Below are positions 1-64,000 of a stretch of DNA of 64,000 nucleotides, in pieces. Source of the stretch: Pythium myriotylum. Its lineage: Eukaryota > Oomycota > Peronosporomycetes > Pythiales > Pythiaceae. Each line of letters starts with the position of its first letter. Positions within the stretch are counted from its first letter, which is position 1. A program made the position numbers and the translations under genes. Location: assembly GCA_023091665.1 (NCBI GenBank), contig JALJCQ010000019.1:722802-786801 (forward strand), in the 5' to 3' direction. The notes under the pieces are model-generated. The model ran no database searches. It was not told where the DNA came from and saw only the letters and a program-made list of their open reading frames with translations.

Positions 1-222
1 CCGCCCAAGAACGACGCTCTCAGACGGCTGTACCACACGGCTCGACGACTCGCCGACATAGTCGGCGTACGCCTCTGGCGCCATCAGCTCAAGGCCCATC
101 ACACCATGGTGGGAGCCCTGGCAACCCACGCGACGGGCACAAGACAATCGAGTCACGCCCGTCACCCCACTGGTCAAGTCTGCCACGCAGACTTACCACG
201 GCTCGCGCCCTCTGACTTATAG
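1..222 (+). other. Partial open frame, unknown
   Basis: An open frame enters from the left edge and stops at TAG 220-222 (73 codons). The product is rich in Arg, His and Thr, and I recognise no motif. It ends about 100 bp before the point where family similarity of the next gene begins. It could be the end of a mobile element that cut that gene, or chance open frame in GC-rich DNA. Confidence 0.2.
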
Positions 223-251
223 CCCTGGCTCTCTAGTCAGGGTAACGAAAC

Positions 252-1517
252 ATGAGACGGCACAGAGCCCCAGCTATTAGAGTACATTTAATGCGCTCAA
301 TAGACTTCACCTTCATCATCATCAATCTTGCTTGCCAATCGCACCCCGAGTGTGTCCAGATTGCTCGACATTGGGTCGCAGACTACAAGAACGTTGACCT
401 TGGCCGATGTCCGTGCTTGGCGCTTATCGACAGAAATATCGCCGTAGCCTCCTACGAAGAATGGGTGACGCCAGTTGAGCGCGTGGAGAAGGTAGCACAT
501 CTGGCGACGACGGGATACTTACAAACACTTCAACTCGTGAATCGTGGGCTGACATATTTTCCTCAAGAACTTCGACGTTGTCGCAACCTCAAGCACATGT
601 GCGTTCTATATTGATGCCTTCGTAAGGTGTCTCTCGAGTCTGATCGCAATTGCCCATCAGATCATTATACTACACTGGTACGCTCGAAATGCCTGTCTGG
701 TTTGGAGATTTCACGAATCTCGAGTTCCTGTGAGTGGGATGAACCCTTGAAATGTTTCTGCGCGCTCACGCTTATTACTAGGCACATCGAAGCGAAAGGG
801 ATGGAAAAATCCCTTCAAAGTCTTCCGCATGGTCTCTTCGTCAAGCTCTCCAAGCTTTCGTACATTCACCTCGCTCTTCTTCCTATCGAGAAGCTTCCTC
901 CACTAAACGGACTCTCTAGTCTGGAATCCTTCACACTTGCAGTTCTTCCCTTCCTCACCGAGATTCCAAGCTTTTCTCACCTTCACAAGCTCGAGTGTTT
1001 GACAGTTGCGAGTCTTCTAGGTGTCAATGTCTTTCCAGATCTCACAAACTCTTCCCGTCTGAATGCACTAGTCACAATCGACCGGGGCGCATTCTGCTGT
1101 AACGGCTTCCTCGGACCCGACCGATGCGACCTCAACCATTCGCTCTGCCGAGTTCACCCGCATTGGGGAACACCCGCAGTCACGGAATGTGTTATAGCTG
1201 ATCGCATGGCTACCCCAGCGACACGCAAACTCTTTGATAAATTCAACGGCAGCGCATGTTATGGAGATGCTACTCAGCCGGGGCAAGTTACGTTACCCCC
1301 GACTCCAAGCGCGATGATACAGTGCAATGGGACACTATACCGTGAGTGTCATGTGCCGGGTTACAATGGTTCCGCCATGTGTTATAACGCGCGGTGGATG
1401 GCGGTGGCGTGTGATCCAAATCCATTTGCGATTCGCATGCGGCGTCTACAAATTGCCGAGGGTGTTGGTGAGCGATGTAGCTCCGAGTACGAGGCATGGT
1501 TAGGATGCAGGAAGTAG
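252..1517 (+). pseudogene. 5'-truncated LRR/WLGC membrane protein gene (copy A)
   Basis: This is the 3' half of the same gene that follows twice downstream. Similarity begins near 330, in the middle of what is exon 3 in the complete copies (motif HPECVQIARHWV). The N-terminal half with the membrane spans is missing. The remaining exons match the full genes: up to 598, 661-729 and 782-1517, with introns 599-660 and 730-781 (GT-AG). The 69-nt middle exon is the same length in all three copies. The C-terminal part has leucine-rich repeats, then a Cys-rich domain with FCCNGFLG and CRVHPHWGTP, and ends in EAWLGC plus two residues. An ATG at 252 opens a frame through the junction, but residues 1-28 look unrelated to the family. 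It is probably a relic, though a short secreted or anchored product cannot be excluded. Confidence 0.7.
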
Positions 1518-1586
1518 ATACTCGCGTCTTCCACTGTCAATTTTAGCTGTGAAAGGGATCTTCTAGTCAAGCTCTGGAAAGACGTC

Positions 1587-4215
1587 ATGAATATCGAGGC
1601 GATGAAACTGAAAACATCAGTTACGCCGCGACCTTACTTGACATTTACCAGTCTCAAAGGTCGGTACTTCTCGGCGTATGATGAGGATATTCTTAGCGAG
1701 TCTCACCTTGCAACGTCGCCTTGTCGCCAAAGCACCAGTACTCCGGTAAGCACCCAGGCCTCAGCAATGGCGCTGAGAGAACGTATTGGTCCCAGTGGAG
1801 CGATCCCAACGCGTGGAAAGCGTAGCATGAACCAACGCTTGCTCATATATCTGTTGGTCGTGCTTGTGCTCTTCTGTCTCTGCTGGATCGTGTGGATCGC
1901 CGCGCTTACCATCGCTCCCTCCGAGACAACGAACGTCGTGATGAACACGTCGAGCTTGGATTCTGGCGATTTCTGGAGGTTCTCACGCGCTCCCCTCCAA
2001 ATGATTGGAGTTGGCCTGGCGGGCCTAGGCGTGGTGGGCTTCGGTTACATCGTGGTTCTATGGAAACTCGTGCAACTCATCAATACTTCGACCGGCGCGA
2101 GGATGTCGACAAGTATTGCTGCTCGCTCCGATGCGAAAGTCCACGATTACGCTACTAAGCTGAAAGCGATCTTTCAGTCAGAAGTCAACGCCACCGGGAA
2201 TCGATGGACTCGAAAGATAGCTGGCCAGGCCACATCAGTAGCCGTCAATTTCCTCAGCGAAGAAAGTTACTCGCACCGACGAATGGTACGCTGACCAAAG
2301 CTTCCCGATCTCATTTCCAAAAGCTCTGACCAAACATTTGGCGATTCTAGCAAATGATCATTAAAGTGACAGACCTCGCGATTCAGTGTGCCTTCCTCGT
2401 GCAACTGCTTGAACAAGGGATGCCGATTAGCCTTCTCGTTGTGTTTGCCTTAATTGTCGCCTCGAACGCTTTGACATCGGCTATATTAGTGATACTACCA
2501 CACGACAACGTCGGTGGCCTCCAGGTCCTTGTCGACACATTGTGCGTTTGGAGGGGCATGGATGAACTAACTACGCTGTCTGACAGTTTTTCTTATGGTA
2601 TTGATGCAGCTTCAATGTGATGGTTGCAATCGCTTTTCCCGTCCTCGTTCTTGTCTACACGCTCAACGCGTTTACGTTCGATCAGCGGCTCATGGATATC
2701 AACTACAAATCCTTTCCATTCGGTTACTTTGAGCGGTACGCTGCGGTTGTCGCTAATCCGGTTGAGGTCGAAAACGTCAGAAACGTACTAGATTCACTTC
2801 GCATCGACTCAGTGCTCAAGATATTCACACGCGTTAGTACTCACTTCTCGCTGAATCGCCGCCTCTTTCATCTGGCAAACCTTCTTCGGACTGCGGGACT
2901 CCAATCTCACGCGAGCGTTTACCCAAAGCAGCAGCGAGCACTAGCTGCCCTGTTTTGTGCTGTCGCCGTCGCTGTTGTGGTGTACACGGTGGGTAGCATC
3001 CGATCCACAGGTCGAGCGTGTCAGCAGCATCCTGAGTGCGTTCAAATTGCTCGACATTGGGTCGTTGGGTTGAAAGACAACGAGTTCAGTCGATGCCCGT
3101 GTTTGACTCTCATCGATAGGAACGTCACCATCGCTACCTACTCCGAGTGGATGTCGCCGCTCAATCGCACGGAAAAAGTCGCACAATTGGCAGCCGCTGG
3201 GTACTTGCAGACACTGCAGCTCGTAAATCGTGGATTGTCGTTCTTTCCCGAGGAACTACGCCGCTGCCATAACCTCCGTCACGTGTACGAGAAAAGTGGC
3301 CATCCCGTCTGAAAATGAGAACTAATGATCAGGATTTTTGGCTAGGTCATTGTTCTACACTGACACGCTGGGGATGCCTGAGTGGTTTGGAGACTTCACA
3401 TTCCTCGAGTTCTTGTAGGTCCCTCGAGTATGATTGGATATGAACTCGAAGCTTGTGGTTCTAATCTTGAACTGCCCAGCCATTTCCAAGGAAAAACCCT
3501 CGACAAGTCTATTCAACATCTTCCTGACCATGTGTTCGAAAGGCTCCCGATGCTGTCGTATATTCATCTTGCCATGTTGCCCATTAGCAAATTTCCCCCG
3601 CTTAACGGACTCGCAGGTTTGAGATCATTGACGCTCGCCGTGCTCCCGTTTATCACAGAGATCCCAGGCTTCGAGTATCTGCGTGATCTTGAGCGATTGA
3701 CGGTTGCAGCTCTTACTAGTGCACAAGTCTTTCCTGACCTCAGTCATGTGCGTAACCTCAAATCTCTTGTCGTGGCCGACAGGGGAGCGTTCTGCTGCAA
3801 CGGCTTCCTCGGATCAGACAAATGCAATCTCAATCACTCCCTTTGCCGCGTTCAACCCCTCTGGGGGACACCTGCTATCACTCAATGCATCGAAACTGAC
3901 CGCGTCGCGACTCCAAAGACACGTGCATATTTTGACAAGTTCAACTACAGCGCCTGCAACGGAGAGGCGCTTCAGCCAGGTCAGTTGAAGTTGGCACCGA
4001 CGCCAGATGAGATGATCCAGTGCAATGGCACGATGTATCGCAAGTGCCAAGTCCCAGGCTACGATGGACCAGCAATGTGTTACAACGCTCGTTGGATGGC
4101 TGTAGCGTGCGATCCGAGCCCATTTGCAATAGAGATGCGAAGGCTACAAATTGCACAAGGTGTGGGTGAACCATGCAGTTCAGAAAACGAAGCATGGTTG
4201 GGCTGCGGGCAGTGA
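1587..4215 (+). CDS. Multi-pass membrane LRR protein with C-terminal WLGC domain (copy B)
   Basis: My five-exon model is 1587-2285, 2351-2541, 2610-3284, 3346-3414 and 3480-4215, with GT-AG introns of 61-68 bp; it encodes about 789 aa. Exon joins were set by keeping frame and matching copy C, and exons 2 and 4 have identical lengths in both (191 and 69 nt). Hydrophobic spans are visible near residues 85-109, 138-159, 260-283, 297-317 and 409-430. They are followed by leucine-rich repeats and a Cys-rich domain with NxS/T sites, ending EAWLGC. I recall related Phytophthora proteins being annotated as WLGC-domain proteins. The likely topology is a membrane-anchored extracellular LRR, suggesting a surface sensing role; ligand and function are unknown. 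Start choice is uncertain: internal ATGs at codons 61 and 81 precede the first span. It begins only 69 bp after copy A stops. Confidence 0.8.
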
Positions 4216-4410
4216 AGACAGCGTGCAGTGTTGGTTTTAGATGGGTAGAGTATTACGCAGGATCAGGCTGCCGCAAATCAGGTAACAAATACACACGTAC
4301 CGAAAAGGAACCGGTTTGGCAGTTCATCTGGTTTCAGATTGTATTCTTAGTCATGCATTCGTCGAGGATTGGAGTCTGTGAACGCCTCCGCGAGGAAGGC
4401 CTGCATCGAC

Positions 4411-6879
4411 ATGGCCAAAGCGGCTCCTCGACAAGAATTGCGCGGACCTAATAGCGTGGACGTCGCGAGAGGAACTTCGTCGTCGATCCGAGTGCGCAAT
4501 GCATGCTGGAAGTCAATAATCTTGGCAGCACTCTTGCTCGTACTCTTCTGTTCCTGCTGGGTTGTGTGGATCGCAGCGCTCACGATTGCGCCAACTTTCA
4601 TGGCAAACATGGTGATGAAGACGTCAAACCTCGACTATGGTGAATTCTGGCGCTTCTCAAAGGCTCCAGGCGTCATAGTCGCTATCGGTCTGGGTGGTCT
4701 TGCCACAGCAAGTCTGTGGTATGTTCGCGTGCTGTGGAAACTGACGTGGCTTCTCGCCTCTACCACGGCTAGTGGATCTCTCAAACGTTCAACAAGTCGT
4801 TTGAGCTCCAAAGTGCACGACTACACGATCAAGCTGAGGTCATTTTCCCAGTCAAGCAGCGACAGATGGGGCGGCCGGTGGTCTCGACGGTTTGCGAGTC
4901 GAGCCTCTTCGGTCGCCCTCATTCTTCTCGACCACGAAAGCGTTAGTCGCAGAAGAATGGTGCGTTTGCTTATTGTATGTGATTCTAAGGCCAATGACAT
5001 TAGTGTGTTTCAGCAAACTGCCGCCAAAATGACAGATCTCTTCATCCAGTGCGTGTTCCTAGTGCAGCTTCTTGAGCAAGGATTGCCGATTCCTCTTCTC
5101 ACAGCCTTGGCCACAATCGTCGCATCGAATGCCCTGGCTTCTTCTGTTATGTTCCTTTTACCGTACGATAATATCGGTCAAGTTCAAATCCTCATAGACA
5201 CCTTGTAAGTTCACCCTTTTAACTGACCGAGCAACCTCGGCTGACTGCACTCTCAATCAAGCTTCAACTTCATGATCGCGATTGTCTTTCCAGTTCTCGT
5301 TCTCCAGTGTTCTCTCTCCAGCTTCACCTTCGACCGCAGACTGATGGACATTAACTATCGTGCGTTCCCACCTGGTTACTTTGAGCGTCTGGCCGCAGTC
5401 GTCGCCGATCCGGTTGAAGTTGAGATGATTCGAGGAACTCTTGACTCGCTTCGGATCGACTCGGTGCTCAAGATATTCACGCGGGTTGGTACCCATTTCG
5501 CTCTCAGTCGTCGGTGCTTAAGTATTGTCGAACTTCTAGAAGCCAAGCAGTATGGGGTTTTGACTCACTCGAACGTATACCCGAAGAAGCAGCCTTTGGT
5601 GGCGGCAGTGCTGGTCATGGTCTCCATTGCAGTCGTCGTTTACACAGCTGGAAGTATTTATACAACCGATCGTGCTTGTCGGCCGCATGTAGAGTGTGTT
5701 CAAATAGCTCGACACTGGGTTTTTCACTATGAAGAAGGCTCCTTGAATCGCTGCCCGTGCTTGACACTCATTGACAGAAATGTCGCAGTCAGCACCTACA
5801 ACGAGTGGGAAACGCCGCACAACCGCACCGAAAAAGTCGCCCAACTTGCATCCGCAGGATACTTGCAAACACTTCAGCTTGTAAATCGCTTGTTGCCGTA
5901 TTTTCCCGATGAATTACGGCGCTGTCACAATCTCAAACACGTGTAAGATTGGCTACAAGTGAAGTTAGCATTTGATGTCACGGCTGAACGCTTTCGTGAT
6001 GATAACCAGGTCATTGTATTATACCGACACCCTGGAGATGCCGAGGTGGTTCGGGGGCTTCGCGAAGCTGGAGTTCCTGTTCGTCACTGTACTATCGTCG
6101 CAGGAAAGCTCGTTTCTCACACACACTACTTGTTGACTAGGCACGTCGAAGCGAAAGCGTTCAATAAGTCGTTTCAGACGTTACCAGAACAATTATTTGA
6201 CAAGTTGTCGAAACTCTCGTACATCCACCTAGCCTTGCTCGGCGTTAGCAAGCTGCCATCGATGGACGGTCTCTCGGGTCTCAAATCTTTTACGCTCGCC
6301 ATTCTCCCGTACCTCTCAGAACTCCCGAGTTTTCGAAATCTACACGCACTTGAGCGATTGACACTTGCGAGCATTCTCGCAATCAAAAAAGTTCCGGATC
6401 TTGCTCGTGTCCACCATCTCAAGGCCCTTGTTGTGGGTGACCGAGGCACATTCTGCTGCAACGGGTTCCTTGGACCCGATAAGTGCAACCTCAATCACTC
6501 GCTCTGCCGTGACCATCCAATATGGGGGACACCTGCCGTCACTCAATGCATCAACTCTGATAGCTTCGCTACAGCAAAGACACGTGAATACTTCGACAAG
6601 TTCAACAATACTGCGTGCTACGGAGAGGCCCTCCAGCCAAATCAGGTCAAGCTCGCTCCTACCCTCGGAGATATTGCGCAGTGCAACGGCACGATGTACC
6701 GCGAATGCCATCTACCAGGCTACAACGGTTCAGCCATGTGCTACAACACGCGGTGGATGGCCGTGGCATGCGATCCGAGTCCGTTCGCGATACACATGCG
6801 ACGTCTCCAGATTGCGAACGGTGTCGGTCTGCCTTGCAACCCAGAGTATGAGGCTTGGCTGGGTTGCAGAGGCCATTGA
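4411..6879 (+). CDS. Multi-pass membrane LRR protein with C-terminal WLGC domain (copy C)
   Basis: The model is exons 4411-4959, 5014-5204, 5262-5942, 6010-6078 and 6141-6879 (about 742 aa), all introns GT-AG. Intron 1 (4960-5013) happens to be in frame, so an unspliced reading also stays open. Intron 4 has a weak donor (GTTCGT). I chose the ATG at 4411 because the frame upstream has only a TTG (4369) before a stop at 4348-4350; a short upstream exon is possible. Domain order equals copy B: five hydrophobic spans, leucine-rich repeats (for example LSKLSYIHLALLGVSKLP), then the Cys-rich domain ending EAWLGC and three residues. It is a tandem paralogue of copy B, 195 bp downstream and clearly diverged from it in sequence, so the duplication is not recent. 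Confidence 0.78.
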
Positions 6880-6899
6880 AGATGCATACTGTACTCCTT

Positions 6900-7979
6900 T
6901 TGTATGACTAGAGATGTTAAATACCTCGACGAACGAGAGAGGGAAATTGAGAGGAGTCCCAGATGAGTTCCCGTTGTAATATATCCACGACAGCCAGGGT
7001 TGTCGATATCGCAACCGCGAGCAGCCGAAGTAATTGCCTTTGTTCTGGCCAACTGTCCTTGATGGTACAAACAGCGCCTGAAAGGACGTAATGATGACCT
7101 GCTTGGATACCGAAGTGTCTTGCCATCCAAATCACCAAGAGTTGTGAGCACATTGAGCTGCGGCGCATTTGGAGCATAGATGGGACTCGCACTTGTCTTC
7201 CAATTTGTTGGCATAGATCCACCTCCAAGTGCATCCCATTCCTGCTCGCTTAAGCTGTCCATGAGCAGCCGTGCCTTGATCGTTGGATTGAAAACCTTGA
7301 GTTTGAACCGATCTTGCTTGTCAACAAGAAACGCAATGTCGAAGGCGCGTTCGATCGGTTTGAACAACAGCAATCCGTTTCTCACATCGTTACTATCGTC
7401 GATTTGCACAAAGTCACGTTTGAGGCGATCGTGTTCTCGTCGAAATATGTGTGATGCAATCACAACAGAGCTCGGCAAAGCAATATTTATAACCATGCTA
7501 AGCAACATTGAGTCGCCATTCTGGTTTCTCCCGCAACCATATTTGCATTCATTCACCAATTGCTTCTTCATCGTTTCAGTTCTCGAGGGAGTCGTACTGG
7601 AAACGTTCAATAACGTGTGTTGAAACAACGTGGCCGCAATGGCTGCGAATGGAGAGGATACTTTTTATTCGGGCGGAGCCACCACCAACACGTGGATTTC
7701 CCCTCGTTTCCGCTTGAAGCTCTCTTCAAAGCAGTCGGCGATACCCGATGTTTCATCCATGTTCTCAAGGGATTGCAGGTTTCCATTCTCGCCCTCGATC
7801 ACGGCGTGTCGTTCAACTTCCACGCCTTTCTTGTTCAGCCAGCTTCCGTCGCCCTTCTTAGCGAGGAACAGCTCCAGCTTGTCCGCAGCGAACGTGTACT
7901 TCCGCTTCTCCGCGATCTTGTCCTTGAAGTCTCCCACACAGTCGCTCGCAGCAATGTCAACGGGGAGCGCGCTTCCCCA
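6900..7979 (-). pseudogene. Crinkler (CRN) effector relic: LFLAK header plus HNH-like domain
   Basis: On the - strand one frame holds a Crinkler header from 7979 to 7665. It includes the LFLAK motif (KLELFLAKKGDGSWL) and ends in IHVLVVAPPE, the HVLVVxP boundary that closes CRN N-terminal domains. A TAA at 7665-7667 follows. The same frame then continues through a linker into a region with SHIFRREH, NGLLLFKPIERAFD and DRFKLKVFNP. That spacing of His, Asn-Gly and Phe-Asp resembles HNH nuclease folds seen in some oomycete proteins (my recognition, not a search). The N-terminal secretion part is missing: the frame meets TGA just upstream of GSALPVDI and there is no usable ATG. The frame stays open to 6741, antisense to the end of copy C, so the true 3' end is uncertain. 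CRN proteins are host-translocated cell-death-associated effectors; this copy looks dead. Confidence 0.7.
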
Positions 7980-8129
7980 TCATGTTGCCTCGCGCCCGGT
8001 GGCTGTTGGACCAGCGACTTTCACACAAACCGCATTTTTAGCTCTCTCTGCATCGTATTGGCTGAAATGCACCGATATATTTTAAGAGATCGGTATTACC
8101 TGTTGTAGAAACCAGTAGTACCGGTCTCC

Positions 8130-8800
8130 AACGCTGCTCATCCTGATGTCCCGAGACGTCGCCTCGTCACGAGGCGACGAGGGAGCACGCGTCTCGTCTC
8201 GAGTCCGAACGCTGTACGTCTCAGCTTCAGCATCGAACACGTCGACGATCTCGCCAACTACGAGCTTCGTGCGATCCTCATGGATCCGCTGGCGTCGCTG
8301 CCTGCGCACCAGTAGGCCGCGCGACTCGATAAGACCCAGTTCAGCATCTCACTTCTGGTCAACTCGGACAACCTGTTCACGGCCGACGTCGCGTGCCGTC
8401 GCGGACTTGCGCTCGCGCAGGAGATGTAGTCGCTCCGCTCGCTTGCTGATGAGATATCGTGATGAGTACGCACAATGGCGAGCTCGCGCTCGTGGAAGAC
8501 ACATCACAGCGGCTCTCGCGTGCCGAGTACGTGCTTCTCTTCGGCGGCGTCCACACGAAGCAGTTTGAGGAGTCTGTCATCGAGACGATGCGCGAGGAGA
8601 GCGTGGTCGCATCATGCTTTACTGGGTGCGTACGGACGAGCAGCGTCGTATCTTCCAGCCAGTCGTGGGCAACTCGCTGTCGCAATTCCTGCTCACCAGT
8701 ACGAGACGCTAATAATGCAAGAACTACGACTCAGAGACTTCTCGAGCGTTATAGCGTCCATCAGAAAGTATGCACGAGTCCACCACTGGGCAAGAGAAGG
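8130..8800 (+). other. Decayed coding-like patches, unknown
   Basis: Several short stretches look protein-like but lie in different frames. Examples are FSISLLVNSDNLFTADVA near 8340-8400, AEYVLLFGGVHTKQFEESV near 8525-8580 and RTDEQRRIFQPVVGNSLSQ near 8630-8690. Stops and frame changes separate them. This could be an eroded gene or transposon; I do not recognise the family. Confidence 0.25.
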
Positions 8801-9201
8801 TAAGCGGACTGTTGGCAGCGATCTCACGGGGTTCACGGTAGTGAGCTATGCGTTTGGCTTTATTTGAACCATCCAGCACGAACTGGATTGGGGATGGCTG
8901 TGTGAACTAACAAAAACCTGTCTTTCAAAAAAAGGCATCTTTCGTAAGAAGTCGTCTTGAATAATCAAGGTGTATCGGTACGGTGACACGGAGAATTCTC
9001 CAAGCACGAGCGAAAGAAAAACGGATGTTGACGCTTGTGTGCGCGCTGTTGGCGAGAAGGGAAGTGCCTTCTCCGTATTGACGTGTAGTGGCTGGCGATT
9101 TCCTGGGTTCAAGTGGTGACCAGATTCATTATGATTTCGGCAAAGACTTCAGCTGCCGGGCCCGGAAGTGTCAAGAGCAGCGTCAGTGAAAATCAAGTCT
9201 G

Positions 9202-9275
9202 GACAGTGGTTGCGATCACTGTCATCGGAAGTAGTTCAAGAACCGGGTCTTTGACAGTGGTTATGATCACTGTCA
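9202..9275. repeat. Two short inverted-repeat hairpins
   Basis: GACAGTG (9202-9208) pairs with CACTGTC (9217-9223) across 8 nt. TGACAGTG (9252-9259) pairs with CACTGTCA (9268-9275), also across 8 nt. The loops are related (GTTGCGAT and GTTATGAT), so this is a duplicated hairpin. Confidence 0.6.
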
Positions 9276-9588
9276 TTTCAAGTAGCGCTTCGGCGATCGG
9301 CCCAAGAATTAGCCAAGTTCTTTTTATTCTAGTGCAGTCTACTGCAGTACATATTTTAGGACAGAAACCACTAGGATAGGGACCTCCTTTGAATAGTGAC
9401 ATTATTATCGGTAATGACCAGTCGGTCACTACCGGAAGGGTCGATAGTGACATCGCGACCCTTCACCAAAAGATCTCAAGGAAGGGCTCCCTAGGCGACT
9501 TTTCAGGAAAACACAGAGTAGGAAAAACGATAAGTAAAAAACTCCCCAATTTGCCAAGTCAAGCTCAAGTGAATCGATAGCGATCTCC

Positions 9589-9643
9589 CTCTTCACCTCA
9601 GGGAAGTCGGCCGGCTTCAACAAGTCCGGTCCGAGGTGAAGAG
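9589..9643. repeat. 11 bp inverted repeat
   Basis: CTCTTCACCTC at 9589-9599 is the exact reverse complement of GAGGTGAAGAG at 9633-9643. The 33 nt between contain an imperfect palindrome centred on CGGCCG. Function unknown. Confidence 0.6.
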
Positions 9644-10085
9644 ACATCCAAGTGTGGGAAGGGCGCTTCGTTCAGTCCAACTCCGCTGGTTGTGATCACT
9701 GTCAACCAATCAAGACCCCGTTTGTATCGAAAGGCTCCCGTTTGCGATCACTGTCAACCACCCAGAGTACACGGGTGTTGCAGTGTTGAGTGGACGTGGA
9801 GAGGACTCGGTGCTGAAGATCGTTGCTGCTGCGATTGCTTGCCCGTGGACTGTGTGAGGCAGTCATACGTGGTGGGTTCCAAGCTCTAACTCTTGCTTCA
9901 AAGAGTTCTGAGAGTCACAAGTCCGGTGTGGAACAAGTCCAAGCAAGTTCCCTAAAGTCTGCGAAGGCGGTGGGAAGTGTCAAGTCCAGCACATACGCCA
10001 GTAAGCTGCGAATTTTGACCCTACTACACGTCATCTGGTGCGTATGCCAGGAGCAGAGTCAGAAGCCGAACCCAAGACAAGCACG

Positions 10086-12258
10086 ATGGCATCAACACAA
10101 CAAGAGACCAAGTCTGAAGCGCCGGTGTTCAACCTTCCGTTCCAACCCGTGGGAGGACGGTTGGACACCAACAGGATCTACAAGTTTTCGGAAGCAGTGT
10201 TTATCTGAGAAACATTCATCCGGATGATCACGACTCATTCAGCAGATCCGACCAGCTGGTTCTCCGCCTATCGGATCCAGAAAAAGTCATGGGCCAATGC
10301 AAACATCGACCGTGAGAAGTTGCTCTCCATGCACTTCGAGACCTATGATCAGGTCATCGAGTTTATGGAACGAGTATTCAAGGCGATGGGATACGAGATA
10401 ATTCGCCGTGATACCTTTGAGTTGATTAAGACAGTACCTCCGGAAGCCCTGCTAGCAGATGCCGACTATATGACGTCATTGCTCGTTTCGGAGTATGAAT
10501 GGGAGTGTTCGCTCAAGTATTATCAGACTAAGGGTGCAGAGTTCGGTCCAGCGGTATACAAGATCATGGAGGATGCTATGTTTACCCCGCGGCCGCACGC
10601 CAAACAAATGCAGAAGGTCACCCAGGAGACGGTAGATGCGGCTCAAGGAGACTCAATTATGAACACCGTCGAAGCCAGCCTCAAGAAGACTAAAGACCGC
10701 GCTCAGGCTCTGCCCGTACAGAAGACCCTCGATTTCGACGGACTCTCCAGTCAGGACTCGACCCCCAACACCAAGAAGAAGACGAAACCAGAGGGTGATC
10801 CATGGGCCATATTAGACGAGGAGGATGCTGAAGTCGGCGCGACCGCGGTGCTCCGATTGGCTAGAGAAGGACAGCTAAGCGTGAAAGACGCAGTTCGTGC
10901 GCTGAAGGCGCTGAGCTATGACGACCCTGCAGCGCGCGCTCTTCTCAAGCTTGCGCTCAACAGCGACATCGACCCCGAGTTTGCCATGGAAGCGTTAGAC
11001 GCATTGAAAACCATGGATATGTCCGAGTTAGAAGCCGCGGTGGACGAAGTCAAGTCGACGGTTCATAAGAAAACCAAAGGAAAGGCTAAGAATTCGGCAG
11101 TCGCGGCGAAGGGATCTAAGGTTGCGGAAAAATCCAGTCGGAAAACCTCGAGGAAGGAAGCTCGCGGCAGGAATACCGCCACCGGAGGCTCGGCGGCCGA
11201 AGAGAGTACCTCGGAGAAGCGGAAGCACGTCAAAAGTAAGAAGTCGGTGCGCGTGGTGCAAGATATCCTCTCTTCCGACTCGTCCGACAGTGAAGGTGAC
11301 GGGGATGAGTGGGACGATAAGGGATTGCTCTCTCAAGACCTTCCGTTTGCGACCAAGTCGACTGAAAGATCTACGATGGCCGTCATCCAGAATGTACAAC
11401 TCCGCATGTTCGACGGTCGCAATAGAAGTGTGGAGGAAGCCGTTCGCTGGCTTGCCAACTTTACATACGCAGCCAACTTGTACAATTGGACCAAGGAGCA
11501 GCGACTCGAAGCATTTGTCAATAACCTAGGTGGTGCTGTCCGATTTTGGTGGAAGCAATTACCAAAGGAGGTGAGAAGAAGCTGGACCAAGACGCTCAAG
11601 CATTTCCATAAGCGCTACTGTCGAGATGCACTCTCCGTCCAACGGTCCTACTTCAAGATGTTTCAGCGCCAAGATGAGAAGCCCGTTGATTATTTATACC
11701 GTCTCAATGCAGCCGCTCTGAGAGCCGGTGTCGACTATGAAGACGACCCGAAGGATTTGAGCGAACATCTCGAGTTGTTCTTCGATTCGGTTCTCGAGAA
11801 GACGCTGCCCATACAGCTCCGCTACAGTCACTTCGAGAATATGCAAGAGTTGGAGAGAGTGCTAATCCAGCACGAGGCCATAATGGCTGGAAACCCTACA
11901 ACAGCTAGGGCAACAATCGGAGAAGCCCCGAGTAAATGTCGTCGAAGGGCCAACTCTAGCGGCTCCGGCGACTCGACGACACGCTCAGGTCGAAGGGCGT
12001 CAACTCTATCCAACAGCAGCACCCTCCAGACAAAGCGTCCCCACGAACGATAATCGTCAGCTTACCGCATGCGAAGTTTGTGGTCGTCGAGGTCATAACA
12101 CTGAAGCGTGTTGGAAAAACGCTGTTTGCGATCACTGTCATCGCGCTGGGCACACAGCACAAGTTTGTCACTCACTCTTCGACAGCTTGTTCAAGCTTCG
12201 CGAACAAGTGCGTAGGGGTAACATGACGGCAGAGCAGTTGTTTGAGCAGCTAATCTAG
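10086..12258 (+). pseudogene. gag: Retrotransposon gag polyprotein, decayed
   Basis: The main open part is 10224-12053 (609 codons). The same frame extends up to an ATG at 10086, interrupted by TGA at 10206-10208. Residues of the main part include an acidic/basic low-complexity middle. A retrotransposon gag domain follows (EAFVNNLGGAVRFWWKQLP ... YFKMFQRQDEKPVDYLYRL), typical of Ty3/Gypsy-like capsids. A +1 shift near 11890-11900 is needed to reach a natural-looking C-terminus with two zinc-knuckle-like clusters, CEVCGRRGHNTEAC and CDHCHRAGHTAQVC, ending at TAG 12256-12258. No protease, reverse transcriptase, RNase H or integrase follows, so it is a gag-only remnant or a non-autonomous element. 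Gag would package element RNA into cytoplasmic particles. Confidence 0.7.
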
Positions 12259-15200
12259 CTCCCTCTCAGCTACCCAGCAAGCCAGACGAAGAAAGGGCGA
12301 GTGATGAAGGGGTTATGTATTTGCATGCTGAAGATAGAGGTGAAGTCGTGTTGATGTCGACCATGCATAAGGAAATGAGTTGTGGGTGATACAGGAAGAA
12401 AATATGATTGATGTGCTCAACGAAAAAGGAAATGAGAAAGAAGAGGCTCGAGCCGCTGCGTGTTTGTATGCATCGGTGCGAAGACGTGTGTGTGGAAGGA
12501 AGGCGTACAAGTTTATTAGGAGGTCGTTCTGGTCAAGGTAGACCAAGATGGGAAAGTGGTAAGATGTACAGGACGAGAAGGAACGAGACATGTCAGGAGT
12601 GAAAGTGTCCTCGAGGATGTCAAGCCTCAGACTGCTCGGGAGTTTCGACATTCGATGACTGTCTCGTTGAGTGGTGAGTCAAAGGGCGTAACCTTTTGTT
12701 TCCAATCACGGTTATCGAGGATTGCTTCAGATAAGCAAAGAAGAGACGGTGACCTCGTGTATCCGATCACTGTCACCCGAGATTGGGCACACTCAGCGAG
12801 TGAAGAAGCAAGGAAGACAATATCGTATTTGAAGTCGAAAGGCGCTGTCTAGAAGGCGCACCGCATAGAATCCGTTGCTCATGGTGACACCAACCGCGGC
12901 GACGCCGTGAGGAACATCCCACGTCAAGGACTGTTTAGAAGGTGTTGACATGGTAGAAGGCAAGGTGGACAGGATTGAATGCCAAGGAGCTAGGATCTCA
13001 CCCGCGGACTGTTCACTCAAGGGAACATTTATACGCAGTCAGCATCGCGCCGTGACGTGGAAGCCCCACCCGGACTGCGAATGCTATTGTGACAGAGGCC
13101 CACGAAGCGCGCCGTGGAACTCAACCAGTGAAGGAAGCCCCATAGTTATGGCGAGAAGCTACCGAGAAATCATCCAGTGAAGAATGCCCCCAGAGAAGGG
13201 TGTGAAGCTGAAGAATTATACAGTGAAGGACGCCCCATAGTTAAGGCGAGAAGCTGCCAAGAAACCAGCTAGTGAAGGACGCCCCATAGTTAAGGCGAGA
13301 AGCTGCCAAGATATCATCCAGTGAAGAATGCCCCCAGAGAAGGGTGTGAAGCTGAAGAATTATACAGTGAAGGACGCCCCATAGTTAAGGCGAGAAGCAA
13401 CCAAGAAACCAGCCAGTGAAGAATGCCCCCAGAGAAGGGTGTGAAGCTGCAGAATTATCCAGCGAAGAATGTCCCCACAGAAGGGCATGAAGCTGCAGAC
13501 GTACCCGCGAAGAACGATTACGAGAAGCGGAAGAGAGAACCGAATTGTAAATGGAAGGATTAAGAGTCGAGGGGGAGAGCATGCTGCAGAATGCACTCCC
13601 TATCACTGTTCAGGAACGACGATGAGAAATTGAATATCAAGGCTTTTGTGTCTAGTGGTGCAGGGGACGCTCTCCAGACACGCAAGATTTGAAGTTCAAG
13701 ACTGTACAAGAAACCCACTCGAGTATGTCAAAATGGCTGTCAATGCGCTGACATAGTCAGCAAGGATGTGCTGATGGAGTTGGTGAGGAAGAGGACTAAG
13801 GCCGCGAATCAAGTTGATGATACAACTGGCGTTGCTAAAAACCAACAATATATGACATGGGGAAAAGGCAACAACGACTGCAAGAAATCTCCTCGAAGAC
13901 CTCGCGAAGGAGATGATCAACGCCGAGGTGAAAGTCCGGTGACGTGTACGATCACTGACACTAAAAGACGTGGCGGAAGCGAATACGGACGACGGCAACA
14001 TTTACAAAATGTGAGGGAATGTCTCAAGGTGTGATGATTCTGATGATAATTCCGTGTGAGTGAAAGGAAGTATCGATATGATCTACCAGCATGGTTATAA
14101 AGCGCAAGATAATTGACGACTAGTTCAACTGCCAGCCTAAATACGAACGCGATTGAGCGAGGTGCACATGACCGGTCAGCGGGTAGTGAAGCCGAGGAAG
14201 CAACTGAGCACGAGCTCCCACTATGCAAGCGATTTCTGTCATCAGCAAAAAGAAATCGATGCAAGGGAGAAAACGCAACCAGTAACGCGAAGCAACTTTG
14301 ATCTTGACTGTGGAGGATGAGTTGAGAACGAAGAAAGCGAATGCAAGGCAGAAATGCGCGATGCTATGGTTCGAGTTGCTAACGTTCTGAGTGGATTTGG
14401 AAAAGAAATGGCGATTTGATTCCATGGTGGTGCGATCAAGCAAACTCGATCATGGCTACAGTCCATCAGTCACGTTGGGTACACTTGAGTACCGAAGTCA
14501 ATCGATTTTAGAGAGTACGAGCCGACGCCGATAACAGGAAGCACACCGGACTCACCTGTGGAACAAACCACGAAGCAAAGCGATCGGCAACACCCTCTGC
14601 TTGAATTGGCGATCGTGCGCGCGCGGACCGACGGCTTAGCACAGCCCAATTTGAGCCAGTGAAGGTTGGTAGAAGACAAGGCGGAGGGTGCGCTTCGTTC
14701 GACGATTTCCCTTGTCAATATCGGCAGTACGAAGCTTCTGGAATTGACAATTGAGGTAGTTCGGCGCGATGGTTCGAAATAAGTTCGAAGAACACGGTGG
14801 AAGGGCGCGGTCAAGGTGAAAACCTAGAAGCTCATCGCTGTTGACGCTGTGAACGATCACTGTCATGGTACTGGCGCAGTTCGATCTAGGTTCGAAGAAC
14901 ACAACCGAAGGGCGCCACGCGTTTGCGAAGATGGGTTCAGATGAACCCTGAAGCAGCAGGAGTAGATCGGCGAGGAGCGCTGCGCACCCAAGACCTGGCT
15001 GTCGGTTCGAGGCGGTAGAGATGGCAGCGGCGAAGGTAGTGGGGACGGTGGCGATGCTGGGAGAGTGAAACGATTGCTGCGGGCGGAGGAATGTCAAGTA
15101 TGAATGCTGTACATTGCGATTTGAAGGATTACCACTCTGAGATGCTGGAAACGATCACTGTCACTGCTGCCTAGCTACACGCCGACTGCCAACAGGATAG

Positions 15201-15778
15201 CGTCGTGATGAAGGTGAATTGAAATCGACGAACGCAGGAACATCAATACAAACACCGACAACGCCGTAGAAGCTGATACACGATGTCAATGCGTGCGTGC
15301 CTAAGCTCGTCAGAAATCAACATGAGTTGAGAAACCGAGTTTTCGCTTAGTCGCGACTTGATAGCTCAATTATTCACCAACCGAGTTCGCACCGATAATT
15401 CCAAGTGGAACGCCGGGTGAAGCTGACAAATTTGTCATAAACGGAAGAAACAAGAGCCACAACGATTTCACGCGAGCAGACATGCCCGAGACCGATGCAA
15501 GGGAAGATGTGAGAGCGGATTCCAGTTATACCAGAAGATACGGAAGGTGACGGAGCTCCAGTGGGAGTCATCTGCTCTAATTGCTGGCTAAATCAGTCTA
15601 CGATCATTGTCATTGTTCCATGTTGGTTGACGAACTCCAGTGTGATAATCAGTATCTCGAAGGTCAACGAGTAGGTTGTGGCGCGCGGCGACTTGCGATT
15701 GCAGCACGCAAGAGGTGACGAGTGGAATGAGCAGCATGGATTGGTCGGAGCAGCGATTCGAACGATGCAGACGAAGAA
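12259..15778. other. 3.5 kb without a recognisable gene
   Basis: Only short unsupported frames are seen on both strands. The stretch holds a ~47 bp tandem repeat (13127-13508) and three exact copies of GATCACTGTCA (12765, 14855, 15153), plus one-mismatch copies at 13950 and 15602. A near-duplicate of about 30 bp containing GTTCGAAGAACAC occurs near 14783 and 14889. It may be the untranslated tail of the gag element. Confidence 0.5.
13127..13508. repeat. Degenerate ~47 bp tandem repeat, two alternating subtypes
   Basis: About eight units begin CAGTGAAG. One subtype continues with GCCCCATAGTTAAGGCGAGA, the other with ATGCCCCCAGAGAAGGGTGT. Units start near 13127, 13176, 13223, 13271, 13319, 13366, 13414 and 13461. 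A block of about 143 bp (13176-13318) is nearly repeated from 13319, so higher-order duplication occurred. Confidence 0.75.
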
Positions 15779-17700
15779 ATGAAACGGCCTCGGTCGAAAA
15801 CCAAGAGGACTCGAGCCTATCAGCCAGTAGACGAGGAAGAGGAGAAAGAAGGATCCACGAGATCACCGCGTAAGAAACGACAAGCCGCCCAACGACCGGG
15901 GACGGCGGAGACTGAAGAACAAGAAGAGGAGGAAAAGGAAGAAGAATCTAAGGGCGACACACGAAGCACTAGCGAAAGAGCTGCGGCGGACAATCAAAGA
16001 AGGACGGTGCGAGTGAAGGACGCTCAAGATCGTCGGTCCTCGTGGGCTAATGGACAGTATGAGAATTGGAATGATACGGAGGCGAAGAATAATTTGCGGC
16101 CCAAGACCAAGCGGCTGACGATGAAGGATCTGGTGGCCAAGTTCAACGATTATTCACAGAAACAAGGGTGGCAGCCACATTCCACTCATACGATCCGCGC
16201 ACGGCGTAACAGGGAAGAAGATTCGGCAGCCCGCACGGTTCGGCTGGACAATTTAGATCGCAAGAGGCTGAACATCCTGTTCCACGAGACGAAGAGCTGG
16301 CCCACTGCGACCCGGAAATTTAATGAGGAGCGCGGCACTAATTTATCTCGAGATGCAGCTATTCAAGCCGCAAGGAGAGTGGAGCTGGATGACAGTGGTC
16401 GCGAACGTCTTCGCGAACTGTACGAAGAATTTGAAGACTGGACCTCAGCGCTGGAAGTATTTGTAGCCGAAACAGGGCATACATTGATAAAAGAAACTGC
16501 TCAGTCGCTTTTAGAGCAACAAGCACCTCCTACGCCCGCGCAAGGATTGAAACGACAGCGGTGGACGAACCGGGAGGTGGAACTTCTCAAGGATTATACA
16601 AATGCATCACACCTCCGGATTCCGGTCGCGTATCGTGACTTTTGCCAGCGGATGGTCGACGAAGAGCCTCGATACCAGGTTCGGTCGTATCAATCATTCT
16701 TGTATCACCTTCATGAGGTGAGGAGAGCTACGATCGAAGAAGGAGCCGACATCTGCCCGTGCCGAGTGTGGACTGAAGATGATTTGAAAGAATTTGAAGC
16801 CTTGGCTCGCAACGCTACATCGAAGTTCAAATTGGTGCGGGATGCAGCGAAACAATTCGACTGCACCCGGCAATTTTTGAACCAAGTGTACGAACAACAG
16901 GTGCGGCCGAGGTTGTTCGTAAATTCAACTAGTCATCAAGCACCGATGGGTGTCAGAGAAGATGACGTGTACACTGAGGCATTCCCGCGTGCAAGAATTT
17001 TTGTGACTTCTGAGACCAACACTGCTATCGACGAGGACCTACGACGGGTAGTAGATGAAGGGCACGTTCCGACCTCAAGAATTCTGCGGATTGGCGAGAT
17101 GCCCAAGGACGTGGGGGTCAAGTATCAACAATACTATCTGCAATATCTGCTGGATCAATGTCAACAGCCCGGGATTGCGATGAGCACCTATGAGAATCGG
17201 CTGTTGGATCAAGCTATGGTCGTGTTCGGCACAACATCAATATTTGGGCGCGAAGATTTATCCAGCTATCCTTGTGTACTGTTGATCAACGATGAAGCGG
17301 CCCAGACTGTCGAATGCTCGGTGATACAAGCCATGCGCCCGGGACCAGGGCTTTCGTCCCCATCGAGGACCCAAACCAACTGCCAGGAAGAGTCGAGTTC
17401 CGGGAAGAGCTGGCGGAGTGGTACGAGGAGGGAGACAAGCGCCACAAGCTGAGCTGGAGTTTCCTGCATGGCTGCAGTTACCTCTACGAGAAGTTCCCGG
17501 GAGTGACGCTGACCGCTCAACATCGGTGCCATCGATAGATCGGCGCATGGGTAGCGGGTTTTTACGATTACGAGCTCAGCCATAAAGGGCCGCGCTCTGA
17601 ATCGTACTTGAGGTCTGTCCAAGTGGTTTTCGAGATGACAGTGATCGGAGACAGGGAAGAACGAAGTAATCAAGCTCGAATGATGGGAAGAACTCGAATA
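15779..17700 (+). pseudogene. Myb-repeat / superfamily-1 helicase gene, frameshifted and cut by telomeric repeats
   Basis: The main frame runs from ATG 15779 to 17452 (557 aa). It has a charged N-terminus, then about four helix-turn-helix (Myb/SANT-like) units, the clearest near residues 262-320 (RWTNREVELL) and 332-380 (VWTEDDLKEFEALAR). A helicase core resembling Upf1/senataxin-type SF1 helicases follows: TSETNTAIDEDLRRV near residue 410, VVFGTTS, and motif II DEAAQ near 505. A one-base-deletion-type shift near 17330-17345 moves the core into another frame, which carries motif III (EDPNQLP) and LTAQHRCH and meets TAG at 17536-17538. Beyond that stop the same frame remains coding-like (for example YDYELSHKGPRSESYLRSVQ) right up to 17700, where TTTAGGG repeats start. 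No Walker A motif (GxGKT) is visible, so the ATPase should be inactive even without the shift. Confidence 0.7.
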
Positions 17701-17728
17701 GGGTTTAGGGTTTAGGGTTTAGGGTTTA
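17701..17728 (+). repeat. Innermost interstitial telomeric repeats
   Basis: Four TTTAGGG-type units abut the end of the helicase reading frame. They mark the original healed chromosome end onto which the array was built. Confidence 0.9.
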
Positions 17729-17778
17729 GAGAGGCTTGAAGTGACTTGCAAAGACTTGGTCAGGGAAACTACGACCCA
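17729..17778 (-). mobile_element. Penelope-like element, 3'-end fragment m1
   Basis: Only the last 50 bp of the element are present, from GAGAGGCTTG to ACGACCCA. They are followed by CAGGG and two TTTAGGG units (17780-17794). It stops at almost the same place as fragment m5 near the other end of the array. Confidence 0.85.
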
Positions 17779-17794
17779 CAGGGTTTAGGGTTTA

Positions 17795-17977
17795 GAGAGG
17801 CTTGAAGTGACTTGCAAAGACTTGGTCAGGGAAACTACGACCCAAAGAGTTGCTCTATTACAGATGCAGGGGCTCTTTCGACTTGATGTCTTCGTCGGTG
17901 GGCGTCTTCGTGCTGAGTGGAAAATTGAAAACTGAGGAAGACCGCCGACCTCGCCCCCGGGTGCCTACGCTAAAGTC
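17795..17977 (-). mobile_element. Penelope-like element, 3'-end fragment m2
   Basis: The last 183 bp of the element end at TAAAGTC, followed by three to four TTTAGGG units (17978-18000) and then full copy C1. Confidence 0.88.
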
Positions 17978-18165
17978 TAGGGTTTAGGGTTTAGGGTTTA
18001 GAGAGGCTTGAAGTGACTTGCAAAGACTTGGTCAGGGAAACTACGACCCAAAGAGTTGCTCTATTACAGATGCAGGGGCTCTTTCGACTTGATGTCTTCG
18101 TCGGTGGGCGTCTTCGTGCTGAGTGGAAAATTGAAAACTGAGGAAGACCGCCGACCTCGCCCCCG

Positions 18166-18203
18166 GGTGCCTACGCTAAAGTCCTACGCTAGAGTCCTAC
18201 GCT
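18166..18203. repeat. Short tandem repeat CCTACGCT, 3 copies
   Basis: Three units of about 13 bp (GTCCTACGCTA-like) lie in the 3' region of every long copy. Fragment m2 is truncated inside this repeat. Confidence 0.6.
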
Positions 18204-18302
18204 TCTGGGTTCTAGGGCTGGACAGGAACTTGAGTGTTCTGGGTCTGCGTGTCTGTGCTGCTGGGGTCTTGAGACACGTGAGAATATTCGACGTCCTGGG
18301 TT

Positions 18303-18364
18303 GAACATTCTCGAACATTCTCGGGAATATTCTCGAATGTTCGGTCGAACGTTCTCGAACCTTC
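18303..18364. promoter_or_regulatory. Heat-shock-element array (12 half sites) in the element 3' region
   Basis: Three blocks of GAAnnTTCnnGAAnnTTC follow each other with 4-nt gaps, giving 12 half sites of the heat-shock-factor consensus. An extra GAATATTC is at 18282-18289 and a CACGTG at 18275-18280. Equivalent arrays start at 21880, 25457, 29034, 32611, 36188, 39765, 43802, 46670, 50247, 53824, 57401 and 60978. In the head-to-tail array each lies ~360 bp upstream of ORF1 of the next inner copy. Confidence 0.7.
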
Positions 18365-18402
18365 GACAAACTTTTCGACTGGGTTGGCCGAAATTTTCGT
18401 CT

Positions 18403-18449
18403 GGGTTTAGGGTTTAGGGTAGGGTTTGGGGTTGAGGGTCGGGGATGGG
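18403..18449 (+). repeat. Degenerate telomeric tract inside the element
   Basis: GGGTTTAGGGTTTAGGGTAGGG is followed by decaying variants (TTTGGGG, TTGAGGG, TCGGGG, ATGGG). It is present at the same offset in every copy that reaches it. It looks like an old 3' junction fixed inside the element. Confidence 0.8.
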
Positions 18450-18683
18450 TTGTAGACAGATAGTGCACGATCCGGGCGGCCATTCTTGAATTTGCTCGCA
18501 ATATGCCAAGCGTTCGCTGTTACCCTTTCGAGGGGGATCATCCCAAGCCAGCCGCTCCGTGAGCCTTCACTGCACGACCCCATACTCTGTGGCATGGTTC
18601 CAAATGAGTGGGTAGCAGCAAGGCTAAACACGTTCTCGCGCGCTGGAAGGGCACGGTCATCCGTGTCCGGGGTGGTCCAGGCT

Positions 18684-20576
18684 TTAATGCATGGCATCTC
18701 CCGAGCTGTTCTTGAAGTGGTCGTCGTAGATGTTGGCCCTGAACTCTGATGGACAGAGTATGTCTCGGAGGTTCCGTGGACGGCGGTAGCACACAGTGAT
18801 CTTGATGTTGTGGGCTGCGAACTCGTCTTCAATACGGTGGGCTTGATAGATAGCTCGTAGTTGTTTCCGAGTTGGGCCGTTCGGGTCATAAGGCACAGAC
18901 AAGAAGACTTGCTTGGGCTTGCCGAGTTCCGTGGTTGGCCGCGTCGTCTGTTGTGCTTCTTCTTGTAGCTTGGCGATTCTTTCGATGGCGTCGCGGAAAT
19001 GGTCTCTAAGCTGGTTAGAGTTGTATCCGCGAGCTGCCAGGCGCTGGAAGAAGGCTCTGACTTGAGACAGGAAATCTTCCTTCCTGGTGTTCTGGCGGTA
19101 ATACTTCTGGACAATGCCGATGATGAGGCCTTTCAGAACGCCTGGAGGGTGTGCGCTTTGAGCCGCGATGTAGAGATAGAGATTGAGCTCTTTCTCATGA
19201 GTTCGAGTCTCGTATCTCGTGTCGGATCGGCGGATTTTGAGGTCAAGAAACGGTGCTTCACGACCGCGTTCCATGTACGTCCAGCGAAGTCCTGGAATCG
19301 TGTTGAGGCGGATCTTGAAGAGTTCGAAAGCACGGGGATCTTTTCCGTCTTGCCAAATCAAAAACACGTCGTCGATGTAGCGCTTGTAGAGCACGATGTA
19401 GTTGCTGAACTCTCGAAGGATGCTTCGCTCGTGATACGCTACGTAGAGTGATGCGTACGTGGGGGCACATGGTGTTCCCATGGCGGTGCCCTTGATTTGC
19501 TTCCACACGCAGTCTCCGAACATGAACAAGTTCTCGTTCATGATGTAGTCGAGACCTTGGACGATCACATTCTCGAAGCGATGCTTCTCTTCTTGGAGCA
19601 TGGCTTTGATTGTTGCGATGCCGATGTTGGTGGGGATGTTGGTGTAGAGCGAGACGGCGTCAAATGTGAACAAACGATGCTTGGGGCTGGGCTGAATCTG
19701 TCGAAGTTCAGTCAGCAGCGTGTCGGAGTCTCGAAGGTACGATGGCTGTCGCTGGAGCATGTCTTGCAACTGGAAATCGATCCACTTCGAGAGACCGGCT
19801 GTCGGTGTTCCGCAGCTGGCAATGATAGGGCGAATGGCGAGATCCTCCTTGTGGAGCTTTATCAGGCCATAGAAGCGTCCTAACTTGCACGAACTTGGAT
19901 TACACTTGATGACAGCAACTTGTCGTTGGATGACTGGATCTTCACGGTACTGGTAGTTGAGTAGCATGTAGATCAGGTTCACTTTGGCTGCGATCCGTTG
20001 GATCTGGGTCTCTGGTCCGTTGGGAAGACGATACAATGGCGTGTATGTCTCCTCGTCACTCAGGTGATCAAGACACATGGAAGTGTACTGTGATCGAAGC
20101 ATGAGCGTCGGGCCGAGGTTCTTGTCTGCCTGCACGACCATCAAGTTCGGATCATTTCGTAGCAATCGTAGCAAGTTGCGTTGGTTGCTGTCGAGGTTGA
20201 ACTTGTGTCGGAAGGGATACTGTGCAATGAGTTCGGTCGCGTGTGACTTGATCGACTCCAGTAAATCTTCTTGATGGCGTGGCAGGTGGTTTGGCTGGAA
20301 AGCAAGGTTTGGAACGTAGATCTTCGAGTTGTAGTCGCGGTCGCTGGAGTCAGCAAACTGGACTGCAATTCGAAGAGACCGGACGAGTTTGGGGAAGATG
20401 GTAACTGGCGAGAGGGAAGAGCGTTGCGGCGGAGGTGTCGGGCAGAACTTGAGGTTCAGACCCAGGAGTCTCTTCAGACCTGGTGGAATCTTGGTGCCAC
20501 GTGGTGTGAGATTGTGGAACGCGAGATTGCGAGGCAATGCGTCCACATCACAAGCCCTACGACAGCCGAAGATCAA
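18684..20576 (-). CDS. Penelope-like reverse transcriptase, no GIY-YIG domain (C1)
   Basis: Synthesises DNA on the element RNA, most likely primed by the chromosome 3' end. Numbering from the first TTG (20576), 630 residues: the Penelope-type N-terminal block LLGLNLKFCP (37-46); ADKNLGPT (150-157); RPIIASCGTPTAGLS (249-263); motif A TFDAVSLYTNIP with Asp306; GTAMGTPCAP (363-372); catalytic YIDD 400-403 in KRYIDDVFLIW; FLDLKI (443-448); AHPPGVLKG. The protein stops soon after CYRRPRNLRDILCPS, exactly where Penelope elements normally continue into GIY-YIG. The frame has no ATG before Met146, which lies inside the conserved core, yet it is open upstream to 20879. Translation therefore probably comes from ORF1 by -1 frameshifting at 20798-20804 (about 944 aa fusion); splicing is an alternative. 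Confidence 0.93.
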   Translation of the reverse strand: MIFGCRRACDVDALPRNLAFHNLTPRGTKIPPGLKRLLGLNLKFCPTPPPQRSSLSPVTIFPKLVRSLRIAVQFADSSDRDYNSKIYVPNLAFQPNHLPRHQEDLLESIKSHATELIAQYPFRHKFNLDSNQRNLLRLLRNDPNLMVVQADKNLGPTLMLRSQYTSMCLDHLSDEETYTPLYRLPNGPETQIQRIAAKVNLIYMLLNYQYREDPVIQRQVAVIKCNPSSCKLGRFYGLIKLHKEDLAIRPIIASCGTPTAGLSKWIDFQLQDMLQRQPSYLRDSDTLLTELRQIQPSPKHRLFTFDAVSLYTNIPTNIGIATIKAMLQEEKHRFENVIVQGLDYIMNENLFMFGDCVWKQIKGTAMGTPCAPTYASLYVAYHERSILREFSNYIVLYKRYIDDVFLIWQDGKDPRAFELFKIRLNTIPGLRWTYMERGREAPFLDLKIRRSDTRYETRTHEKELNLYLYIAAQSAHPPGVLKGLIIGIVQKYYRQNTRKEDFLSQVRAFFQRLAARGYNSNQLRDHFRDAIERIAKLQEEAQQTTRPTTELGKPKQVFLSVPYDPNGPTRKQLRAIYQAHRIEDEFAAHNIKITVCYRRPRNLRDILCPSEFRANIYDDHFKNSSGDAMH

Positions 20577-20608
20577 ACTGGCGTTGAAGAGATCCGAGCG
20601 GTCGCGTC

Positions 20609-21517
20609 TTATGATCGCGCGGTTTTGGCGCCGCGCGGCGGTTTGTCGGCGGCGTTGCTCCTTTTCCTTTTGCTTGCGCTTCGCGTGTTGCCGTTTCTTC
20701 CGCTGTTTGAGGCGGAAGTTCCCTTTGCGGCGTCGGCCTTTGGTGCAGGGTGCTTCTTGTTCTTGCTGACGGTCGCACCCTTCGCGCCAGCTCTGGCGTT
20801 TTTTCGTTCCTGTTGCTTTGGAACCTTCCGGTCGATACGGAGCTGTCGTAGTTCGTTCTTGATCGATTGTAGCTTGCGATCAATCAACACGTTCACGAGA
20901 TCCTGGTTTGGAGTTTCCACCTCCATGTCGGCAGCCGCGGCTTGCTTGGCTTGCTTGTCGACGAGTCGGATGCTCGCATCAGCTTGGCTGTATCGTTCCG
21001 CAAGCTCAAACTGGGTCAGGCGAGCTTCGAACTCGTCCTTGGCATGGTGGTAGATGTCGACATATGCGTTCTCGTCTCGATCTTCTTCTTCCATGGCATC
21101 CCAGTTGATAGTGTCATACTTGCCGTTCGGGTCGGCTTTGCATGCGAGCTTGCAGTACTCAAGTGCTCGATCTTGGAAATCGTCTCGGAGCTTCTGAACT
21201 TGGAGCTCAAGTTGTTCGAGTTCGGCTTTCTGTACGCTGAGGATGAGATCGAAGGCTTGGTGCTGAAACTGTAGCTTCAGAGCATCGAATTGATTCATCA
21301 GCGTGAGCACTCGAGTTGGAAGGGCCGTCTGGAGTTCGTTGGAGACAACAAGCTTGGCCTGTACTCGCAGGGATCTGGGTACTTCTTGGCGTTCGCGTTG
21401 TTGTTGCATCTTGCGGAGGCTCTCTTGCTTCGCGCTGAGCTTCCGGTGCAGCTTCTTATAGCGCTCCAGATACTCCAGGGTGGTCTTCATCAGTGGGCGC
21501 GGCAGACTACGATCCAT
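20609..21517 (-). CDS. ORF1, coiled-coil and basic protein (C1)
   Basis: The ATG at 21517 sits in a good context (ATCGCCATGG), 51 nt from the element 5' end. The 302 aa have helical, heptad-like stretches near residues 11-45 and 72-125 (for example LEQLELQVQKLRDD) and a shorter one near 215-235. The C-terminal ~70 residues are strongly basic, with KRKRS as a possible nuclear signal or RNA-binding tail. No enzyme motif is seen. By analogy with ORF1 of Athena-type elements it may multimerise, bind RNA or guide the particle to telomeres; this is inference. Its last ~90 codons overlap the RT frame. Confidence 0.85.
   Translation of the reverse strand: MDRSLPRPLMKTTLEYLERYKKLHRKLSAKQESLRKMQQQRERQEVPRSLRVQAKLVVSNELQTALPTRVLTLMNQFDALKLQFQHQAFDLILSVQKAELEQLELQVQKLRDDFQDRALEYCKLACKADPNGKYDTINWDAMEEEDRDENAYVDIYHHAKDEFEARLTQFELAERYSQADASIRLVDKQAKQAAAADMEVETPNQDLVNVLIDRKLQSIKNELRQLRIDRKVPKQQERKNARAGAKGATVSKNKKHPAPKADAAKGTSASNSGRNGNTRSASKRKRSNAADKPPRGAKTARS
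20798..20804 (-). promoter_or_regulatory. Predicted -1 ribosomal frameshift site A_AAA_AAC
   Basis: The heptamer reads A AAA AAC in the ORF1 frame (codons 239-240). It lies inside the 271-nt ORF1/RT overlap, and the -1 frame is free of stops from 20879 to the RT. A GC stem (CGCCA/TGGCG, 4-nt loop) starts almost at once. A 7-bp stem AGGGTGC/GCACCCT begins 17 nt further on. Equivalent sites: 24375, 27952, 31529, 35106, 38683, 42260, 49165, 52742, 56319, 59896 and 63473 (7 nt each). Confidence 0.6.
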
Positions 21518-22260
21518 GGCGATGATGGAGAGTCTTTCCTTAATTGCTTCGTCACGCGGGGCTTGGTCTAGGGTTTAGAGAGGCTTGAAGTGACTTGCAA
21601 AGACTTGGTCAGGGAAACTACGACCCAAAGAGTTGCTCTATTACAGATGCAGGGGCTCTTTCGACTTGATGTCTTCGTCGGTGGGCGTCTTCGTGCTGAG
21701 TGGAAAATTGAAAACTGAGGAAGACCGCCGACCTCGCCCCCGGGTGCCTACGCTAAAGTCCTACGCTAGAGTCCTACGCTTCTGGGTTCTAGGGCTGGAC
21801 AGGAACTTGAGTGTTCTGGGTCTGCGTGTCTGTGCTGCTGGGGTCTTGAGACACGTGAGAATATTCGACGTCCTGGGTTGAACATTCTCGAACATTCTCG
21901 GGAATATTCTCGAATGTTCGGTCGAACGTTCTCGAACCTTCGACAAACTTTTCGACTGGGTTGGCCGAAATTTTCGTCTGGGTTTAGGGTTTAGGGTAGG
22001 GTTTGGGGTTGAGGGTCGGGGATGGGTTGTAGACAGATAGTGCACGATCCGGGCGGCCATTCTTGAATTTGCTCGCAATATGCCAAGCGTTCGCTGTTAC
22101 CCTTTCGAGGGGGATCATCCCAAGCCAGCCGCTCCGTGAGCCTTCACTGCACGACCCCATACTCTGTGGCATGGTTCCAAATGAGTGGGTAGCAGCAAGG
22201 CTAAACACGTTCTCGCGCGCTGGAAGGGCACGGTCATCCGTGTCCGGGGTGGTCCAGGCT

Positions 22261-24153
22261 TTAATGCATGGCATCTCCCGAGCTGTTCTTGAAGTGGTCG
22301 TCGTAGATGTTGGCCCTGAACTCTGATGGACAGAGTATGTCTCGGAGGTTCCGTGGACGGCGGTAGCACACAGTGATCTTGATGTTGTGGGCTGCGAACT
22401 CGTCTTCAATACGGTGGGCTTGATAGATAGCTCGTAGTTGTTTCCGAGTTGGGCCGTTCGGGTCATAAGGCACAGACAAGAAGACTTGCTTGGGCTTGCC
22501 GAGTTCCGTGGTTGGCCGCGTCGTCTGTTGTGCTTCTTCTTGTAGCTTGGCGATTCTTTCGATGGCGTCGCGGAAATGGTCTCTAAGCTGGTTAGAGTTG
22601 TATCCGCGAGCTGCCAGGCGCTGGAAGAAGGCTCTGACTTGAGACAGGAAATCTTCCTTCCTGGTGTTCTGGCGGTAATACTTCTGGACAATGCCGATGA
22701 TGAGGCCTTTCAGAACGCCTGGAGGGTGTGCGCTTTGAGCCGCGATGTAGAGATAGAGATTGAGCTCTTTCTCATGAGTTCGAGTCTCGTATCTCGTGTC
22801 GGATCGGCGGATTTTGAGGTCAAGAAACGGTGCTTCACGACCGCGTTCCATGTACGTCCAGCGAAGTCCTGGAATCGTGTTGAGGCGGATCTTGAAGAGT
22901 TCGAAAGCACGGGGATCTTTTCCGTCTTGCCAAATCAAAAACACGTCGTCGATGTAGCGCTTGTAGAGCACGATGTAGTTGCTGAACTCTCGAAGGATGC
23001 TTCGCTCGTGATACGCTACGTAGAGTGATGCGTACGTGGGGGCACATGGTGTTCCCATGGCGGTGCCCTTGATTTGCTTCCACACGCAGTCTCCGAACAT
23101 GAACAAGTTCTCGTTCATGATGTAGTCGAGACCTTGGACGATCACATTCTCGAAGCGATGCTTCTCTTCTTGGAGCATGGCTTTGATTGTTGCGATGCCG
23201 ATGTTGGTGGGGATGTTGGTGTAGAGCGAGACGGCGTCAAATGTGAACAAACGATGCTTGGGGCTGGGCTGAATCTGTCGAAGTTCAGTCAGCAGCGTGT
23301 CGGAGTCTCGAAGGTACGATGGCTGTCGCTGGAGCATGTCTTGCAACTGGAAATCGATCCACTTCGAGAGACCGGCTGTCGGTGTTCCGCAGCTGGCAAT
23401 GATAGGGCGAATGGCGAGATCCTCCTTGTGGAGCTTTATCAGGCCATAGAAGCGTCCTAACTTGCACGAACTTGGATTACACTTGATGACAGCAACTTGT
23501 CGTTGGATGACTGGATCTTCACGGTACTGGTAGTTGAGTAGCATGTAGATCAGGTTCACTTTGGCTGCGATCCGTTGGATCTGGGTCTCTGGTCCGTTGG
23601 GAAGACGATACAATGGCGTGTATGTCTCCTCGTCACTCAGGTGATCAAGACACATGGAAGTGTACTGTGATCGAAGCATGAGCGTCGGGCCGAGGTTCTT
23701 GTCTGCCTGCACGACCATCAAGTTCGGATCATTTCGTAGCAATCGTAGCAAGTTGCGTTGGTTGCTGTCGAGGTTGAACTTGTGTCGGAAGGGATACTGT
23801 GCAATGAGTTCGGTCGCGTGTGACTTGATCGACTCCAGTAAATCTTCTTGATGGCGTGGCAGGTGGTTTGGCTGGAAAGCAAGGTTTGGAACGTAGATCT
23901 TCGAGTTGTAGTCGCGGTCGCTGGAGTCAGCAAACTGGACTGCAATTCGAAGAGACCGGACGAGTTTGGGGAAGATGGTAACTGGCGAGAGGGAAGAGCG
24001 TTGCGGCGGAGGTGTCGGGCAGAACTTGAGGTTCAGACCCAGGAGTCTCTTCAGACCTGGTGGAATCTTGGTGCCACGTGGTGTGAGATTGTGGAACGCG
24101 AGATTGCGAGGCAATGCGTCCACATCACAAGCCCTACGACAGCCGAAGATCAA
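22261..24153 (-). CDS. Penelope-like reverse transcriptase (C2)
   Basis: Identical product to C1, with Ala at residue 471. Confidence 0.9.
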   Translation of the reverse strand: MIFGCRRACDVDALPRNLAFHNLTPRGTKIPPGLKRLLGLNLKFCPTPPPQRSSLSPVTIFPKLVRSLRIAVQFADSSDRDYNSKIYVPNLAFQPNHLPRHQEDLLESIKSHATELIAQYPFRHKFNLDSNQRNLLRLLRNDPNLMVVQADKNLGPTLMLRSQYTSMCLDHLSDEETYTPLYRLPNGPETQIQRIAAKVNLIYMLLNYQYREDPVIQRQVAVIKCNPSSCKLGRFYGLIKLHKEDLAIRPIIASCGTPTAGLSKWIDFQLQDMLQRQPSYLRDSDTLLTELRQIQPSPKHRLFTFDAVSLYTNIPTNIGIATIKAMLQEEKHRFENVIVQGLDYIMNENLFMFGDCVWKQIKGTAMGTPCAPTYASLYVAYHERSILREFSNYIVLYKRYIDDVFLIWQDGKDPRAFELFKIRLNTIPGLRWTYMERGREAPFLDLKIRRSDTRYETRTHEKELNLYLYIAAQSAHPPGVLKGLIIGIVQKYYRQNTRKEDFLSQVRAFFQRLAARGYNSNQLRDHFRDAIERIAKLQEEAQQTTRPTTELGKPKQVFLSVPYDPNGPTRKQLRAIYQAHRIEDEFAAHNIKITVCYRRPRNLRDILCPSEFRANIYDDHFKNSSGDAMH

Positions 24154-24185
24154 ACTGGCGTTGAAGAGATCCGAGCGGTCGCGTC

Positions 24186-25094
24186 TTATGATCGCGCGGT
24201 TTTGGCGCCGCGCGGCGGTTTGTCGGCGGCGTTGCTCCTTTTCCTTTTGCTTGCGCTTCGCGTGTTGCCGTTTCTTCCGCTGTTTGAGGCGGAAGTTCCC
24301 TTTGCGGCGTCGGCCTTTGGTGCAGGGTGCTTCTTGTTCTTGCTGACGGTCGCACCCTTCGCGCCAGCTCTGGCGTTTTTTCGTTCCTGTTGCTTTGGAA
24401 CCTTCCGGTCGATACGGAGCTGTCGTAGTTCGTTCTTGATCGATTGTAGCTTGCGATCAATCAACACGTTCACGAGATCCTGGTTTGGAGTTTCCACCTC
24501 CATGTCGGCAGCCGCGGCTTGCTTGGCTTGCTTGTCGACGAGTCGGATGCTCGCATCAGCTTGGCTGTATCGTTCCGCAAGCTCAAACTGGGTCAGGCGA
24601 GCTTCGAACTCGTCCTTGGCATGGTGGTAGATGTCGACATATGCGTTCTCGTCTCGATCTTCTTCTTCCATGGCATCCCAGTTGATAGTGTCATACTTGC
24701 CGTTCGGGTCGGCTTTGCATGCGAGCTTGCAGTACTCAAGTGCTCGATCTTGGAAATCGTCTCGGAGCTTCTGAACTTGGAGCTCAAGTTGTTCGAGTTC
24801 GGCTTTCTGTACGCTGAGGATGAGATCGAAGGCTTGGTGCTGAAACTGTAGCTTCAGAGCATCGAATTGATTCATCAGCGTGAGCACTCGAGTTGGAAGG
24901 GCCGTCTGGAGTTCGTTGGAGACAACAAGCTTGGCCTGTACTCGCAGGGATCTGGGTACTTCTTGGCGTTCGCGTTGTTGTTGCATCTTGCGGAGGCTCT
25001 CTTGCTTCGCGCTGAGCTTCCGGTGCAGCTTCTTATAGCGCTCCAGATACTCCAGGGTGGTCTTCATCAGTGGGCGCGGCAGACTACGATCCAT
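24186..25094 (-). CDS. ORF1 coiled-coil protein (C2)
   Basis: 302 aa, identical to C1. The array at 25457-25518 in C3 is its candidate upstream control region. Confidence 0.83.
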   Translation of the reverse strand: MDRSLPRPLMKTTLEYLERYKKLHRKLSAKQESLRKMQQQRERQEVPRSLRVQAKLVVSNELQTALPTRVLTLMNQFDALKLQFQHQAFDLILSVQKAELEQLELQVQKLRDDFQDRALEYCKLACKADPNGKYDTINWDAMEEEDRDENAYVDIYHHAKDEFEARLTQFELAERYSQADASIRLVDKQAKQAAAADMEVETPNQDLVNVLIDRKLQSIKNELRQLRIDRKVPKQQERKNARAGAKGATVSKNKKHPAPKADAAKGTSASNSGRNGNTRSASKRKRSNAADKPPRGAKTARS

Positions 25095-25837
25095 GGCGAT
25101 GATGGAGAGTCTTTCCTTAATTGCTTCGTCACGCGGGGCTTGGTCTAGGGTTTAGAGAGGCTTGAAGTGACTTGCAAAGACTTGGTCAGGGAAACTACGA
25201 CCCAAAGAGTTGCTCTATTACAGATGCAGGGGCTCTTTCGACTTGATGTCTTCGTCGGTGGGCGTCTTCGTGCTGAGTGGAAAATTGAAAACTGAGGAAG
25301 ACCGCCGACCTCGCCCCCGGGTGCCTACGCTAAAGTCCTACGCTAGAGTCCTACGCTTCTGGGTTCTAGGGCTGGACAGGAACTTGAGTGTTCTGGGTCT
25401 GCGTGTCTGTGCTGCTGGGGTCTTGAGACACGTGAGAATATTCGACGTCCTGGGTTGAACATTCTCGAACATTCTCGGGAATATTCTCGAATGTTCGGTC
25501 GAACGTTCTCGAACCTTCGACAAACTTTTCGACTGGGTTGGCCGAAATTTTCGTCTGGGTTTAGGGTTTAGGGTAGGGTTTGGGGTTGAGGGTCGGGGAT
25601 GGGTTGTAGACAGATAGTGCACGATCCGGGCGGCCATTCTTGAATTTGCTCGCAATATGCCAAGCGTTCGCTGTTACCCTTTCGAGGGGGATCATCCCAA
25701 GCCAGCCGCTCCGTGAGCCTTCACTGCACGACCCCATACTCTGTGGCATGGTTCCAAATGAGTGGGTAGCAGCAAGGCTAAACACGTTCTCGCGCGCTGG
25801 AAGGGCACGGTCATCCGTGTCCGGGGTGGTCCAGGCT

Positions 25838-27730
25838 TTAATGCATGGCATCTCCCGAGCTGTTCTTGAAGTGGTCGTCGTAGATGTTGGCCCTGAACTC
25901 TGATGGACAGAGTATGTCTCGGAGGTTCCGTGGACGGCGGTAGCACACAGTGATCTTGATGTTGTGGGCTGCGAACTCGTCTTCAATACGGTGGGCTTGA
26001 TAGATAGCTCGTAGTTGTTTCCGAGTTGGGCCGTTCGGGTCATAAGGCACAGACAAGAAGACTTGCTTGGGCTTGCCGAGTTCCGTGGTTGGCCGCGTCG
26101 TCTGTTGTGCTTCTTCTTGTAGCTTGGCGATTCTTTCGATGGCGTCGCGGAAATGGTCTCTAAGCTGGTTAGAGTTGTATCCGCGAGCTGCCAGGCGCTG
26201 GAAGAAGGCTCTGACTTGAGACAGGAAATCTTCCTTCCTGGTGTTCTGGCGGTAATACTTCTGGACAATGCCGATGATGAGGCCTTTCAGAACGCCTGGA
26301 GGGTGTGCGCTTTGAGCCGCGATGTAGAGATAGAGATTGAGCTCTTTCTCATGAGTTCGAGTCTCGTATCTCGTGTCGGATCGGCGGATTTTGAGGTCAA
26401 GAAACGGTGCTTCACGACCGCGTTCCATGTACGTCCAGCGAAGTCCTGGAATCGTGTTGAGGCGGATCTTGAAGAGTTCGAAAGCACGGGGATCTTTTCC
26501 GTCTTGCCAAATCAAAAACACGTCGTCGATGTAGCGCTTGTAGAGCACGATGTAGTTGCTGAACTCTCGAAGGATGCTTCGCTCGTGATACGCTACGTAG
26601 AGTGATGCGTACGTGGGGGCACATGGTGTTCCCATGGCGGTGCCCTTGATTTGCTTCCACACGCAGTCTCCGAACATGAACAAGTTCTCGTTCATGATGT
26701 AGTCGAGACCTTGGACGATCACATTCTCGAAGCGATGCTTCTCTTCTTGGAGCATGGCTTTGATTGTTGCGATGCCGATGTTGGTGGGGATGTTGGTGTA
26801 GAGCGAGACGGCGTCAAATGTGAACAAACGATGCTTGGGGCTGGGCTGAATCTGTCGAAGTTCAGTCAGCAGCGTGTCGGAGTCTCGAAGGTACGATGGC
26901 TGTCGCTGGAGCATGTCTTGCAACTGGAAATCGATCCACTTCGAGAGACCGGCTGTCGGTGTTCCGCAGCTGGCAATGATAGGGCGAATGGCGAGATCCT
27001 CCTTGTGGAGCTTTATCAGGCCATAGAAGCGTCCTAACTTGCACGAACTTGGATTACACTTGATGACAGCAACTTGTCGTTGGATGACTGGATCTTCACG
27101 GTACTGGTAGTTGAGTAGCATGTAGATCAGGTTCACTTTGGCTGCGATCCGTTGGATCTGGGTCTCTGGTCCGTTGGGAAGACGATACAATGGCGTGTAT
27201 GTCTCCTCGTCACTCAGGTGATCAAGACACATGGAAGTGTACTGTGATCGAAGCATGAGCGTCGGGCCGAGGTTCTTGTCTGCCTGCACGACCATCAAGT
27301 TCGGATCATTTCGTAGCAATCGTAGCAAGTTGCGTTGGTTGCTGTCGAGGTTGAACTTGTGTCGGAAGGGATACTGTGCAATGAGTTCGGTCGCGTGTGA
27401 CTTGATCGACTCCAGTAAATCTTCTTGATGGCGTGGCAGGTGGTTTGGCTGGAAAGCAAGGTTTGGAACGTAGATCTTCGAGTTGTAGTCGCGGTCGCTG
27501 GAGTCAGCAAACTGGACTGCAATTCGAAGAGACCGGACGAGTTTGGGGAAGATGGTAACTGGCGAGAGGGAAGAGCGTTGCGGCGGAGGTGTCGGGCAGA
27601 ACTTGAGGTTCAGACCCAGGAGTCTCTTCAGACCTGGTGGAATCTTGGTGCCACGTGGTGTGAGATTGTGGAACGCGAGATTGCGAGGCAATGCGTCCAC
27701 ATCACAAGCCCTACGACAGCCGAAGATCAA
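25838..27730 (-). CDS. Penelope-like reverse transcriptase (C3)
   Basis: Same product as C1. Confidence 0.9.
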   Translation of the reverse strand: MIFGCRRACDVDALPRNLAFHNLTPRGTKIPPGLKRLLGLNLKFCPTPPPQRSSLSPVTIFPKLVRSLRIAVQFADSSDRDYNSKIYVPNLAFQPNHLPRHQEDLLESIKSHATELIAQYPFRHKFNLDSNQRNLLRLLRNDPNLMVVQADKNLGPTLMLRSQYTSMCLDHLSDEETYTPLYRLPNGPETQIQRIAAKVNLIYMLLNYQYREDPVIQRQVAVIKCNPSSCKLGRFYGLIKLHKEDLAIRPIIASCGTPTAGLSKWIDFQLQDMLQRQPSYLRDSDTLLTELRQIQPSPKHRLFTFDAVSLYTNIPTNIGIATIKAMLQEEKHRFENVIVQGLDYIMNENLFMFGDCVWKQIKGTAMGTPCAPTYASLYVAYHERSILREFSNYIVLYKRYIDDVFLIWQDGKDPRAFELFKIRLNTIPGLRWTYMERGREAPFLDLKIRRSDTRYETRTHEKELNLYLYIAAQSAHPPGVLKGLIIGIVQKYYRQNTRKEDFLSQVRAFFQRLAARGYNSNQLRDHFRDAIERIAKLQEEAQQTTRPTTELGKPKQVFLSVPYDPNGPTRKQLRAIYQAHRIEDEFAAHNIKITVCYRRPRNLRDILCPSEFRANIYDDHFKNSSGDAMH

Positions 27731-27762
27731 ACTGGCGTTGAAGAGATCCGAGCGGTCGCGTC

Positions 27763-28671
27763 TTATGATCGCGCGGTTTTGGCGCCGCGCGGCGGTTTGT
27801 CGGCGGCGTTGCTCCTTTTCCTTTTGCTTGCGCTTCGCGTGTTGCCGTTTCTTCCGCTGTTTGAGGCGGAAGTTCCCTTTGCGGCGTCGGCCTTTGGTGC
27901 AGGGTGCTTCTTGTTCTTGCTGACGGTCGCACCCTTCGCGCCAGCTCTGGCGTTTTTTCGTTCCTGTTGCTTTGGAACCTTCCGGTCGATACGGAGCTGT
28001 CGTAGTTCGTTCTTGATCGATTGTAGCTTGCGATCAATCAACACGTTCACGAGATCCTGGTTTGGAGTTTCCACCTCCATGTCGGCAGCCGCGGCTTGCT
28101 TGGCTTGCTTGTCGACGAGTCGGATGCTCGCATCAGCTTGGCTGTATCGTTCCGCAAGCTCAAACTGGGTCAGGCGAGCTTCGAACTCGTCCTTGGCATG
28201 GTGGTAGATGTCGACATATGCGTTCTCGTCTCGATCTTCTTCTTCCATGGCATCCCAGTTGATAGTGTCATACTTGCCGTTCGGGTCGGCTTTGCATGCG
28301 AGCTTGCAGTACTCAAGTGCTCGATCTTGGAAATCGTCTCGGAGCTTCTGAACTTGGAGCTCAAGTTGTTCGAGTTCGGCTTTCTGTACGCTGAGGATGA
28401 GATCGAAGGCTTGGTGCTGAAACTGTAGCTTCAGAGCATCGAATTGATTCATCAGCGTGAGCACTCGAGTTGGAAGGGCCGTCTGGAGTTCGTTGGAGAC
28501 AACAAGCTTGGCCTGTACTCGCAGGGATCTGGGTACTTCTTGGCGTTCGCGTTGTTGTTGCATCTTGCGGAGGCTCTCTTGCTTCGCGCTGAGCTTCCGG
28601 TGCAGCTTCTTATAGCGCTCCAGATACTCCAGGGTGGTCTTCATCAGTGGGCGCGGCAGACTACGATCCAT
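27763..28671 (-). CDS. ORF1 coiled-coil protein (C3)
   Basis: Same product as C1. Confidence 0.83.
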   Translation of the reverse strand: MDRSLPRPLMKTTLEYLERYKKLHRKLSAKQESLRKMQQQRERQEVPRSLRVQAKLVVSNELQTALPTRVLTLMNQFDALKLQFQHQAFDLILSVQKAELEQLELQVQKLRDDFQDRALEYCKLACKADPNGKYDTINWDAMEEEDRDENAYVDIYHHAKDEFEARLTQFELAERYSQADASIRLVDKQAKQAAAADMEVETPNQDLVNVLIDRKLQSIKNELRQLRIDRKVPKQQERKNARAGAKGATVSKNKKHPAPKADAAKGTSASNSGRNGNTRSASKRKRSNAADKPPRGAKTARS

Positions 28672-29414
28672 GGCGATGATGGAGAGTCTTTCCTTAATTG
28701 CTTCGTCACGCGGGGCTTGGTCTAGGGTTTAGAGAGGCTTGAAGTGACTTGCAAAGACTTGGTCAGGGAAACTACGACCCAAAGAGTTGCTCTATTACAG
28801 ATGCAGGGGCTCTTTCGACTTGATGTCTTCGTCGGTGGGCGTCTTCGTGCTGAGTGGAAAATTGAAAACTGAGGAAGACCGCCGACCTCGCCCCCGGGTG
28901 CCTACGCTAAAGTCCTACGCTAGAGTCCTACGCTTCTGGGTTCTAGGGCTGGACAGGAACTTGAGTGTTCTGGGTCTGCGTGTCTGTGCTGCTGGGGTCT
29001 TGAGACACGTGAGAATATTCGACGTCCTGGGTTGAACATTCTCGAACATTCTCGGGAATATTCTCGAATGTTCGGTCGAACGTTCTCGAACCTTCGACAA
29101 ACTTTTCGACTGGGTTGGCCGAAATTTTCGTCTGGGTTTAGGGTTTAGGGTAGGGTTTGGGGTTGAGGGTCGGGGATGGGTTGTAGACAGATAGTGCACG
29201 ATCCGGGCGGCCATTCTTGAATTTGCTCGCAATATGCCAAGCGTTCGCTGTTACCCTTTCGAGGGGGATCATCCCAAGCCAGCCGCTCCGTGAGCCTTCA
29301 CTGCACGACCCCATACTCTGTGGCATGGTTCCAAATGAGTGGGTAGCAGCAAGGCTAAACACGTTCTCGCGCGCTGGAAGGGCACGGTCATCCGTGTCCG
29401 GGGTGGTCCAGGCT

Positions 29415-31307
29415 TTAATGCATGGCATCTCCCGAGCTGTTCTTGAAGTGGTCGTCGTAGATGTTGGCCCTGAACTCTGATGGACAGAGTATGTCTCGGA
29501 GGTTCCGTGGACGGCGGTAGCACACAGTGATCTTGATGTTGTGGGCTGCGAACTCGTCTTCAATACGGTGGGCTTGATAGATAGCTCGTAGTTGTTTCCG
29601 AGTTGGGCCGTTCGGGTCATAAGGCACAGACAAGAAGACTTGCTTGGGCTTGCCGAGTTCCGTGGTTGGCCGCGTCGTCTGTTGTGCTTCTTCTTGTAGC
29701 TTGGCGATTCTTTCGATGGCGTCGCGGAAATGGTCTCTAAGCTGGTTAGAGTTGTATCCGCGAGCTGCCAGGCGCTGGAAGAAGGCTCTGACTTGAGACA
29801 GGAAATCTTCCTTCCTGGTGTTCTGGCGGTAATACTTCTGGACAATGCCGATGATGAGGCCTTTCAGAACGCCTGGAGGGTGTGCGCTTTGAGCCGCGAT
29901 GTAGAGATAGAGATTGAGCTCTTTCTCATGAGTTCGAGTCTCGTATCTCGTGTCGGATCGGCGGATTTTGAGGTCAAGAAACGGTGCTTCACGACCGCGT
30001 TCCATGTACGTCCAGCGAAGTCCTGGAATCGTGTTGAGGCGGATCTTGAAGAGTTCGAAAGCACGGGGATCTTTTCCGTCTTGCCAAATCAAAAACACGT
30101 CGTCGATGTAGCGCTTGTAGAGCACGATGTAGTTGCTGAACTCTCGAAGGATGCTTCGCTCGTGATACGCTACGTAGAGTGATGCGTACGTGGGGGCACA
30201 TGGTGTTCCCATGGCGGTGCCCTTGATTTGCTTCCACACGCAGTCTCCGAACATGAACAAGTTCTCGTTCATGATGTAGTCGAGACCTTGGACGATCACA
30301 TTCTCGAAGCGATGCTTCTCTTCTTGGAGCATGGCTTTGATTGTTGCGATGCCGATGTTGGTGGGGATGTTGGTGTAGAGCGAGACGGCGTCAAATGTGA
30401 ACAAACGATGCTTGGGGCTGGGCTGAATCTGTCGAAGTTCAGTCAGCAGCGTGTCGGAGTCTCGAAGGTACGATGGCTGTCGCTGGAGCATGTCTTGCAA
30501 CTGGAAATCGATCCACTTCGAGAGACCGGCTGTCGGTGTTCCGCAGCTGGCAATGATAGGGCGAATGGCGAGATCCTCCTTGTGGAGCTTTATCAGGCCA
30601 TAGAAGCGTCCTAACTTGCACGAACTTGGATTACACTTGATGACAGCAACTTGTCGTTGGATGACTGGATCTTCACGGTACTGGTAGTTGAGTAGCATGT
30701 AGATCAGGTTCACTTTGGCTGCGATCCGTTGGATCTGGGTCTCTGGTCCGTTGGGAAGACGATACAATGGCGTGTATGTCTCCTCGTCACTCAGGTGATC
30801 AAGACACATGGAAGTGTACTGTGATCGAAGCATGAGCGTCGGGCCGAGGTTCTTGTCTGCCTGCACGACCATCAAGTTCGGATCATTTCGTAGCAATCGT
30901 AGCAAGTTGCGTTGGTTGCTGTCGAGGTTGAACTTGTGTCGGAAGGGATACTGTGCAATGAGTTCGGTCGCGTGTGACTTGATCGACTCCAGTAAATCTT
31001 CTTGATGGCGTGGCAGGTGGTTTGGCTGGAAAGCAAGGTTTGGAACGTAGATCTTCGAGTTGTAGTCGCGGTCGCTGGAGTCAGCAAACTGGACTGCAAT
31101 TCGAAGAGACCGGACGAGTTTGGGGAAGATGGTAACTGGCGAGAGGGAAGAGCGTTGCGGCGGAGGTGTCGGGCAGAACTTGAGGTTCAGACCCAGGAGT
31201 CTCTTCAGACCTGGTGGAATCTTGGTGCCACGTGGTGTGAGATTGTGGAACGCGAGATTGCGAGGCAATGCGTCCACATCACAAGCCCTACGACAGCCGA
31301 AGATCAA
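29415..31307 (-). CDS. Penelope-like reverse transcriptase (C4)
   Basis: Same product as C1. Confidence 0.9.
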   Translation of the reverse strand: MIFGCRRACDVDALPRNLAFHNLTPRGTKIPPGLKRLLGLNLKFCPTPPPQRSSLSPVTIFPKLVRSLRIAVQFADSSDRDYNSKIYVPNLAFQPNHLPRHQEDLLESIKSHATELIAQYPFRHKFNLDSNQRNLLRLLRNDPNLMVVQADKNLGPTLMLRSQYTSMCLDHLSDEETYTPLYRLPNGPETQIQRIAAKVNLIYMLLNYQYREDPVIQRQVAVIKCNPSSCKLGRFYGLIKLHKEDLAIRPIIASCGTPTAGLSKWIDFQLQDMLQRQPSYLRDSDTLLTELRQIQPSPKHRLFTFDAVSLYTNIPTNIGIATIKAMLQEEKHRFENVIVQGLDYIMNENLFMFGDCVWKQIKGTAMGTPCAPTYASLYVAYHERSILREFSNYIVLYKRYIDDVFLIWQDGKDPRAFELFKIRLNTIPGLRWTYMERGREAPFLDLKIRRSDTRYETRTHEKELNLYLYIAAQSAHPPGVLKGLIIGIVQKYYRQNTRKEDFLSQVRAFFQRLAARGYNSNQLRDHFRDAIERIAKLQEEAQQTTRPTTELGKPKQVFLSVPYDPNGPTRKQLRAIYQAHRIEDEFAAHNIKITVCYRRPRNLRDILCPSEFRANIYDDHFKNSSGDAMH

Positions 31308-31339
31308 ACTGGCGTTGAAGAGATCCGAGCGGTCGCGTC

Positions 31340-32248
31340 TTATGATCGCGCGGTTTTGGCGCCGCGCGGCGGTTTGTCGGCGGCGTTGCTCCTTTTCCTT
31401 TTGCTTGCGCTTCGCGTGTTGCCGTTTCTTCCGCTGTTTGAGGCGGAAGTTCCCTTTGCGGCGTCGGCCTTTGGTGCAGGGTGCTTCTTGTTCTTGCTGA
31501 CGGTCGCACCCTTCGCGCCAGCTCTGGCGTTTTTTCGTTCCTGTTGCTTTGGAACCTTCCGGTCGATACGGAGCTGTCGTAGTTCGTTCTTGATCGATTG
31601 TAGCTTGCGATCAATCAACACGTTCACGAGATCCTGGTTTGGAGTTTCCACCTCCATGTCGGCAGCCGCGGCTTGCTTGGCTTGCTTGTCGACGAGTCGG
31701 ATGCTCGCATCAGCTTGGCTGTATCGTTCCGCAAGCTCAAACTGGGTCAGGCGAGCTTCGAACTCGTCCTTGGCATGGTGGTAGATGTCGACATATGCGT
31801 TCTCGTCTCGATCTTCTTCTTCCATGGCATCCCAGTTGATAGTGTCATACTTGCCGTTCGGGTCGGCTTTGCATGCGAGCTTGCAGTACTCAAGTGCTCG
31901 ATCTTGGAAATCGTCTCGGAGCTTCTGAACTTGGAGCTCAAGTTGTTCGAGTTCGGCTTTCTGTACGCTGAGGATGAGATCGAAGGCTTGGTGCTGAAAC
32001 TGTAGCTTCAGAGCATCGAATTGATTCATCAGCGTGAGCACTCGAGTTGGAAGGGCCGTCTGGAGTTCGTTGGAGACAACAAGCTTGGCCTGTACTCGCA
32101 GGGATCTGGGTACTTCTTGGCGTTCGCGTTGTTGTTGCATCTTGCGGAGGCTCTCTTGCTTCGCGCTGAGCTTCCGGTGCAGCTTCTTATAGCGCTCCAG
32201 ATACTCCAGGGTGGTCTTCATCAGTGGGCGCGGCAGACTACGATCCAT
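31340..32248 (-). CDS. ORF1 coiled-coil protein (C4)
   Basis: Same product as C1. Confidence 0.83.
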   Translation of the reverse strand: MDRSLPRPLMKTTLEYLERYKKLHRKLSAKQESLRKMQQQRERQEVPRSLRVQAKLVVSNELQTALPTRVLTLMNQFDALKLQFQHQAFDLILSVQKAELEQLELQVQKLRDDFQDRALEYCKLACKADPNGKYDTINWDAMEEEDRDENAYVDIYHHAKDEFEARLTQFELAERYSQADASIRLVDKQAKQAAAADMEVETPNQDLVNVLIDRKLQSIKNELRQLRIDRKVPKQQERKNARAGAKGATVSKNKKHPAPKADAAKGTSASNSGRNGNTRSASKRKRSNAADKPPRGAKTARS

Positions 32249-32991
32249 GGCGATGATGGAGAGTCTTTCCTTAATTGCTTCGTCACGCGGGGCTTGGTCT
32301 AGGGTTTAGAGAGGCTTGAAGTGACTTGCAAAGACTTGGTCAGGGAAACTACGACCCAAAGAGTTGCTCTATTACAGATGCAGGGGCTCTTTCGACTTGA
32401 TGTCTTCGTCGGTGGGCGTCTTCGTGCTGAGTGGAAAATTGAAAACTGAGGAAGACCGCCGACCTCGCCCCCGGGTGCCTACGCTAAAGTCCTACGCTAG
32501 AGTCCTACGCTTCTGGGTTCTAGGGCTGGACAGGAACTTGAGTGTTCTGGGTCTGCGTGTCTGTGCTGCTGGGGTCTTGAGACACGTGAGAATATTCGAC
32601 GTCCTGGGTTGAACATTCTCGAACATTCTCGGGAATATTCTCGAATGTTCGGTCGAACGTTCTCGAACCTTCGACAAACTTTTCGACTGGGTTGGCCGAA
32701 ATTTTCGTCTGGGTTTAGGGTTTAGGGTAGGGTTTGGGGTTGAGGGTCGGGGATGGGTTGTAGACAGATAGTGCACGATCCGGGCGGCCATTCTTGAATT
32801 TGCTCGCAATATGCCAAGCGTTCGCTGTTACCCTTTCGAGGGGGATCATCCCAAGCCAGCCGCTCCGTGAGCCTTCACTGCACGACCCCATACTCTGTGG
32901 CATGGTTCCAAATGAGTGGGTAGCAGCAAGGCTAAACACGTTCTCGCGCGCTGGAAGGGCACGGTCATCCGTGTCCGGGGTGGTCCAGGCT

Positions 32992-34884
32992 TTAATGCAT
33001 GGCATCTCCCGAGCTGTTCTTGAAGTGGTCGTCGTAGATGTTGGCCCTGAACTCTGATGGACAGAGTATGTCTCGGAGGTTCCGTGGACGGCGGTAGCAC
33101 ACAGTGATCTTGATGTTGTGGGCTGCGAACTCGTCTTCAATACGGTGGGCTTGATAGATAGCTCGTAGTTGTTTCCGAGTTGGGCCGTTCGGGTCATAAG
33201 GCACAGACAAGAAGACTTGCTTGGGCTTGCCGAGTTCCGTGGTTGGCCGCGTCGTCTGTTGTGCTTCTTCTTGTAGCTTGGCGATTCTTTCGATGGCGTC
33301 GCGGAAATGGTCTCTAAGCTGGTTAGAGTTGTATCCGCGAGCTGCCAGGCGCTGGAAGAAGGCTCTGACTTGAGACAGGAAATCTTCCTTCCTGGTGTTC
33401 TGGCGGTAATACTTCTGGACAATGCCGATGATGAGGCCTTTCAGAACGCCTGGAGGGTGTGCGCTTTGAGCCGCGATGTAGAGATAGAGATTGAGCTCTT
33501 TCTCATGAGTTCGAGTCTCGTATCTCGTGTCGGATCGGCGGATTTTGAGGTCAAGAAACGGTGCTTCACGACCGCGTTCCATGTACGTCCAGCGAAGTCC
33601 TGGAATCGTGTTGAGGCGGATCTTGAAGAGTTCGAAAGCACGGGGATCTTTTCCGTCTTGCCAAATCAAAAACACGTCGTCGATGTAGCGCTTGTAGAGC
33701 ACGATGTAGTTGCTGAACTCTCGAAGGATGCTTCGCTCGTGATACGCTACGTAGAGTGATGCGTACGTGGGGGCACATGGTGTTCCCATGGCGGTGCCCT
33801 TGATTTGCTTCCACACGCAGTCTCCGAACATGAACAAGTTCTCGTTCATGATGTAGTCGAGACCTTGGACGATCACATTCTCGAAGCGATGCTTCTCTTC
33901 TTGGAGCATGGCTTTGATTGTTGCGATGCCGATGTTGGTGGGGATGTTGGTGTAGAGCGAGACGGCGTCAAATGTGAACAAACGATGCTTGGGGCTGGGC
34001 TGAATCTGTCGAAGTTCAGTCAGCAGCGTGTCGGAGTCTCGAAGGTACGATGGCTGTCGCTGGAGCATGTCTTGCAACTGGAAATCGATCCACTTCGAGA
34101 GACCGGCTGTCGGTGTTCCGCAGCTGGCAATGATAGGGCGAATGGCGAGATCCTCCTTGTGGAGCTTTATCAGGCCATAGAAGCGTCCTAACTTGCACGA
34201 ACTTGGATTACACTTGATGACAGCAACTTGTCGTTGGATGACTGGATCTTCACGGTACTGGTAGTTGAGTAGCATGTAGATCAGGTTCACTTTGGCTGCG
34301 ATCCGTTGGATCTGGGTCTCTGGTCCGTTGGGAAGACGATACAATGGCGTGTATGTCTCCTCGTCACTCAGGTGATCAAGACACATGGAAGTGTACTGTG
34401 ATCGAAGCATGAGCGTCGGGCCGAGGTTCTTGTCTGCCTGCACGACCATCAAGTTCGGATCATTTCGTAGCAATCGTAGCAAGTTGCGTTGGTTGCTGTC
34501 GAGGTTGAACTTGTGTCGGAAGGGATACTGTGCAATGAGTTCGGTCGCGTGTGACTTGATCGACTCCAGTAAATCTTCTTGATGGCGTGGCAGGTGGTTT
34601 GGCTGGAAAGCAAGGTTTGGAACGTAGATCTTCGAGTTGTAGTCGCGGTCGCTGGAGTCAGCAAACTGGACTGCAATTCGAAGAGACCGGACGAGTTTGG
34701 GGAAGATGGTAACTGGCGAGAGGGAAGAGCGTTGCGGCGGAGGTGTCGGGCAGAACTTGAGGTTCAGACCCAGGAGTCTCTTCAGACCTGGTGGAATCTT
34801 GGTGCCACGTGGTGTGAGATTGTGGAACGCGAGATTGCGAGGCAATGCGTCCACATCACAAGCCCTACGACAGCCGAAGATCAA
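32992..34884 (-). CDS. Penelope-like reverse transcriptase (C5)
   Basis: Same product as C1. Confidence 0.9.
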   Translation of the reverse strand: MIFGCRRACDVDALPRNLAFHNLTPRGTKIPPGLKRLLGLNLKFCPTPPPQRSSLSPVTIFPKLVRSLRIAVQFADSSDRDYNSKIYVPNLAFQPNHLPRHQEDLLESIKSHATELIAQYPFRHKFNLDSNQRNLLRLLRNDPNLMVVQADKNLGPTLMLRSQYTSMCLDHLSDEETYTPLYRLPNGPETQIQRIAAKVNLIYMLLNYQYREDPVIQRQVAVIKCNPSSCKLGRFYGLIKLHKEDLAIRPIIASCGTPTAGLSKWIDFQLQDMLQRQPSYLRDSDTLLTELRQIQPSPKHRLFTFDAVSLYTNIPTNIGIATIKAMLQEEKHRFENVIVQGLDYIMNENLFMFGDCVWKQIKGTAMGTPCAPTYASLYVAYHERSILREFSNYIVLYKRYIDDVFLIWQDGKDPRAFELFKIRLNTIPGLRWTYMERGREAPFLDLKIRRSDTRYETRTHEKELNLYLYIAAQSAHPPGVLKGLIIGIVQKYYRQNTRKEDFLSQVRAFFQRLAARGYNSNQLRDHFRDAIERIAKLQEEAQQTTRPTTELGKPKQVFLSVPYDPNGPTRKQLRAIYQAHRIEDEFAAHNIKITVCYRRPRNLRDILCPSEFRANIYDDHFKNSSGDAMH

Positions 34885-34916
34885 ACTGGCGTTGAAGAGA
34901 TCCGAGCGGTCGCGTC

Positions 34917-35825
34917 TTATGATCGCGCGGTTTTGGCGCCGCGCGGCGGTTTGTCGGCGGCGTTGCTCCTTTTCCTTTTGCTTGCGCTTCGCGTGTTGCC
35001 GTTTCTTCCGCTGTTTGAGGCGGAAGTTCCCTTTGCGGCGTCGGCCTTTGGTGCAGGGTGCTTCTTGTTCTTGCTGACGGTCGCACCCTTCGCGCCAGCT
35101 CTGGCGTTTTTTCGTTCCTGTTGCTTTGGAACCTTCCGGTCGATACGGAGCTGTCGTAGTTCGTTCTTGATCGATTGTAGCTTGCGATCAATCAACACGT
35201 TCACGAGATCCTGGTTTGGAGTTTCCACCTCCATGTCGGCAGCCGCGGCTTGCTTGGCTTGCTTGTCGACGAGTCGGATGCTCGCATCAGCTTGGCTGTA
35301 TCGTTCCGCAAGCTCAAACTGGGTCAGGCGAGCTTCGAACTCGTCCTTGGCATGGTGGTAGATGTCGACATATGCGTTCTCGTCTCGATCTTCTTCTTCC
35401 ATGGCATCCCAGTTGATAGTGTCATACTTGCCGTTCGGGTCGGCTTTGCATGCGAGCTTGCAGTACTCAAGTGCTCGATCTTGGAAATCGTCTCGGAGCT
35501 TCTGAACTTGGAGCTCAAGTTGTTCGAGTTCGGCTTTCTGTACGCTGAGGATGAGATCGAAGGCTTGGTGCTGAAACTGTAGCTTCAGAGCATCGAATTG
35601 ATTCATCAGCGTGAGCACTCGAGTTGGAAGGGCCGTCTGGAGTTCGTTGGAGACAACAAGCTTGGCCTGTACTCGCAGGGATCTGGGTACTTCTTGGCGT
35701 TCGCGTTGTTGTTGCATCTTGCGGAGGCTCTCTTGCTTCGCGCTGAGCTTCCGGTGCAGCTTCTTATAGCGCTCCAGATACTCCAGGGTGGTCTTCATCA
35801 GTGGGCGCGGCAGACTACGATCCAT
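34917..35825 (-). CDS. ORF1 coiled-coil protein (C5)
   Basis: Same product as C1. Confidence 0.83.
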   Translation of the reverse strand: MDRSLPRPLMKTTLEYLERYKKLHRKLSAKQESLRKMQQQRERQEVPRSLRVQAKLVVSNELQTALPTRVLTLMNQFDALKLQFQHQAFDLILSVQKAELEQLELQVQKLRDDFQDRALEYCKLACKADPNGKYDTINWDAMEEEDRDENAYVDIYHHAKDEFEARLTQFELAERYSQADASIRLVDKQAKQAAAADMEVETPNQDLVNVLIDRKLQSIKNELRQLRIDRKVPKQQERKNARAGAKGATVSKNKKHPAPKADAAKGTSASNSGRNGNTRSASKRKRSNAADKPPRGAKTARS

Positions 35826-36568
35826 GGCGATGATGGAGAGTCTTTCCTTAATTGCTTCGTCACGCGGGGCTTGGTCTAGGGTTTAGAGAGGCTTGAAGTG
35901 ACTTGCAAAGACTTGGTCAGGGAAACTACGACCCAAAGAGTTGCTCTATTACAGATGCAGGGGCTCTTTCGACTTGATGTCTTCGTCGGTGGGCGTCTTC
36001 GTGCTGAGTGGAAAATTGAAAACTGAGGAAGACCGCCGACCTCGCCCCCGGGTGCCTACGCTAAAGTCCTACGCTAGAGTCCTACGCTTCTGGGTTCTAG
36101 GGCTGGACAGGAACTTGAGTGTTCTGGGTCTGCGTGTCTGTGCTGCTGGGGTCTTGAGACACGTGAGAATATTCGACGTCCTGGGTTGAACATTCTCGAA
36201 CATTCTCGGGAATATTCTCGAATGTTCGGTCGAACGTTCTCGAACCTTCGACAAACTTTTCGACTGGGTTGGCCGAAATTTTCGTCTGGGTTTAGGGTTT
36301 AGGGTAGGGTTTGGGGTTGAGGGTCGGGGATGGGTTGTAGACAGATAGTGCACGATCCGGGCGGCCATTCTTGAATTTGCTCGCAATATGCCAAGCGTTC
36401 GCTGTTACCCTTTCGAGGGGGATCATCCCAAGCCAGCCGCTCCGTGAGCCTTCACTGCACGACCCCATACTCTGTGGCATGGTTCCAAATGAGTGGGTAG
36501 CAGCAAGGCTAAACACGTTCTCGCGCGCTGGAAGGGCACGGTCATCCGTGTCCGGGGTGGTCCAGGCT

Positions 36569-38461
36569 TTAATGCATGGCATCTCCCGAGCTGTTCTTGA
36601 AGTGGTCGTCGTAGATGTTGGCCCTGAACTCTGATGGACAGAGTATGTCTCGGAGGTTCCGTGGACGGCGGTAGCACACAGTGATCTTGATGTTGTGGGC
36701 TGCGAACTCGTCTTCAATACGGTGGGCTTGATAGATAGCTCGTAGTTGTTTCCGAGTTGGGCCGTTCGGGTCATAAGGCACAGACAAGAAGACTTGCTTG
36801 GGCTTGCCGAGTTCCGTGGTTGGCCGCGTCGTCTGTTGTGCTTCTTCTTGTAGCTTGGCGATTCTTTCGATGGCGTCGCGGAAATGGTCTCTAAGCTGGT
36901 TAGAGTTGTATCCGCGAGCTGCCAGGCGCTGGAAGAAGGCTCTGACTTGAGACAGGAAATCTTCCTTCCTGGTGTTCTGGCGGTAATACTTCTGGACAAT
37001 GCCGATGATGAGGCCTTTCAGAACGCCTGGAGGGTGTGCGCTTTGAGCCGCGATGTAGAGATAGAGATTGAGCTCTTTCTCATGAGTTCGAGTCTCGTAT
37101 CTCGTGTCGGATCGGCGGATTTTGAGGTCAAGAAACGGTGCTTCACGACCGCGTTCCATGTACGTCCAGCGAAGTCCTGGAATCGTGTTGAGGCGGATCT
37201 TGAAGAGTTCGAAAGCACGGGGATCTTTTCCGTCTTGCCAAATCAAAAACACGTCGTCGATGTAGCGCTTGTAGAGCACGATGTAGTTGCTGAACTCTCG
37301 AAGGATGCTTCGCTCGTGATACGCTACGTAGAGTGATGCGTACGTGGGGGCACATGGTGTTCCCATGGCGGTGCCCTTGATTTGCTTCCACACGCAGTCT
37401 CCGAACATGAACAAGTTCTCGTTCATGATGTAGTCGAGACCTTGGACGATCACATTCTCGAAGCGATGCTTCTCTTCTTGGAGCATGGCTTTGATTGTTG
37501 CGATGCCGATGTTGGTGGGGATGTTGGTGTAGAGCGAGACGGCGTCAAATGTGAACAAACGATGCTTGGGGCTGGGCTGAATCTGTCGAAGTTCAGTCAG
37601 CAGCGTGTCGGAGTCTCGAAGGTACGATGGCTGTCGCTGGAGCATGTCTTGCAACTGGAAATCGATCCACTTCGAGAGACCGGCTGTCGGTGTTCCGCAG
37701 CTGGCAATGATAGGGCGAATGGCGAGATCCTCCTTGTGGAGCTTTATCAGGCCATAGAAGCGTCCTAACTTGCACGAACTTGGATTACACTTGATGACAG
37801 CAACTTGTCGTTGGATGACTGGATCTTCACGGTACTGGTAGTTGAGTAGCATGTAGATCAGGTTCACTTTGGCTGCGATCCGTTGGATCTGGGTCTCTGG
37901 TCCGTTGGGAAGACGATACAATGGCGTGTATGTCTCCTCGTCACTCAGGTGATCAAGACACATGGAAGTGTACTGTGATCGAAGCATGAGCGTCGGGCCG
38001 AGGTTCTTGTCTGCCTGCACGACCATCAAGTTCGGATCATTTCGTAGCAATCGTAGCAAGTTGCGTTGGTTGCTGTCGAGGTTGAACTTGTGTCGGAAGG
38101 GATACTGTGCAATGAGTTCGGTCGCGTGTGACTTGATCGACTCCAGTAAATCTTCTTGATGGCGTGGCAGGTGGTTTGGCTGGAAAGCAAGGTTTGGAAC
38201 GTAGATCTTCGAGTTGTAGTCGCGGTCGCTGGAGTCAGCAAACTGGACTGCAATTCGAAGAGACCGGACGAGTTTGGGGAAGATGGTAACTGGCGAGAGG
38301 GAAGAGCGTTGCGGCGGAGGTGTCGGGCAGAACTTGAGGTTCAGACCCAGGAGTCTCTTCAGACCTGGTGGAATCTTGGTGCCACGTGGTGTGAGATTGT
38401 GGAACGCGAGATTGCGAGGCAATGCGTCCACATCACAAGCCCTACGACAGCCGAAGATCAA
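36569..38461 (-). CDS. Penelope-like reverse transcriptase (C6)
   Basis: Same product as C1. Confidence 0.9.
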   Translation of the reverse strand: MIFGCRRACDVDALPRNLAFHNLTPRGTKIPPGLKRLLGLNLKFCPTPPPQRSSLSPVTIFPKLVRSLRIAVQFADSSDRDYNSKIYVPNLAFQPNHLPRHQEDLLESIKSHATELIAQYPFRHKFNLDSNQRNLLRLLRNDPNLMVVQADKNLGPTLMLRSQYTSMCLDHLSDEETYTPLYRLPNGPETQIQRIAAKVNLIYMLLNYQYREDPVIQRQVAVIKCNPSSCKLGRFYGLIKLHKEDLAIRPIIASCGTPTAGLSKWIDFQLQDMLQRQPSYLRDSDTLLTELRQIQPSPKHRLFTFDAVSLYTNIPTNIGIATIKAMLQEEKHRFENVIVQGLDYIMNENLFMFGDCVWKQIKGTAMGTPCAPTYASLYVAYHERSILREFSNYIVLYKRYIDDVFLIWQDGKDPRAFELFKIRLNTIPGLRWTYMERGREAPFLDLKIRRSDTRYETRTHEKELNLYLYIAAQSAHPPGVLKGLIIGIVQKYYRQNTRKEDFLSQVRAFFQRLAARGYNSNQLRDHFRDAIERIAKLQEEAQQTTRPTTELGKPKQVFLSVPYDPNGPTRKQLRAIYQAHRIEDEFAAHNIKITVCYRRPRNLRDILCPSEFRANIYDDHFKNSSGDAMH

Positions 38462-38493
38462 ACTGGCGTTGAAGAGATCCGAGCGGTCGCGTC

Positions 38494-39402
38494 TTATGAT
38501 CGCGCGGTTTTGGCGCCGCGCGGCGGTTTGTCGGCGGCGTTGCTCCTTTTCCTTTTGCTTGCGCTTCGCGTGTTGCCGTTTCTTCCGCTGTTTGAGGCGG
38601 AAGTTCCCTTTGCGGCGTCGGCCTTTGGTGCAGGGTGCTTCTTGTTCTTGCTGACGGTCGCACCCTTCGCGCCAGCTCTGGCGTTTTTTCGTTCCTGTTG
38701 CTTTGGAACCTTCCGGTCGATACGGAGCTGTCGTAGTTCGTTCTTGATCGATTGTAGCTTGCGATCAATCAACACGTTCACGAGATCCTGGTTTGGAGTT
38801 TCCACCTCCATGTCGGCAGCCGCGGCTTGCTTGGCTTGCTTGTCGACGAGTCGGATGCTCGCATCAGCTTGGCTGTATCGTTCCGCAAGCTCAAACTGGG
38901 TCAGGCGAGCTTCGAACTCGTCCTTGGCATGGTGGTAGATGTCGACATATGCGTTCTCGTCTCGATCTTCTTCTTCCATGGCATCCCAGTTGATAGTGTC
39001 ATACTTGCCGTTCGGGTCGGCTTTGCATGCGAGCTTGCAGTACTCAAGTGCTCGATCTTGGAAATCGTCTCGGAGCTTCTGAACTTGGAGCTCAAGTTGT
39101 TCGAGTTCGGCTTTCTGTACGCTGAGGATGAGATCGAAGGCTTGGTGCTGAAACTGTAGCTTCAGAGCATCGAATTGATTCATCAGCGTGAGCACTCGAG
39201 TTGGAAGGGCCGTCTGGAGTTCGTTGGAGACAACAAGCTTGGCCTGTACTCGCAGGGATCTGGGTACTTCTTGGCGTTCGCGTTGTTGTTGCATCTTGCG
39301 GAGGCTCTCTTGCTTCGCGCTGAGCTTCCGGTGCAGCTTCTTATAGCGCTCCAGATACTCCAGGGTGGTCTTCATCAGTGGGCGCGGCAGACTACGATCC
39401 AT
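38494..39402 (-). CDS. ORF1 coiled-coil protein (C6)
   Basis: Same product as C1. Confidence 0.83.
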   Translation of the reverse strand: MDRSLPRPLMKTTLEYLERYKKLHRKLSAKQESLRKMQQQRERQEVPRSLRVQAKLVVSNELQTALPTRVLTLMNQFDALKLQFQHQAFDLILSVQKAELEQLELQVQKLRDDFQDRALEYCKLACKADPNGKYDTINWDAMEEEDRDENAYVDIYHHAKDEFEARLTQFELAERYSQADASIRLVDKQAKQAAAADMEVETPNQDLVNVLIDRKLQSIKNELRQLRIDRKVPKQQERKNARAGAKGATVSKNKKHPAPKADAAKGTSASNSGRNGNTRSASKRKRSNAADKPPRGAKTARS

Positions 39403-40145
39403 GGCGATGATGGAGAGTCTTTCCTTAATTGCTTCGTCACGCGGGGCTTGGTCTAGGGTTTAGAGAGGCTTGAAGTGACTTGCAAAGACTTGGTCAGGGA
39501 AACTACGACCCAAAGAGTTGCTCTATTACAGATGCAGGGGCTCTTTCGACTTGATGTCTTCGTCGGTGGGCGTCTTCGTGCTGAGTGGAAAATTGAAAAC
39601 TGAGGAAGACCGCCGACCTCGCCCCCGGGTGCCTACGCTAAAGTCCTACGCTAGAGTCCTACGCTTCTGGGTTCTAGGGCTGGACAGGAACTTGAGTGTT
39701 CTGGGTCTGCGTGTCTGTGCTGCTGGGGTCTTGAGACACGTGAGAATATTCGACGTCCTGGGTTGAACATTCTCGAACATTCTCGGGAATATTCTCGAAT
39801 GTTCGGTCGAACGTTCTCGAACCTTCGACAAACTTTTCGACTGGGTTGGCCGAAATTTTCGTCTGGGTTTAGGGTTTAGGGTAGGGTTTGGGGTTGAGGG
39901 TCGGGGATGGGTTGTAGACAGATAGTGCACGATCCGGGCGGCCATTCTTGAATTTGCTCGCAATATGCCAAGCGTTCGCTGTTACCCTTTCGAGGGGGAT
40001 CATCCCAAGCCAGCCGCTCCGTGAGCCTTCACTGCACGACCCCATACTCTGTGGCATGGTTCCAAATGAGTGGGTAGCAGCAAGGCTAAACACGTTCTCG
40101 CGCGCTGGAAGGGCACGGTCATCCGTGTCCGGGGTGGTCCAGGCT

Positions 40146-42038
40146 TTAATGCATGGCATCTCCCGAGCTGTTCTTGAAGTGGTCGTCGTAGATGTTGGCC
40201 CTGAACTCTGATGGACAGAGTATGTCTCGGAGGTTCCGTGGACGGCGGTAGCACACAGTGATCTTGATGTTGTGGGCTGCGAACTCGTCTTCAATACGGT
40301 GGGCTTGATAGATAGCTCGTAGTTGTTTCCGAGTTGGGCCGTTCGGGTCATAAGGCACAGACAAGAAGACTTGCTTGGGCTTGCCGAGTTCCGTGGTTGG
40401 CCGCGTCGTCTGTTGTGCTTCTTCTTGTAGCTTGGCGATTCTTTCGATGGCGTCGCGGAAATGGTCTCTAAGCTGGTTAGAGTTGTATCCGCGAGCTGCC
40501 AGGCGCTGGAAGAAGGCTCTGACTTGAGACAGGAAATCTTCCTTCCTGGTGTTCTGGCGGTAATACTTCTGGACAATGCCGATGATGAGGCCTTTCAGAA
40601 CGCCTGGAGGGTGTGCGCTTTGAGCCGCGATGTAGAGATAGAGATTGAGCTCTTTCTCATGAGTTCGAGTCTCGTATCTCGTGTCGGATCGGCGGATTTT
40701 GAGGTCAAGAAACGGTGCTTCACGACCGCGTTCCATGTACGTCCAGCGAAGTCCTGGAATCGTGTTGAGGCGGATCTTGAAGAGTTCGAAAGCACGGGGA
40801 TCTTTTCCGTCTTGCCAAATCAAAAACACGTCGTCGATGTAGCGCTTGTAGAGCACGATGTAGTTGCTGAACTCTCGAAGGATGCTTCGCTCGTGATACG
40901 CTACGTAGAGTGATGCGTACGTGGGGGCACATGGTGTTCCCATGGCGGTGCCCTTGATTTGCTTCCACACGCAGTCTCCGAACATGAACAAGTTCTCGTT
41001 CATGATGTAGTCGAGACCTTGGACGATCACATTCTCGAAGCGATGCTTCTCTTCTTGGAGCATGGCTTTGATTGTTGCGATGCCGATGTTGGTGGGGATG
41101 TTGGTGTAGAGCGAGACGGCGTCAAATGTGAACAAACGATGCTTGGGGCTGGGCTGAATCTGTCGAAGTTCAGTCAGCAGCGTGTCGGAGTCTCGAAGGT
41201 ACGATGGCTGTCGCTGGAGCATGTCTTGCAACTGGAAATCGATCCACTTCGAGAGACCGGCTGTCGGTGTTCCGCAGCTGGCAATGATAGGGCGAATGGC
41301 GAGATCCTCCTTGTGGAGCTTTATCAGGCCATAGAAGCGTCCTAACTTGCACGAACTTGGATTACACTTGATGACAGCAACTTGTCGTTGGATGACTGGA
41401 TCTTCACGGTACTGGTAGTTGAGTAGCATGTAGATCAGGTTCACTTTGGCTGCGATCCGTTGGATCTGGGTCTCTGGTCCGTTGGGAAGACGATACAATG
41501 GCGTGTATGTCTCCTCGTCACTCAGGTGATCAAGACACATGGAAGTGTACTGTGATCGAAGCATGAGCGTCGGGCCGAGGTTCTTGTCTGCCTGCACGAC
41601 CATCAAGTTCGGATCATTTCGTAGCAATCGTAGCAAGTTGCGTTGGTTGCTGTCGAGGTTGAACTTGTGTCGGAAGGGATACTGTGCAATGAGTTCGGTC
41701 GCGTGTGACTTGATCGACTCCAGTAAATCTTCTTGATGGCGTGGCAGGTGGTTTGGCTGGAAAGCAAGGTTTGGAACGTAGATCTTCGAGTTGTAGTCGC
41801 GGTCGCTGGAGTCAGCAAACTGGACTGCAATTCGAAGAGACCGGACGAGTTTGGGGAAGATGGTAACTGGCGAGAGGGAAGAGCGTTGCGGCGGAGGTGT
41901 CGGGCAGAACTTGAGGTTCAGACCCAGGAGTCTCTTCAGACCTGGTGGAATCTTGGTGCCACGTGGTGTGAGATTGTGGAACGCGAGATTGCGAGGCAAT
42001 GCGTCCACATCACAAGCCCTACGACAGCCGAAGATCAA
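40146..42038 (-). CDS. Penelope-like reverse transcriptase (C7)
   Basis: Same product as C1. Confidence 0.9.
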   Translation of the reverse strand: MIFGCRRACDVDALPRNLAFHNLTPRGTKIPPGLKRLLGLNLKFCPTPPPQRSSLSPVTIFPKLVRSLRIAVQFADSSDRDYNSKIYVPNLAFQPNHLPRHQEDLLESIKSHATELIAQYPFRHKFNLDSNQRNLLRLLRNDPNLMVVQADKNLGPTLMLRSQYTSMCLDHLSDEETYTPLYRLPNGPETQIQRIAAKVNLIYMLLNYQYREDPVIQRQVAVIKCNPSSCKLGRFYGLIKLHKEDLAIRPIIASCGTPTAGLSKWIDFQLQDMLQRQPSYLRDSDTLLTELRQIQPSPKHRLFTFDAVSLYTNIPTNIGIATIKAMLQEEKHRFENVIVQGLDYIMNENLFMFGDCVWKQIKGTAMGTPCAPTYASLYVAYHERSILREFSNYIVLYKRYIDDVFLIWQDGKDPRAFELFKIRLNTIPGLRWTYMERGREAPFLDLKIRRSDTRYETRTHEKELNLYLYIAAQSAHPPGVLKGLIIGIVQKYYRQNTRKEDFLSQVRAFFQRLAARGYNSNQLRDHFRDAIERIAKLQEEAQQTTRPTTELGKPKQVFLSVPYDPNGPTRKQLRAIYQAHRIEDEFAAHNIKITVCYRRPRNLRDILCPSEFRANIYDDHFKNSSGDAMH

Positions 42039-42070
42039 ACTGGCGTTGAAGAGATCCGAGCGGTCGCGTC

Positions 42071-42979
42071 TTATGATCGCGCGGTTTTGGCGCCGCGCGG
42101 CGGTTTGTCGGCGGCGTTGCTCCTTTTCCTTTTGCTTGCGCTTCGCGTGTTGCCGTTTCTTCCGCTGTTTGAGGCGGAAGTTCCCTTTGCGGCGTCGGCC
42201 TTTGGTGCAGGGTGCTTCTTGTTCTTGCTGACGGTCGCACCCTTCGCGCCAGCTCTGGCGTTTTTTCGTTCCTGTTGCTTTGGAACCTTCCGGTCGATAC
42301 GGAGCTGTCGTAGTTCGTTCTTGATCGATTGTAGCTTGCGATCAATCAACACGTTCACGAGATCCTGGTTTGGAGTTTCCACCTCCATGTCGGCAGCCGC
42401 GGCTTGCTTGGCTTGCTTGTCGACGAGTCGGATGCTCGCATCAGCTTGGCTGTATCGTTCCGCAAGCTCAAACTGGGTCAGGCGAGCTTCGAACTCGTCC
42501 TTGGCATGGTGGTAGATGTCGACATATGCGTTCTCGTCTCGATCTTCTTCTTCCATGGCATCCCAGTTGATAGTGTCATACTTGCCGTTCGGGTCGGCTT
42601 TGCATGCGAGCTTGCAGTACTCAAGTGCTCGATCTTGGAAATCGTCTCGGAGCTTCTGAACTTGGAGCTCAAGTTGTTCGAGTTCGGCTTTCTGTACGCT
42701 GAGGATGAGATCGAAGGCTTGGTGCTGAAACTGTAGCTTCAGAGCATCGAATTGATTCATCAGCGTGAGCACTCGAGTTGGAAGGGCCGTCTGGAGTTCG
42801 TTGGAGACAACAAGCTTGGCCTGTACTCGCAGGGATCTGGGTACTTCTTGGCGTTCGCGTTGTTGTTGCATCTTGCGGAGGCTCTCTTGCTTCGCGCTGA
42901 GCTTCCGGTGCAGCTTCTTATAGCGCTCCAGATACTCCAGGGTGGTCTTCATCAGTGGGCGCGGCAGACTACGATCCAT
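42071..42979 (-). CDS. ORF1 coiled-coil protein (C7)
   Basis: Same product as C1. Unlike C1-C6, no heat-shock-element array lies ~360 bp upstream, because m3 is truncated before it; the nearest distal array is in C8 (43802-43863). Confidence 0.83.
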   Translation of the reverse strand: MDRSLPRPLMKTTLEYLERYKKLHRKLSAKQESLRKMQQQRERQEVPRSLRVQAKLVVSNELQTALPTRVLTLMNQFDALKLQFQHQAFDLILSVQKAELEQLELQVQKLRDDFQDRALEYCKLACKADPNGKYDTINWDAMEEEDRDENAYVDIYHHAKDEFEARLTQFELAERYSQADASIRLVDKQAKQAAAADMEVETPNQDLVNVLIDRKLQSIKNELRQLRIDRKVPKQQERKNARAGAKGATVSKNKKHPAPKADAAKGTSASNSGRNGNTRSASKRKRSNAADKPPRGAKTARS

Positions 42980-43039
42980 GGCGATGATGGAGAGTCTTTC
43001 CTTAATTGCTTCGTCACGCGGGGCTTGGTCTAGGGTTTA

Positions 43040-43283
43040 GAGAGGCTTGAAGTGACTTGCAAAGACTTGGTCAGGGAAACTACGACCCAAAGAGTTGCTC
43101 TATTACAGATGCAGGGGCTCTTTCGACTTGATGTCTTCGTCGGTGGGCGTCTTCGTGCTGAGTGGAAAATTGAAAACTGAGGAAGACCGCCGACCTCGCC
43201 CCCGGGTGCCTACGCTAAAGTCCTACGCTAGAGTCCTACGCTTCTGGGTTCTAGGGCTGGACAGGAACTTGAGTGTTCTGGGT
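43040..43283 (-). mobile_element. Penelope-like element, 3'-end fragment m3
   Basis: The last ~244 bp of the element. The break at TTCTGGGT merges into TTTAGGG repeats through a shared GGGT. Confidence 0.9.
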
Positions 43284-43307
43284 TTAGGGTTTAGGGTTTA
43301 GGGTTTA
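43284..43307 (+). repeat. Interstitial telomeric repeats
   Basis: About four TTTAGGG units between fragments m3 and m4. Confidence 0.9.
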
Positions 43308-43430
43308 GAGAGGCTTGAAGTGACTTGCAAAGACTTGGTCAGGGAAACTACGACCCAAAGAGTTGCTCTATTACAGATGCAGGGGCTCTTTCGACTTGAT
43401 GTCTTCGTCGGTGGGCGTCTTCGTGCTGAG
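43308..43430 (-). mobile_element. Penelope-like element, 3'-end fragment m4
   Basis: The last 123 bp of the element, broken at GTGCTGAG and running into GGTTTAGGG. Confidence 0.9.
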
Positions 43431-43499
43431 GGTTTAGGGTTTAGGGTTTAGGGTTTAGGGTTTAGGGTTTAGGGTTTAGGGTTTAGGGTTTAGGGTTTA
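43431..43499 (+). repeat. Interstitial telomeric repeats
   Basis: About ten perfect TTTAGGG units, a former chromosome end. Confidence 0.92.
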
Positions 43500-44183
43500 G
43501 AGAGGCTTGAAGTGACTTGCAAAGACTTGGTCAGGGAAACTACGACCCAAAGAGTTGCTCTATTACAGATGCAGGGGCTCTTTCGACTTGATGTCTTCGT
43601 CGGTGGGCGTCTTCGTGCTGAGTGGAAAATTGAAAACTGAGGAAGACCGCCGACCTCGCCCCCGGGTGCCTACGCTAAAGTCCTACGCTAGAGTCCTACG
43701 CTTCTGGGTTCTAGGGCTGGACAGGAACTTGAGTGTTCTGGGTCTGCGTGTCTGTGCTGCTGGGGTCTTGAGACACGTGAGAATATTCGACGTCCTGGGT
43801 TGAACATTCTCGAACATTCTCGGGAATATTCTCGAATGTTCGGTCGAACGTTCTCGAACCTTCGACAAACTTTTCGACTGGGTTGGCCGAAATTTTCGTC
43901 TGGGTTTAGGGTTTAGGGTAGGGTTTGGGGTTGAGGGTCGGGGATGGGTTGTAGACAGATAGTGCACGATCCGGGCGGCCATTCTTGAATTTGCTCGCAA
44001 TATGCCAAGCGTTCGCTGTTACCCTTTCGAGGGGGATCATCCCAAGCCAGCCGCTCCGTGAGCCTTCACTGCACGACCCCATACTCTTGTGGCATGGTTC
44101 CAAATGAGTGGGTAGCAGCAAGGCTAAACACGTTCTCGCGCGCTGGAAGGGCACGGTCATCCGTGTCCGGGGTGGTCCAGGCT

Positions 44184-46076
44184 TTAATGCATGGCATCTC
44201 CCGAGCTGTTCTTGAAGTGGTCGTCGTAGATGTTGGCCCTGAACTCTGATGGACAGAGTATGTCTCGGAGGTTCCGTGGACGGCGGTAGCACACAGTGAT
44301 CTTGATGTTGTGGGCTGCGAACTCGTCTTCAATACGGTGGGCTTGATAGATAGCTCGTAGTTGTTTCCGAGTTGGGCCGTTCGGGTCATAAGGCACAGAC
44401 AAGAAGACTTGCTTGGGCTTGCCGAGTTCCGTGGTTGGCCGCGTCGTCTGTTGTGCTTCTTCTTGTAGCTTGGCGATTCTTTCGATGGCGTCGCGGAAAT
44501 GGTCTCTAAGCTGGTTAGAGTTGTATCCGCGAGCTGCCAGGCGCTGGAAGAAGGCTCTGACTTGAGACAGGAAATCTTCCTTCCTGGTGTTCTGGCGGTA
44601 ATACTTCTGGACAATGCCGATGATGAGGCCTTTCAGAACGCCTGGAGGGTGTGCGCTTTGAGCCGCGATGTAGAGATAGAGATTGAGCTCTTTCTCATGA
44701 GTTCGAGTCTCGTATCTCGTGTCGGATCGGCGGATTTTGAGGTCAAGAAACGGTGCTTCACGACCGCGTTCCATGTACGTCCAGCGAAGTCCTGGAATCG
44801 TGTTGAGGCGGATCTTGAAGAGTTCGAAAGCACGGGGATCTTTTCCGTCTTGCCAAATCAAAAACACGTCGTCGATGTAGCGCTTGTAGAGCACGATGTA
44901 GTTGCTGAACTCTCGAAGGATGCTTCGCTCGTGATACGCTACGTAGAGTGATGCGTACGTGGGGGCACATGGTGTTCCCATGGCGGTGCCCTTGATTTGC
45001 TTCCACACGCAGTCTCCGAACATGAACAAGTTCTCGTTCATGATGTAGTCGAGACCTTGGACGATCACATTCTCGAAGCGATGCTTCTCTTCTTGGAGCA
45101 TGGCTTTGATTGTTGCGATGCCGATGTTGGTGGGGATGTTGGTGTAGAGCGAGACGGCGTCAAATGTGAACAAACGATGCTTGGGGCTGGGCTGAATCTG
45201 TCGAAGTTCAGTCAGCAGCGTGTCGGAGTCTCGAAGGTACGATGGCTGTCGCTGGAGCATGTCTTGCAACTGGAAATCGATCCACTTCGAGAGACCGGCT
45301 GTCGGTGTTCCGCAGCTGGCAATGATAGGGCGAATGGCGAGATCCTCCTTGTGGAGCTTTATCAGGCCATAGAAGCGTCCTAACTTGCACGAACTTGGAT
45401 TACACTTGATGACAGCAACTTGTCGTTGGATGACTGGATCTTCACGGTACTGGTAGTTGAGTAGCATGTAGATCAGGTTCACTTTGGCTGCGATCCGTTG
45501 GATCTGGGTCTCTGGTCCGTTGGGAAGACGATACAATGGCGTGTATGTCTCCTCGTCACTCAGGTGATCAAGACACATGGAAGTGTACTGTGATCGAAGC
45601 ATGAGCGTCAGGCCGAGGTTCTTGTCTGCCTGCACGACCATCAAGTTCGGATCATTTCGTAGCAATCGTAGCAAGTTGCGTTGGTTGCTGTCGAGGTTGA
45701 ACTTGTGTCGGAAGGGATACTGTGCAATGAGTTCGGTCGCGTGTGACTTGATCGACTCCAGTAAATCTTCTTGATGGCGTGGCAGGTGGTTTGGCTGGAA
45801 AGCAAGGTTTGGAACGTAGATCTTCGAGTTGTAGTCGCGGTCGCTGGAGTCAGCAAACTGGACTGCAATTCGAAGAGACCGGACGAGTTTGGGGAAGATG
45901 GTAACTGGCGAGAGGGAAGAGCGTTGCGGCGGAGGTGTCGGGCAGAACTTGAGGTTCAGACCCAGGAGTCTCTTCAGACCTGGTGGAATCTTGGTGCCAC
46001 GTGGTGTGAGATTGTGGAACGCGAGATTGCGAGGCAATGCGTCCACATCACAAGCCCTACGACAGCCGAAGATCAA
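44184..46076 (-). CDS. Penelope-like reverse transcriptase (C8, Pro156Leu)
   Basis: Same length as C1. A G-to-A change at 45610 turns the conserved KNLGP into KNLGL. It has Ala471 like C1-C7. With ORF1 cut and no frameshift site it is probably not expressed as the fusion. Confidence 0.88.
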   Translation of the reverse strand: MIFGCRRACDVDALPRNLAFHNLTPRGTKIPPGLKRLLGLNLKFCPTPPPQRSSLSPVTIFPKLVRSLRIAVQFADSSDRDYNSKIYVPNLAFQPNHLPRHQEDLLESIKSHATELIAQYPFRHKFNLDSNQRNLLRLLRNDPNLMVVQADKNLGLTLMLRSQYTSMCLDHLSDEETYTPLYRLPNGPETQIQRIAAKVNLIYMLLNYQYREDPVIQRQVAVIKCNPSSCKLGRFYGLIKLHKEDLAIRPIIASCGTPTAGLSKWIDFQLQDMLQRQPSYLRDSDTLLTELRQIQPSPKHRLFTFDAVSLYTNIPTNIGIATIKAMLQEEKHRFENVIVQGLDYIMNENLFMFGDCVWKQIKGTAMGTPCAPTYASLYVAYHERSILREFSNYIVLYKRYIDDVFLIWQDGKDPRAFELFKIRLNTIPGLRWTYMERGREAPFLDLKIRRSDTRYETRTHEKELNLYLYIAAQSAHPPGVLKGLIIGIVQKYYRQNTRKEDFLSQVRAFFQRLAARGYNSNQLRDHFRDAIERIAKLQEEAQQTTRPTTELGKPKQVFLSVPYDPNGPTRKQLRAIYQAHRIEDEFAAHNIKITVCYRRPRNLRDILCPSEFRANIYDDHFKNSSGDAMH

Positions 46077-46108
46077 ACTGGCGTTGAAGAGATCCGAGCG
46101 GTCGCGTC

Positions 46109-46274
46109 TTATGATCGCGCGGTTTTGGCGCCGCGCGGCGGTTTGTCGGCGGCGTTGCTCCTTTTCCTTTTGCTTGCGCTTCGCGTGTTGCCGTTTCTTC
46201 CGCTGTTTGAGGCGGAAGTTCCCTTTGCGGCGTCGGCCTTTGGTGCAGGGTGCTTCTTGTTCTTGCTGACGGTC
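46109..46274 (-). pseudogene. ORF1 C-terminal remnant (C8)
   Basis: Only the last ~55 codons of ORF1 (basic tail) remain before the break into telomeric repeats. Confidence 0.85.
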
Positions 46275-46367
46275 TAGGGTTTAGGGTTTAGGGTTTAGGG
46301 TTTAGGGTTTAGGGTTTAGGGTTTAGGGTTTAGGGTTTAGGGTTTAGGGTTTAGGGTTTAGGGTTTA
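46275..46367 (+). repeat. Interstitial telomeric repeats
   Basis: About 13 TTTAGGG units, marking a former chromosome end between C8 and the outer block. Confidence 0.93.
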
Positions 46368-47050
46368 GAGAGGCTTGAAGTGACTTGCAAAGACTTGGTC
46401 AGGGAAACTACGACCCAAAGAGTTGCTCTATTACAGATGCAGGGGCTCTTTCGACTTGATGTCTTCGTCGGTGGGCGTCTTCGTGCTGAGTGGAAAATTG
46501 AAAACTGAGGAAGACCGCCGACCTCGCCCCCGGGTGCCTACGCTAAAGTCCTACGCTAGAGTCCTACGCTTCTGGGTTCTAGGGCTGGACAGGAACTTGA
46601 GTGTTCTGGGTCTGCGTGTCTGTGCTGCTGGGGTCTTGAGACACGTGAGAATATTCGACGTCCTGGGTTGAACATTCTCGAACATTCTCGGGAATATTCT
46701 CGAATGTTCGGTCGAACGTTCTCGAACCTTCGACAAACTTTTCGACTGGGTTGGCCGAAATTTTCGTCTGGGTTTAGGGTTTAGGGTAGGGTTTGGGGTT
46801 GAGGGTCGGGGATGGGTTGTAGACAGATAGTGCACGATCCGGGCGGCCATTCTTGAATTTGCTCGCAATATGCCAAGCGTTCGCTGTTACCCTTTCGAGG
46901 GGGATCATCCCAAGCCAGCCGCTCCGTGAGCCTTCACTGCACGACCCCATACTCTGTGGCATGGTTCCAAATGAGTGGGTAGCAGCAAGGCTAAACACGT
47001 TCTCGCGCGCTGGAAGGGCACGGTCATCCGTGTCCGGGGTGGTCCAGGCT

Positions 47051-48943
47051 TTAATGCATGGCATCTCCCGAGCTGTTCTTGAAGTGGTCGTCGTAGATGT
47101 TGGCCCTGAACTCTGATGGACAGAGTATGTCTCGGAGGTTCCGTGGACGGCGGTAGCACACAGTGATCTTGATGTTGTGGGCTGCGAACTCGTCTTCAAT
47201 ACGGTGGGCTTGATAGATAGCTCGTAGTTGTTTCCGAGTTGGGCCGTTCGGGTCATAAGGCACAGACAAGAAGACTTGCTTGGGCTTGCCGAGTTCCGTG
47301 GTTGGCCGCGTCGTCTGTTGTGCTTCTTCTTGTAGCTTGGCGATTCTTTCGATGGCGTCGCGGAAATGGTCTCTAAGCTGGTTAGAGTTGTATCCGCGAG
47401 CTGCCAGGCGCTGGAAGAAGGCTCTGACTTGAGACAGGAAATCTTCCTTCCTGGTGTTCTGGCGGTAATACTTCTGGACAATGCCGATGATGAGGCCTTT
47501 CAGAACGCCTGGAGGGTGTGCGCTTTGAGCCACGATGTAGAGATAGAGATTGAGCTCTTTCTCATGAGTTCGAGTCTCGTATCTCGTGTCGGATCGGCGG
47601 ATTTTGAGGTCAAGAAACGGTGCTTCACGACCGCGTTCCATGTACGTCCAGCGAAGTCCTGGAATCGTGTTGAGGCGGATCTTGAAGAGTTCGAAAGCAC
47701 GGGGATCTTTTCCGTCTTGCCAAATCAAAAACACGTCGTCGATGTAGCGCTTGTAGAGCACGATGTAGTTGCTGAACTCTCGAAGGATGCTTCGCTCGTG
47801 ATACGCTACGTAGAGTGATGCGTACGTGGGGGCACATGGTGTTCCCATGGCGGTGCCCTTGATTTGCTTCCACACGCAGTCTCCGAACATGAACAAGTTC
47901 TCGTTCATGATGTAGTCGAGACCTTGGACGATCACATTCTCGAAGCGATGCTTCTCTTCTTGGAGCATGGCTTTGATTGTTGCGATGCCGATGTTGGTGG
48001 GGATGTTGGTGTAGAGCGAGACGGCGTCAAATGTGAACAAACGATGCTTGGGGCTGGGCTGAATCTGTCGAAGTTCAGTCAGCAGCGTGTCGGAGTCTCG
48101 AAGGTACGATGGCTGTCGCTGGAGCATGTCTTGCAACTGGAAATCGATCCACTTCGAGAGACCGGCTGTCGGTGTTCCGCAGCTGGCAATGATAGGGCGA
48201 ATGGCGAGATCCTCCTTGTGGAGCTTTATCAGGCCATAGAAGCGTCCTAACTTGCACGAACTTGGATTACACTTGATGACAGCAACTTGTCGTTGGATGA
48301 CTGGATCTTCACGGTACTGGTAGTTGAGTAGCATGTAGATCAGGTTCACTTTGGCTGCGATCCGTTGGATCTGGGTCTCTGGTCCGTTGGGAAGACGATA
48401 CAATGGCGTGTATGTCTCCTCGTCACTCAGGTGATCAAGACACATGGAAGTGTACTGTGATCGAAGCATGAGCGTCGGGCCGAGGTTCTTGTCTGCCTGC
48501 ACGACCATCAAGTTCGGATCATTTCGTAGCAATCGTAGCAAGTTGCGTTGGTTGCTGTCGAGGTTGAACTTGTGTCGGAAGGGATACTGTGCAATGAGTT
48601 CGGTCGCGTGTGACTTGATCGACTCCAGTAAATCTTCTTGATGGCGTGGCAGGTGGTTTGGCTGGAAAGCAAGGTTTGGAACGTAGATCTTCGAGTTGTA
48701 GTCGCGGTCGCTGGAGTCAGCAAACTGGACTGCAATTCGAAGAGACCGGACGAGTTTGGGGAAGATGGTAACTGGCGAGAGGGAAGAGCGTTGCGGCGGA
48801 GGTGTCGGGCAGAACTTGAGGTTCAGACCCAGGAGTCTCTTCAGACCTGGTGGAATCTTGGTGCCACGTGGTGTGAGATTGTGGAACGCGAGATTGCGAG
48901 GCAATGCGTCCACATCACAAGCCCTACGACAGCCGAAGATCAA
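47051..48943 (-). CDS. Penelope-like reverse transcriptase (C9, Ala471Val)
   Basis: As C1 but with Val at 471, just before the AHPPG block. Catalytic residues are unchanged. Confidence 0.9.
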   Translation of the reverse strand: MIFGCRRACDVDALPRNLAFHNLTPRGTKIPPGLKRLLGLNLKFCPTPPPQRSSLSPVTIFPKLVRSLRIAVQFADSSDRDYNSKIYVPNLAFQPNHLPRHQEDLLESIKSHATELIAQYPFRHKFNLDSNQRNLLRLLRNDPNLMVVQADKNLGPTLMLRSQYTSMCLDHLSDEETYTPLYRLPNGPETQIQRIAAKVNLIYMLLNYQYREDPVIQRQVAVIKCNPSSCKLGRFYGLIKLHKEDLAIRPIIASCGTPTAGLSKWIDFQLQDMLQRQPSYLRDSDTLLTELRQIQPSPKHRLFTFDAVSLYTNIPTNIGIATIKAMLQEEKHRFENVIVQGLDYIMNENLFMFGDCVWKQIKGTAMGTPCAPTYASLYVAYHERSILREFSNYIVLYKRYIDDVFLIWQDGKDPRAFELFKIRLNTIPGLRWTYMERGREAPFLDLKIRRSDTRYETRTHEKELNLYLYIVAQSAHPPGVLKGLIIGIVQKYYRQNTRKEDFLSQVRAFFQRLAARGYNSNQLRDHFRDAIERIAKLQEEAQQTTRPTTELGKPKQVFLSVPYDPNGPTRKQLRAIYQAHRIEDEFAAHNIKITVCYRRPRNLRDILCPSEFRANIYDDHFKNSSGDAMH

Positions 48944-48975
48944 ACTGGCGTTGAAGAGATCCGAGCGGTCGCGTC

Positions 48976-49884
48976 TTATGATCGCGCGGTTTTGGCGCCG
49001 CGCGGCGGTTTGTCGGCGGCGTTGCTCCTTTTCCTTTTGCTTGCGCTTCGCGTGTTGCCGTTTCTTCCGCTGTTTGAGGCGGAAGTTCCCTTTGCGGCGT
49101 CGGCCTTTGGTGCAGGGTGCTTCTTGTTCTTGCTGACGGTCGCACCCTTCGCGCCAGCTCTGGCGTTTTTTCGTTCCTGTTGCTTTGGAACCTTCCGGTC
49201 GATACGGAGCTGTCGTAGTTCGTTCTTGATCGATTGTAGCTTGCGATCAATCAACACGTTCACGAGATCCTGGTTTGGAGTTTCCACCTCCATGTCGGCA
49301 GCCGCGGCTTGCTTGGCTTGCTTGTCGACGAGTCGGATGCTCGCATCAGCTTGGCTGTATCGTTCCGCAAGCTCAAACTGGGTCAGGCGAGCTTCGAACT
49401 CGTCCTTGGCATGGTGGTAGATGTCGACATATGCGTTCTCGTCTCGATCTTCTTCTTCCATGGCATCCCAGTTGATAGTGTCATACTTGCCGTTCGGGTC
49501 GGCTTTGCATGCGAGCTTGCAGTACTCAAGTGCTCGATCTTGGAAATCGTCTCGGAGCTTCTGAACTTGGAGCTCAAGTTGTTCGAGTTCGGCTTTCTGT
49601 ACGCTGAGGATGAGATCGAAGGCTTGGTGCTGAAACTGTAGCTTCAGAGCATCGAATTGATTCATCAGCGTGAGCACTCGAGTTGGAAGGGCCGTCTGGA
49701 GTTCGTTGGAGACAACAAGCTTGGCCTGTACTCGCAGGGATCTGGGTACTTCTTGGCGTTCGCGTTGTTGTTGCATCTTGCGGAGGCTCTCTTGCTTCGC
49801 GCTGAGCTTCCGGTGCAGCTTCTTATAGCGCTCCAGATACTCCAGGGTGGTCTTCATCAGTGGGCGCGGCAGACTACGATCCAT
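48976..49884 (-). CDS. ORF1 coiled-coil protein (C9)
   Basis: Identical to C1. Confidence 0.83.
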   Translation of the reverse strand: MDRSLPRPLMKTTLEYLERYKKLHRKLSAKQESLRKMQQQRERQEVPRSLRVQAKLVVSNELQTALPTRVLTLMNQFDALKLQFQHQAFDLILSVQKAELEQLELQVQKLRDDFQDRALEYCKLACKADPNGKYDTINWDAMEEEDRDENAYVDIYHHAKDEFEARLTQFELAERYSQADASIRLVDKQAKQAAAADMEVETPNQDLVNVLIDRKLQSIKNELRQLRIDRKVPKQQERKNARAGAKGATVSKNKKHPAPKADAAKGTSASNSGRNGNTRSASKRKRSNAADKPPRGAKTARS

Positions 49885-50627
49885 GGCGATGATGGAGAGT
49901 CTTTCCTTAATTGCTTCGTCACGCGGGGCTTGGTCTAGGGTTTAGAGAGGCTTGAAGTGACTTGCAAAGACTTGGTCAGGGAAACTACGACCCAAAGAGT
50001 TGCTCTATTACAGATGCAGGGGCTCTTTCGACTTGATGTCTTCGTCGGTGGGCGTCTTCGTGCTGAGTGGAAAATTGAAAACTGAGGAAGACCGCCGACC
50101 TCGCCCCCGGGTGCCTACGCTAAAGTCCTACGCTAGAGTCCTACGCTTCTGGGTTCTAGGGCTGGACAGGAACTTGAGTGTTCTGGGTCTGCGTGTCTGT
50201 GCTGCTGGGGTCTTGAGACACGTGAGAATATTCGACGTCCTGGGTTGAACATTCTCGAACATTCTCGGGAATATTCTCGAATGTTCGGTCGAACGTTCTC
50301 GAACCTTCGACAAACTTTTCGACTGGGTTGGCCGAAATTTTCGTCTGGGTTTAGGGTTTAGGGTAGGGTTTGGGGTTGAGGGTCGGGGATGGGTTGTAGA
50401 CAGATAGTGCACGATCCGGGCGGCCATTCTTGAATTTGCTCGCAATATGCCAAGCGTTCGCTGTTACCCTTTCGAGGGGGATCATCCCAAGCCAGCCGCT
50501 CCGTGAGCCTTCACTGCACGACCCCATACTCTGTGGCATGGTTCCAAATGAGTGGGTAGCAGCAAGGCTAAACACGTTCTCGCGCGCTGGAAGGGCACGG
50601 TCATCCGTGTCCGGGGTGGTCCAGGCT

Positions 50628-52520
50628 TTAATGCATGGCATCTCCCGAGCTGTTCTTGAAGTGGTCGTCGTAGATGTTGGCCCTGAACTCTGATGGACAG
50701 AGTATGTCTCGGAGGTTCCGTGGACGGCGGTAGCACACAGTGATCTTGATGTTGTGGGCTGCGAACTCGTCTTCAATACGGTGGGCTTGATAGATAGCTC
50801 GTAGTTGTTTCCGAGTTGGGCCGTTCGGGTCATAAGGCACAGACAAGAAGACTTGCTTGGGCTTGCCGAGTTCCGTGGTTGGCCGCGTCGTCTGTTGTGC
50901 TTCTTCTTGTAGCTTGGCGATTCTTTCGATGGCGTCGCGGAAATGGTCTCTAAGCTGGTTAGAGTTGTATCCGCGAGCTGCCAGGCGCTGGAAGAAGGCT
51001 CTGACTTGAGACAGGAAATCTTCCTTCCTGGTGTTCTGGCGGTAATACTTCTGGACAATGCCGATGATGAGGCCTTTCAGAACGCCTGGAGGGTGTGCGC
51101 TTTGAGCCACGATGTAGAGATAGAGATTGAGCTCTTTCTCATGAGTTCGAGTCTCGTATCTCGTGTCGGATCGGCGGATTTTGAGGTCAAGAAACGGTGC
51201 TTCACGACCGCGTTCCATGTACGTCCAGCGAAGTCCTGGAATCGTGTTGAGGCGGATCTTGAAGAGTTCGAAAGCACGGGGATCTTTTCCGTCTTGCCAA
51301 ATCAAAAACACGTCGTCGATGTAGCGCTTGTAGAGCACGATGTAGTTGCTGAACTCTCGAAGGATGCTTCGCTCGTGATACGCTACGTAGAGTGATGCGT
51401 ACGTGGGGGCACATGGTGTTCCCATGGCGGTGCCCTTGATTTGCTTCCACACGCAGTCTCCGAACATGAACAAGTTCTCGTTCATGATGTAGTCGAGACC
51501 TTGGACGATCACATTCTCGAAGCGATGCTTCTCTTCTTGGAGCATGGCTTTGATTGTTGCGATGCCGATGTTGGTGGGGATGTTGGTGTAGAGCGAGACG
51601 GCGTCAAATGTGAACAAACGATGCTTGGGGCTGGGCTGAATCTGTCGAAGTTCAGTCAGCAGCGTGTCGGAGTCTCGAAGGTACGATGGCTGTCGCTGGA
51701 GCATGTCTTGCAACTGGAAATCGATCCACTTCGAGAGACCGGCTGTCGGTGTTCCGCAGCTGGCAATGATAGGGCGAATGGCGAGATCCTCCTTGTGGAG
51801 CTTTATCAGGCCATAGAAGCGTCCTAACTTGCACGAACTTGGATTACACTTGATGACAGCAACTTGTCGTTGGATGACTGGATCTTCACGGTACTGGTAG
51901 TTGAGTAGCATGTAGATCAGGTTCACTTTGGCTGCGATCCGTTGGATCTGGGTCTCTGGTCCGTTGGGAAGACGATACAATGGCGTGTATGTCTCCTCGT
52001 CACTCAGGTGATCAAGACACATGGAAGTGTACTGTGATCGAAGCATGAGCGTCGGGCCGAGGTTCTTGTCTGCCTGCACGACCATCAAGTTCGGATCATT
52101 TCGTAGCAATCGTAGCAAGTTGCGTTGGTTGCTGTCGAGGTTGAACTTGTGTCGGAAGGGATACTGTGCAATGAGTTCGGTCGCGTGTGACTTGATCGAC
52201 TCCAGTAAATCTTCTTGATGGCGTGGCAGGTGGTTTGGCTGGAAAGCAAGGTTTGGAACGTAGATCTTCGAGTTGTAGTCGCGGTCGCTGGAGTCAGCAA
52301 ACTGGACTGCAATTCGAAGAGACCGGACGAGTTTGGGGAAGATGGTAACTGGCGAGAGGGAAGAGCGTTGCGGCGGAGGTGTCGGGCAGAACTTGAGGTT
52401 CAGACCCAGGAGTCTCTTCAGACCTGGTGGAATCTTGGTGCCACGTGGTGTGAGATTGTGGAACGCGAGATTGCGAGGCAATGCGTCCACATCACAAGCC
52501 CTACGACAGCCGAAGATCAA
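50628..52520 (-). CDS. Penelope-like reverse transcriptase (C10, Val471)
   Basis: Same product as C9. Confidence 0.9.
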   Translation of the reverse strand: MIFGCRRACDVDALPRNLAFHNLTPRGTKIPPGLKRLLGLNLKFCPTPPPQRSSLSPVTIFPKLVRSLRIAVQFADSSDRDYNSKIYVPNLAFQPNHLPRHQEDLLESIKSHATELIAQYPFRHKFNLDSNQRNLLRLLRNDPNLMVVQADKNLGPTLMLRSQYTSMCLDHLSDEETYTPLYRLPNGPETQIQRIAAKVNLIYMLLNYQYREDPVIQRQVAVIKCNPSSCKLGRFYGLIKLHKEDLAIRPIIASCGTPTAGLSKWIDFQLQDMLQRQPSYLRDSDTLLTELRQIQPSPKHRLFTFDAVSLYTNIPTNIGIATIKAMLQEEKHRFENVIVQGLDYIMNENLFMFGDCVWKQIKGTAMGTPCAPTYASLYVAYHERSILREFSNYIVLYKRYIDDVFLIWQDGKDPRAFELFKIRLNTIPGLRWTYMERGREAPFLDLKIRRSDTRYETRTHEKELNLYLYIVAQSAHPPGVLKGLIIGIVQKYYRQNTRKEDFLSQVRAFFQRLAARGYNSNQLRDHFRDAIERIAKLQEEAQQTTRPTTELGKPKQVFLSVPYDPNGPTRKQLRAIYQAHRIEDEFAAHNIKITVCYRRPRNLRDILCPSEFRANIYDDHFKNSSGDAMH

Positions 52521-52552
52521 ACTGGCGTTGAAGAGATCCGAGCGGTCGCGTC

Positions 52553-53461
52553 TTATGATCGCGCGGTTTTGGCGCCGCGCGGCGGTTTGTCGGCGGCGTT
52601 GCTCCTTTTCCTTTTGCTTGCGCTTCGCGTGTTGCCGTTTCTTCCGCTGTTTGAGGCGGAAGTTCCCTTTGCGGCGTCGGCCTTTGGTGCAGGGTGCTTC
52701 TTGTTCTTGCTGACGGTCGCACCCTTCGCGCCAGCTCTGGCGTTTTTTCGTTCCTGTTGCTTTGGAACCTTCCGGTCGATACGGAGCTGTCGTAGTTCGT
52801 TCTTGATCGATTGTAGCTTGCGATCAATCAACACGTTCACGAGATCCTGGTTTGGAGTTTCCACCTCCATGTCGGCAGCCGCGGCTTGCTTGGCTTGCTT
52901 GTCGACGAGTCGGATGCTCGCATCAGCTTGGCTGTATCGTTCCGCAAGCTCAAACTGGGTCAGGCGAGCTTCGAACTCGTCCTTGGCATGGTGGTAGATG
53001 TCGACATATGCGTTCTCGTCTCGATCTTCTTCTTCCATGGCATCCCAGTTGATAGTGTCATACTTGCCGTTCGGGTCGGCTTTGCATGCGAGCTTGCAGT
53101 ACTCAAGTGCTCGATCTTGGAAATCGTCTCGGAGCTTCTGAACTTGGAGCTCAAGTTGTTCGAGTTCGGCTTTCTGTACGCTGAGGATGAGATCGAAGGC
53201 TTGGTGCTGAAACTGTAGCTTCAGAGCATCGAATTGATTCATCAGCGTGAGCACTCGAGTTGGAAGGGCCGTCTGGAGTTCGTTGGAGACAACAAGCTTG
53301 GCCTGTACTCGCAGGGATCTGGGTACTTCTTGGCGTTCGCGTTGTTGTTGCATCTTGCGGAGGCTCTCTTGCTTCGCGCTGAGCTTCCGGTGCAGCTTCT
53401 TATAGCGCTCCAGATACTCCAGGGTGGTCTTCATCAGTGGGCGCGGCAGACTACGATCCAT
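52553..53461 (-). CDS. ORF1 coiled-coil protein (C10)
   Basis: Identical to C1. Confidence 0.83.
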   Translation of the reverse strand: MDRSLPRPLMKTTLEYLERYKKLHRKLSAKQESLRKMQQQRERQEVPRSLRVQAKLVVSNELQTALPTRVLTLMNQFDALKLQFQHQAFDLILSVQKAELEQLELQVQKLRDDFQDRALEYCKLACKADPNGKYDTINWDAMEEEDRDENAYVDIYHHAKDEFEARLTQFELAERYSQADASIRLVDKQAKQAAAADMEVETPNQDLVNVLIDRKLQSIKNELRQLRIDRKVPKQQERKNARAGAKGATVSKNKKHPAPKADAAKGTSASNSGRNGNTRSASKRKRSNAADKPPRGAKTARS

Positions 53462-54204
53462 GGCGATGATGGAGAGTCTTTCCTTAATTGCTTCGTCACG
53501 CGGGGCTTGGTCTAGGGTTTAGAGAGGCTTGAAGTGACTTGCAAAGACTTGGTCAGGGAAACTACGACCCAAAGAGTTGCTCTATTACAGATGCAGGGGC
53601 TCTTTCGACTTGATGTCTTCGTCGGTGGGCGTCTTCGTGCTGAGTGGAAAATTGAAAACTGAGGAAGACCGCCGACCTCGCCCCCGGGTGCCTACGCTAA
53701 AGTCCTACGCTAGAGTCCTACGCTTCTGGGTTCTAGGGCTGGACAGGAACTTGAGTGTTCTGGGTCTGCGTGTCTGTGCTGCTGGGGTCTTGAGACACGT
53801 GAGAATATTCGACGTCCTGGGTTGAACATTCTCGAACATTCTCGGGAATATTCTCGAATGTTCGGTCGAACGTTCTCGAACCTTCGACAAACTTTTCGAC
53901 TGGGTTGGCCGAAATTTTCGTCTGGGTTTAGGGTTTAGGGTAGGGTTTGGGGTTGAGGGTCGGGGATGGGTTGTAGACAGATAGTGCACGATCCGGGCGG
54001 CCATTCTTGAATTTGCTCGCAATATGCCAAGCGTTCGCTGTTACCCTTTCGAGGGGGATCATCCCAAGCCAGCCGCTCCGTGAGCCTTCACTGCACGACC
54101 CCATACTCTGTGGCATGGTTCCAAATGAGTGGGTAGCAGCAAGGCTAAACACGTTCTCGCGCGCTGGAAGGGCACGGTCATCCGTGTCCGGGGTGGTCCA
54201 GGCT

Positions 54205-56097
54205 TTAATGCATGGCATCTCCCGAGCTGTTCTTGAAGTGGTCGTCGTAGATGTTGGCCCTGAACTCTGATGGACAGAGTATGTCTCGGAGGTTCCGTGG
54301 ACGGCGGTAGCACACAGTGATCTTGATGTTGTGGGCTGCGAACTCGTCTTCAATACGGTGGGCTTGATAGATAGCTCGTAGTTGTTTCCGAGTTGGGCCG
54401 TTCGGGTCATAAGGCACAGACAAGAAGACTTGCTTGGGCTTGCCGAGTTCCGTGGTTGGCCGCGTCGTCTGTTGTGCTTCTTCTTGTAGCTTGGCGATTC
54501 TTTCGATGGCGTCGCGGAAATGGTCTCTAAGCTGGTTAGAGTTGTATCCGCGAGCTGCCAGGCGCTGGAAGAAGGCTCTGACTTGAGACAGGAAATCTTC
54601 CTTCCTGGTGTTCTGGCGGTAATACTTCTGGACAATGCCGATGATGAGGCCTTTCAGAACGCCTGGAGGGTGTGCGCTTTGAGCCACGATGTAGAGATAG
54701 AGATTGAGCTCTTTCTCATGAGTTCGAGTCTCGTATCTCGTGTCGGATCGGCGGATTTTGAGGTCAAGAAACGGTGCTTCACGACCGCGTTCCATGTACG
54801 TCCAGCGAAGTCCTGGAATCGTGTTGAGGCGGATCTTGAAGAGTTCGAAAGCACGGGGATCTTTTCCGTCTTGCCAAATCAAAAACACGTCGTCGATGTA
54901 GCGCTTGTAGAGCACGATGTAGTTGCTGAACTCTCGAAGGATGCTTCGCTCGTGATACGCTACGTAGAGTGATGCGTACGTGGGGGCACATGGTGTTCCC
55001 ATGGCGGTGCCCTTGATTTGCTTCCACACGCAGTCTCCGAACATGAACAAGTTCTCGTTCATGATGTAGTCGAGACCTTGGACGATCACATTCTCGAAGC
55101 GATGCTTCTCTTCTTGGAGCATGGCTTTGATTGTTGCGATGCCGATGTTGGTGGGGATGTTGGTGTAGAGCGAGACGGCGTCAAATGTGAACAAACGATG
55201 CTTGGGGCTGGGCTGAATCTGTCGAAGTTCAGTCAGCAGCGTGTCGGAGTCTCGAAGGTACGATGGCTGTCGCTGGAGCATGTCTTGCAACTGGAAATCG
55301 ATCCACTTCGAGAGACCGGCTGTCGGTGTTCCGCAGCTGGCAATGATAGGGCGAATGGCGAGATCCTCCTTGTGGAGCTTTATCAGGCCATAGAAGCGTC
55401 CTAACTTGCACGAACTTGGATTACACTTGATGACAGCAACTTGTCGTTGGATGACTGGATCTTCACGGTACTGGTAGTTGAGTAGCATGTAGATCAGGTT
55501 CACTTTGGCTGCGATCCGTTGGATCTGGGTCTCTGGTCCGTTGGGAAGACGATACAATGGCGTGTATGTCTCCTCGTCACTCAGGTGATCAAGACACATG
55601 GAAGTGTACTGTGATCGAAGCATGAGCGTCGGGCCGAGGTTCTTGTCTGCCTGCACGACCATCAAGTTCGGATCATTTCGTAGCAATCGTAGCAAGTTGC
55701 GTTGGTTGCTGTCGAGGTTGAACTTGTGTCGGAAGGGATACTGTGCAATGAGTTCGGTCGCGTGTGACTTGATCGACTCCAGTAAATCTTCTTGATGGCG
55801 TGGCAGGTGGTTTGGCTGGAAAGCAAGGTTTGGAACGTAGATCTTCGAGTTGTAGTCGCGGTCGCTGGAGTCAGCAAACTGGACTGCAATTCGAAGAGAC
55901 CGGACGAGTTTGGGGAAGATGGTAACTGGCGAGAGGGAAGAGCGTTGCGGCGGAGGTGTCGGGCAGAACTTGAGGTTCAGACCCAGGAGTCTCTTCAGAC
56001 CTGGTGGAATCTTGGTGCCACGTGGTGTGAGATTGTGGAACGCGAGATTGCGAGGCAATGCGTCCACATCACAAGCCCTACGACAGCCGAAGATCAA
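54205..56097 (-). CDS. Penelope-like reverse transcriptase (C11, Val471)
   Basis: Same product as C9. Confidence 0.9.
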   Translation of the reverse strand: MIFGCRRACDVDALPRNLAFHNLTPRGTKIPPGLKRLLGLNLKFCPTPPPQRSSLSPVTIFPKLVRSLRIAVQFADSSDRDYNSKIYVPNLAFQPNHLPRHQEDLLESIKSHATELIAQYPFRHKFNLDSNQRNLLRLLRNDPNLMVVQADKNLGPTLMLRSQYTSMCLDHLSDEETYTPLYRLPNGPETQIQRIAAKVNLIYMLLNYQYREDPVIQRQVAVIKCNPSSCKLGRFYGLIKLHKEDLAIRPIIASCGTPTAGLSKWIDFQLQDMLQRQPSYLRDSDTLLTELRQIQPSPKHRLFTFDAVSLYTNIPTNIGIATIKAMLQEEKHRFENVIVQGLDYIMNENLFMFGDCVWKQIKGTAMGTPCAPTYASLYVAYHERSILREFSNYIVLYKRYIDDVFLIWQDGKDPRAFELFKIRLNTIPGLRWTYMERGREAPFLDLKIRRSDTRYETRTHEKELNLYLYIVAQSAHPPGVLKGLIIGIVQKYYRQNTRKEDFLSQVRAFFQRLAARGYNSNQLRDHFRDAIERIAKLQEEAQQTTRPTTELGKPKQVFLSVPYDPNGPTRKQLRAIYQAHRIEDEFAAHNIKITVCYRRPRNLRDILCPSEFRANIYDDHFKNSSGDAMH

Positions 56098-56129
56098 ACT
56101 GGCGTTGAAGAGATCCGAGCGGTCGCGTC

Positions 56130-57038
56130 TTATGATCGCGCGGTTTTGGCGCCGCGCGGCGGTTTGTCGGCGGCGTTGCTCCTTTTCCTTTTGCTTGCGC
56201 TTCGCGTGTTGCCGTTTCTTCCGCTGTTTGAGGCGGAAGTTCCCTTTGCGGCGTCGGCCTTTGGTGCAGGGTGCTTCTTGTTCTTGCTGACGGTCGCACC
56301 CTTCGCGCCAGCTCTGGCGTTTTTTCGTTCCTGTTGCTTTGGAACCTTCCGGTCGATACGGAGCTGTCGTAGTTCGTTCTTGATCGATTGTAGCTTGCGA
56401 TCAATCAACACGTTCACGAGATCCTGGTTTGGAGTTTCCACCTCCATGTCGGCAGCCGCGGCTTGCTTGGCTTGCTTGTCGACGAGTCGGATGCTCGCAT
56501 CAGCTTGGCTGTATCGTTCCGCAAGCTCAAACTGGGTCAGGCGAGCTTCGAACTCGTCCTTGGCATGGTGGTAGATGTCGACATATGCGTTCTCGTCTCG
56601 ATCTTCTTCTTCCATGGCATCCCAGTTGATAGTGTCATACTTGCCGTTCGGGTCGGCTTTGCATGCGAGCTTGCAGTACTCAAGTGCTCGATCTTGGAAA
56701 TCGTCTCGGAGCTTCTGAACTTGGAGCTCAAGTTGTTCGAGTTCGGCTTTCTGTACGCTGAGGATGAGATCGAAGGCTTGGTGCTGAAACTGTAGCTTCA
56801 GAGCATCGAATTGATTCATCAGCGTGAGCACTCGAGTTGGAAGGGCCGTCTGGAGTTCGTTGGAGACAACAAGCTTGGCCTGTACTCGCAGGGATCTGGG
56901 TACTTCTTGGCGTTCGCGTTGTTGTTGCATCTTGCGGAGGCTCTCTTGCTTCGCGCTGAGCTTCCGGTGCAGCTTCTTATAGCGCTCCAGATACTCCAGG
57001 GTGGTCTTCATCAGTGGGCGCGGCAGACTACGATCCAT
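56130..57038 (-). CDS. ORF1 coiled-coil protein (C11)
   Basis: Identical to C1. Confidence 0.83.
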   Translation of the reverse strand: MDRSLPRPLMKTTLEYLERYKKLHRKLSAKQESLRKMQQQRERQEVPRSLRVQAKLVVSNELQTALPTRVLTLMNQFDALKLQFQHQAFDLILSVQKAELEQLELQVQKLRDDFQDRALEYCKLACKADPNGKYDTINWDAMEEEDRDENAYVDIYHHAKDEFEARLTQFELAERYSQADASIRLVDKQAKQAAAADMEVETPNQDLVNVLIDRKLQSIKNELRQLRIDRKVPKQQERKNARAGAKGATVSKNKKHPAPKADAAKGTSASNSGRNGNTRSASKRKRSNAADKPPRGAKTARS

Positions 57039-57781
57039 GGCGATGATGGAGAGTCTTTCCTTAATTGCTTCGTCACGCGGGGCTTGGTCTAGGGTTTAGA
57101 GAGGCTTGAAGTGACTTGCAAAGACTTGGTCAGGGAAACTACGACCCAAAGAGTTGCTCTATTACAGATGCAGGGGCTCTTTCGACTTGATGTCTTCGTC
57201 GGTGGGCGTCTTCGTGCTGAGTGGAAAATTGAAAACTGAGGAAGACCGCCGACCTCGCCCCCGGGTGCCTACGCTAAAGTCCTACGCTAGAGTCCTACGC
57301 TTCTGGGTTCTAGGGCTGGACAGGAACTTGAGTGTTCTGGGTCTGCGTGTCTGTGCTGCTGGGGTCTTGAGACACGTGAGAATATTCGACGTCCTGGGTT
57401 GAACATTCTCGAACATTCTCGGGAATATTCTCGAATGTTCGGTCGAACGTTCTCGAACCTTCGACAAACTTTTCGACTGGGTTGGCCGAAATTTTCGTCT
57501 GGGTTTAGGGTTTAGGGTAGGGTTTGGGGTTGAGGGTCGGGGATGGGTTGTAGACAGATAGTGCACGATCCGGGCGGCCATTCTTGAATTTGCTCGCAAT
57601 ATGCCAAGCGTTCGCTGTTACCCTTTCGAGGGGGATCATCCCAAGCCAGCCGCTCCGTGAGCCTTCACTGCACGACCCCATACTCTGTGGCATGGTTCCA
57701 AATGAGTGGGTAGCAGCAAGGCTAAACACGTTCTCGCGCGCTGGAAGGGCACGGTCATCCGTGTCCGGGGTGGTCCAGGCT

Positions 57782-59674
57782 TTAATGCATGGCATCTCCC
57801 GAGCTGTTCTTGAAGTGGTCGTCGTAGATGTTGGCCCTGAACTCTGATGGACAGAGTATGTCTCGGAGGTTCCGTGGACGGCGGTAGCACACAGTGATCT
57901 TGATGTTGTGGGCTGCGAACTCGTCTTCAATACGGTGGGCTTGATAGATAGCTCGTAGTTGTTTCCGAGTTGGGCCGTTCGGGTCATAAGGCACAGACAA
58001 GAAGACTTGCTTGGGCTTGCCGAGTTCCGTGGTTGGCCGCGTCGTCTGTTGTGCTTCTTCTTGTAGCTTGGCGATTCTTTCGATGGCGTCGCGGAAATGG
58101 TCTCTAAGCTGGTTAGAGTTGTATCCGCGAGCTGCCAGGCGCTGGAAGAAGGCTCTGACTTGAGACAGGAAATCTTCCTTCCTGGTGTTCTGGCGGTAAT
58201 ACTTCTGGACAATGCCGATGATGAGGCCTTTCAGAACGCCTGGAGGGTGTGCGCTTTGAGCCACGATGTAGAGATAGAGATTGAGCTCTTTCTCATGAGT
58301 TCGAGTCTCGTATCTCGTGTCGGATCGGCGGATTTTGAGGTCAAGAAACGGTGCTTCACGACCGCGTTCCATGTACGTCCAGCGAAGTCCTGGAATCGTG
58401 TTGAGGCGGATCTTGAAGAGTTCGAAAGCACGGGGATCTTTTCCGTCTTGCCAAATCAAAAACACGTCGTCGATGTAGCGCTTGTAGAGCACGATGTAGT
58501 TGCTGAACTCTCGAAGGATGCTTCGCTCGTGATACGCTACGTAGAGTGATGCGTACGTGGGGGCACATGGTGTTCCCATGGCGGTGCCCTTGATTTGCTT
58601 CCACACGCAGTCTCCGAACATGAACAAGTTCTCGTTCATGATGTAGTCGAGACCTTGGACGATCACATTCTCGAAGCGATGCTTCTCTTCTTGGAGCATG
58701 GCTTTGATTGTTGCGATGCCGATGTTGGTGGGGATGTTGGTGTAGAGCGAGACGGCGTCAAATGTGAACAAACGATGCTTGGGGCTGGGCTGAATCTGTC
58801 GAAGTTCAGTCAGCAGCGTGTCGGAGTCTCGAAGGTACGATGGCTGTCGCTGGAGCATGTCTTGCAACTGGAAATCGATCCACTTCGAGAGACCGGCTGT
58901 CGGTGTTCCGCAGCTGGCAATGATAGGGCGAATGGCGAGATCCTCCTTGTGGAGCTTTATCAGGCCATAGAAGCGTCCTAACTTGCACGAACTTGGATTA
59001 CACTTGATGACAGCAACTTGTCGTTGGATGACTGGATCTTCACGGTACTGGTAGTTGAGTAGCATGTAGATCAGGTTCACTTTGGCTGCGATCCGTTGGA
59101 TCTGGGTCTCTGGTCCGTTGGGAAGACGATACAATGGCGTGTATGTCTCCTCGTCACTCAGGTGATCAAGACACATGGAAGTGTACTGTGATCGAAGCAT
59201 GAGCGTCGGGCCGAGGTTCTTGTCTGCCTGCACGACCATCAAGTTCGGATCATTTCGTAGCAATCGTAGCAAGTTGCGTTGGTTGCTGTCGAGGTTGAAC
59301 TTGTGTCGGAAGGGATACTGTGCAATGAGTTCGGTCGCGTGTGACTTGATCGACTCCAGTAAATCTTCTTGATGGCGTGGCAGGTGGTTTGGCTGGAAAG
59401 CAAGGTTTGGAACGTAGATCTTCGAGTTGTAGTCGCGGTCGCTGGAGTCAGCAAACTGGACTGCAATTCGAAGAGACCGGACGAGTTTGGGGAAGATGGT
59501 AACTGGCGAGAGGGAAGAGCGTTGCGGCGGAGGTGTCGGGCAGAACTTGAGGTTCAGACCCAGGAGTCTCTTCAGACCTGGTGGAATCTTGGTGCCACGT
59601 GGTGTGAGATTGTGGAACGCGAGATTGCGAGGCAATGCGTCCACATCACAAGCCCTACGACAGCCGAAGATCAA
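57782..59674 (-). CDS. Penelope-like reverse transcriptase (C12, Val471)
   Basis: Same product as C9. Confidence 0.9.
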   Translation of the reverse strand: MIFGCRRACDVDALPRNLAFHNLTPRGTKIPPGLKRLLGLNLKFCPTPPPQRSSLSPVTIFPKLVRSLRIAVQFADSSDRDYNSKIYVPNLAFQPNHLPRHQEDLLESIKSHATELIAQYPFRHKFNLDSNQRNLLRLLRNDPNLMVVQADKNLGPTLMLRSQYTSMCLDHLSDEETYTPLYRLPNGPETQIQRIAAKVNLIYMLLNYQYREDPVIQRQVAVIKCNPSSCKLGRFYGLIKLHKEDLAIRPIIASCGTPTAGLSKWIDFQLQDMLQRQPSYLRDSDTLLTELRQIQPSPKHRLFTFDAVSLYTNIPTNIGIATIKAMLQEEKHRFENVIVQGLDYIMNENLFMFGDCVWKQIKGTAMGTPCAPTYASLYVAYHERSILREFSNYIVLYKRYIDDVFLIWQDGKDPRAFELFKIRLNTIPGLRWTYMERGREAPFLDLKIRRSDTRYETRTHEKELNLYLYIVAQSAHPPGVLKGLIIGIVQKYYRQNTRKEDFLSQVRAFFQRLAARGYNSNQLRDHFRDAIERIAKLQEEAQQTTRPTTELGKPKQVFLSVPYDPNGPTRKQLRAIYQAHRIEDEFAAHNIKITVCYRRPRNLRDILCPSEFRANIYDDHFKNSSGDAMH

Positions 59675-59706
59675 ACTGGCGTTGAAGAGATCCGAGCGGT
59701 CGCGTC

Positions 59707-60615
59707 TTATGATCGCGCGGTTTTGGCGCCGCGCGGCGGTTTGTCGGCGGCGTTGCTCCTTTTCCTTTTGCTTGCGCTTCGCGTGTTGCCGTTTCTTCCG
59801 CTGTTTGAGGCGGAAGTTCCCTTTGCGGCGTCGGCCTTTGGTGCAGGGTGCTTCTTGTTCTTGCTGACGGTCGCACCCTTCGCGCCAGCTCTGGCGTTTT
59901 TTCGTTCCTGTTGCTTTGGAACCTTCCGGTCGATACGGAGCTGTCGTAGTTCGTTCTTGATCGATTGTAGCTTGCGATCAATCAACACGTTCACGAGATC
60001 CTGGTTTGGAGTTTCCACCTCCATGTCGGCAGCCGCGGCTTGCTTGGCTTGCTTGTCGACGAGTCGGATGCTCGCATCAGCTTGGCTGTATCGTTCCGCA
60101 AGCTCAAACTGGGTCAGGCGAGCTTCGAACTCGTCCTTGGCATGGTGGTAGATGTCGACATATGCGTTCTCGTCTCGATCTTCTTCTTCCATGGCATCCC
60201 AGTTGATAGTGTCATACTTGCCGTTCGGGTCGGCTTTGCATGCGAGCTTGCAGTACTCAAGTGCTCGATCTTGGAAATCGTCTCGGAGCTTCTGAACTTG
60301 GAGCTCAAGTTGTTCGAGTTCGGCTTTCTGTACGCTGAGGATGAGATCGAAGGCTTGGTGCTGAAACTGTAGCTTCAGAGCATCGAATTGATTCATCAGC
60401 GTGAGCACTCGAGTTGGAAGGGCCGTCTGGAGTTCGTTGGAGACAACAAGCTTGGCCTGTACTCGCAGGGATCTGGGTACTTCTTGGCGTTCGCGTTGTT
60501 GTTGCATCTTGCGGAGGCTCTCTTGCTTCGCGCTGAGCTTCCGGTGCAGCTTCTTATAGCGCTCCAGATACTCCAGGGTGGTCTTCATCAGTGGGCGCGG
60601 CAGACTACGATCCAT
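59707..60615 (-). CDS. ORF1 coiled-coil protein (C12)
   Basis: Identical to C1. Confidence 0.83.
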   Translation of the reverse strand: MDRSLPRPLMKTTLEYLERYKKLHRKLSAKQESLRKMQQQRERQEVPRSLRVQAKLVVSNELQTALPTRVLTLMNQFDALKLQFQHQAFDLILSVQKAELEQLELQVQKLRDDFQDRALEYCKLACKADPNGKYDTINWDAMEEEDRDENAYVDIYHHAKDEFEARLTQFELAERYSQADASIRLVDKQAKQAAAADMEVETPNQDLVNVLIDRKLQSIKNELRQLRIDRKVPKQQERKNARAGAKGATVSKNKKHPAPKADAAKGTSASNSGRNGNTRSASKRKRSNAADKPPRGAKTARS

Positions 60616-61358
60616 GGCGATGATGGAGAGTCTTTCCTTAATTGCTTCGTCACGCGGGGCTTGGTCTAGGGTTTAGAGAGGCTTGAAGTGACTTGCAAAG
60701 ACTTGGTCAGGGAAACTACGACCCAAAGAGTTGCTCTATTACAGATGCAGGGGCTCTTTCGACTTGATGTCTTCGTCGGTGGGCGTCTTCGTGCTGAGTG
60801 GAAAATTGAAAACTGAGGAAGACCGCCGACCTCGCCCCCGGGTGCCTACGCTAAAGTCCTACGCTAGAGTCCTACGCTTCTGGGTTCTAGGGCTGGACAG
60901 GAACTTGAGTGTTCTGGGTCTGCGTGTCTGTGCTGCTGGGGTCTTGAGACACGTGAGAATATTCGACGTCCTGGGTTGAACATTCTCGAACATTCTCGGG
61001 AATATTCTCGAATGTTCGGTCGAACGTTCTCGAACCTTCGACAAACTTTTCGACTGGGTTGGCCGAAATTTTCGTCTGGGTTTAGGGTTTAGGGTAGGGT
61101 TTGGGGTTGAGGGTCGGGGATGGGTTGTAGACAGATAGTGCACGATCCGGGCGGCCATTCTTGAATTTGCTCGCAATATGCCAAGCGTTCGCTGTTACCC
61201 TTTCGAGGGGGATCATCCCAAGCCAGCCGCTCCGTGAGCCTTCACTGCACGACCCCATACTCTGTGGCATGGTTCCAAATGAGTGGGTAGCAGCAAGGCT
61301 AAACACGTTCTCGCGCGCTGGAAGGGCACGGTCATCCGTGTCCGGGGTGGTCCAGGCT

Positions 61359-63251
61359 TTAATGCATGGCATCTCCCGAGCTGTTCTTGAAGTGGTCGTC
61401 GTAGATGTTGGCCCTGAACTCTGATGGACAGAGTATGTCTCGGAGGTTCCGTGGACGGCGGTAGCACACAGTGATCTTGATGTTGTGGGCTGCGAACTCG
61501 TCTTCAATACGGTGGGCTTGATAGATAGCTCGTAGTTGTTTCCGAGTTGGGCCGTTCGGGTCATAAGGCACAGACAAGAAGACTTGCTTGGGCTTGCCGA
61601 GTTCCGTGGTTGGCCGCGTCGTCTGTTGTGCTTCTTCTTGTAGCTTGGCGATTCTTTCGATGGCGTCGCGGAAATGGTCTCTAAGCTGGTTAGAGTTGTA
61701 TCCGCGAGCTGCCAGGCGCTGGAAGAAGGCTCTGACTTGAGACAGGAAATCTTCCTTCCTGGTGTTCTGGCGGTAATACTTCTGGACAATGCCGATGATG
61801 AGGCCTTTCAGAACGCCTGGAGGGTGTGCGCTTTGAGCCACGATGTAGAGATAGAGATTGAGCTCTTTCTCATGAGTTCGAGTCTCGTATCTCGTGTCGG
61901 ATCGGCGGATTTTGAGGTCAAGAAACGGTGCTTCACGACCGCGTTCCATGTACGTCCAGCGAAGTCCTGGAATCGTGTTGAGGCGGATCTTGAAGAGTTC
62001 GAAAGCACGGGGATCTTTTCCGTCTTGCCAAATCAAAAACACGTCGTCGATGTAGCGCTTGTAGAGCACGATGTAGTTGCTGAACTCTCGAAGGATGCTT
62101 CGCTCGTGATACGCTACGTAGAGTGATGCGTACGTGGGGGCACATGGTGTTCCCATGGCGGTGCCCTTGATTTGCTTCCACACGCAGTCTCCGAACATGA
62201 ACAAGTTCTCGTTCATGATGTAGTCGAGACCTTGGACGATCACATTCTCGAAGCGATGCTTCTCTTCTTGGAGCATGGCTTTGATTGTTGCGATGCCGAT
62301 GTTGGTGGGGATGTTGGTGTAGAGCGAGACGGCGTCAAATGTGAACAAACGATGCTTGGGGCTGGGCTGAATCTGTCGAAGTTCAGTCAGCAGCGTGTCG
62401 GAGTCTCGAAGGTACGATGGCTGTCGCTGGAGCATGTCTTGCAACTGGAAATCGATCCACTTCGAGAGACCGGCTGTCGGTGTTCCGCAGCTGGCAATGA
62501 TAGGGCGAATGGCGAGATCCTCCTTGTGGAGCTTTATCAGGCCATAGAAGCGTCCTAACTTGCACGAACTTGGATTACACTTGATGACAGCAACTTGTCG
62601 TTGGATGACTGGATCTTCACGGTACTGGTAGTTGAGTAGCATGTAGATCAGGTTCACTTTGGCTGCGATCCGTTGGATCTGGGTCTCTGGTCCGTTGGGA
62701 AGACGATACAATGGCGTGTATGTCTCCTCGTCACTCAGGTGATCAAGACACATGGAAGTGTACTGTGATCGAAGCATGAGCGTCGGGCCGAGGTTCTTGT
62801 CTGCCTGCACGACCATCAAGTTCGGATCATTTCGTAGCAATCGTAGCAAGTTGCGTTGGTTGCTGTCGAGGTTGAACTTGTGTCGGAAGGGATACTGTGC
62901 AATGAGTTCGGTCGCGTGTGACTTGATCGACTCCAGTAAATCTTCTTGATGGCGTGGCAGGTGGTTTGGCTGGAAAGCAAGGTTTGGAACGTAGATCTTC
63001 GAGTTGTAGTCGCGGTCGCTGGAGTCAGCAAACTGGACTGCAATTCGAAGAGACCGGACGAGTTTGGGGAAGATGGTAACTGGCGAGAGGGAAGAGCGTT
63101 GCGGCGGAGGTGTCGGGCAGAACTTGAGGTTCAGACCCAGGAGTCTCTTCAGACCTGGTGGAATCTTGGTGCCACGTGGTGTGAGATTGTGGAACGCGAG
63201 ATTGCGAGGCAATGCGTCCACATCACAAGCCCTACGACAGCCGAAGATCAA
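61359..63251 (-). CDS. Penelope-like reverse transcriptase (C13, Val471)
   Basis: Same product as C9. No ORF1 start remains upstream, so expression is doubtful. Confidence 0.88.
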   Translation of the reverse strand: MIFGCRRACDVDALPRNLAFHNLTPRGTKIPPGLKRLLGLNLKFCPTPPPQRSSLSPVTIFPKLVRSLRIAVQFADSSDRDYNSKIYVPNLAFQPNHLPRHQEDLLESIKSHATELIAQYPFRHKFNLDSNQRNLLRLLRNDPNLMVVQADKNLGPTLMLRSQYTSMCLDHLSDEETYTPLYRLPNGPETQIQRIAAKVNLIYMLLNYQYREDPVIQRQVAVIKCNPSSCKLGRFYGLIKLHKEDLAIRPIIASCGTPTAGLSKWIDFQLQDMLQRQPSYLRDSDTLLTELRQIQPSPKHRLFTFDAVSLYTNIPTNIGIATIKAMLQEEKHRFENVIVQGLDYIMNENLFMFGDCVWKQIKGTAMGTPCAPTYASLYVAYHERSILREFSNYIVLYKRYIDDVFLIWQDGKDPRAFELFKIRLNTIPGLRWTYMERGREAPFLDLKIRRSDTRYETRTHEKELNLYLYIVAQSAHPPGVLKGLIIGIVQKYYRQNTRKEDFLSQVRAFFQRLAARGYNSNQLRDHFRDAIERIAKLQEEAQQTTRPTTELGKPKQVFLSVPYDPNGPTRKQLRAIYQAHRIEDEFAAHNIKITVCYRRPRNLRDILCPSEFRANIYDDHFKNSSGDAMH

Positions 63252-63283
63252 ACTGGCGTTGAAGAGATCCGAGCGGTCGCGTC

Positions 63284-63530
63284 TTATGATCGCGCGGTTT
63301 TGGCGCCGCGCGGCGGTTTGTCGGCGGCGTTGCTCCTTTTCCTTTTGCTTGCGCTTCGCGTGTTGCCGTTTCTTCCGCTGTTTGAGGCGGAAGTTCCCTT
63401 TGCGGCGTCGGCCTTTGGTGCAGGGTGCTTCTTGTTCTTGCTGACGGTCGCACCCTTCGCGCCAGCTCTGGCGTTTTTTCGTTCCTGTTGCTTTGGAACC
63501 TTCCGGTCGATACGGAGCTGTCGTAGTTCG
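63284..63530 (-). pseudogene. ORF1 C-terminal remnant (C13)
   Basis: The last ~82 codons of ORF1. The 5' part was lost at the telomere junction. Confidence 0.85.
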
Positions 63531-63660
63531 TTTAGGGTTTAGGGTTTAGGGTTTAGGGTTTAGGGTTTAGGGTTTAGGGTTTAGGGTTTAGGGTTTAGGG
63601 TTTAGGGTTTAGGGTTTAGGGTTTAGGGTTTAGGGTTTAGGGTTTAGGGTTTAGGGTTTA
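63531..63660 (+). repeat. Penultimate telomeric repeat tract
   Basis: About 18-19 perfect TTTAGGG units between C13 and fragment m5; an earlier chromosome end. Confidence 0.95.
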
Positions 63661-63709
63661 GAGAGGCTTGAAGTGACTTGCAAAGACTTGGTCAGGGAAA
63701 CTACGACCC
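63661..63709 (-). mobile_element. Penelope-like element, 3'-end fragment m5
   Basis: 49 bp from GAGAGGCTTG to CTACGACCC, the most recent visible insertion. It is embedded in the telomere, with repeats on both sides. Confidence 0.92.
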
Positions 63710-64000
63710 TAGGGTTTAGGGTTTAGGGTTTAGGGTTTAGGGTTTAGGGTTTAGGGTTTAGGGTTTAGGGTTTAGGGTTTAGGGTTTAGGGTTTAGGGTT
63801 TAGGGTTTAGGGTTTAGGGTTTAGGGTTTAGGGTTTAGGGTTTAGGGTTTAGGGTTTAGGGTTTAGGGTTTAGGGTTTAGGGTTTAGGGTTTAGGGTTTA
63901 GGGTTTAGGGTTTAGGGTTTAGGGTTTAGGGTTTAGGGTTTAGGGTTTAGGGTTAGGGTTTAGGGTTTAGGGTTTAGGGTTTAGGGTTTAGGGTTTAGGA
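63710..64000 (+). repeat. Telomere (TTTAGGG)n
   Basis: About 41 units of TTTAGGG with the G-rich strand running toward the right end, as at a right-hand chromosome end. One unit near 63950-63956 is the 6-bp variant TTAGGG. The window ends within the array. Confidence 0.97.

What the first reader, a model, noticed from the sequence alone, without database searches (positions are those of the whole stretch)
17701..64000. 46 kb terminal array made only of one endonuclease-less Penelope-like element and telomeric repeats
All insertions share one orientation. 3' ends face inward, 5' ends face the telomere, all truncations are 5', and every junction carries TTTAGGG. This is the signature of attachment of retroelement RNA to chromosome ends. 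EN(-) Penelope-like elements at telomeres are known, but a near-uniform array of 11 full-length copies reaching the capped end, in what looks like an oomycete, is unusual and could be an auxiliary way of lengthening chromosome ends.
Basis: partly seen in the sequence, partly recalled or inferred. Interest (0 to 1): 0.9.

Follow-up and report, generated by a model that had tools for sequence, protein, structure and literature searches.

The report
Retroelement arrays cap chromosome ends
In a genome that is likely from a Pythium-like water mould, 25 contig ends carry copies of one retroelement, all pointing the same way and joined by telomere repeats; the element's own predicted telomerase-like enzyme likely puts copies onto worn telomeres, and DNA recombination then likely multiplies them into long arrays.

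Summary
Window 17.7-64 kb is a contig end made only of telomere repeats and one 3,569-nt reverse-transcriptase element: 11 complete and 7 five-prime-truncated copies, one orientation. Genome-wide, all 237 sites of a probe at the element's 3' end fall at contig ends with one polarity (232 placed directly, 5 by inference), on 25 ends. The predicted enzyme resembles telomerase most and no endonuclease was found, so the reading 'EN-deficient, telomere-associated Penelope-like element' is supported; that kind is known.

Copy-by-copy attachment is not. Complete copies repeat at an exact 3,577-bp period with one identical 8-nt seam. Alleles are mostly uniform within arrays. Higher-order repeats (4 x 259 bp, about 3 x 6,280 bp, 94 junctions at 133 bp) repeat a truncation together with its seam. 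I infer two layers: reverse transcription onto short telomeres (7 junction types stop at E50-52, the foot of a predicted RNA hairpin), then array growth by recombination, as published for MoTeR arrays of blast fungus. A telomerase (TERT) domain is encoded, so any lengthening role is auxiliary, and it is untested. Copy numbers need ultra-long reads.

The parts
17699..17727 (+). Innermost telomere tract, between the subtelomere and the first element copy
17728..17977 (-). Two truncated copies, E1-51 and E1-184, joined by a short telomere tract
18000..43283 (-). Proximal block: 7 identical complete copies (E1-3569) with 8-nt seams, then E1-245
18000..21568 (-). One complete copy, the reference element E (E1 = 18000 is the 3' end, E3569 = 21568 the 5' end)
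20609..21517 (-). ORF1, 302 aa, no Pfam match
18684..20879 (-). ORF2 open frame, 731 codons, reverse transcriptase; the part folded is 18684-20576 (630 aa)
20798..20804 (-). Slippery heptamer A AAA AAC in the ORF1 zero frame, in the ORF1/ORF2 overlap (predicted -1 frameshift site)
18050..18084 (-). Predicted RNA hairpin E51-E85, whose 3' foot is the recurrent 5'-end position E50-52
18403..18427 (+). Internal telomere-like motif of the element, about E404-428
21569..21576 (+). Invariant seam TAGGGTTT between complete copies (first of 11 in the window)
43307..43430 (-). Truncated copy E1-124, with telomere tracts on both sides
43499..46274 (-). Truncated copy E1-2775 with its own variants, then a telomere tract
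46367..63532 (-). Distal block: 4 complete copies and E1-2858, all five with G1166A
63660..63709 (-). Truncated copy E1-50, last before the terminal telomere
63710..64000 (+). Terminal telomere tract, 291 bp

Best explanation
The array consists of copies of one retroelement with a predicted telomerase-like reverse transcriptase and no detected endonuclease, whose RNA is likely copied by that enzyme onto the 3' overhang of a shortened telomere, and whose blocks are then likely multiplied by recombination or break-induced replication through the telomere-repeat seams. SHOWN: terminal location and single polarity; start at E1 behind telomere tracts; variable 5' ends carrying telomere repeats; one invariant seam between complete copies; block-wise alleles; truncation-plus-seam pairs duplicated as a unit; a host TERT domain; a TERT-like predicted fold. 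INFERRED: membership of the Penelope-like elements; pairing of the RNA 3' end (...CUCUAAACCC) with the G-rich overhang; stopping of the enzyme at the E51 hairpin; healing of 5' ends by host telomerase; growth of arrays by a chromosome end invading an interstitial telomere motif of its own or another array, or by copying a circle. The element would thus supply both the first copies and the seams on which recombination works.
For: Polarity and location: 237 of 237 3'-end sites. Amplification at DNA level: 157 of 157 exact complete 5' ends run into the same seam and a further copy, none into a telomere tract; at E503, 49 of 52 adjacent in-block pairs share the allele against a shuffle mean of 29.2, maximum 42 in 20,000; G1166A occurs in 10 of 91 copies as two runs of five; C17 has 4 x 259 bp with a private SNP and a 28-nt seam, C13 has truncation E2675 with a 28-nt seam three times, C30 has 94 junctions at 133-bp spacing. 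A footprint of invasion: on the C3 right end a telomere tract runs into the internal motif region and repeats a neighbour's E471 truncation and 19-nt seam. Attachment: 16 of 66 tabulated ends at E50-52 with 7 junction types, at the foot of a predicted hairpin. Interstitial tracts (48, median 45.5 nt) all shorter than terminal ones (21, median 276 nt). Microhomology 1.32 against 0.74 nt in 59 regular junctions. TERT-like model. Published parallels: PMC3846280, PMC7367193, PMC8381367.
Against: No RNA, protein activity or reads. Recombination with erosion and healing could make most of the pattern without a working enzyme. The E51 hairpin is not unusually stable (23% of 35-nt windows of the element fold as well or better) and is weak in 2 of 6 folding contexts. 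Homogeneity is incomplete: mixed alleles in the C11 pair and two isolated G1301A copies on C17. Enrichment of E50-52 ends at the outermost place is not significant, p 0.12. 9 of 18 blocks with complete copies end at E193-442, which would also fit a multimeric or circular RNA template. Short interstitial tracts could have shrunk after burial. Tests were chosen after seeing the data.
Confidence: 0.68

Rival explanations
1. Recombination only: the element is a passive subtelomeric repeat today, and erosion, telomerase healing and break-induced replication through interstitial telomere tracts make the whole pattern.
For: Duplicated truncation-plus-seam pairs and the C3 right-end footprint show that such copying happens; invasion of long tracts would also give starts at E1; MoTeR arrays behave this way.
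Against: Seven junction types fall within three nucleotides, E50-52, which random erosion does not predict; both ORFs are open in the copies of this window.
Confidence: 0.17
2. Long or circular RNA template: transcripts run through several copies, or are circular, and the enzyme copies many units in one go, so arrays arise by reverse transcription.
For: Identical seams, no capped complete 5' end, random outer ends, and 9 of 18 ends at E193-442 as pLTR-like RNA starts would give. PLEs are tandem and start internally (PMC11167929).
Against: Cannot explain units that contain a telomere tract between truncated copies (C17 259 bp, C13 6,280 bp). Needs synthesis of up to about 27 kb. No ribozyme found by Rfam in the unit.
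Confidence: 0.1
3. Copy-by-copy retrotransposition, the first reader's reading: each complete copy was attached separately.
For: Polarity, 5' truncations, telomere repeats behind truncated copies.
Against: Identical 8-nt seam at 157 of 157 exact complete 5' ends, against tracts of 12-127 nt behind truncated copies; block-wise alleles.
Confidence: 0.02
4. Assembly artefact: repeat copy number, or the tandem order, was made by the assembler.
For: Identical runs of 14-27 kb exceed many read lengths; the C26 right array stops at a contig end of round length and the C30 array abuts 2,500 N.
Against: The 3,577-bp junction lies on many contig ends with different alleles and outer ends; 20 of 21 measured ends finish in 207-305 nt of telomere.
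Confidence: 0.03

Closest known systems
EN-deficient, telomere-associated Penelope-like elements (Athena of bdelloid rotifers; fungal, protist and plant relatives)
   Same: Found at chromosome ends, no endonuclease, telomerase-like RT, telomere repeats added to truncated 5' ends (PMC3846280, passages)
   Different: Here long homogenised arrays with one invariant telomere-repeat seam, higher-order repeats and a 133-bp satellite; I saw no such description in the passages read. Two overlapping ORFs with a predicted -1 frameshift.
MoTeR telomeric retrotransposons of the blast fungus
   Same: 5' ends toward the telomere, truncated copies, arrays whose equal interstitial tracts were explained by D-loop or break-induced copying, long arrays after TERT deletion (PMC7367193 and PMC8381367, passages)
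   Different: MoTeRs are a different retrotransposon type with a predicted endonuclease (PMC7367193); here none was found, and a TERT domain is present
Canonical Penelope-like elements such as PAc of the green anole
   Same: Tandem or partial-tandem organisation with pseudo-LTRs (PMC11167929, first of four parts)
   Different: PAc has a GIY-YIG endonuclease and a hammerhead ribozyme motif; neither was found here

Membership tests
EN-deficient telomeric PLE | Telomerase-like reverse transcriptase | tested here: met
EN-deficient telomeric PLE | Groups with named PLEs in a tree | not tested
   No named PLE sequence was at hand; no call returned a hit labelled Penelope. Motif resemblance is recalled.
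EN-deficient telomeric PLE | No GIY-YIG endonuclease | tested here: met
   No endonuclease family in the three element ORFs given nor in any of 44 aligned RTs, E <= 0.01; the C-terminal part of the model is barely covered by the fold search
EN-deficient telomeric PLE | At chromosome ends, 3' end inward | tested here: met
   237 of 237 3'-end sites
EN-deficient telomeric PLE | Telomere repeats on truncated 5' ends | tested here: met
   66 tabulated ends
Canonical PLE | Hammerhead ribozyme motif | tested here: inconclusive
   Rfam scan of 17600-22100 at E <= 1 gave only a sub-threshold snoRNA match; degenerate motifs can be missed
MoTeR-like telomeric non-LTR element | Endonuclease-bearing non-LTR retrotransposon | tested here: not met
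   No endonuclease family found; works like MoTeR arrays in growth, but is not filed as one
Recombination-based array growth (D-loop/BIR, as in MoTeR arrays) | Identical interstitial tracts between repeated units | tested here: met
   157 identical seams; 28-nt seams repeated on C17 and C13
Recombination-based array growth (D-loop/BIR, as in MoTeR arrays) | Telomerase absent, as in the TERT-deleted strains | tested here: not met
   TERT RNA-binding domain on C12, E 7.4e-11; activity unknown
Recombination-based array growth (D-loop/BIR, as in MoTeR arrays) | D-loop or extrachromosomal-circle intermediates | not testable with these tools
   No DNA or reads at hand

The most novel reading that the evidence does not exclude
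A wild organism that has telomerase also runs a retroelement-seeded second telomere system: a telomerase-like selfish element drops single copies onto critically short telomeres, and each copy brings a built-in telomere seam that lets the chromosome lengthen itself by recombination in 3.6-kb steps, so that element and ALT-like copying act as one chromosome-end maintenance machine at many ends.
Probability: 0.25. Interest if true: 0.85.

Novelty: new variant of a known kind. Interest (0 to 1): 0.62.

Why it matters
PLEs share a common ancestor with telomerase (PMC3846280), and whether their EN-deficient members extend chromosome ends or only live there is, to my knowledge, open. Here one genome shows at nucleotide resolution what look like both steps: single attachments with a recurrent stop, and amplified arrays with their own marks. 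That makes the retrotransposition and recombination parts separable and directly testable, in an organism that still encodes telomerase, next to the arrays described in telomerase-deleted blast fungus. It also shows a retroelement turning into satellite DNA (a 133-bp repeat) at a chromosome end.

Tried and rejected
Independent copy-by-copy attachment: rejected for multi-copy blocks (identical seams, block-wise alleles). Template jumping between random RNAs: disfavoured by within-block allele identity. Starts at the internal telomere-like motif as a test of homology-driven starts: the exact pattern occurs once against 77 starts at E1, but a second, altered case is on the C3 right end, so at least 2; this argues against short-motif invasion as the main way, not against invasion of long tracts. 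Enrichment of E50-52 ends at the outermost place: 8 of 21 against 8 of 45, p 0.12. Ribozyme in the unit: none found. Unusual structure behind the slippery heptamer: z 0.11 and -1.42. The 129- and 150-nt 3' regions do not fold better than shuffles (z 0.06 and 0.54). PDB by single sequence: no hit; by profile, group II-like RT at best E 0.0006. Naming the host through the neighbouring AAA_11 ORF: none of 7,992 candidates scored.

Rows dropped before counts: the 66 tabulated block ends were typed by hand; repeats of the C17 259-bp and C13 6,280-bp units were counted once, rows inside the element's own telomere-like motif were removed, and irregular junctions were left out (C4 E1250, C3 right E1550, C12 about E139, C13 and C21 E270, C28 about E428-434). 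Microhomology used 59 of the 66. Arrays on C26 right, C12 left, C24 and C30 have no observed outer end and are not among the 18 blocks; one of those 18 (C21 E270) is not among the 66, so the 0-copy against 1-or-more-copy split printed is off by one. Interstitial tract lengths (n = 48) leave out the 8-nt seams, the innermost tract of each end, repeats of duplicated seams and a few irregular tracts. Most telomeric right ends were fetched because the element was there, so only left ends give an unselected rate.
Full report
WHAT IS THERE. The window is the right end of contig C19 (786,801 bp) of a 58.7-Mb, 55-contig assembly. From the telomere tract at 17,699 to the end it holds only one element and telomere repeats. 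I number the element E1-E3569 from its 3' end outward to its 5' end; E1 is at 18000 in the first complete copy. There are 7 complete copies (18000-43030), 4 complete copies (46367-60666) and 7 truncated ones, all with 3' ends inward and all cut on the 5' side. Within each block complete copies follow each other at an exact 3,577-bp period with one seam, TAGGGTTT. The 7 proximal complete copies are identical; the distal block of 4 complete copies and one truncated copy shares one SNP, G1166A.

GENOME-WIDE. A 24-nt probe at the element 3' end finds 237 sites at up to 2 mismatches, 70 forward and 167 reverse. Of these, 157 are complete-copy junctions and 77 are starts behind a regular telomere tract. 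The other three are starts behind irregular tracts on C4, C13 and C39. All 77 tract starts are listed; they and the 58 junctions typed lie within 46.3 kb of a contig end, reverse at left ends and forward at right ends. A further 94 junctions are in the fetched C30 left end. The last 5 are placed on the C39 left end by subtraction and by the complete allele lists. The element is on 25 contig ends. All 55 left contig ends were looked at, 10 kb for C1-C20 and 200 bp or more for the rest. Fourteen end in telomere repeats, and 11 of those carry the element; C14, C27 and C53 do not (for C27 and C53 the absence rests alone).

WHY NOT COPY BY COPY. First, the 13-mer at the complete 5' end occurs 160 times; 3 are isolated internal sites (C9, C12, C14), and the other 157 equal the number of complete-copy junctions. 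So no exact complete 5' end is capped directly by a telomere tract. Second, alleles are block-wise: at E503, 49 of 52 adjacent in-block pairs agree, against a shuffle mean of 29.2 and a maximum of 42 in 20,000. G1166A is in 10 of 91 copies, five in a row on C12 and five in a row in this window. G1301A is in 8 of 89 copies, six in a row on C13 and two isolated ones on C17. These two, and a mixed pair on C11, show that homogeneity is incomplete. Third, higher-order repeats carry a truncation together with its telomere seam: C17 has 4 x 259 bp (E1-231 with private G104A plus a 28-nt seam); C13 has about 3 x 6,280 bp (truncation E2675, 28-nt seam, alternating E503 allele); C30 has 94 junctions at 133-bp spacing (E3496-3569, seam, E1-51), bordering 2,500 N. 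Independent attachments do not do this. Fourth, among 18 blocks with at least one complete copy and a seen outer end, 10 have one, one has two and 7 have 4-7; a memoryless process fitted to all blocks expects 2.4 of 66 with four or more (p about 0.01, post hoc). Fifth, the C3 right end keeps what looks like a footprint of invasion: behind a truncation at E1550 a telomere tract runs into the internal-motif region of the element and repeats the neighbour's E471 truncation and 19-nt seam.

WHY ATTACHMENT AS WELL. Starts behind telomere tracts are at E1: 77 by pattern, against one exact start at the internal telomere-like motif and the altered one on C3. Outer ends scatter, but 16 of 66 tabulated ones lie at E50-52, with 7 different junction types by position and telomere phase, so probably at least 7 events. 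Random erosion does not predict that; an enzyme stopping at a structure does. The 3' foot of a predicted hairpin, E51-E85, lies exactly there, with pairing probabilities of 0.73-0.98 in four of six folding contexts and 0.08-0.24 in the other two; 23% of 35-nt windows of the element fold as well or better. Healed ends show slight microhomology with the telomere phase (mean 1.32 against 0.74 nt, 0 of 5,000 simulations as high), as expected of telomerase. Interstitial tracts (n = 48, median 45.5 nt, 12-127) are all shorter than terminal ones (n = 21, median 276, 207-575). I infer that additions happen at worn telomeres; shrinkage of buried tracts is an alternative. All these tests were chosen after seeing the data.

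A RUN-THROUGH READING. Nine of 18 blocks end at E193-442 beyond a complete copy (uniform p about 1e-6, post hoc). That is what pLTR-like RNAs starting in the neighbouring copy would leave. It is the main support for a multimeric or circular RNA template, which I keep as a rival; it does not explain the 259-bp and 6,280-bp repeats.

AGAINST WHAT IS KNOWN. [quoted passage not shown] the 2007 paper behind this is not held, and I know it only from citations and recall). Tandem PLEs are known (PMC11167929, first of four parts read). Arrays with identical interstitial tracts, explained by D-loop or break-induced copying, are described for MoTeR elements, with long arrays after telomerase deletion (PMC7367193 and PMC8381367, passages). 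In the searches I saw no listing that describes such arrays for a PLE or for an oomycete; an oomycete telomere-to-telomere paper does not contain the word Penelope in its main text (PMC11139960, passages). The library holds only open-licence papers, so this is weak evidence of absence. I rate the case a new variant of a known kind.

EXPRESSION. The only zero-frame slippery heptamer of ORF1 of the type searched, A AAA AAC, lies in the ORF1/ORF2 overlap (codon shuffles: 2% for A AAA AAC or U UUA AAC, 8% for any). A 955-aa relative has a weakly ORF1-like N-terminus (21% identity over 102 residues) fused to the RT. This predicts a fusion by -1 frameshifting; the downstream RNA is unremarkable.

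CAVEATS. Copy numbers in identical runs of 14-27 kb cannot be trusted without spanning reads. Host identity is inferred from one protein hit. No RNA, protein or reads were examined.

Noticed in passing
window 20798-20804 (-), repeated in each complete copy: Canonical -1 frameshift heptamer A AAA AAC in the ORF1/ORF2 overlap; a 955-aa relative (P0046) has an ORF1-like start fused to the RT.
   Followed up: partly
G000:C30:2501-15135 (L031, L032): A 133-bp satellite made of the element's junction (E3496-3569, seam, E1-51), 94 junctions, next to 2,500 N.
   Followed up: partly
L035 (C3 right end) and G000:C3:448-480: Telomere tracts that run into the element's internal telomere-like region instead of E1, one repeating a neighbour's E471 truncation and 19-nt seam.
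   Followed up: partly
protein P0123: The only ORF1 homologue found (70% identical, same 302-aa length) has as its longest contig one of 3,577 bases, the same number as this element's period; possibly a collapsed tandem unit of a relative.
   Followed up: no
contig ends such as window 63994-64000, L045, L052, L058: Many assembled ends stop in the same register, TTTAGG or TTTAGGA, with 207-305 nt of telomere, as if the real chromosome end had been read.
   Followed up: no
G000:C6:1-60 (L016): The C6 left telomere ends in a run of C (G on the other strand), unlike the other ends seen.
   Followed up: no
window 13117-13499: Tandem repeat with a unit of about 49 bp (also seen as 95 and 144 bp) in the subtelomere.
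   Followed up: no
window 6741-7628 (-): ORF with an HNH_2 endonuclease match, E 1.3e-07, above its cut-off; it lies outside the element array.
   Followed up: no
window 15779-17452 (+): ORF of 557 aa with an AAA_11 match, E 1.9e-09, next to the array; a protein search found no homologue.
   Followed up: partly
window 10224-12053 (+): ORF of 609 aa with a sub-threshold Retrotrans_gag match, E 9.8e-05.
   Followed up: no
assembly G000: Several small contigs and C26 have lengths in multiples of 2,500 bp, and several begin with N; the C26 right array stops at such an end, which suggests cutting by scaffolding software.
   Followed up: no
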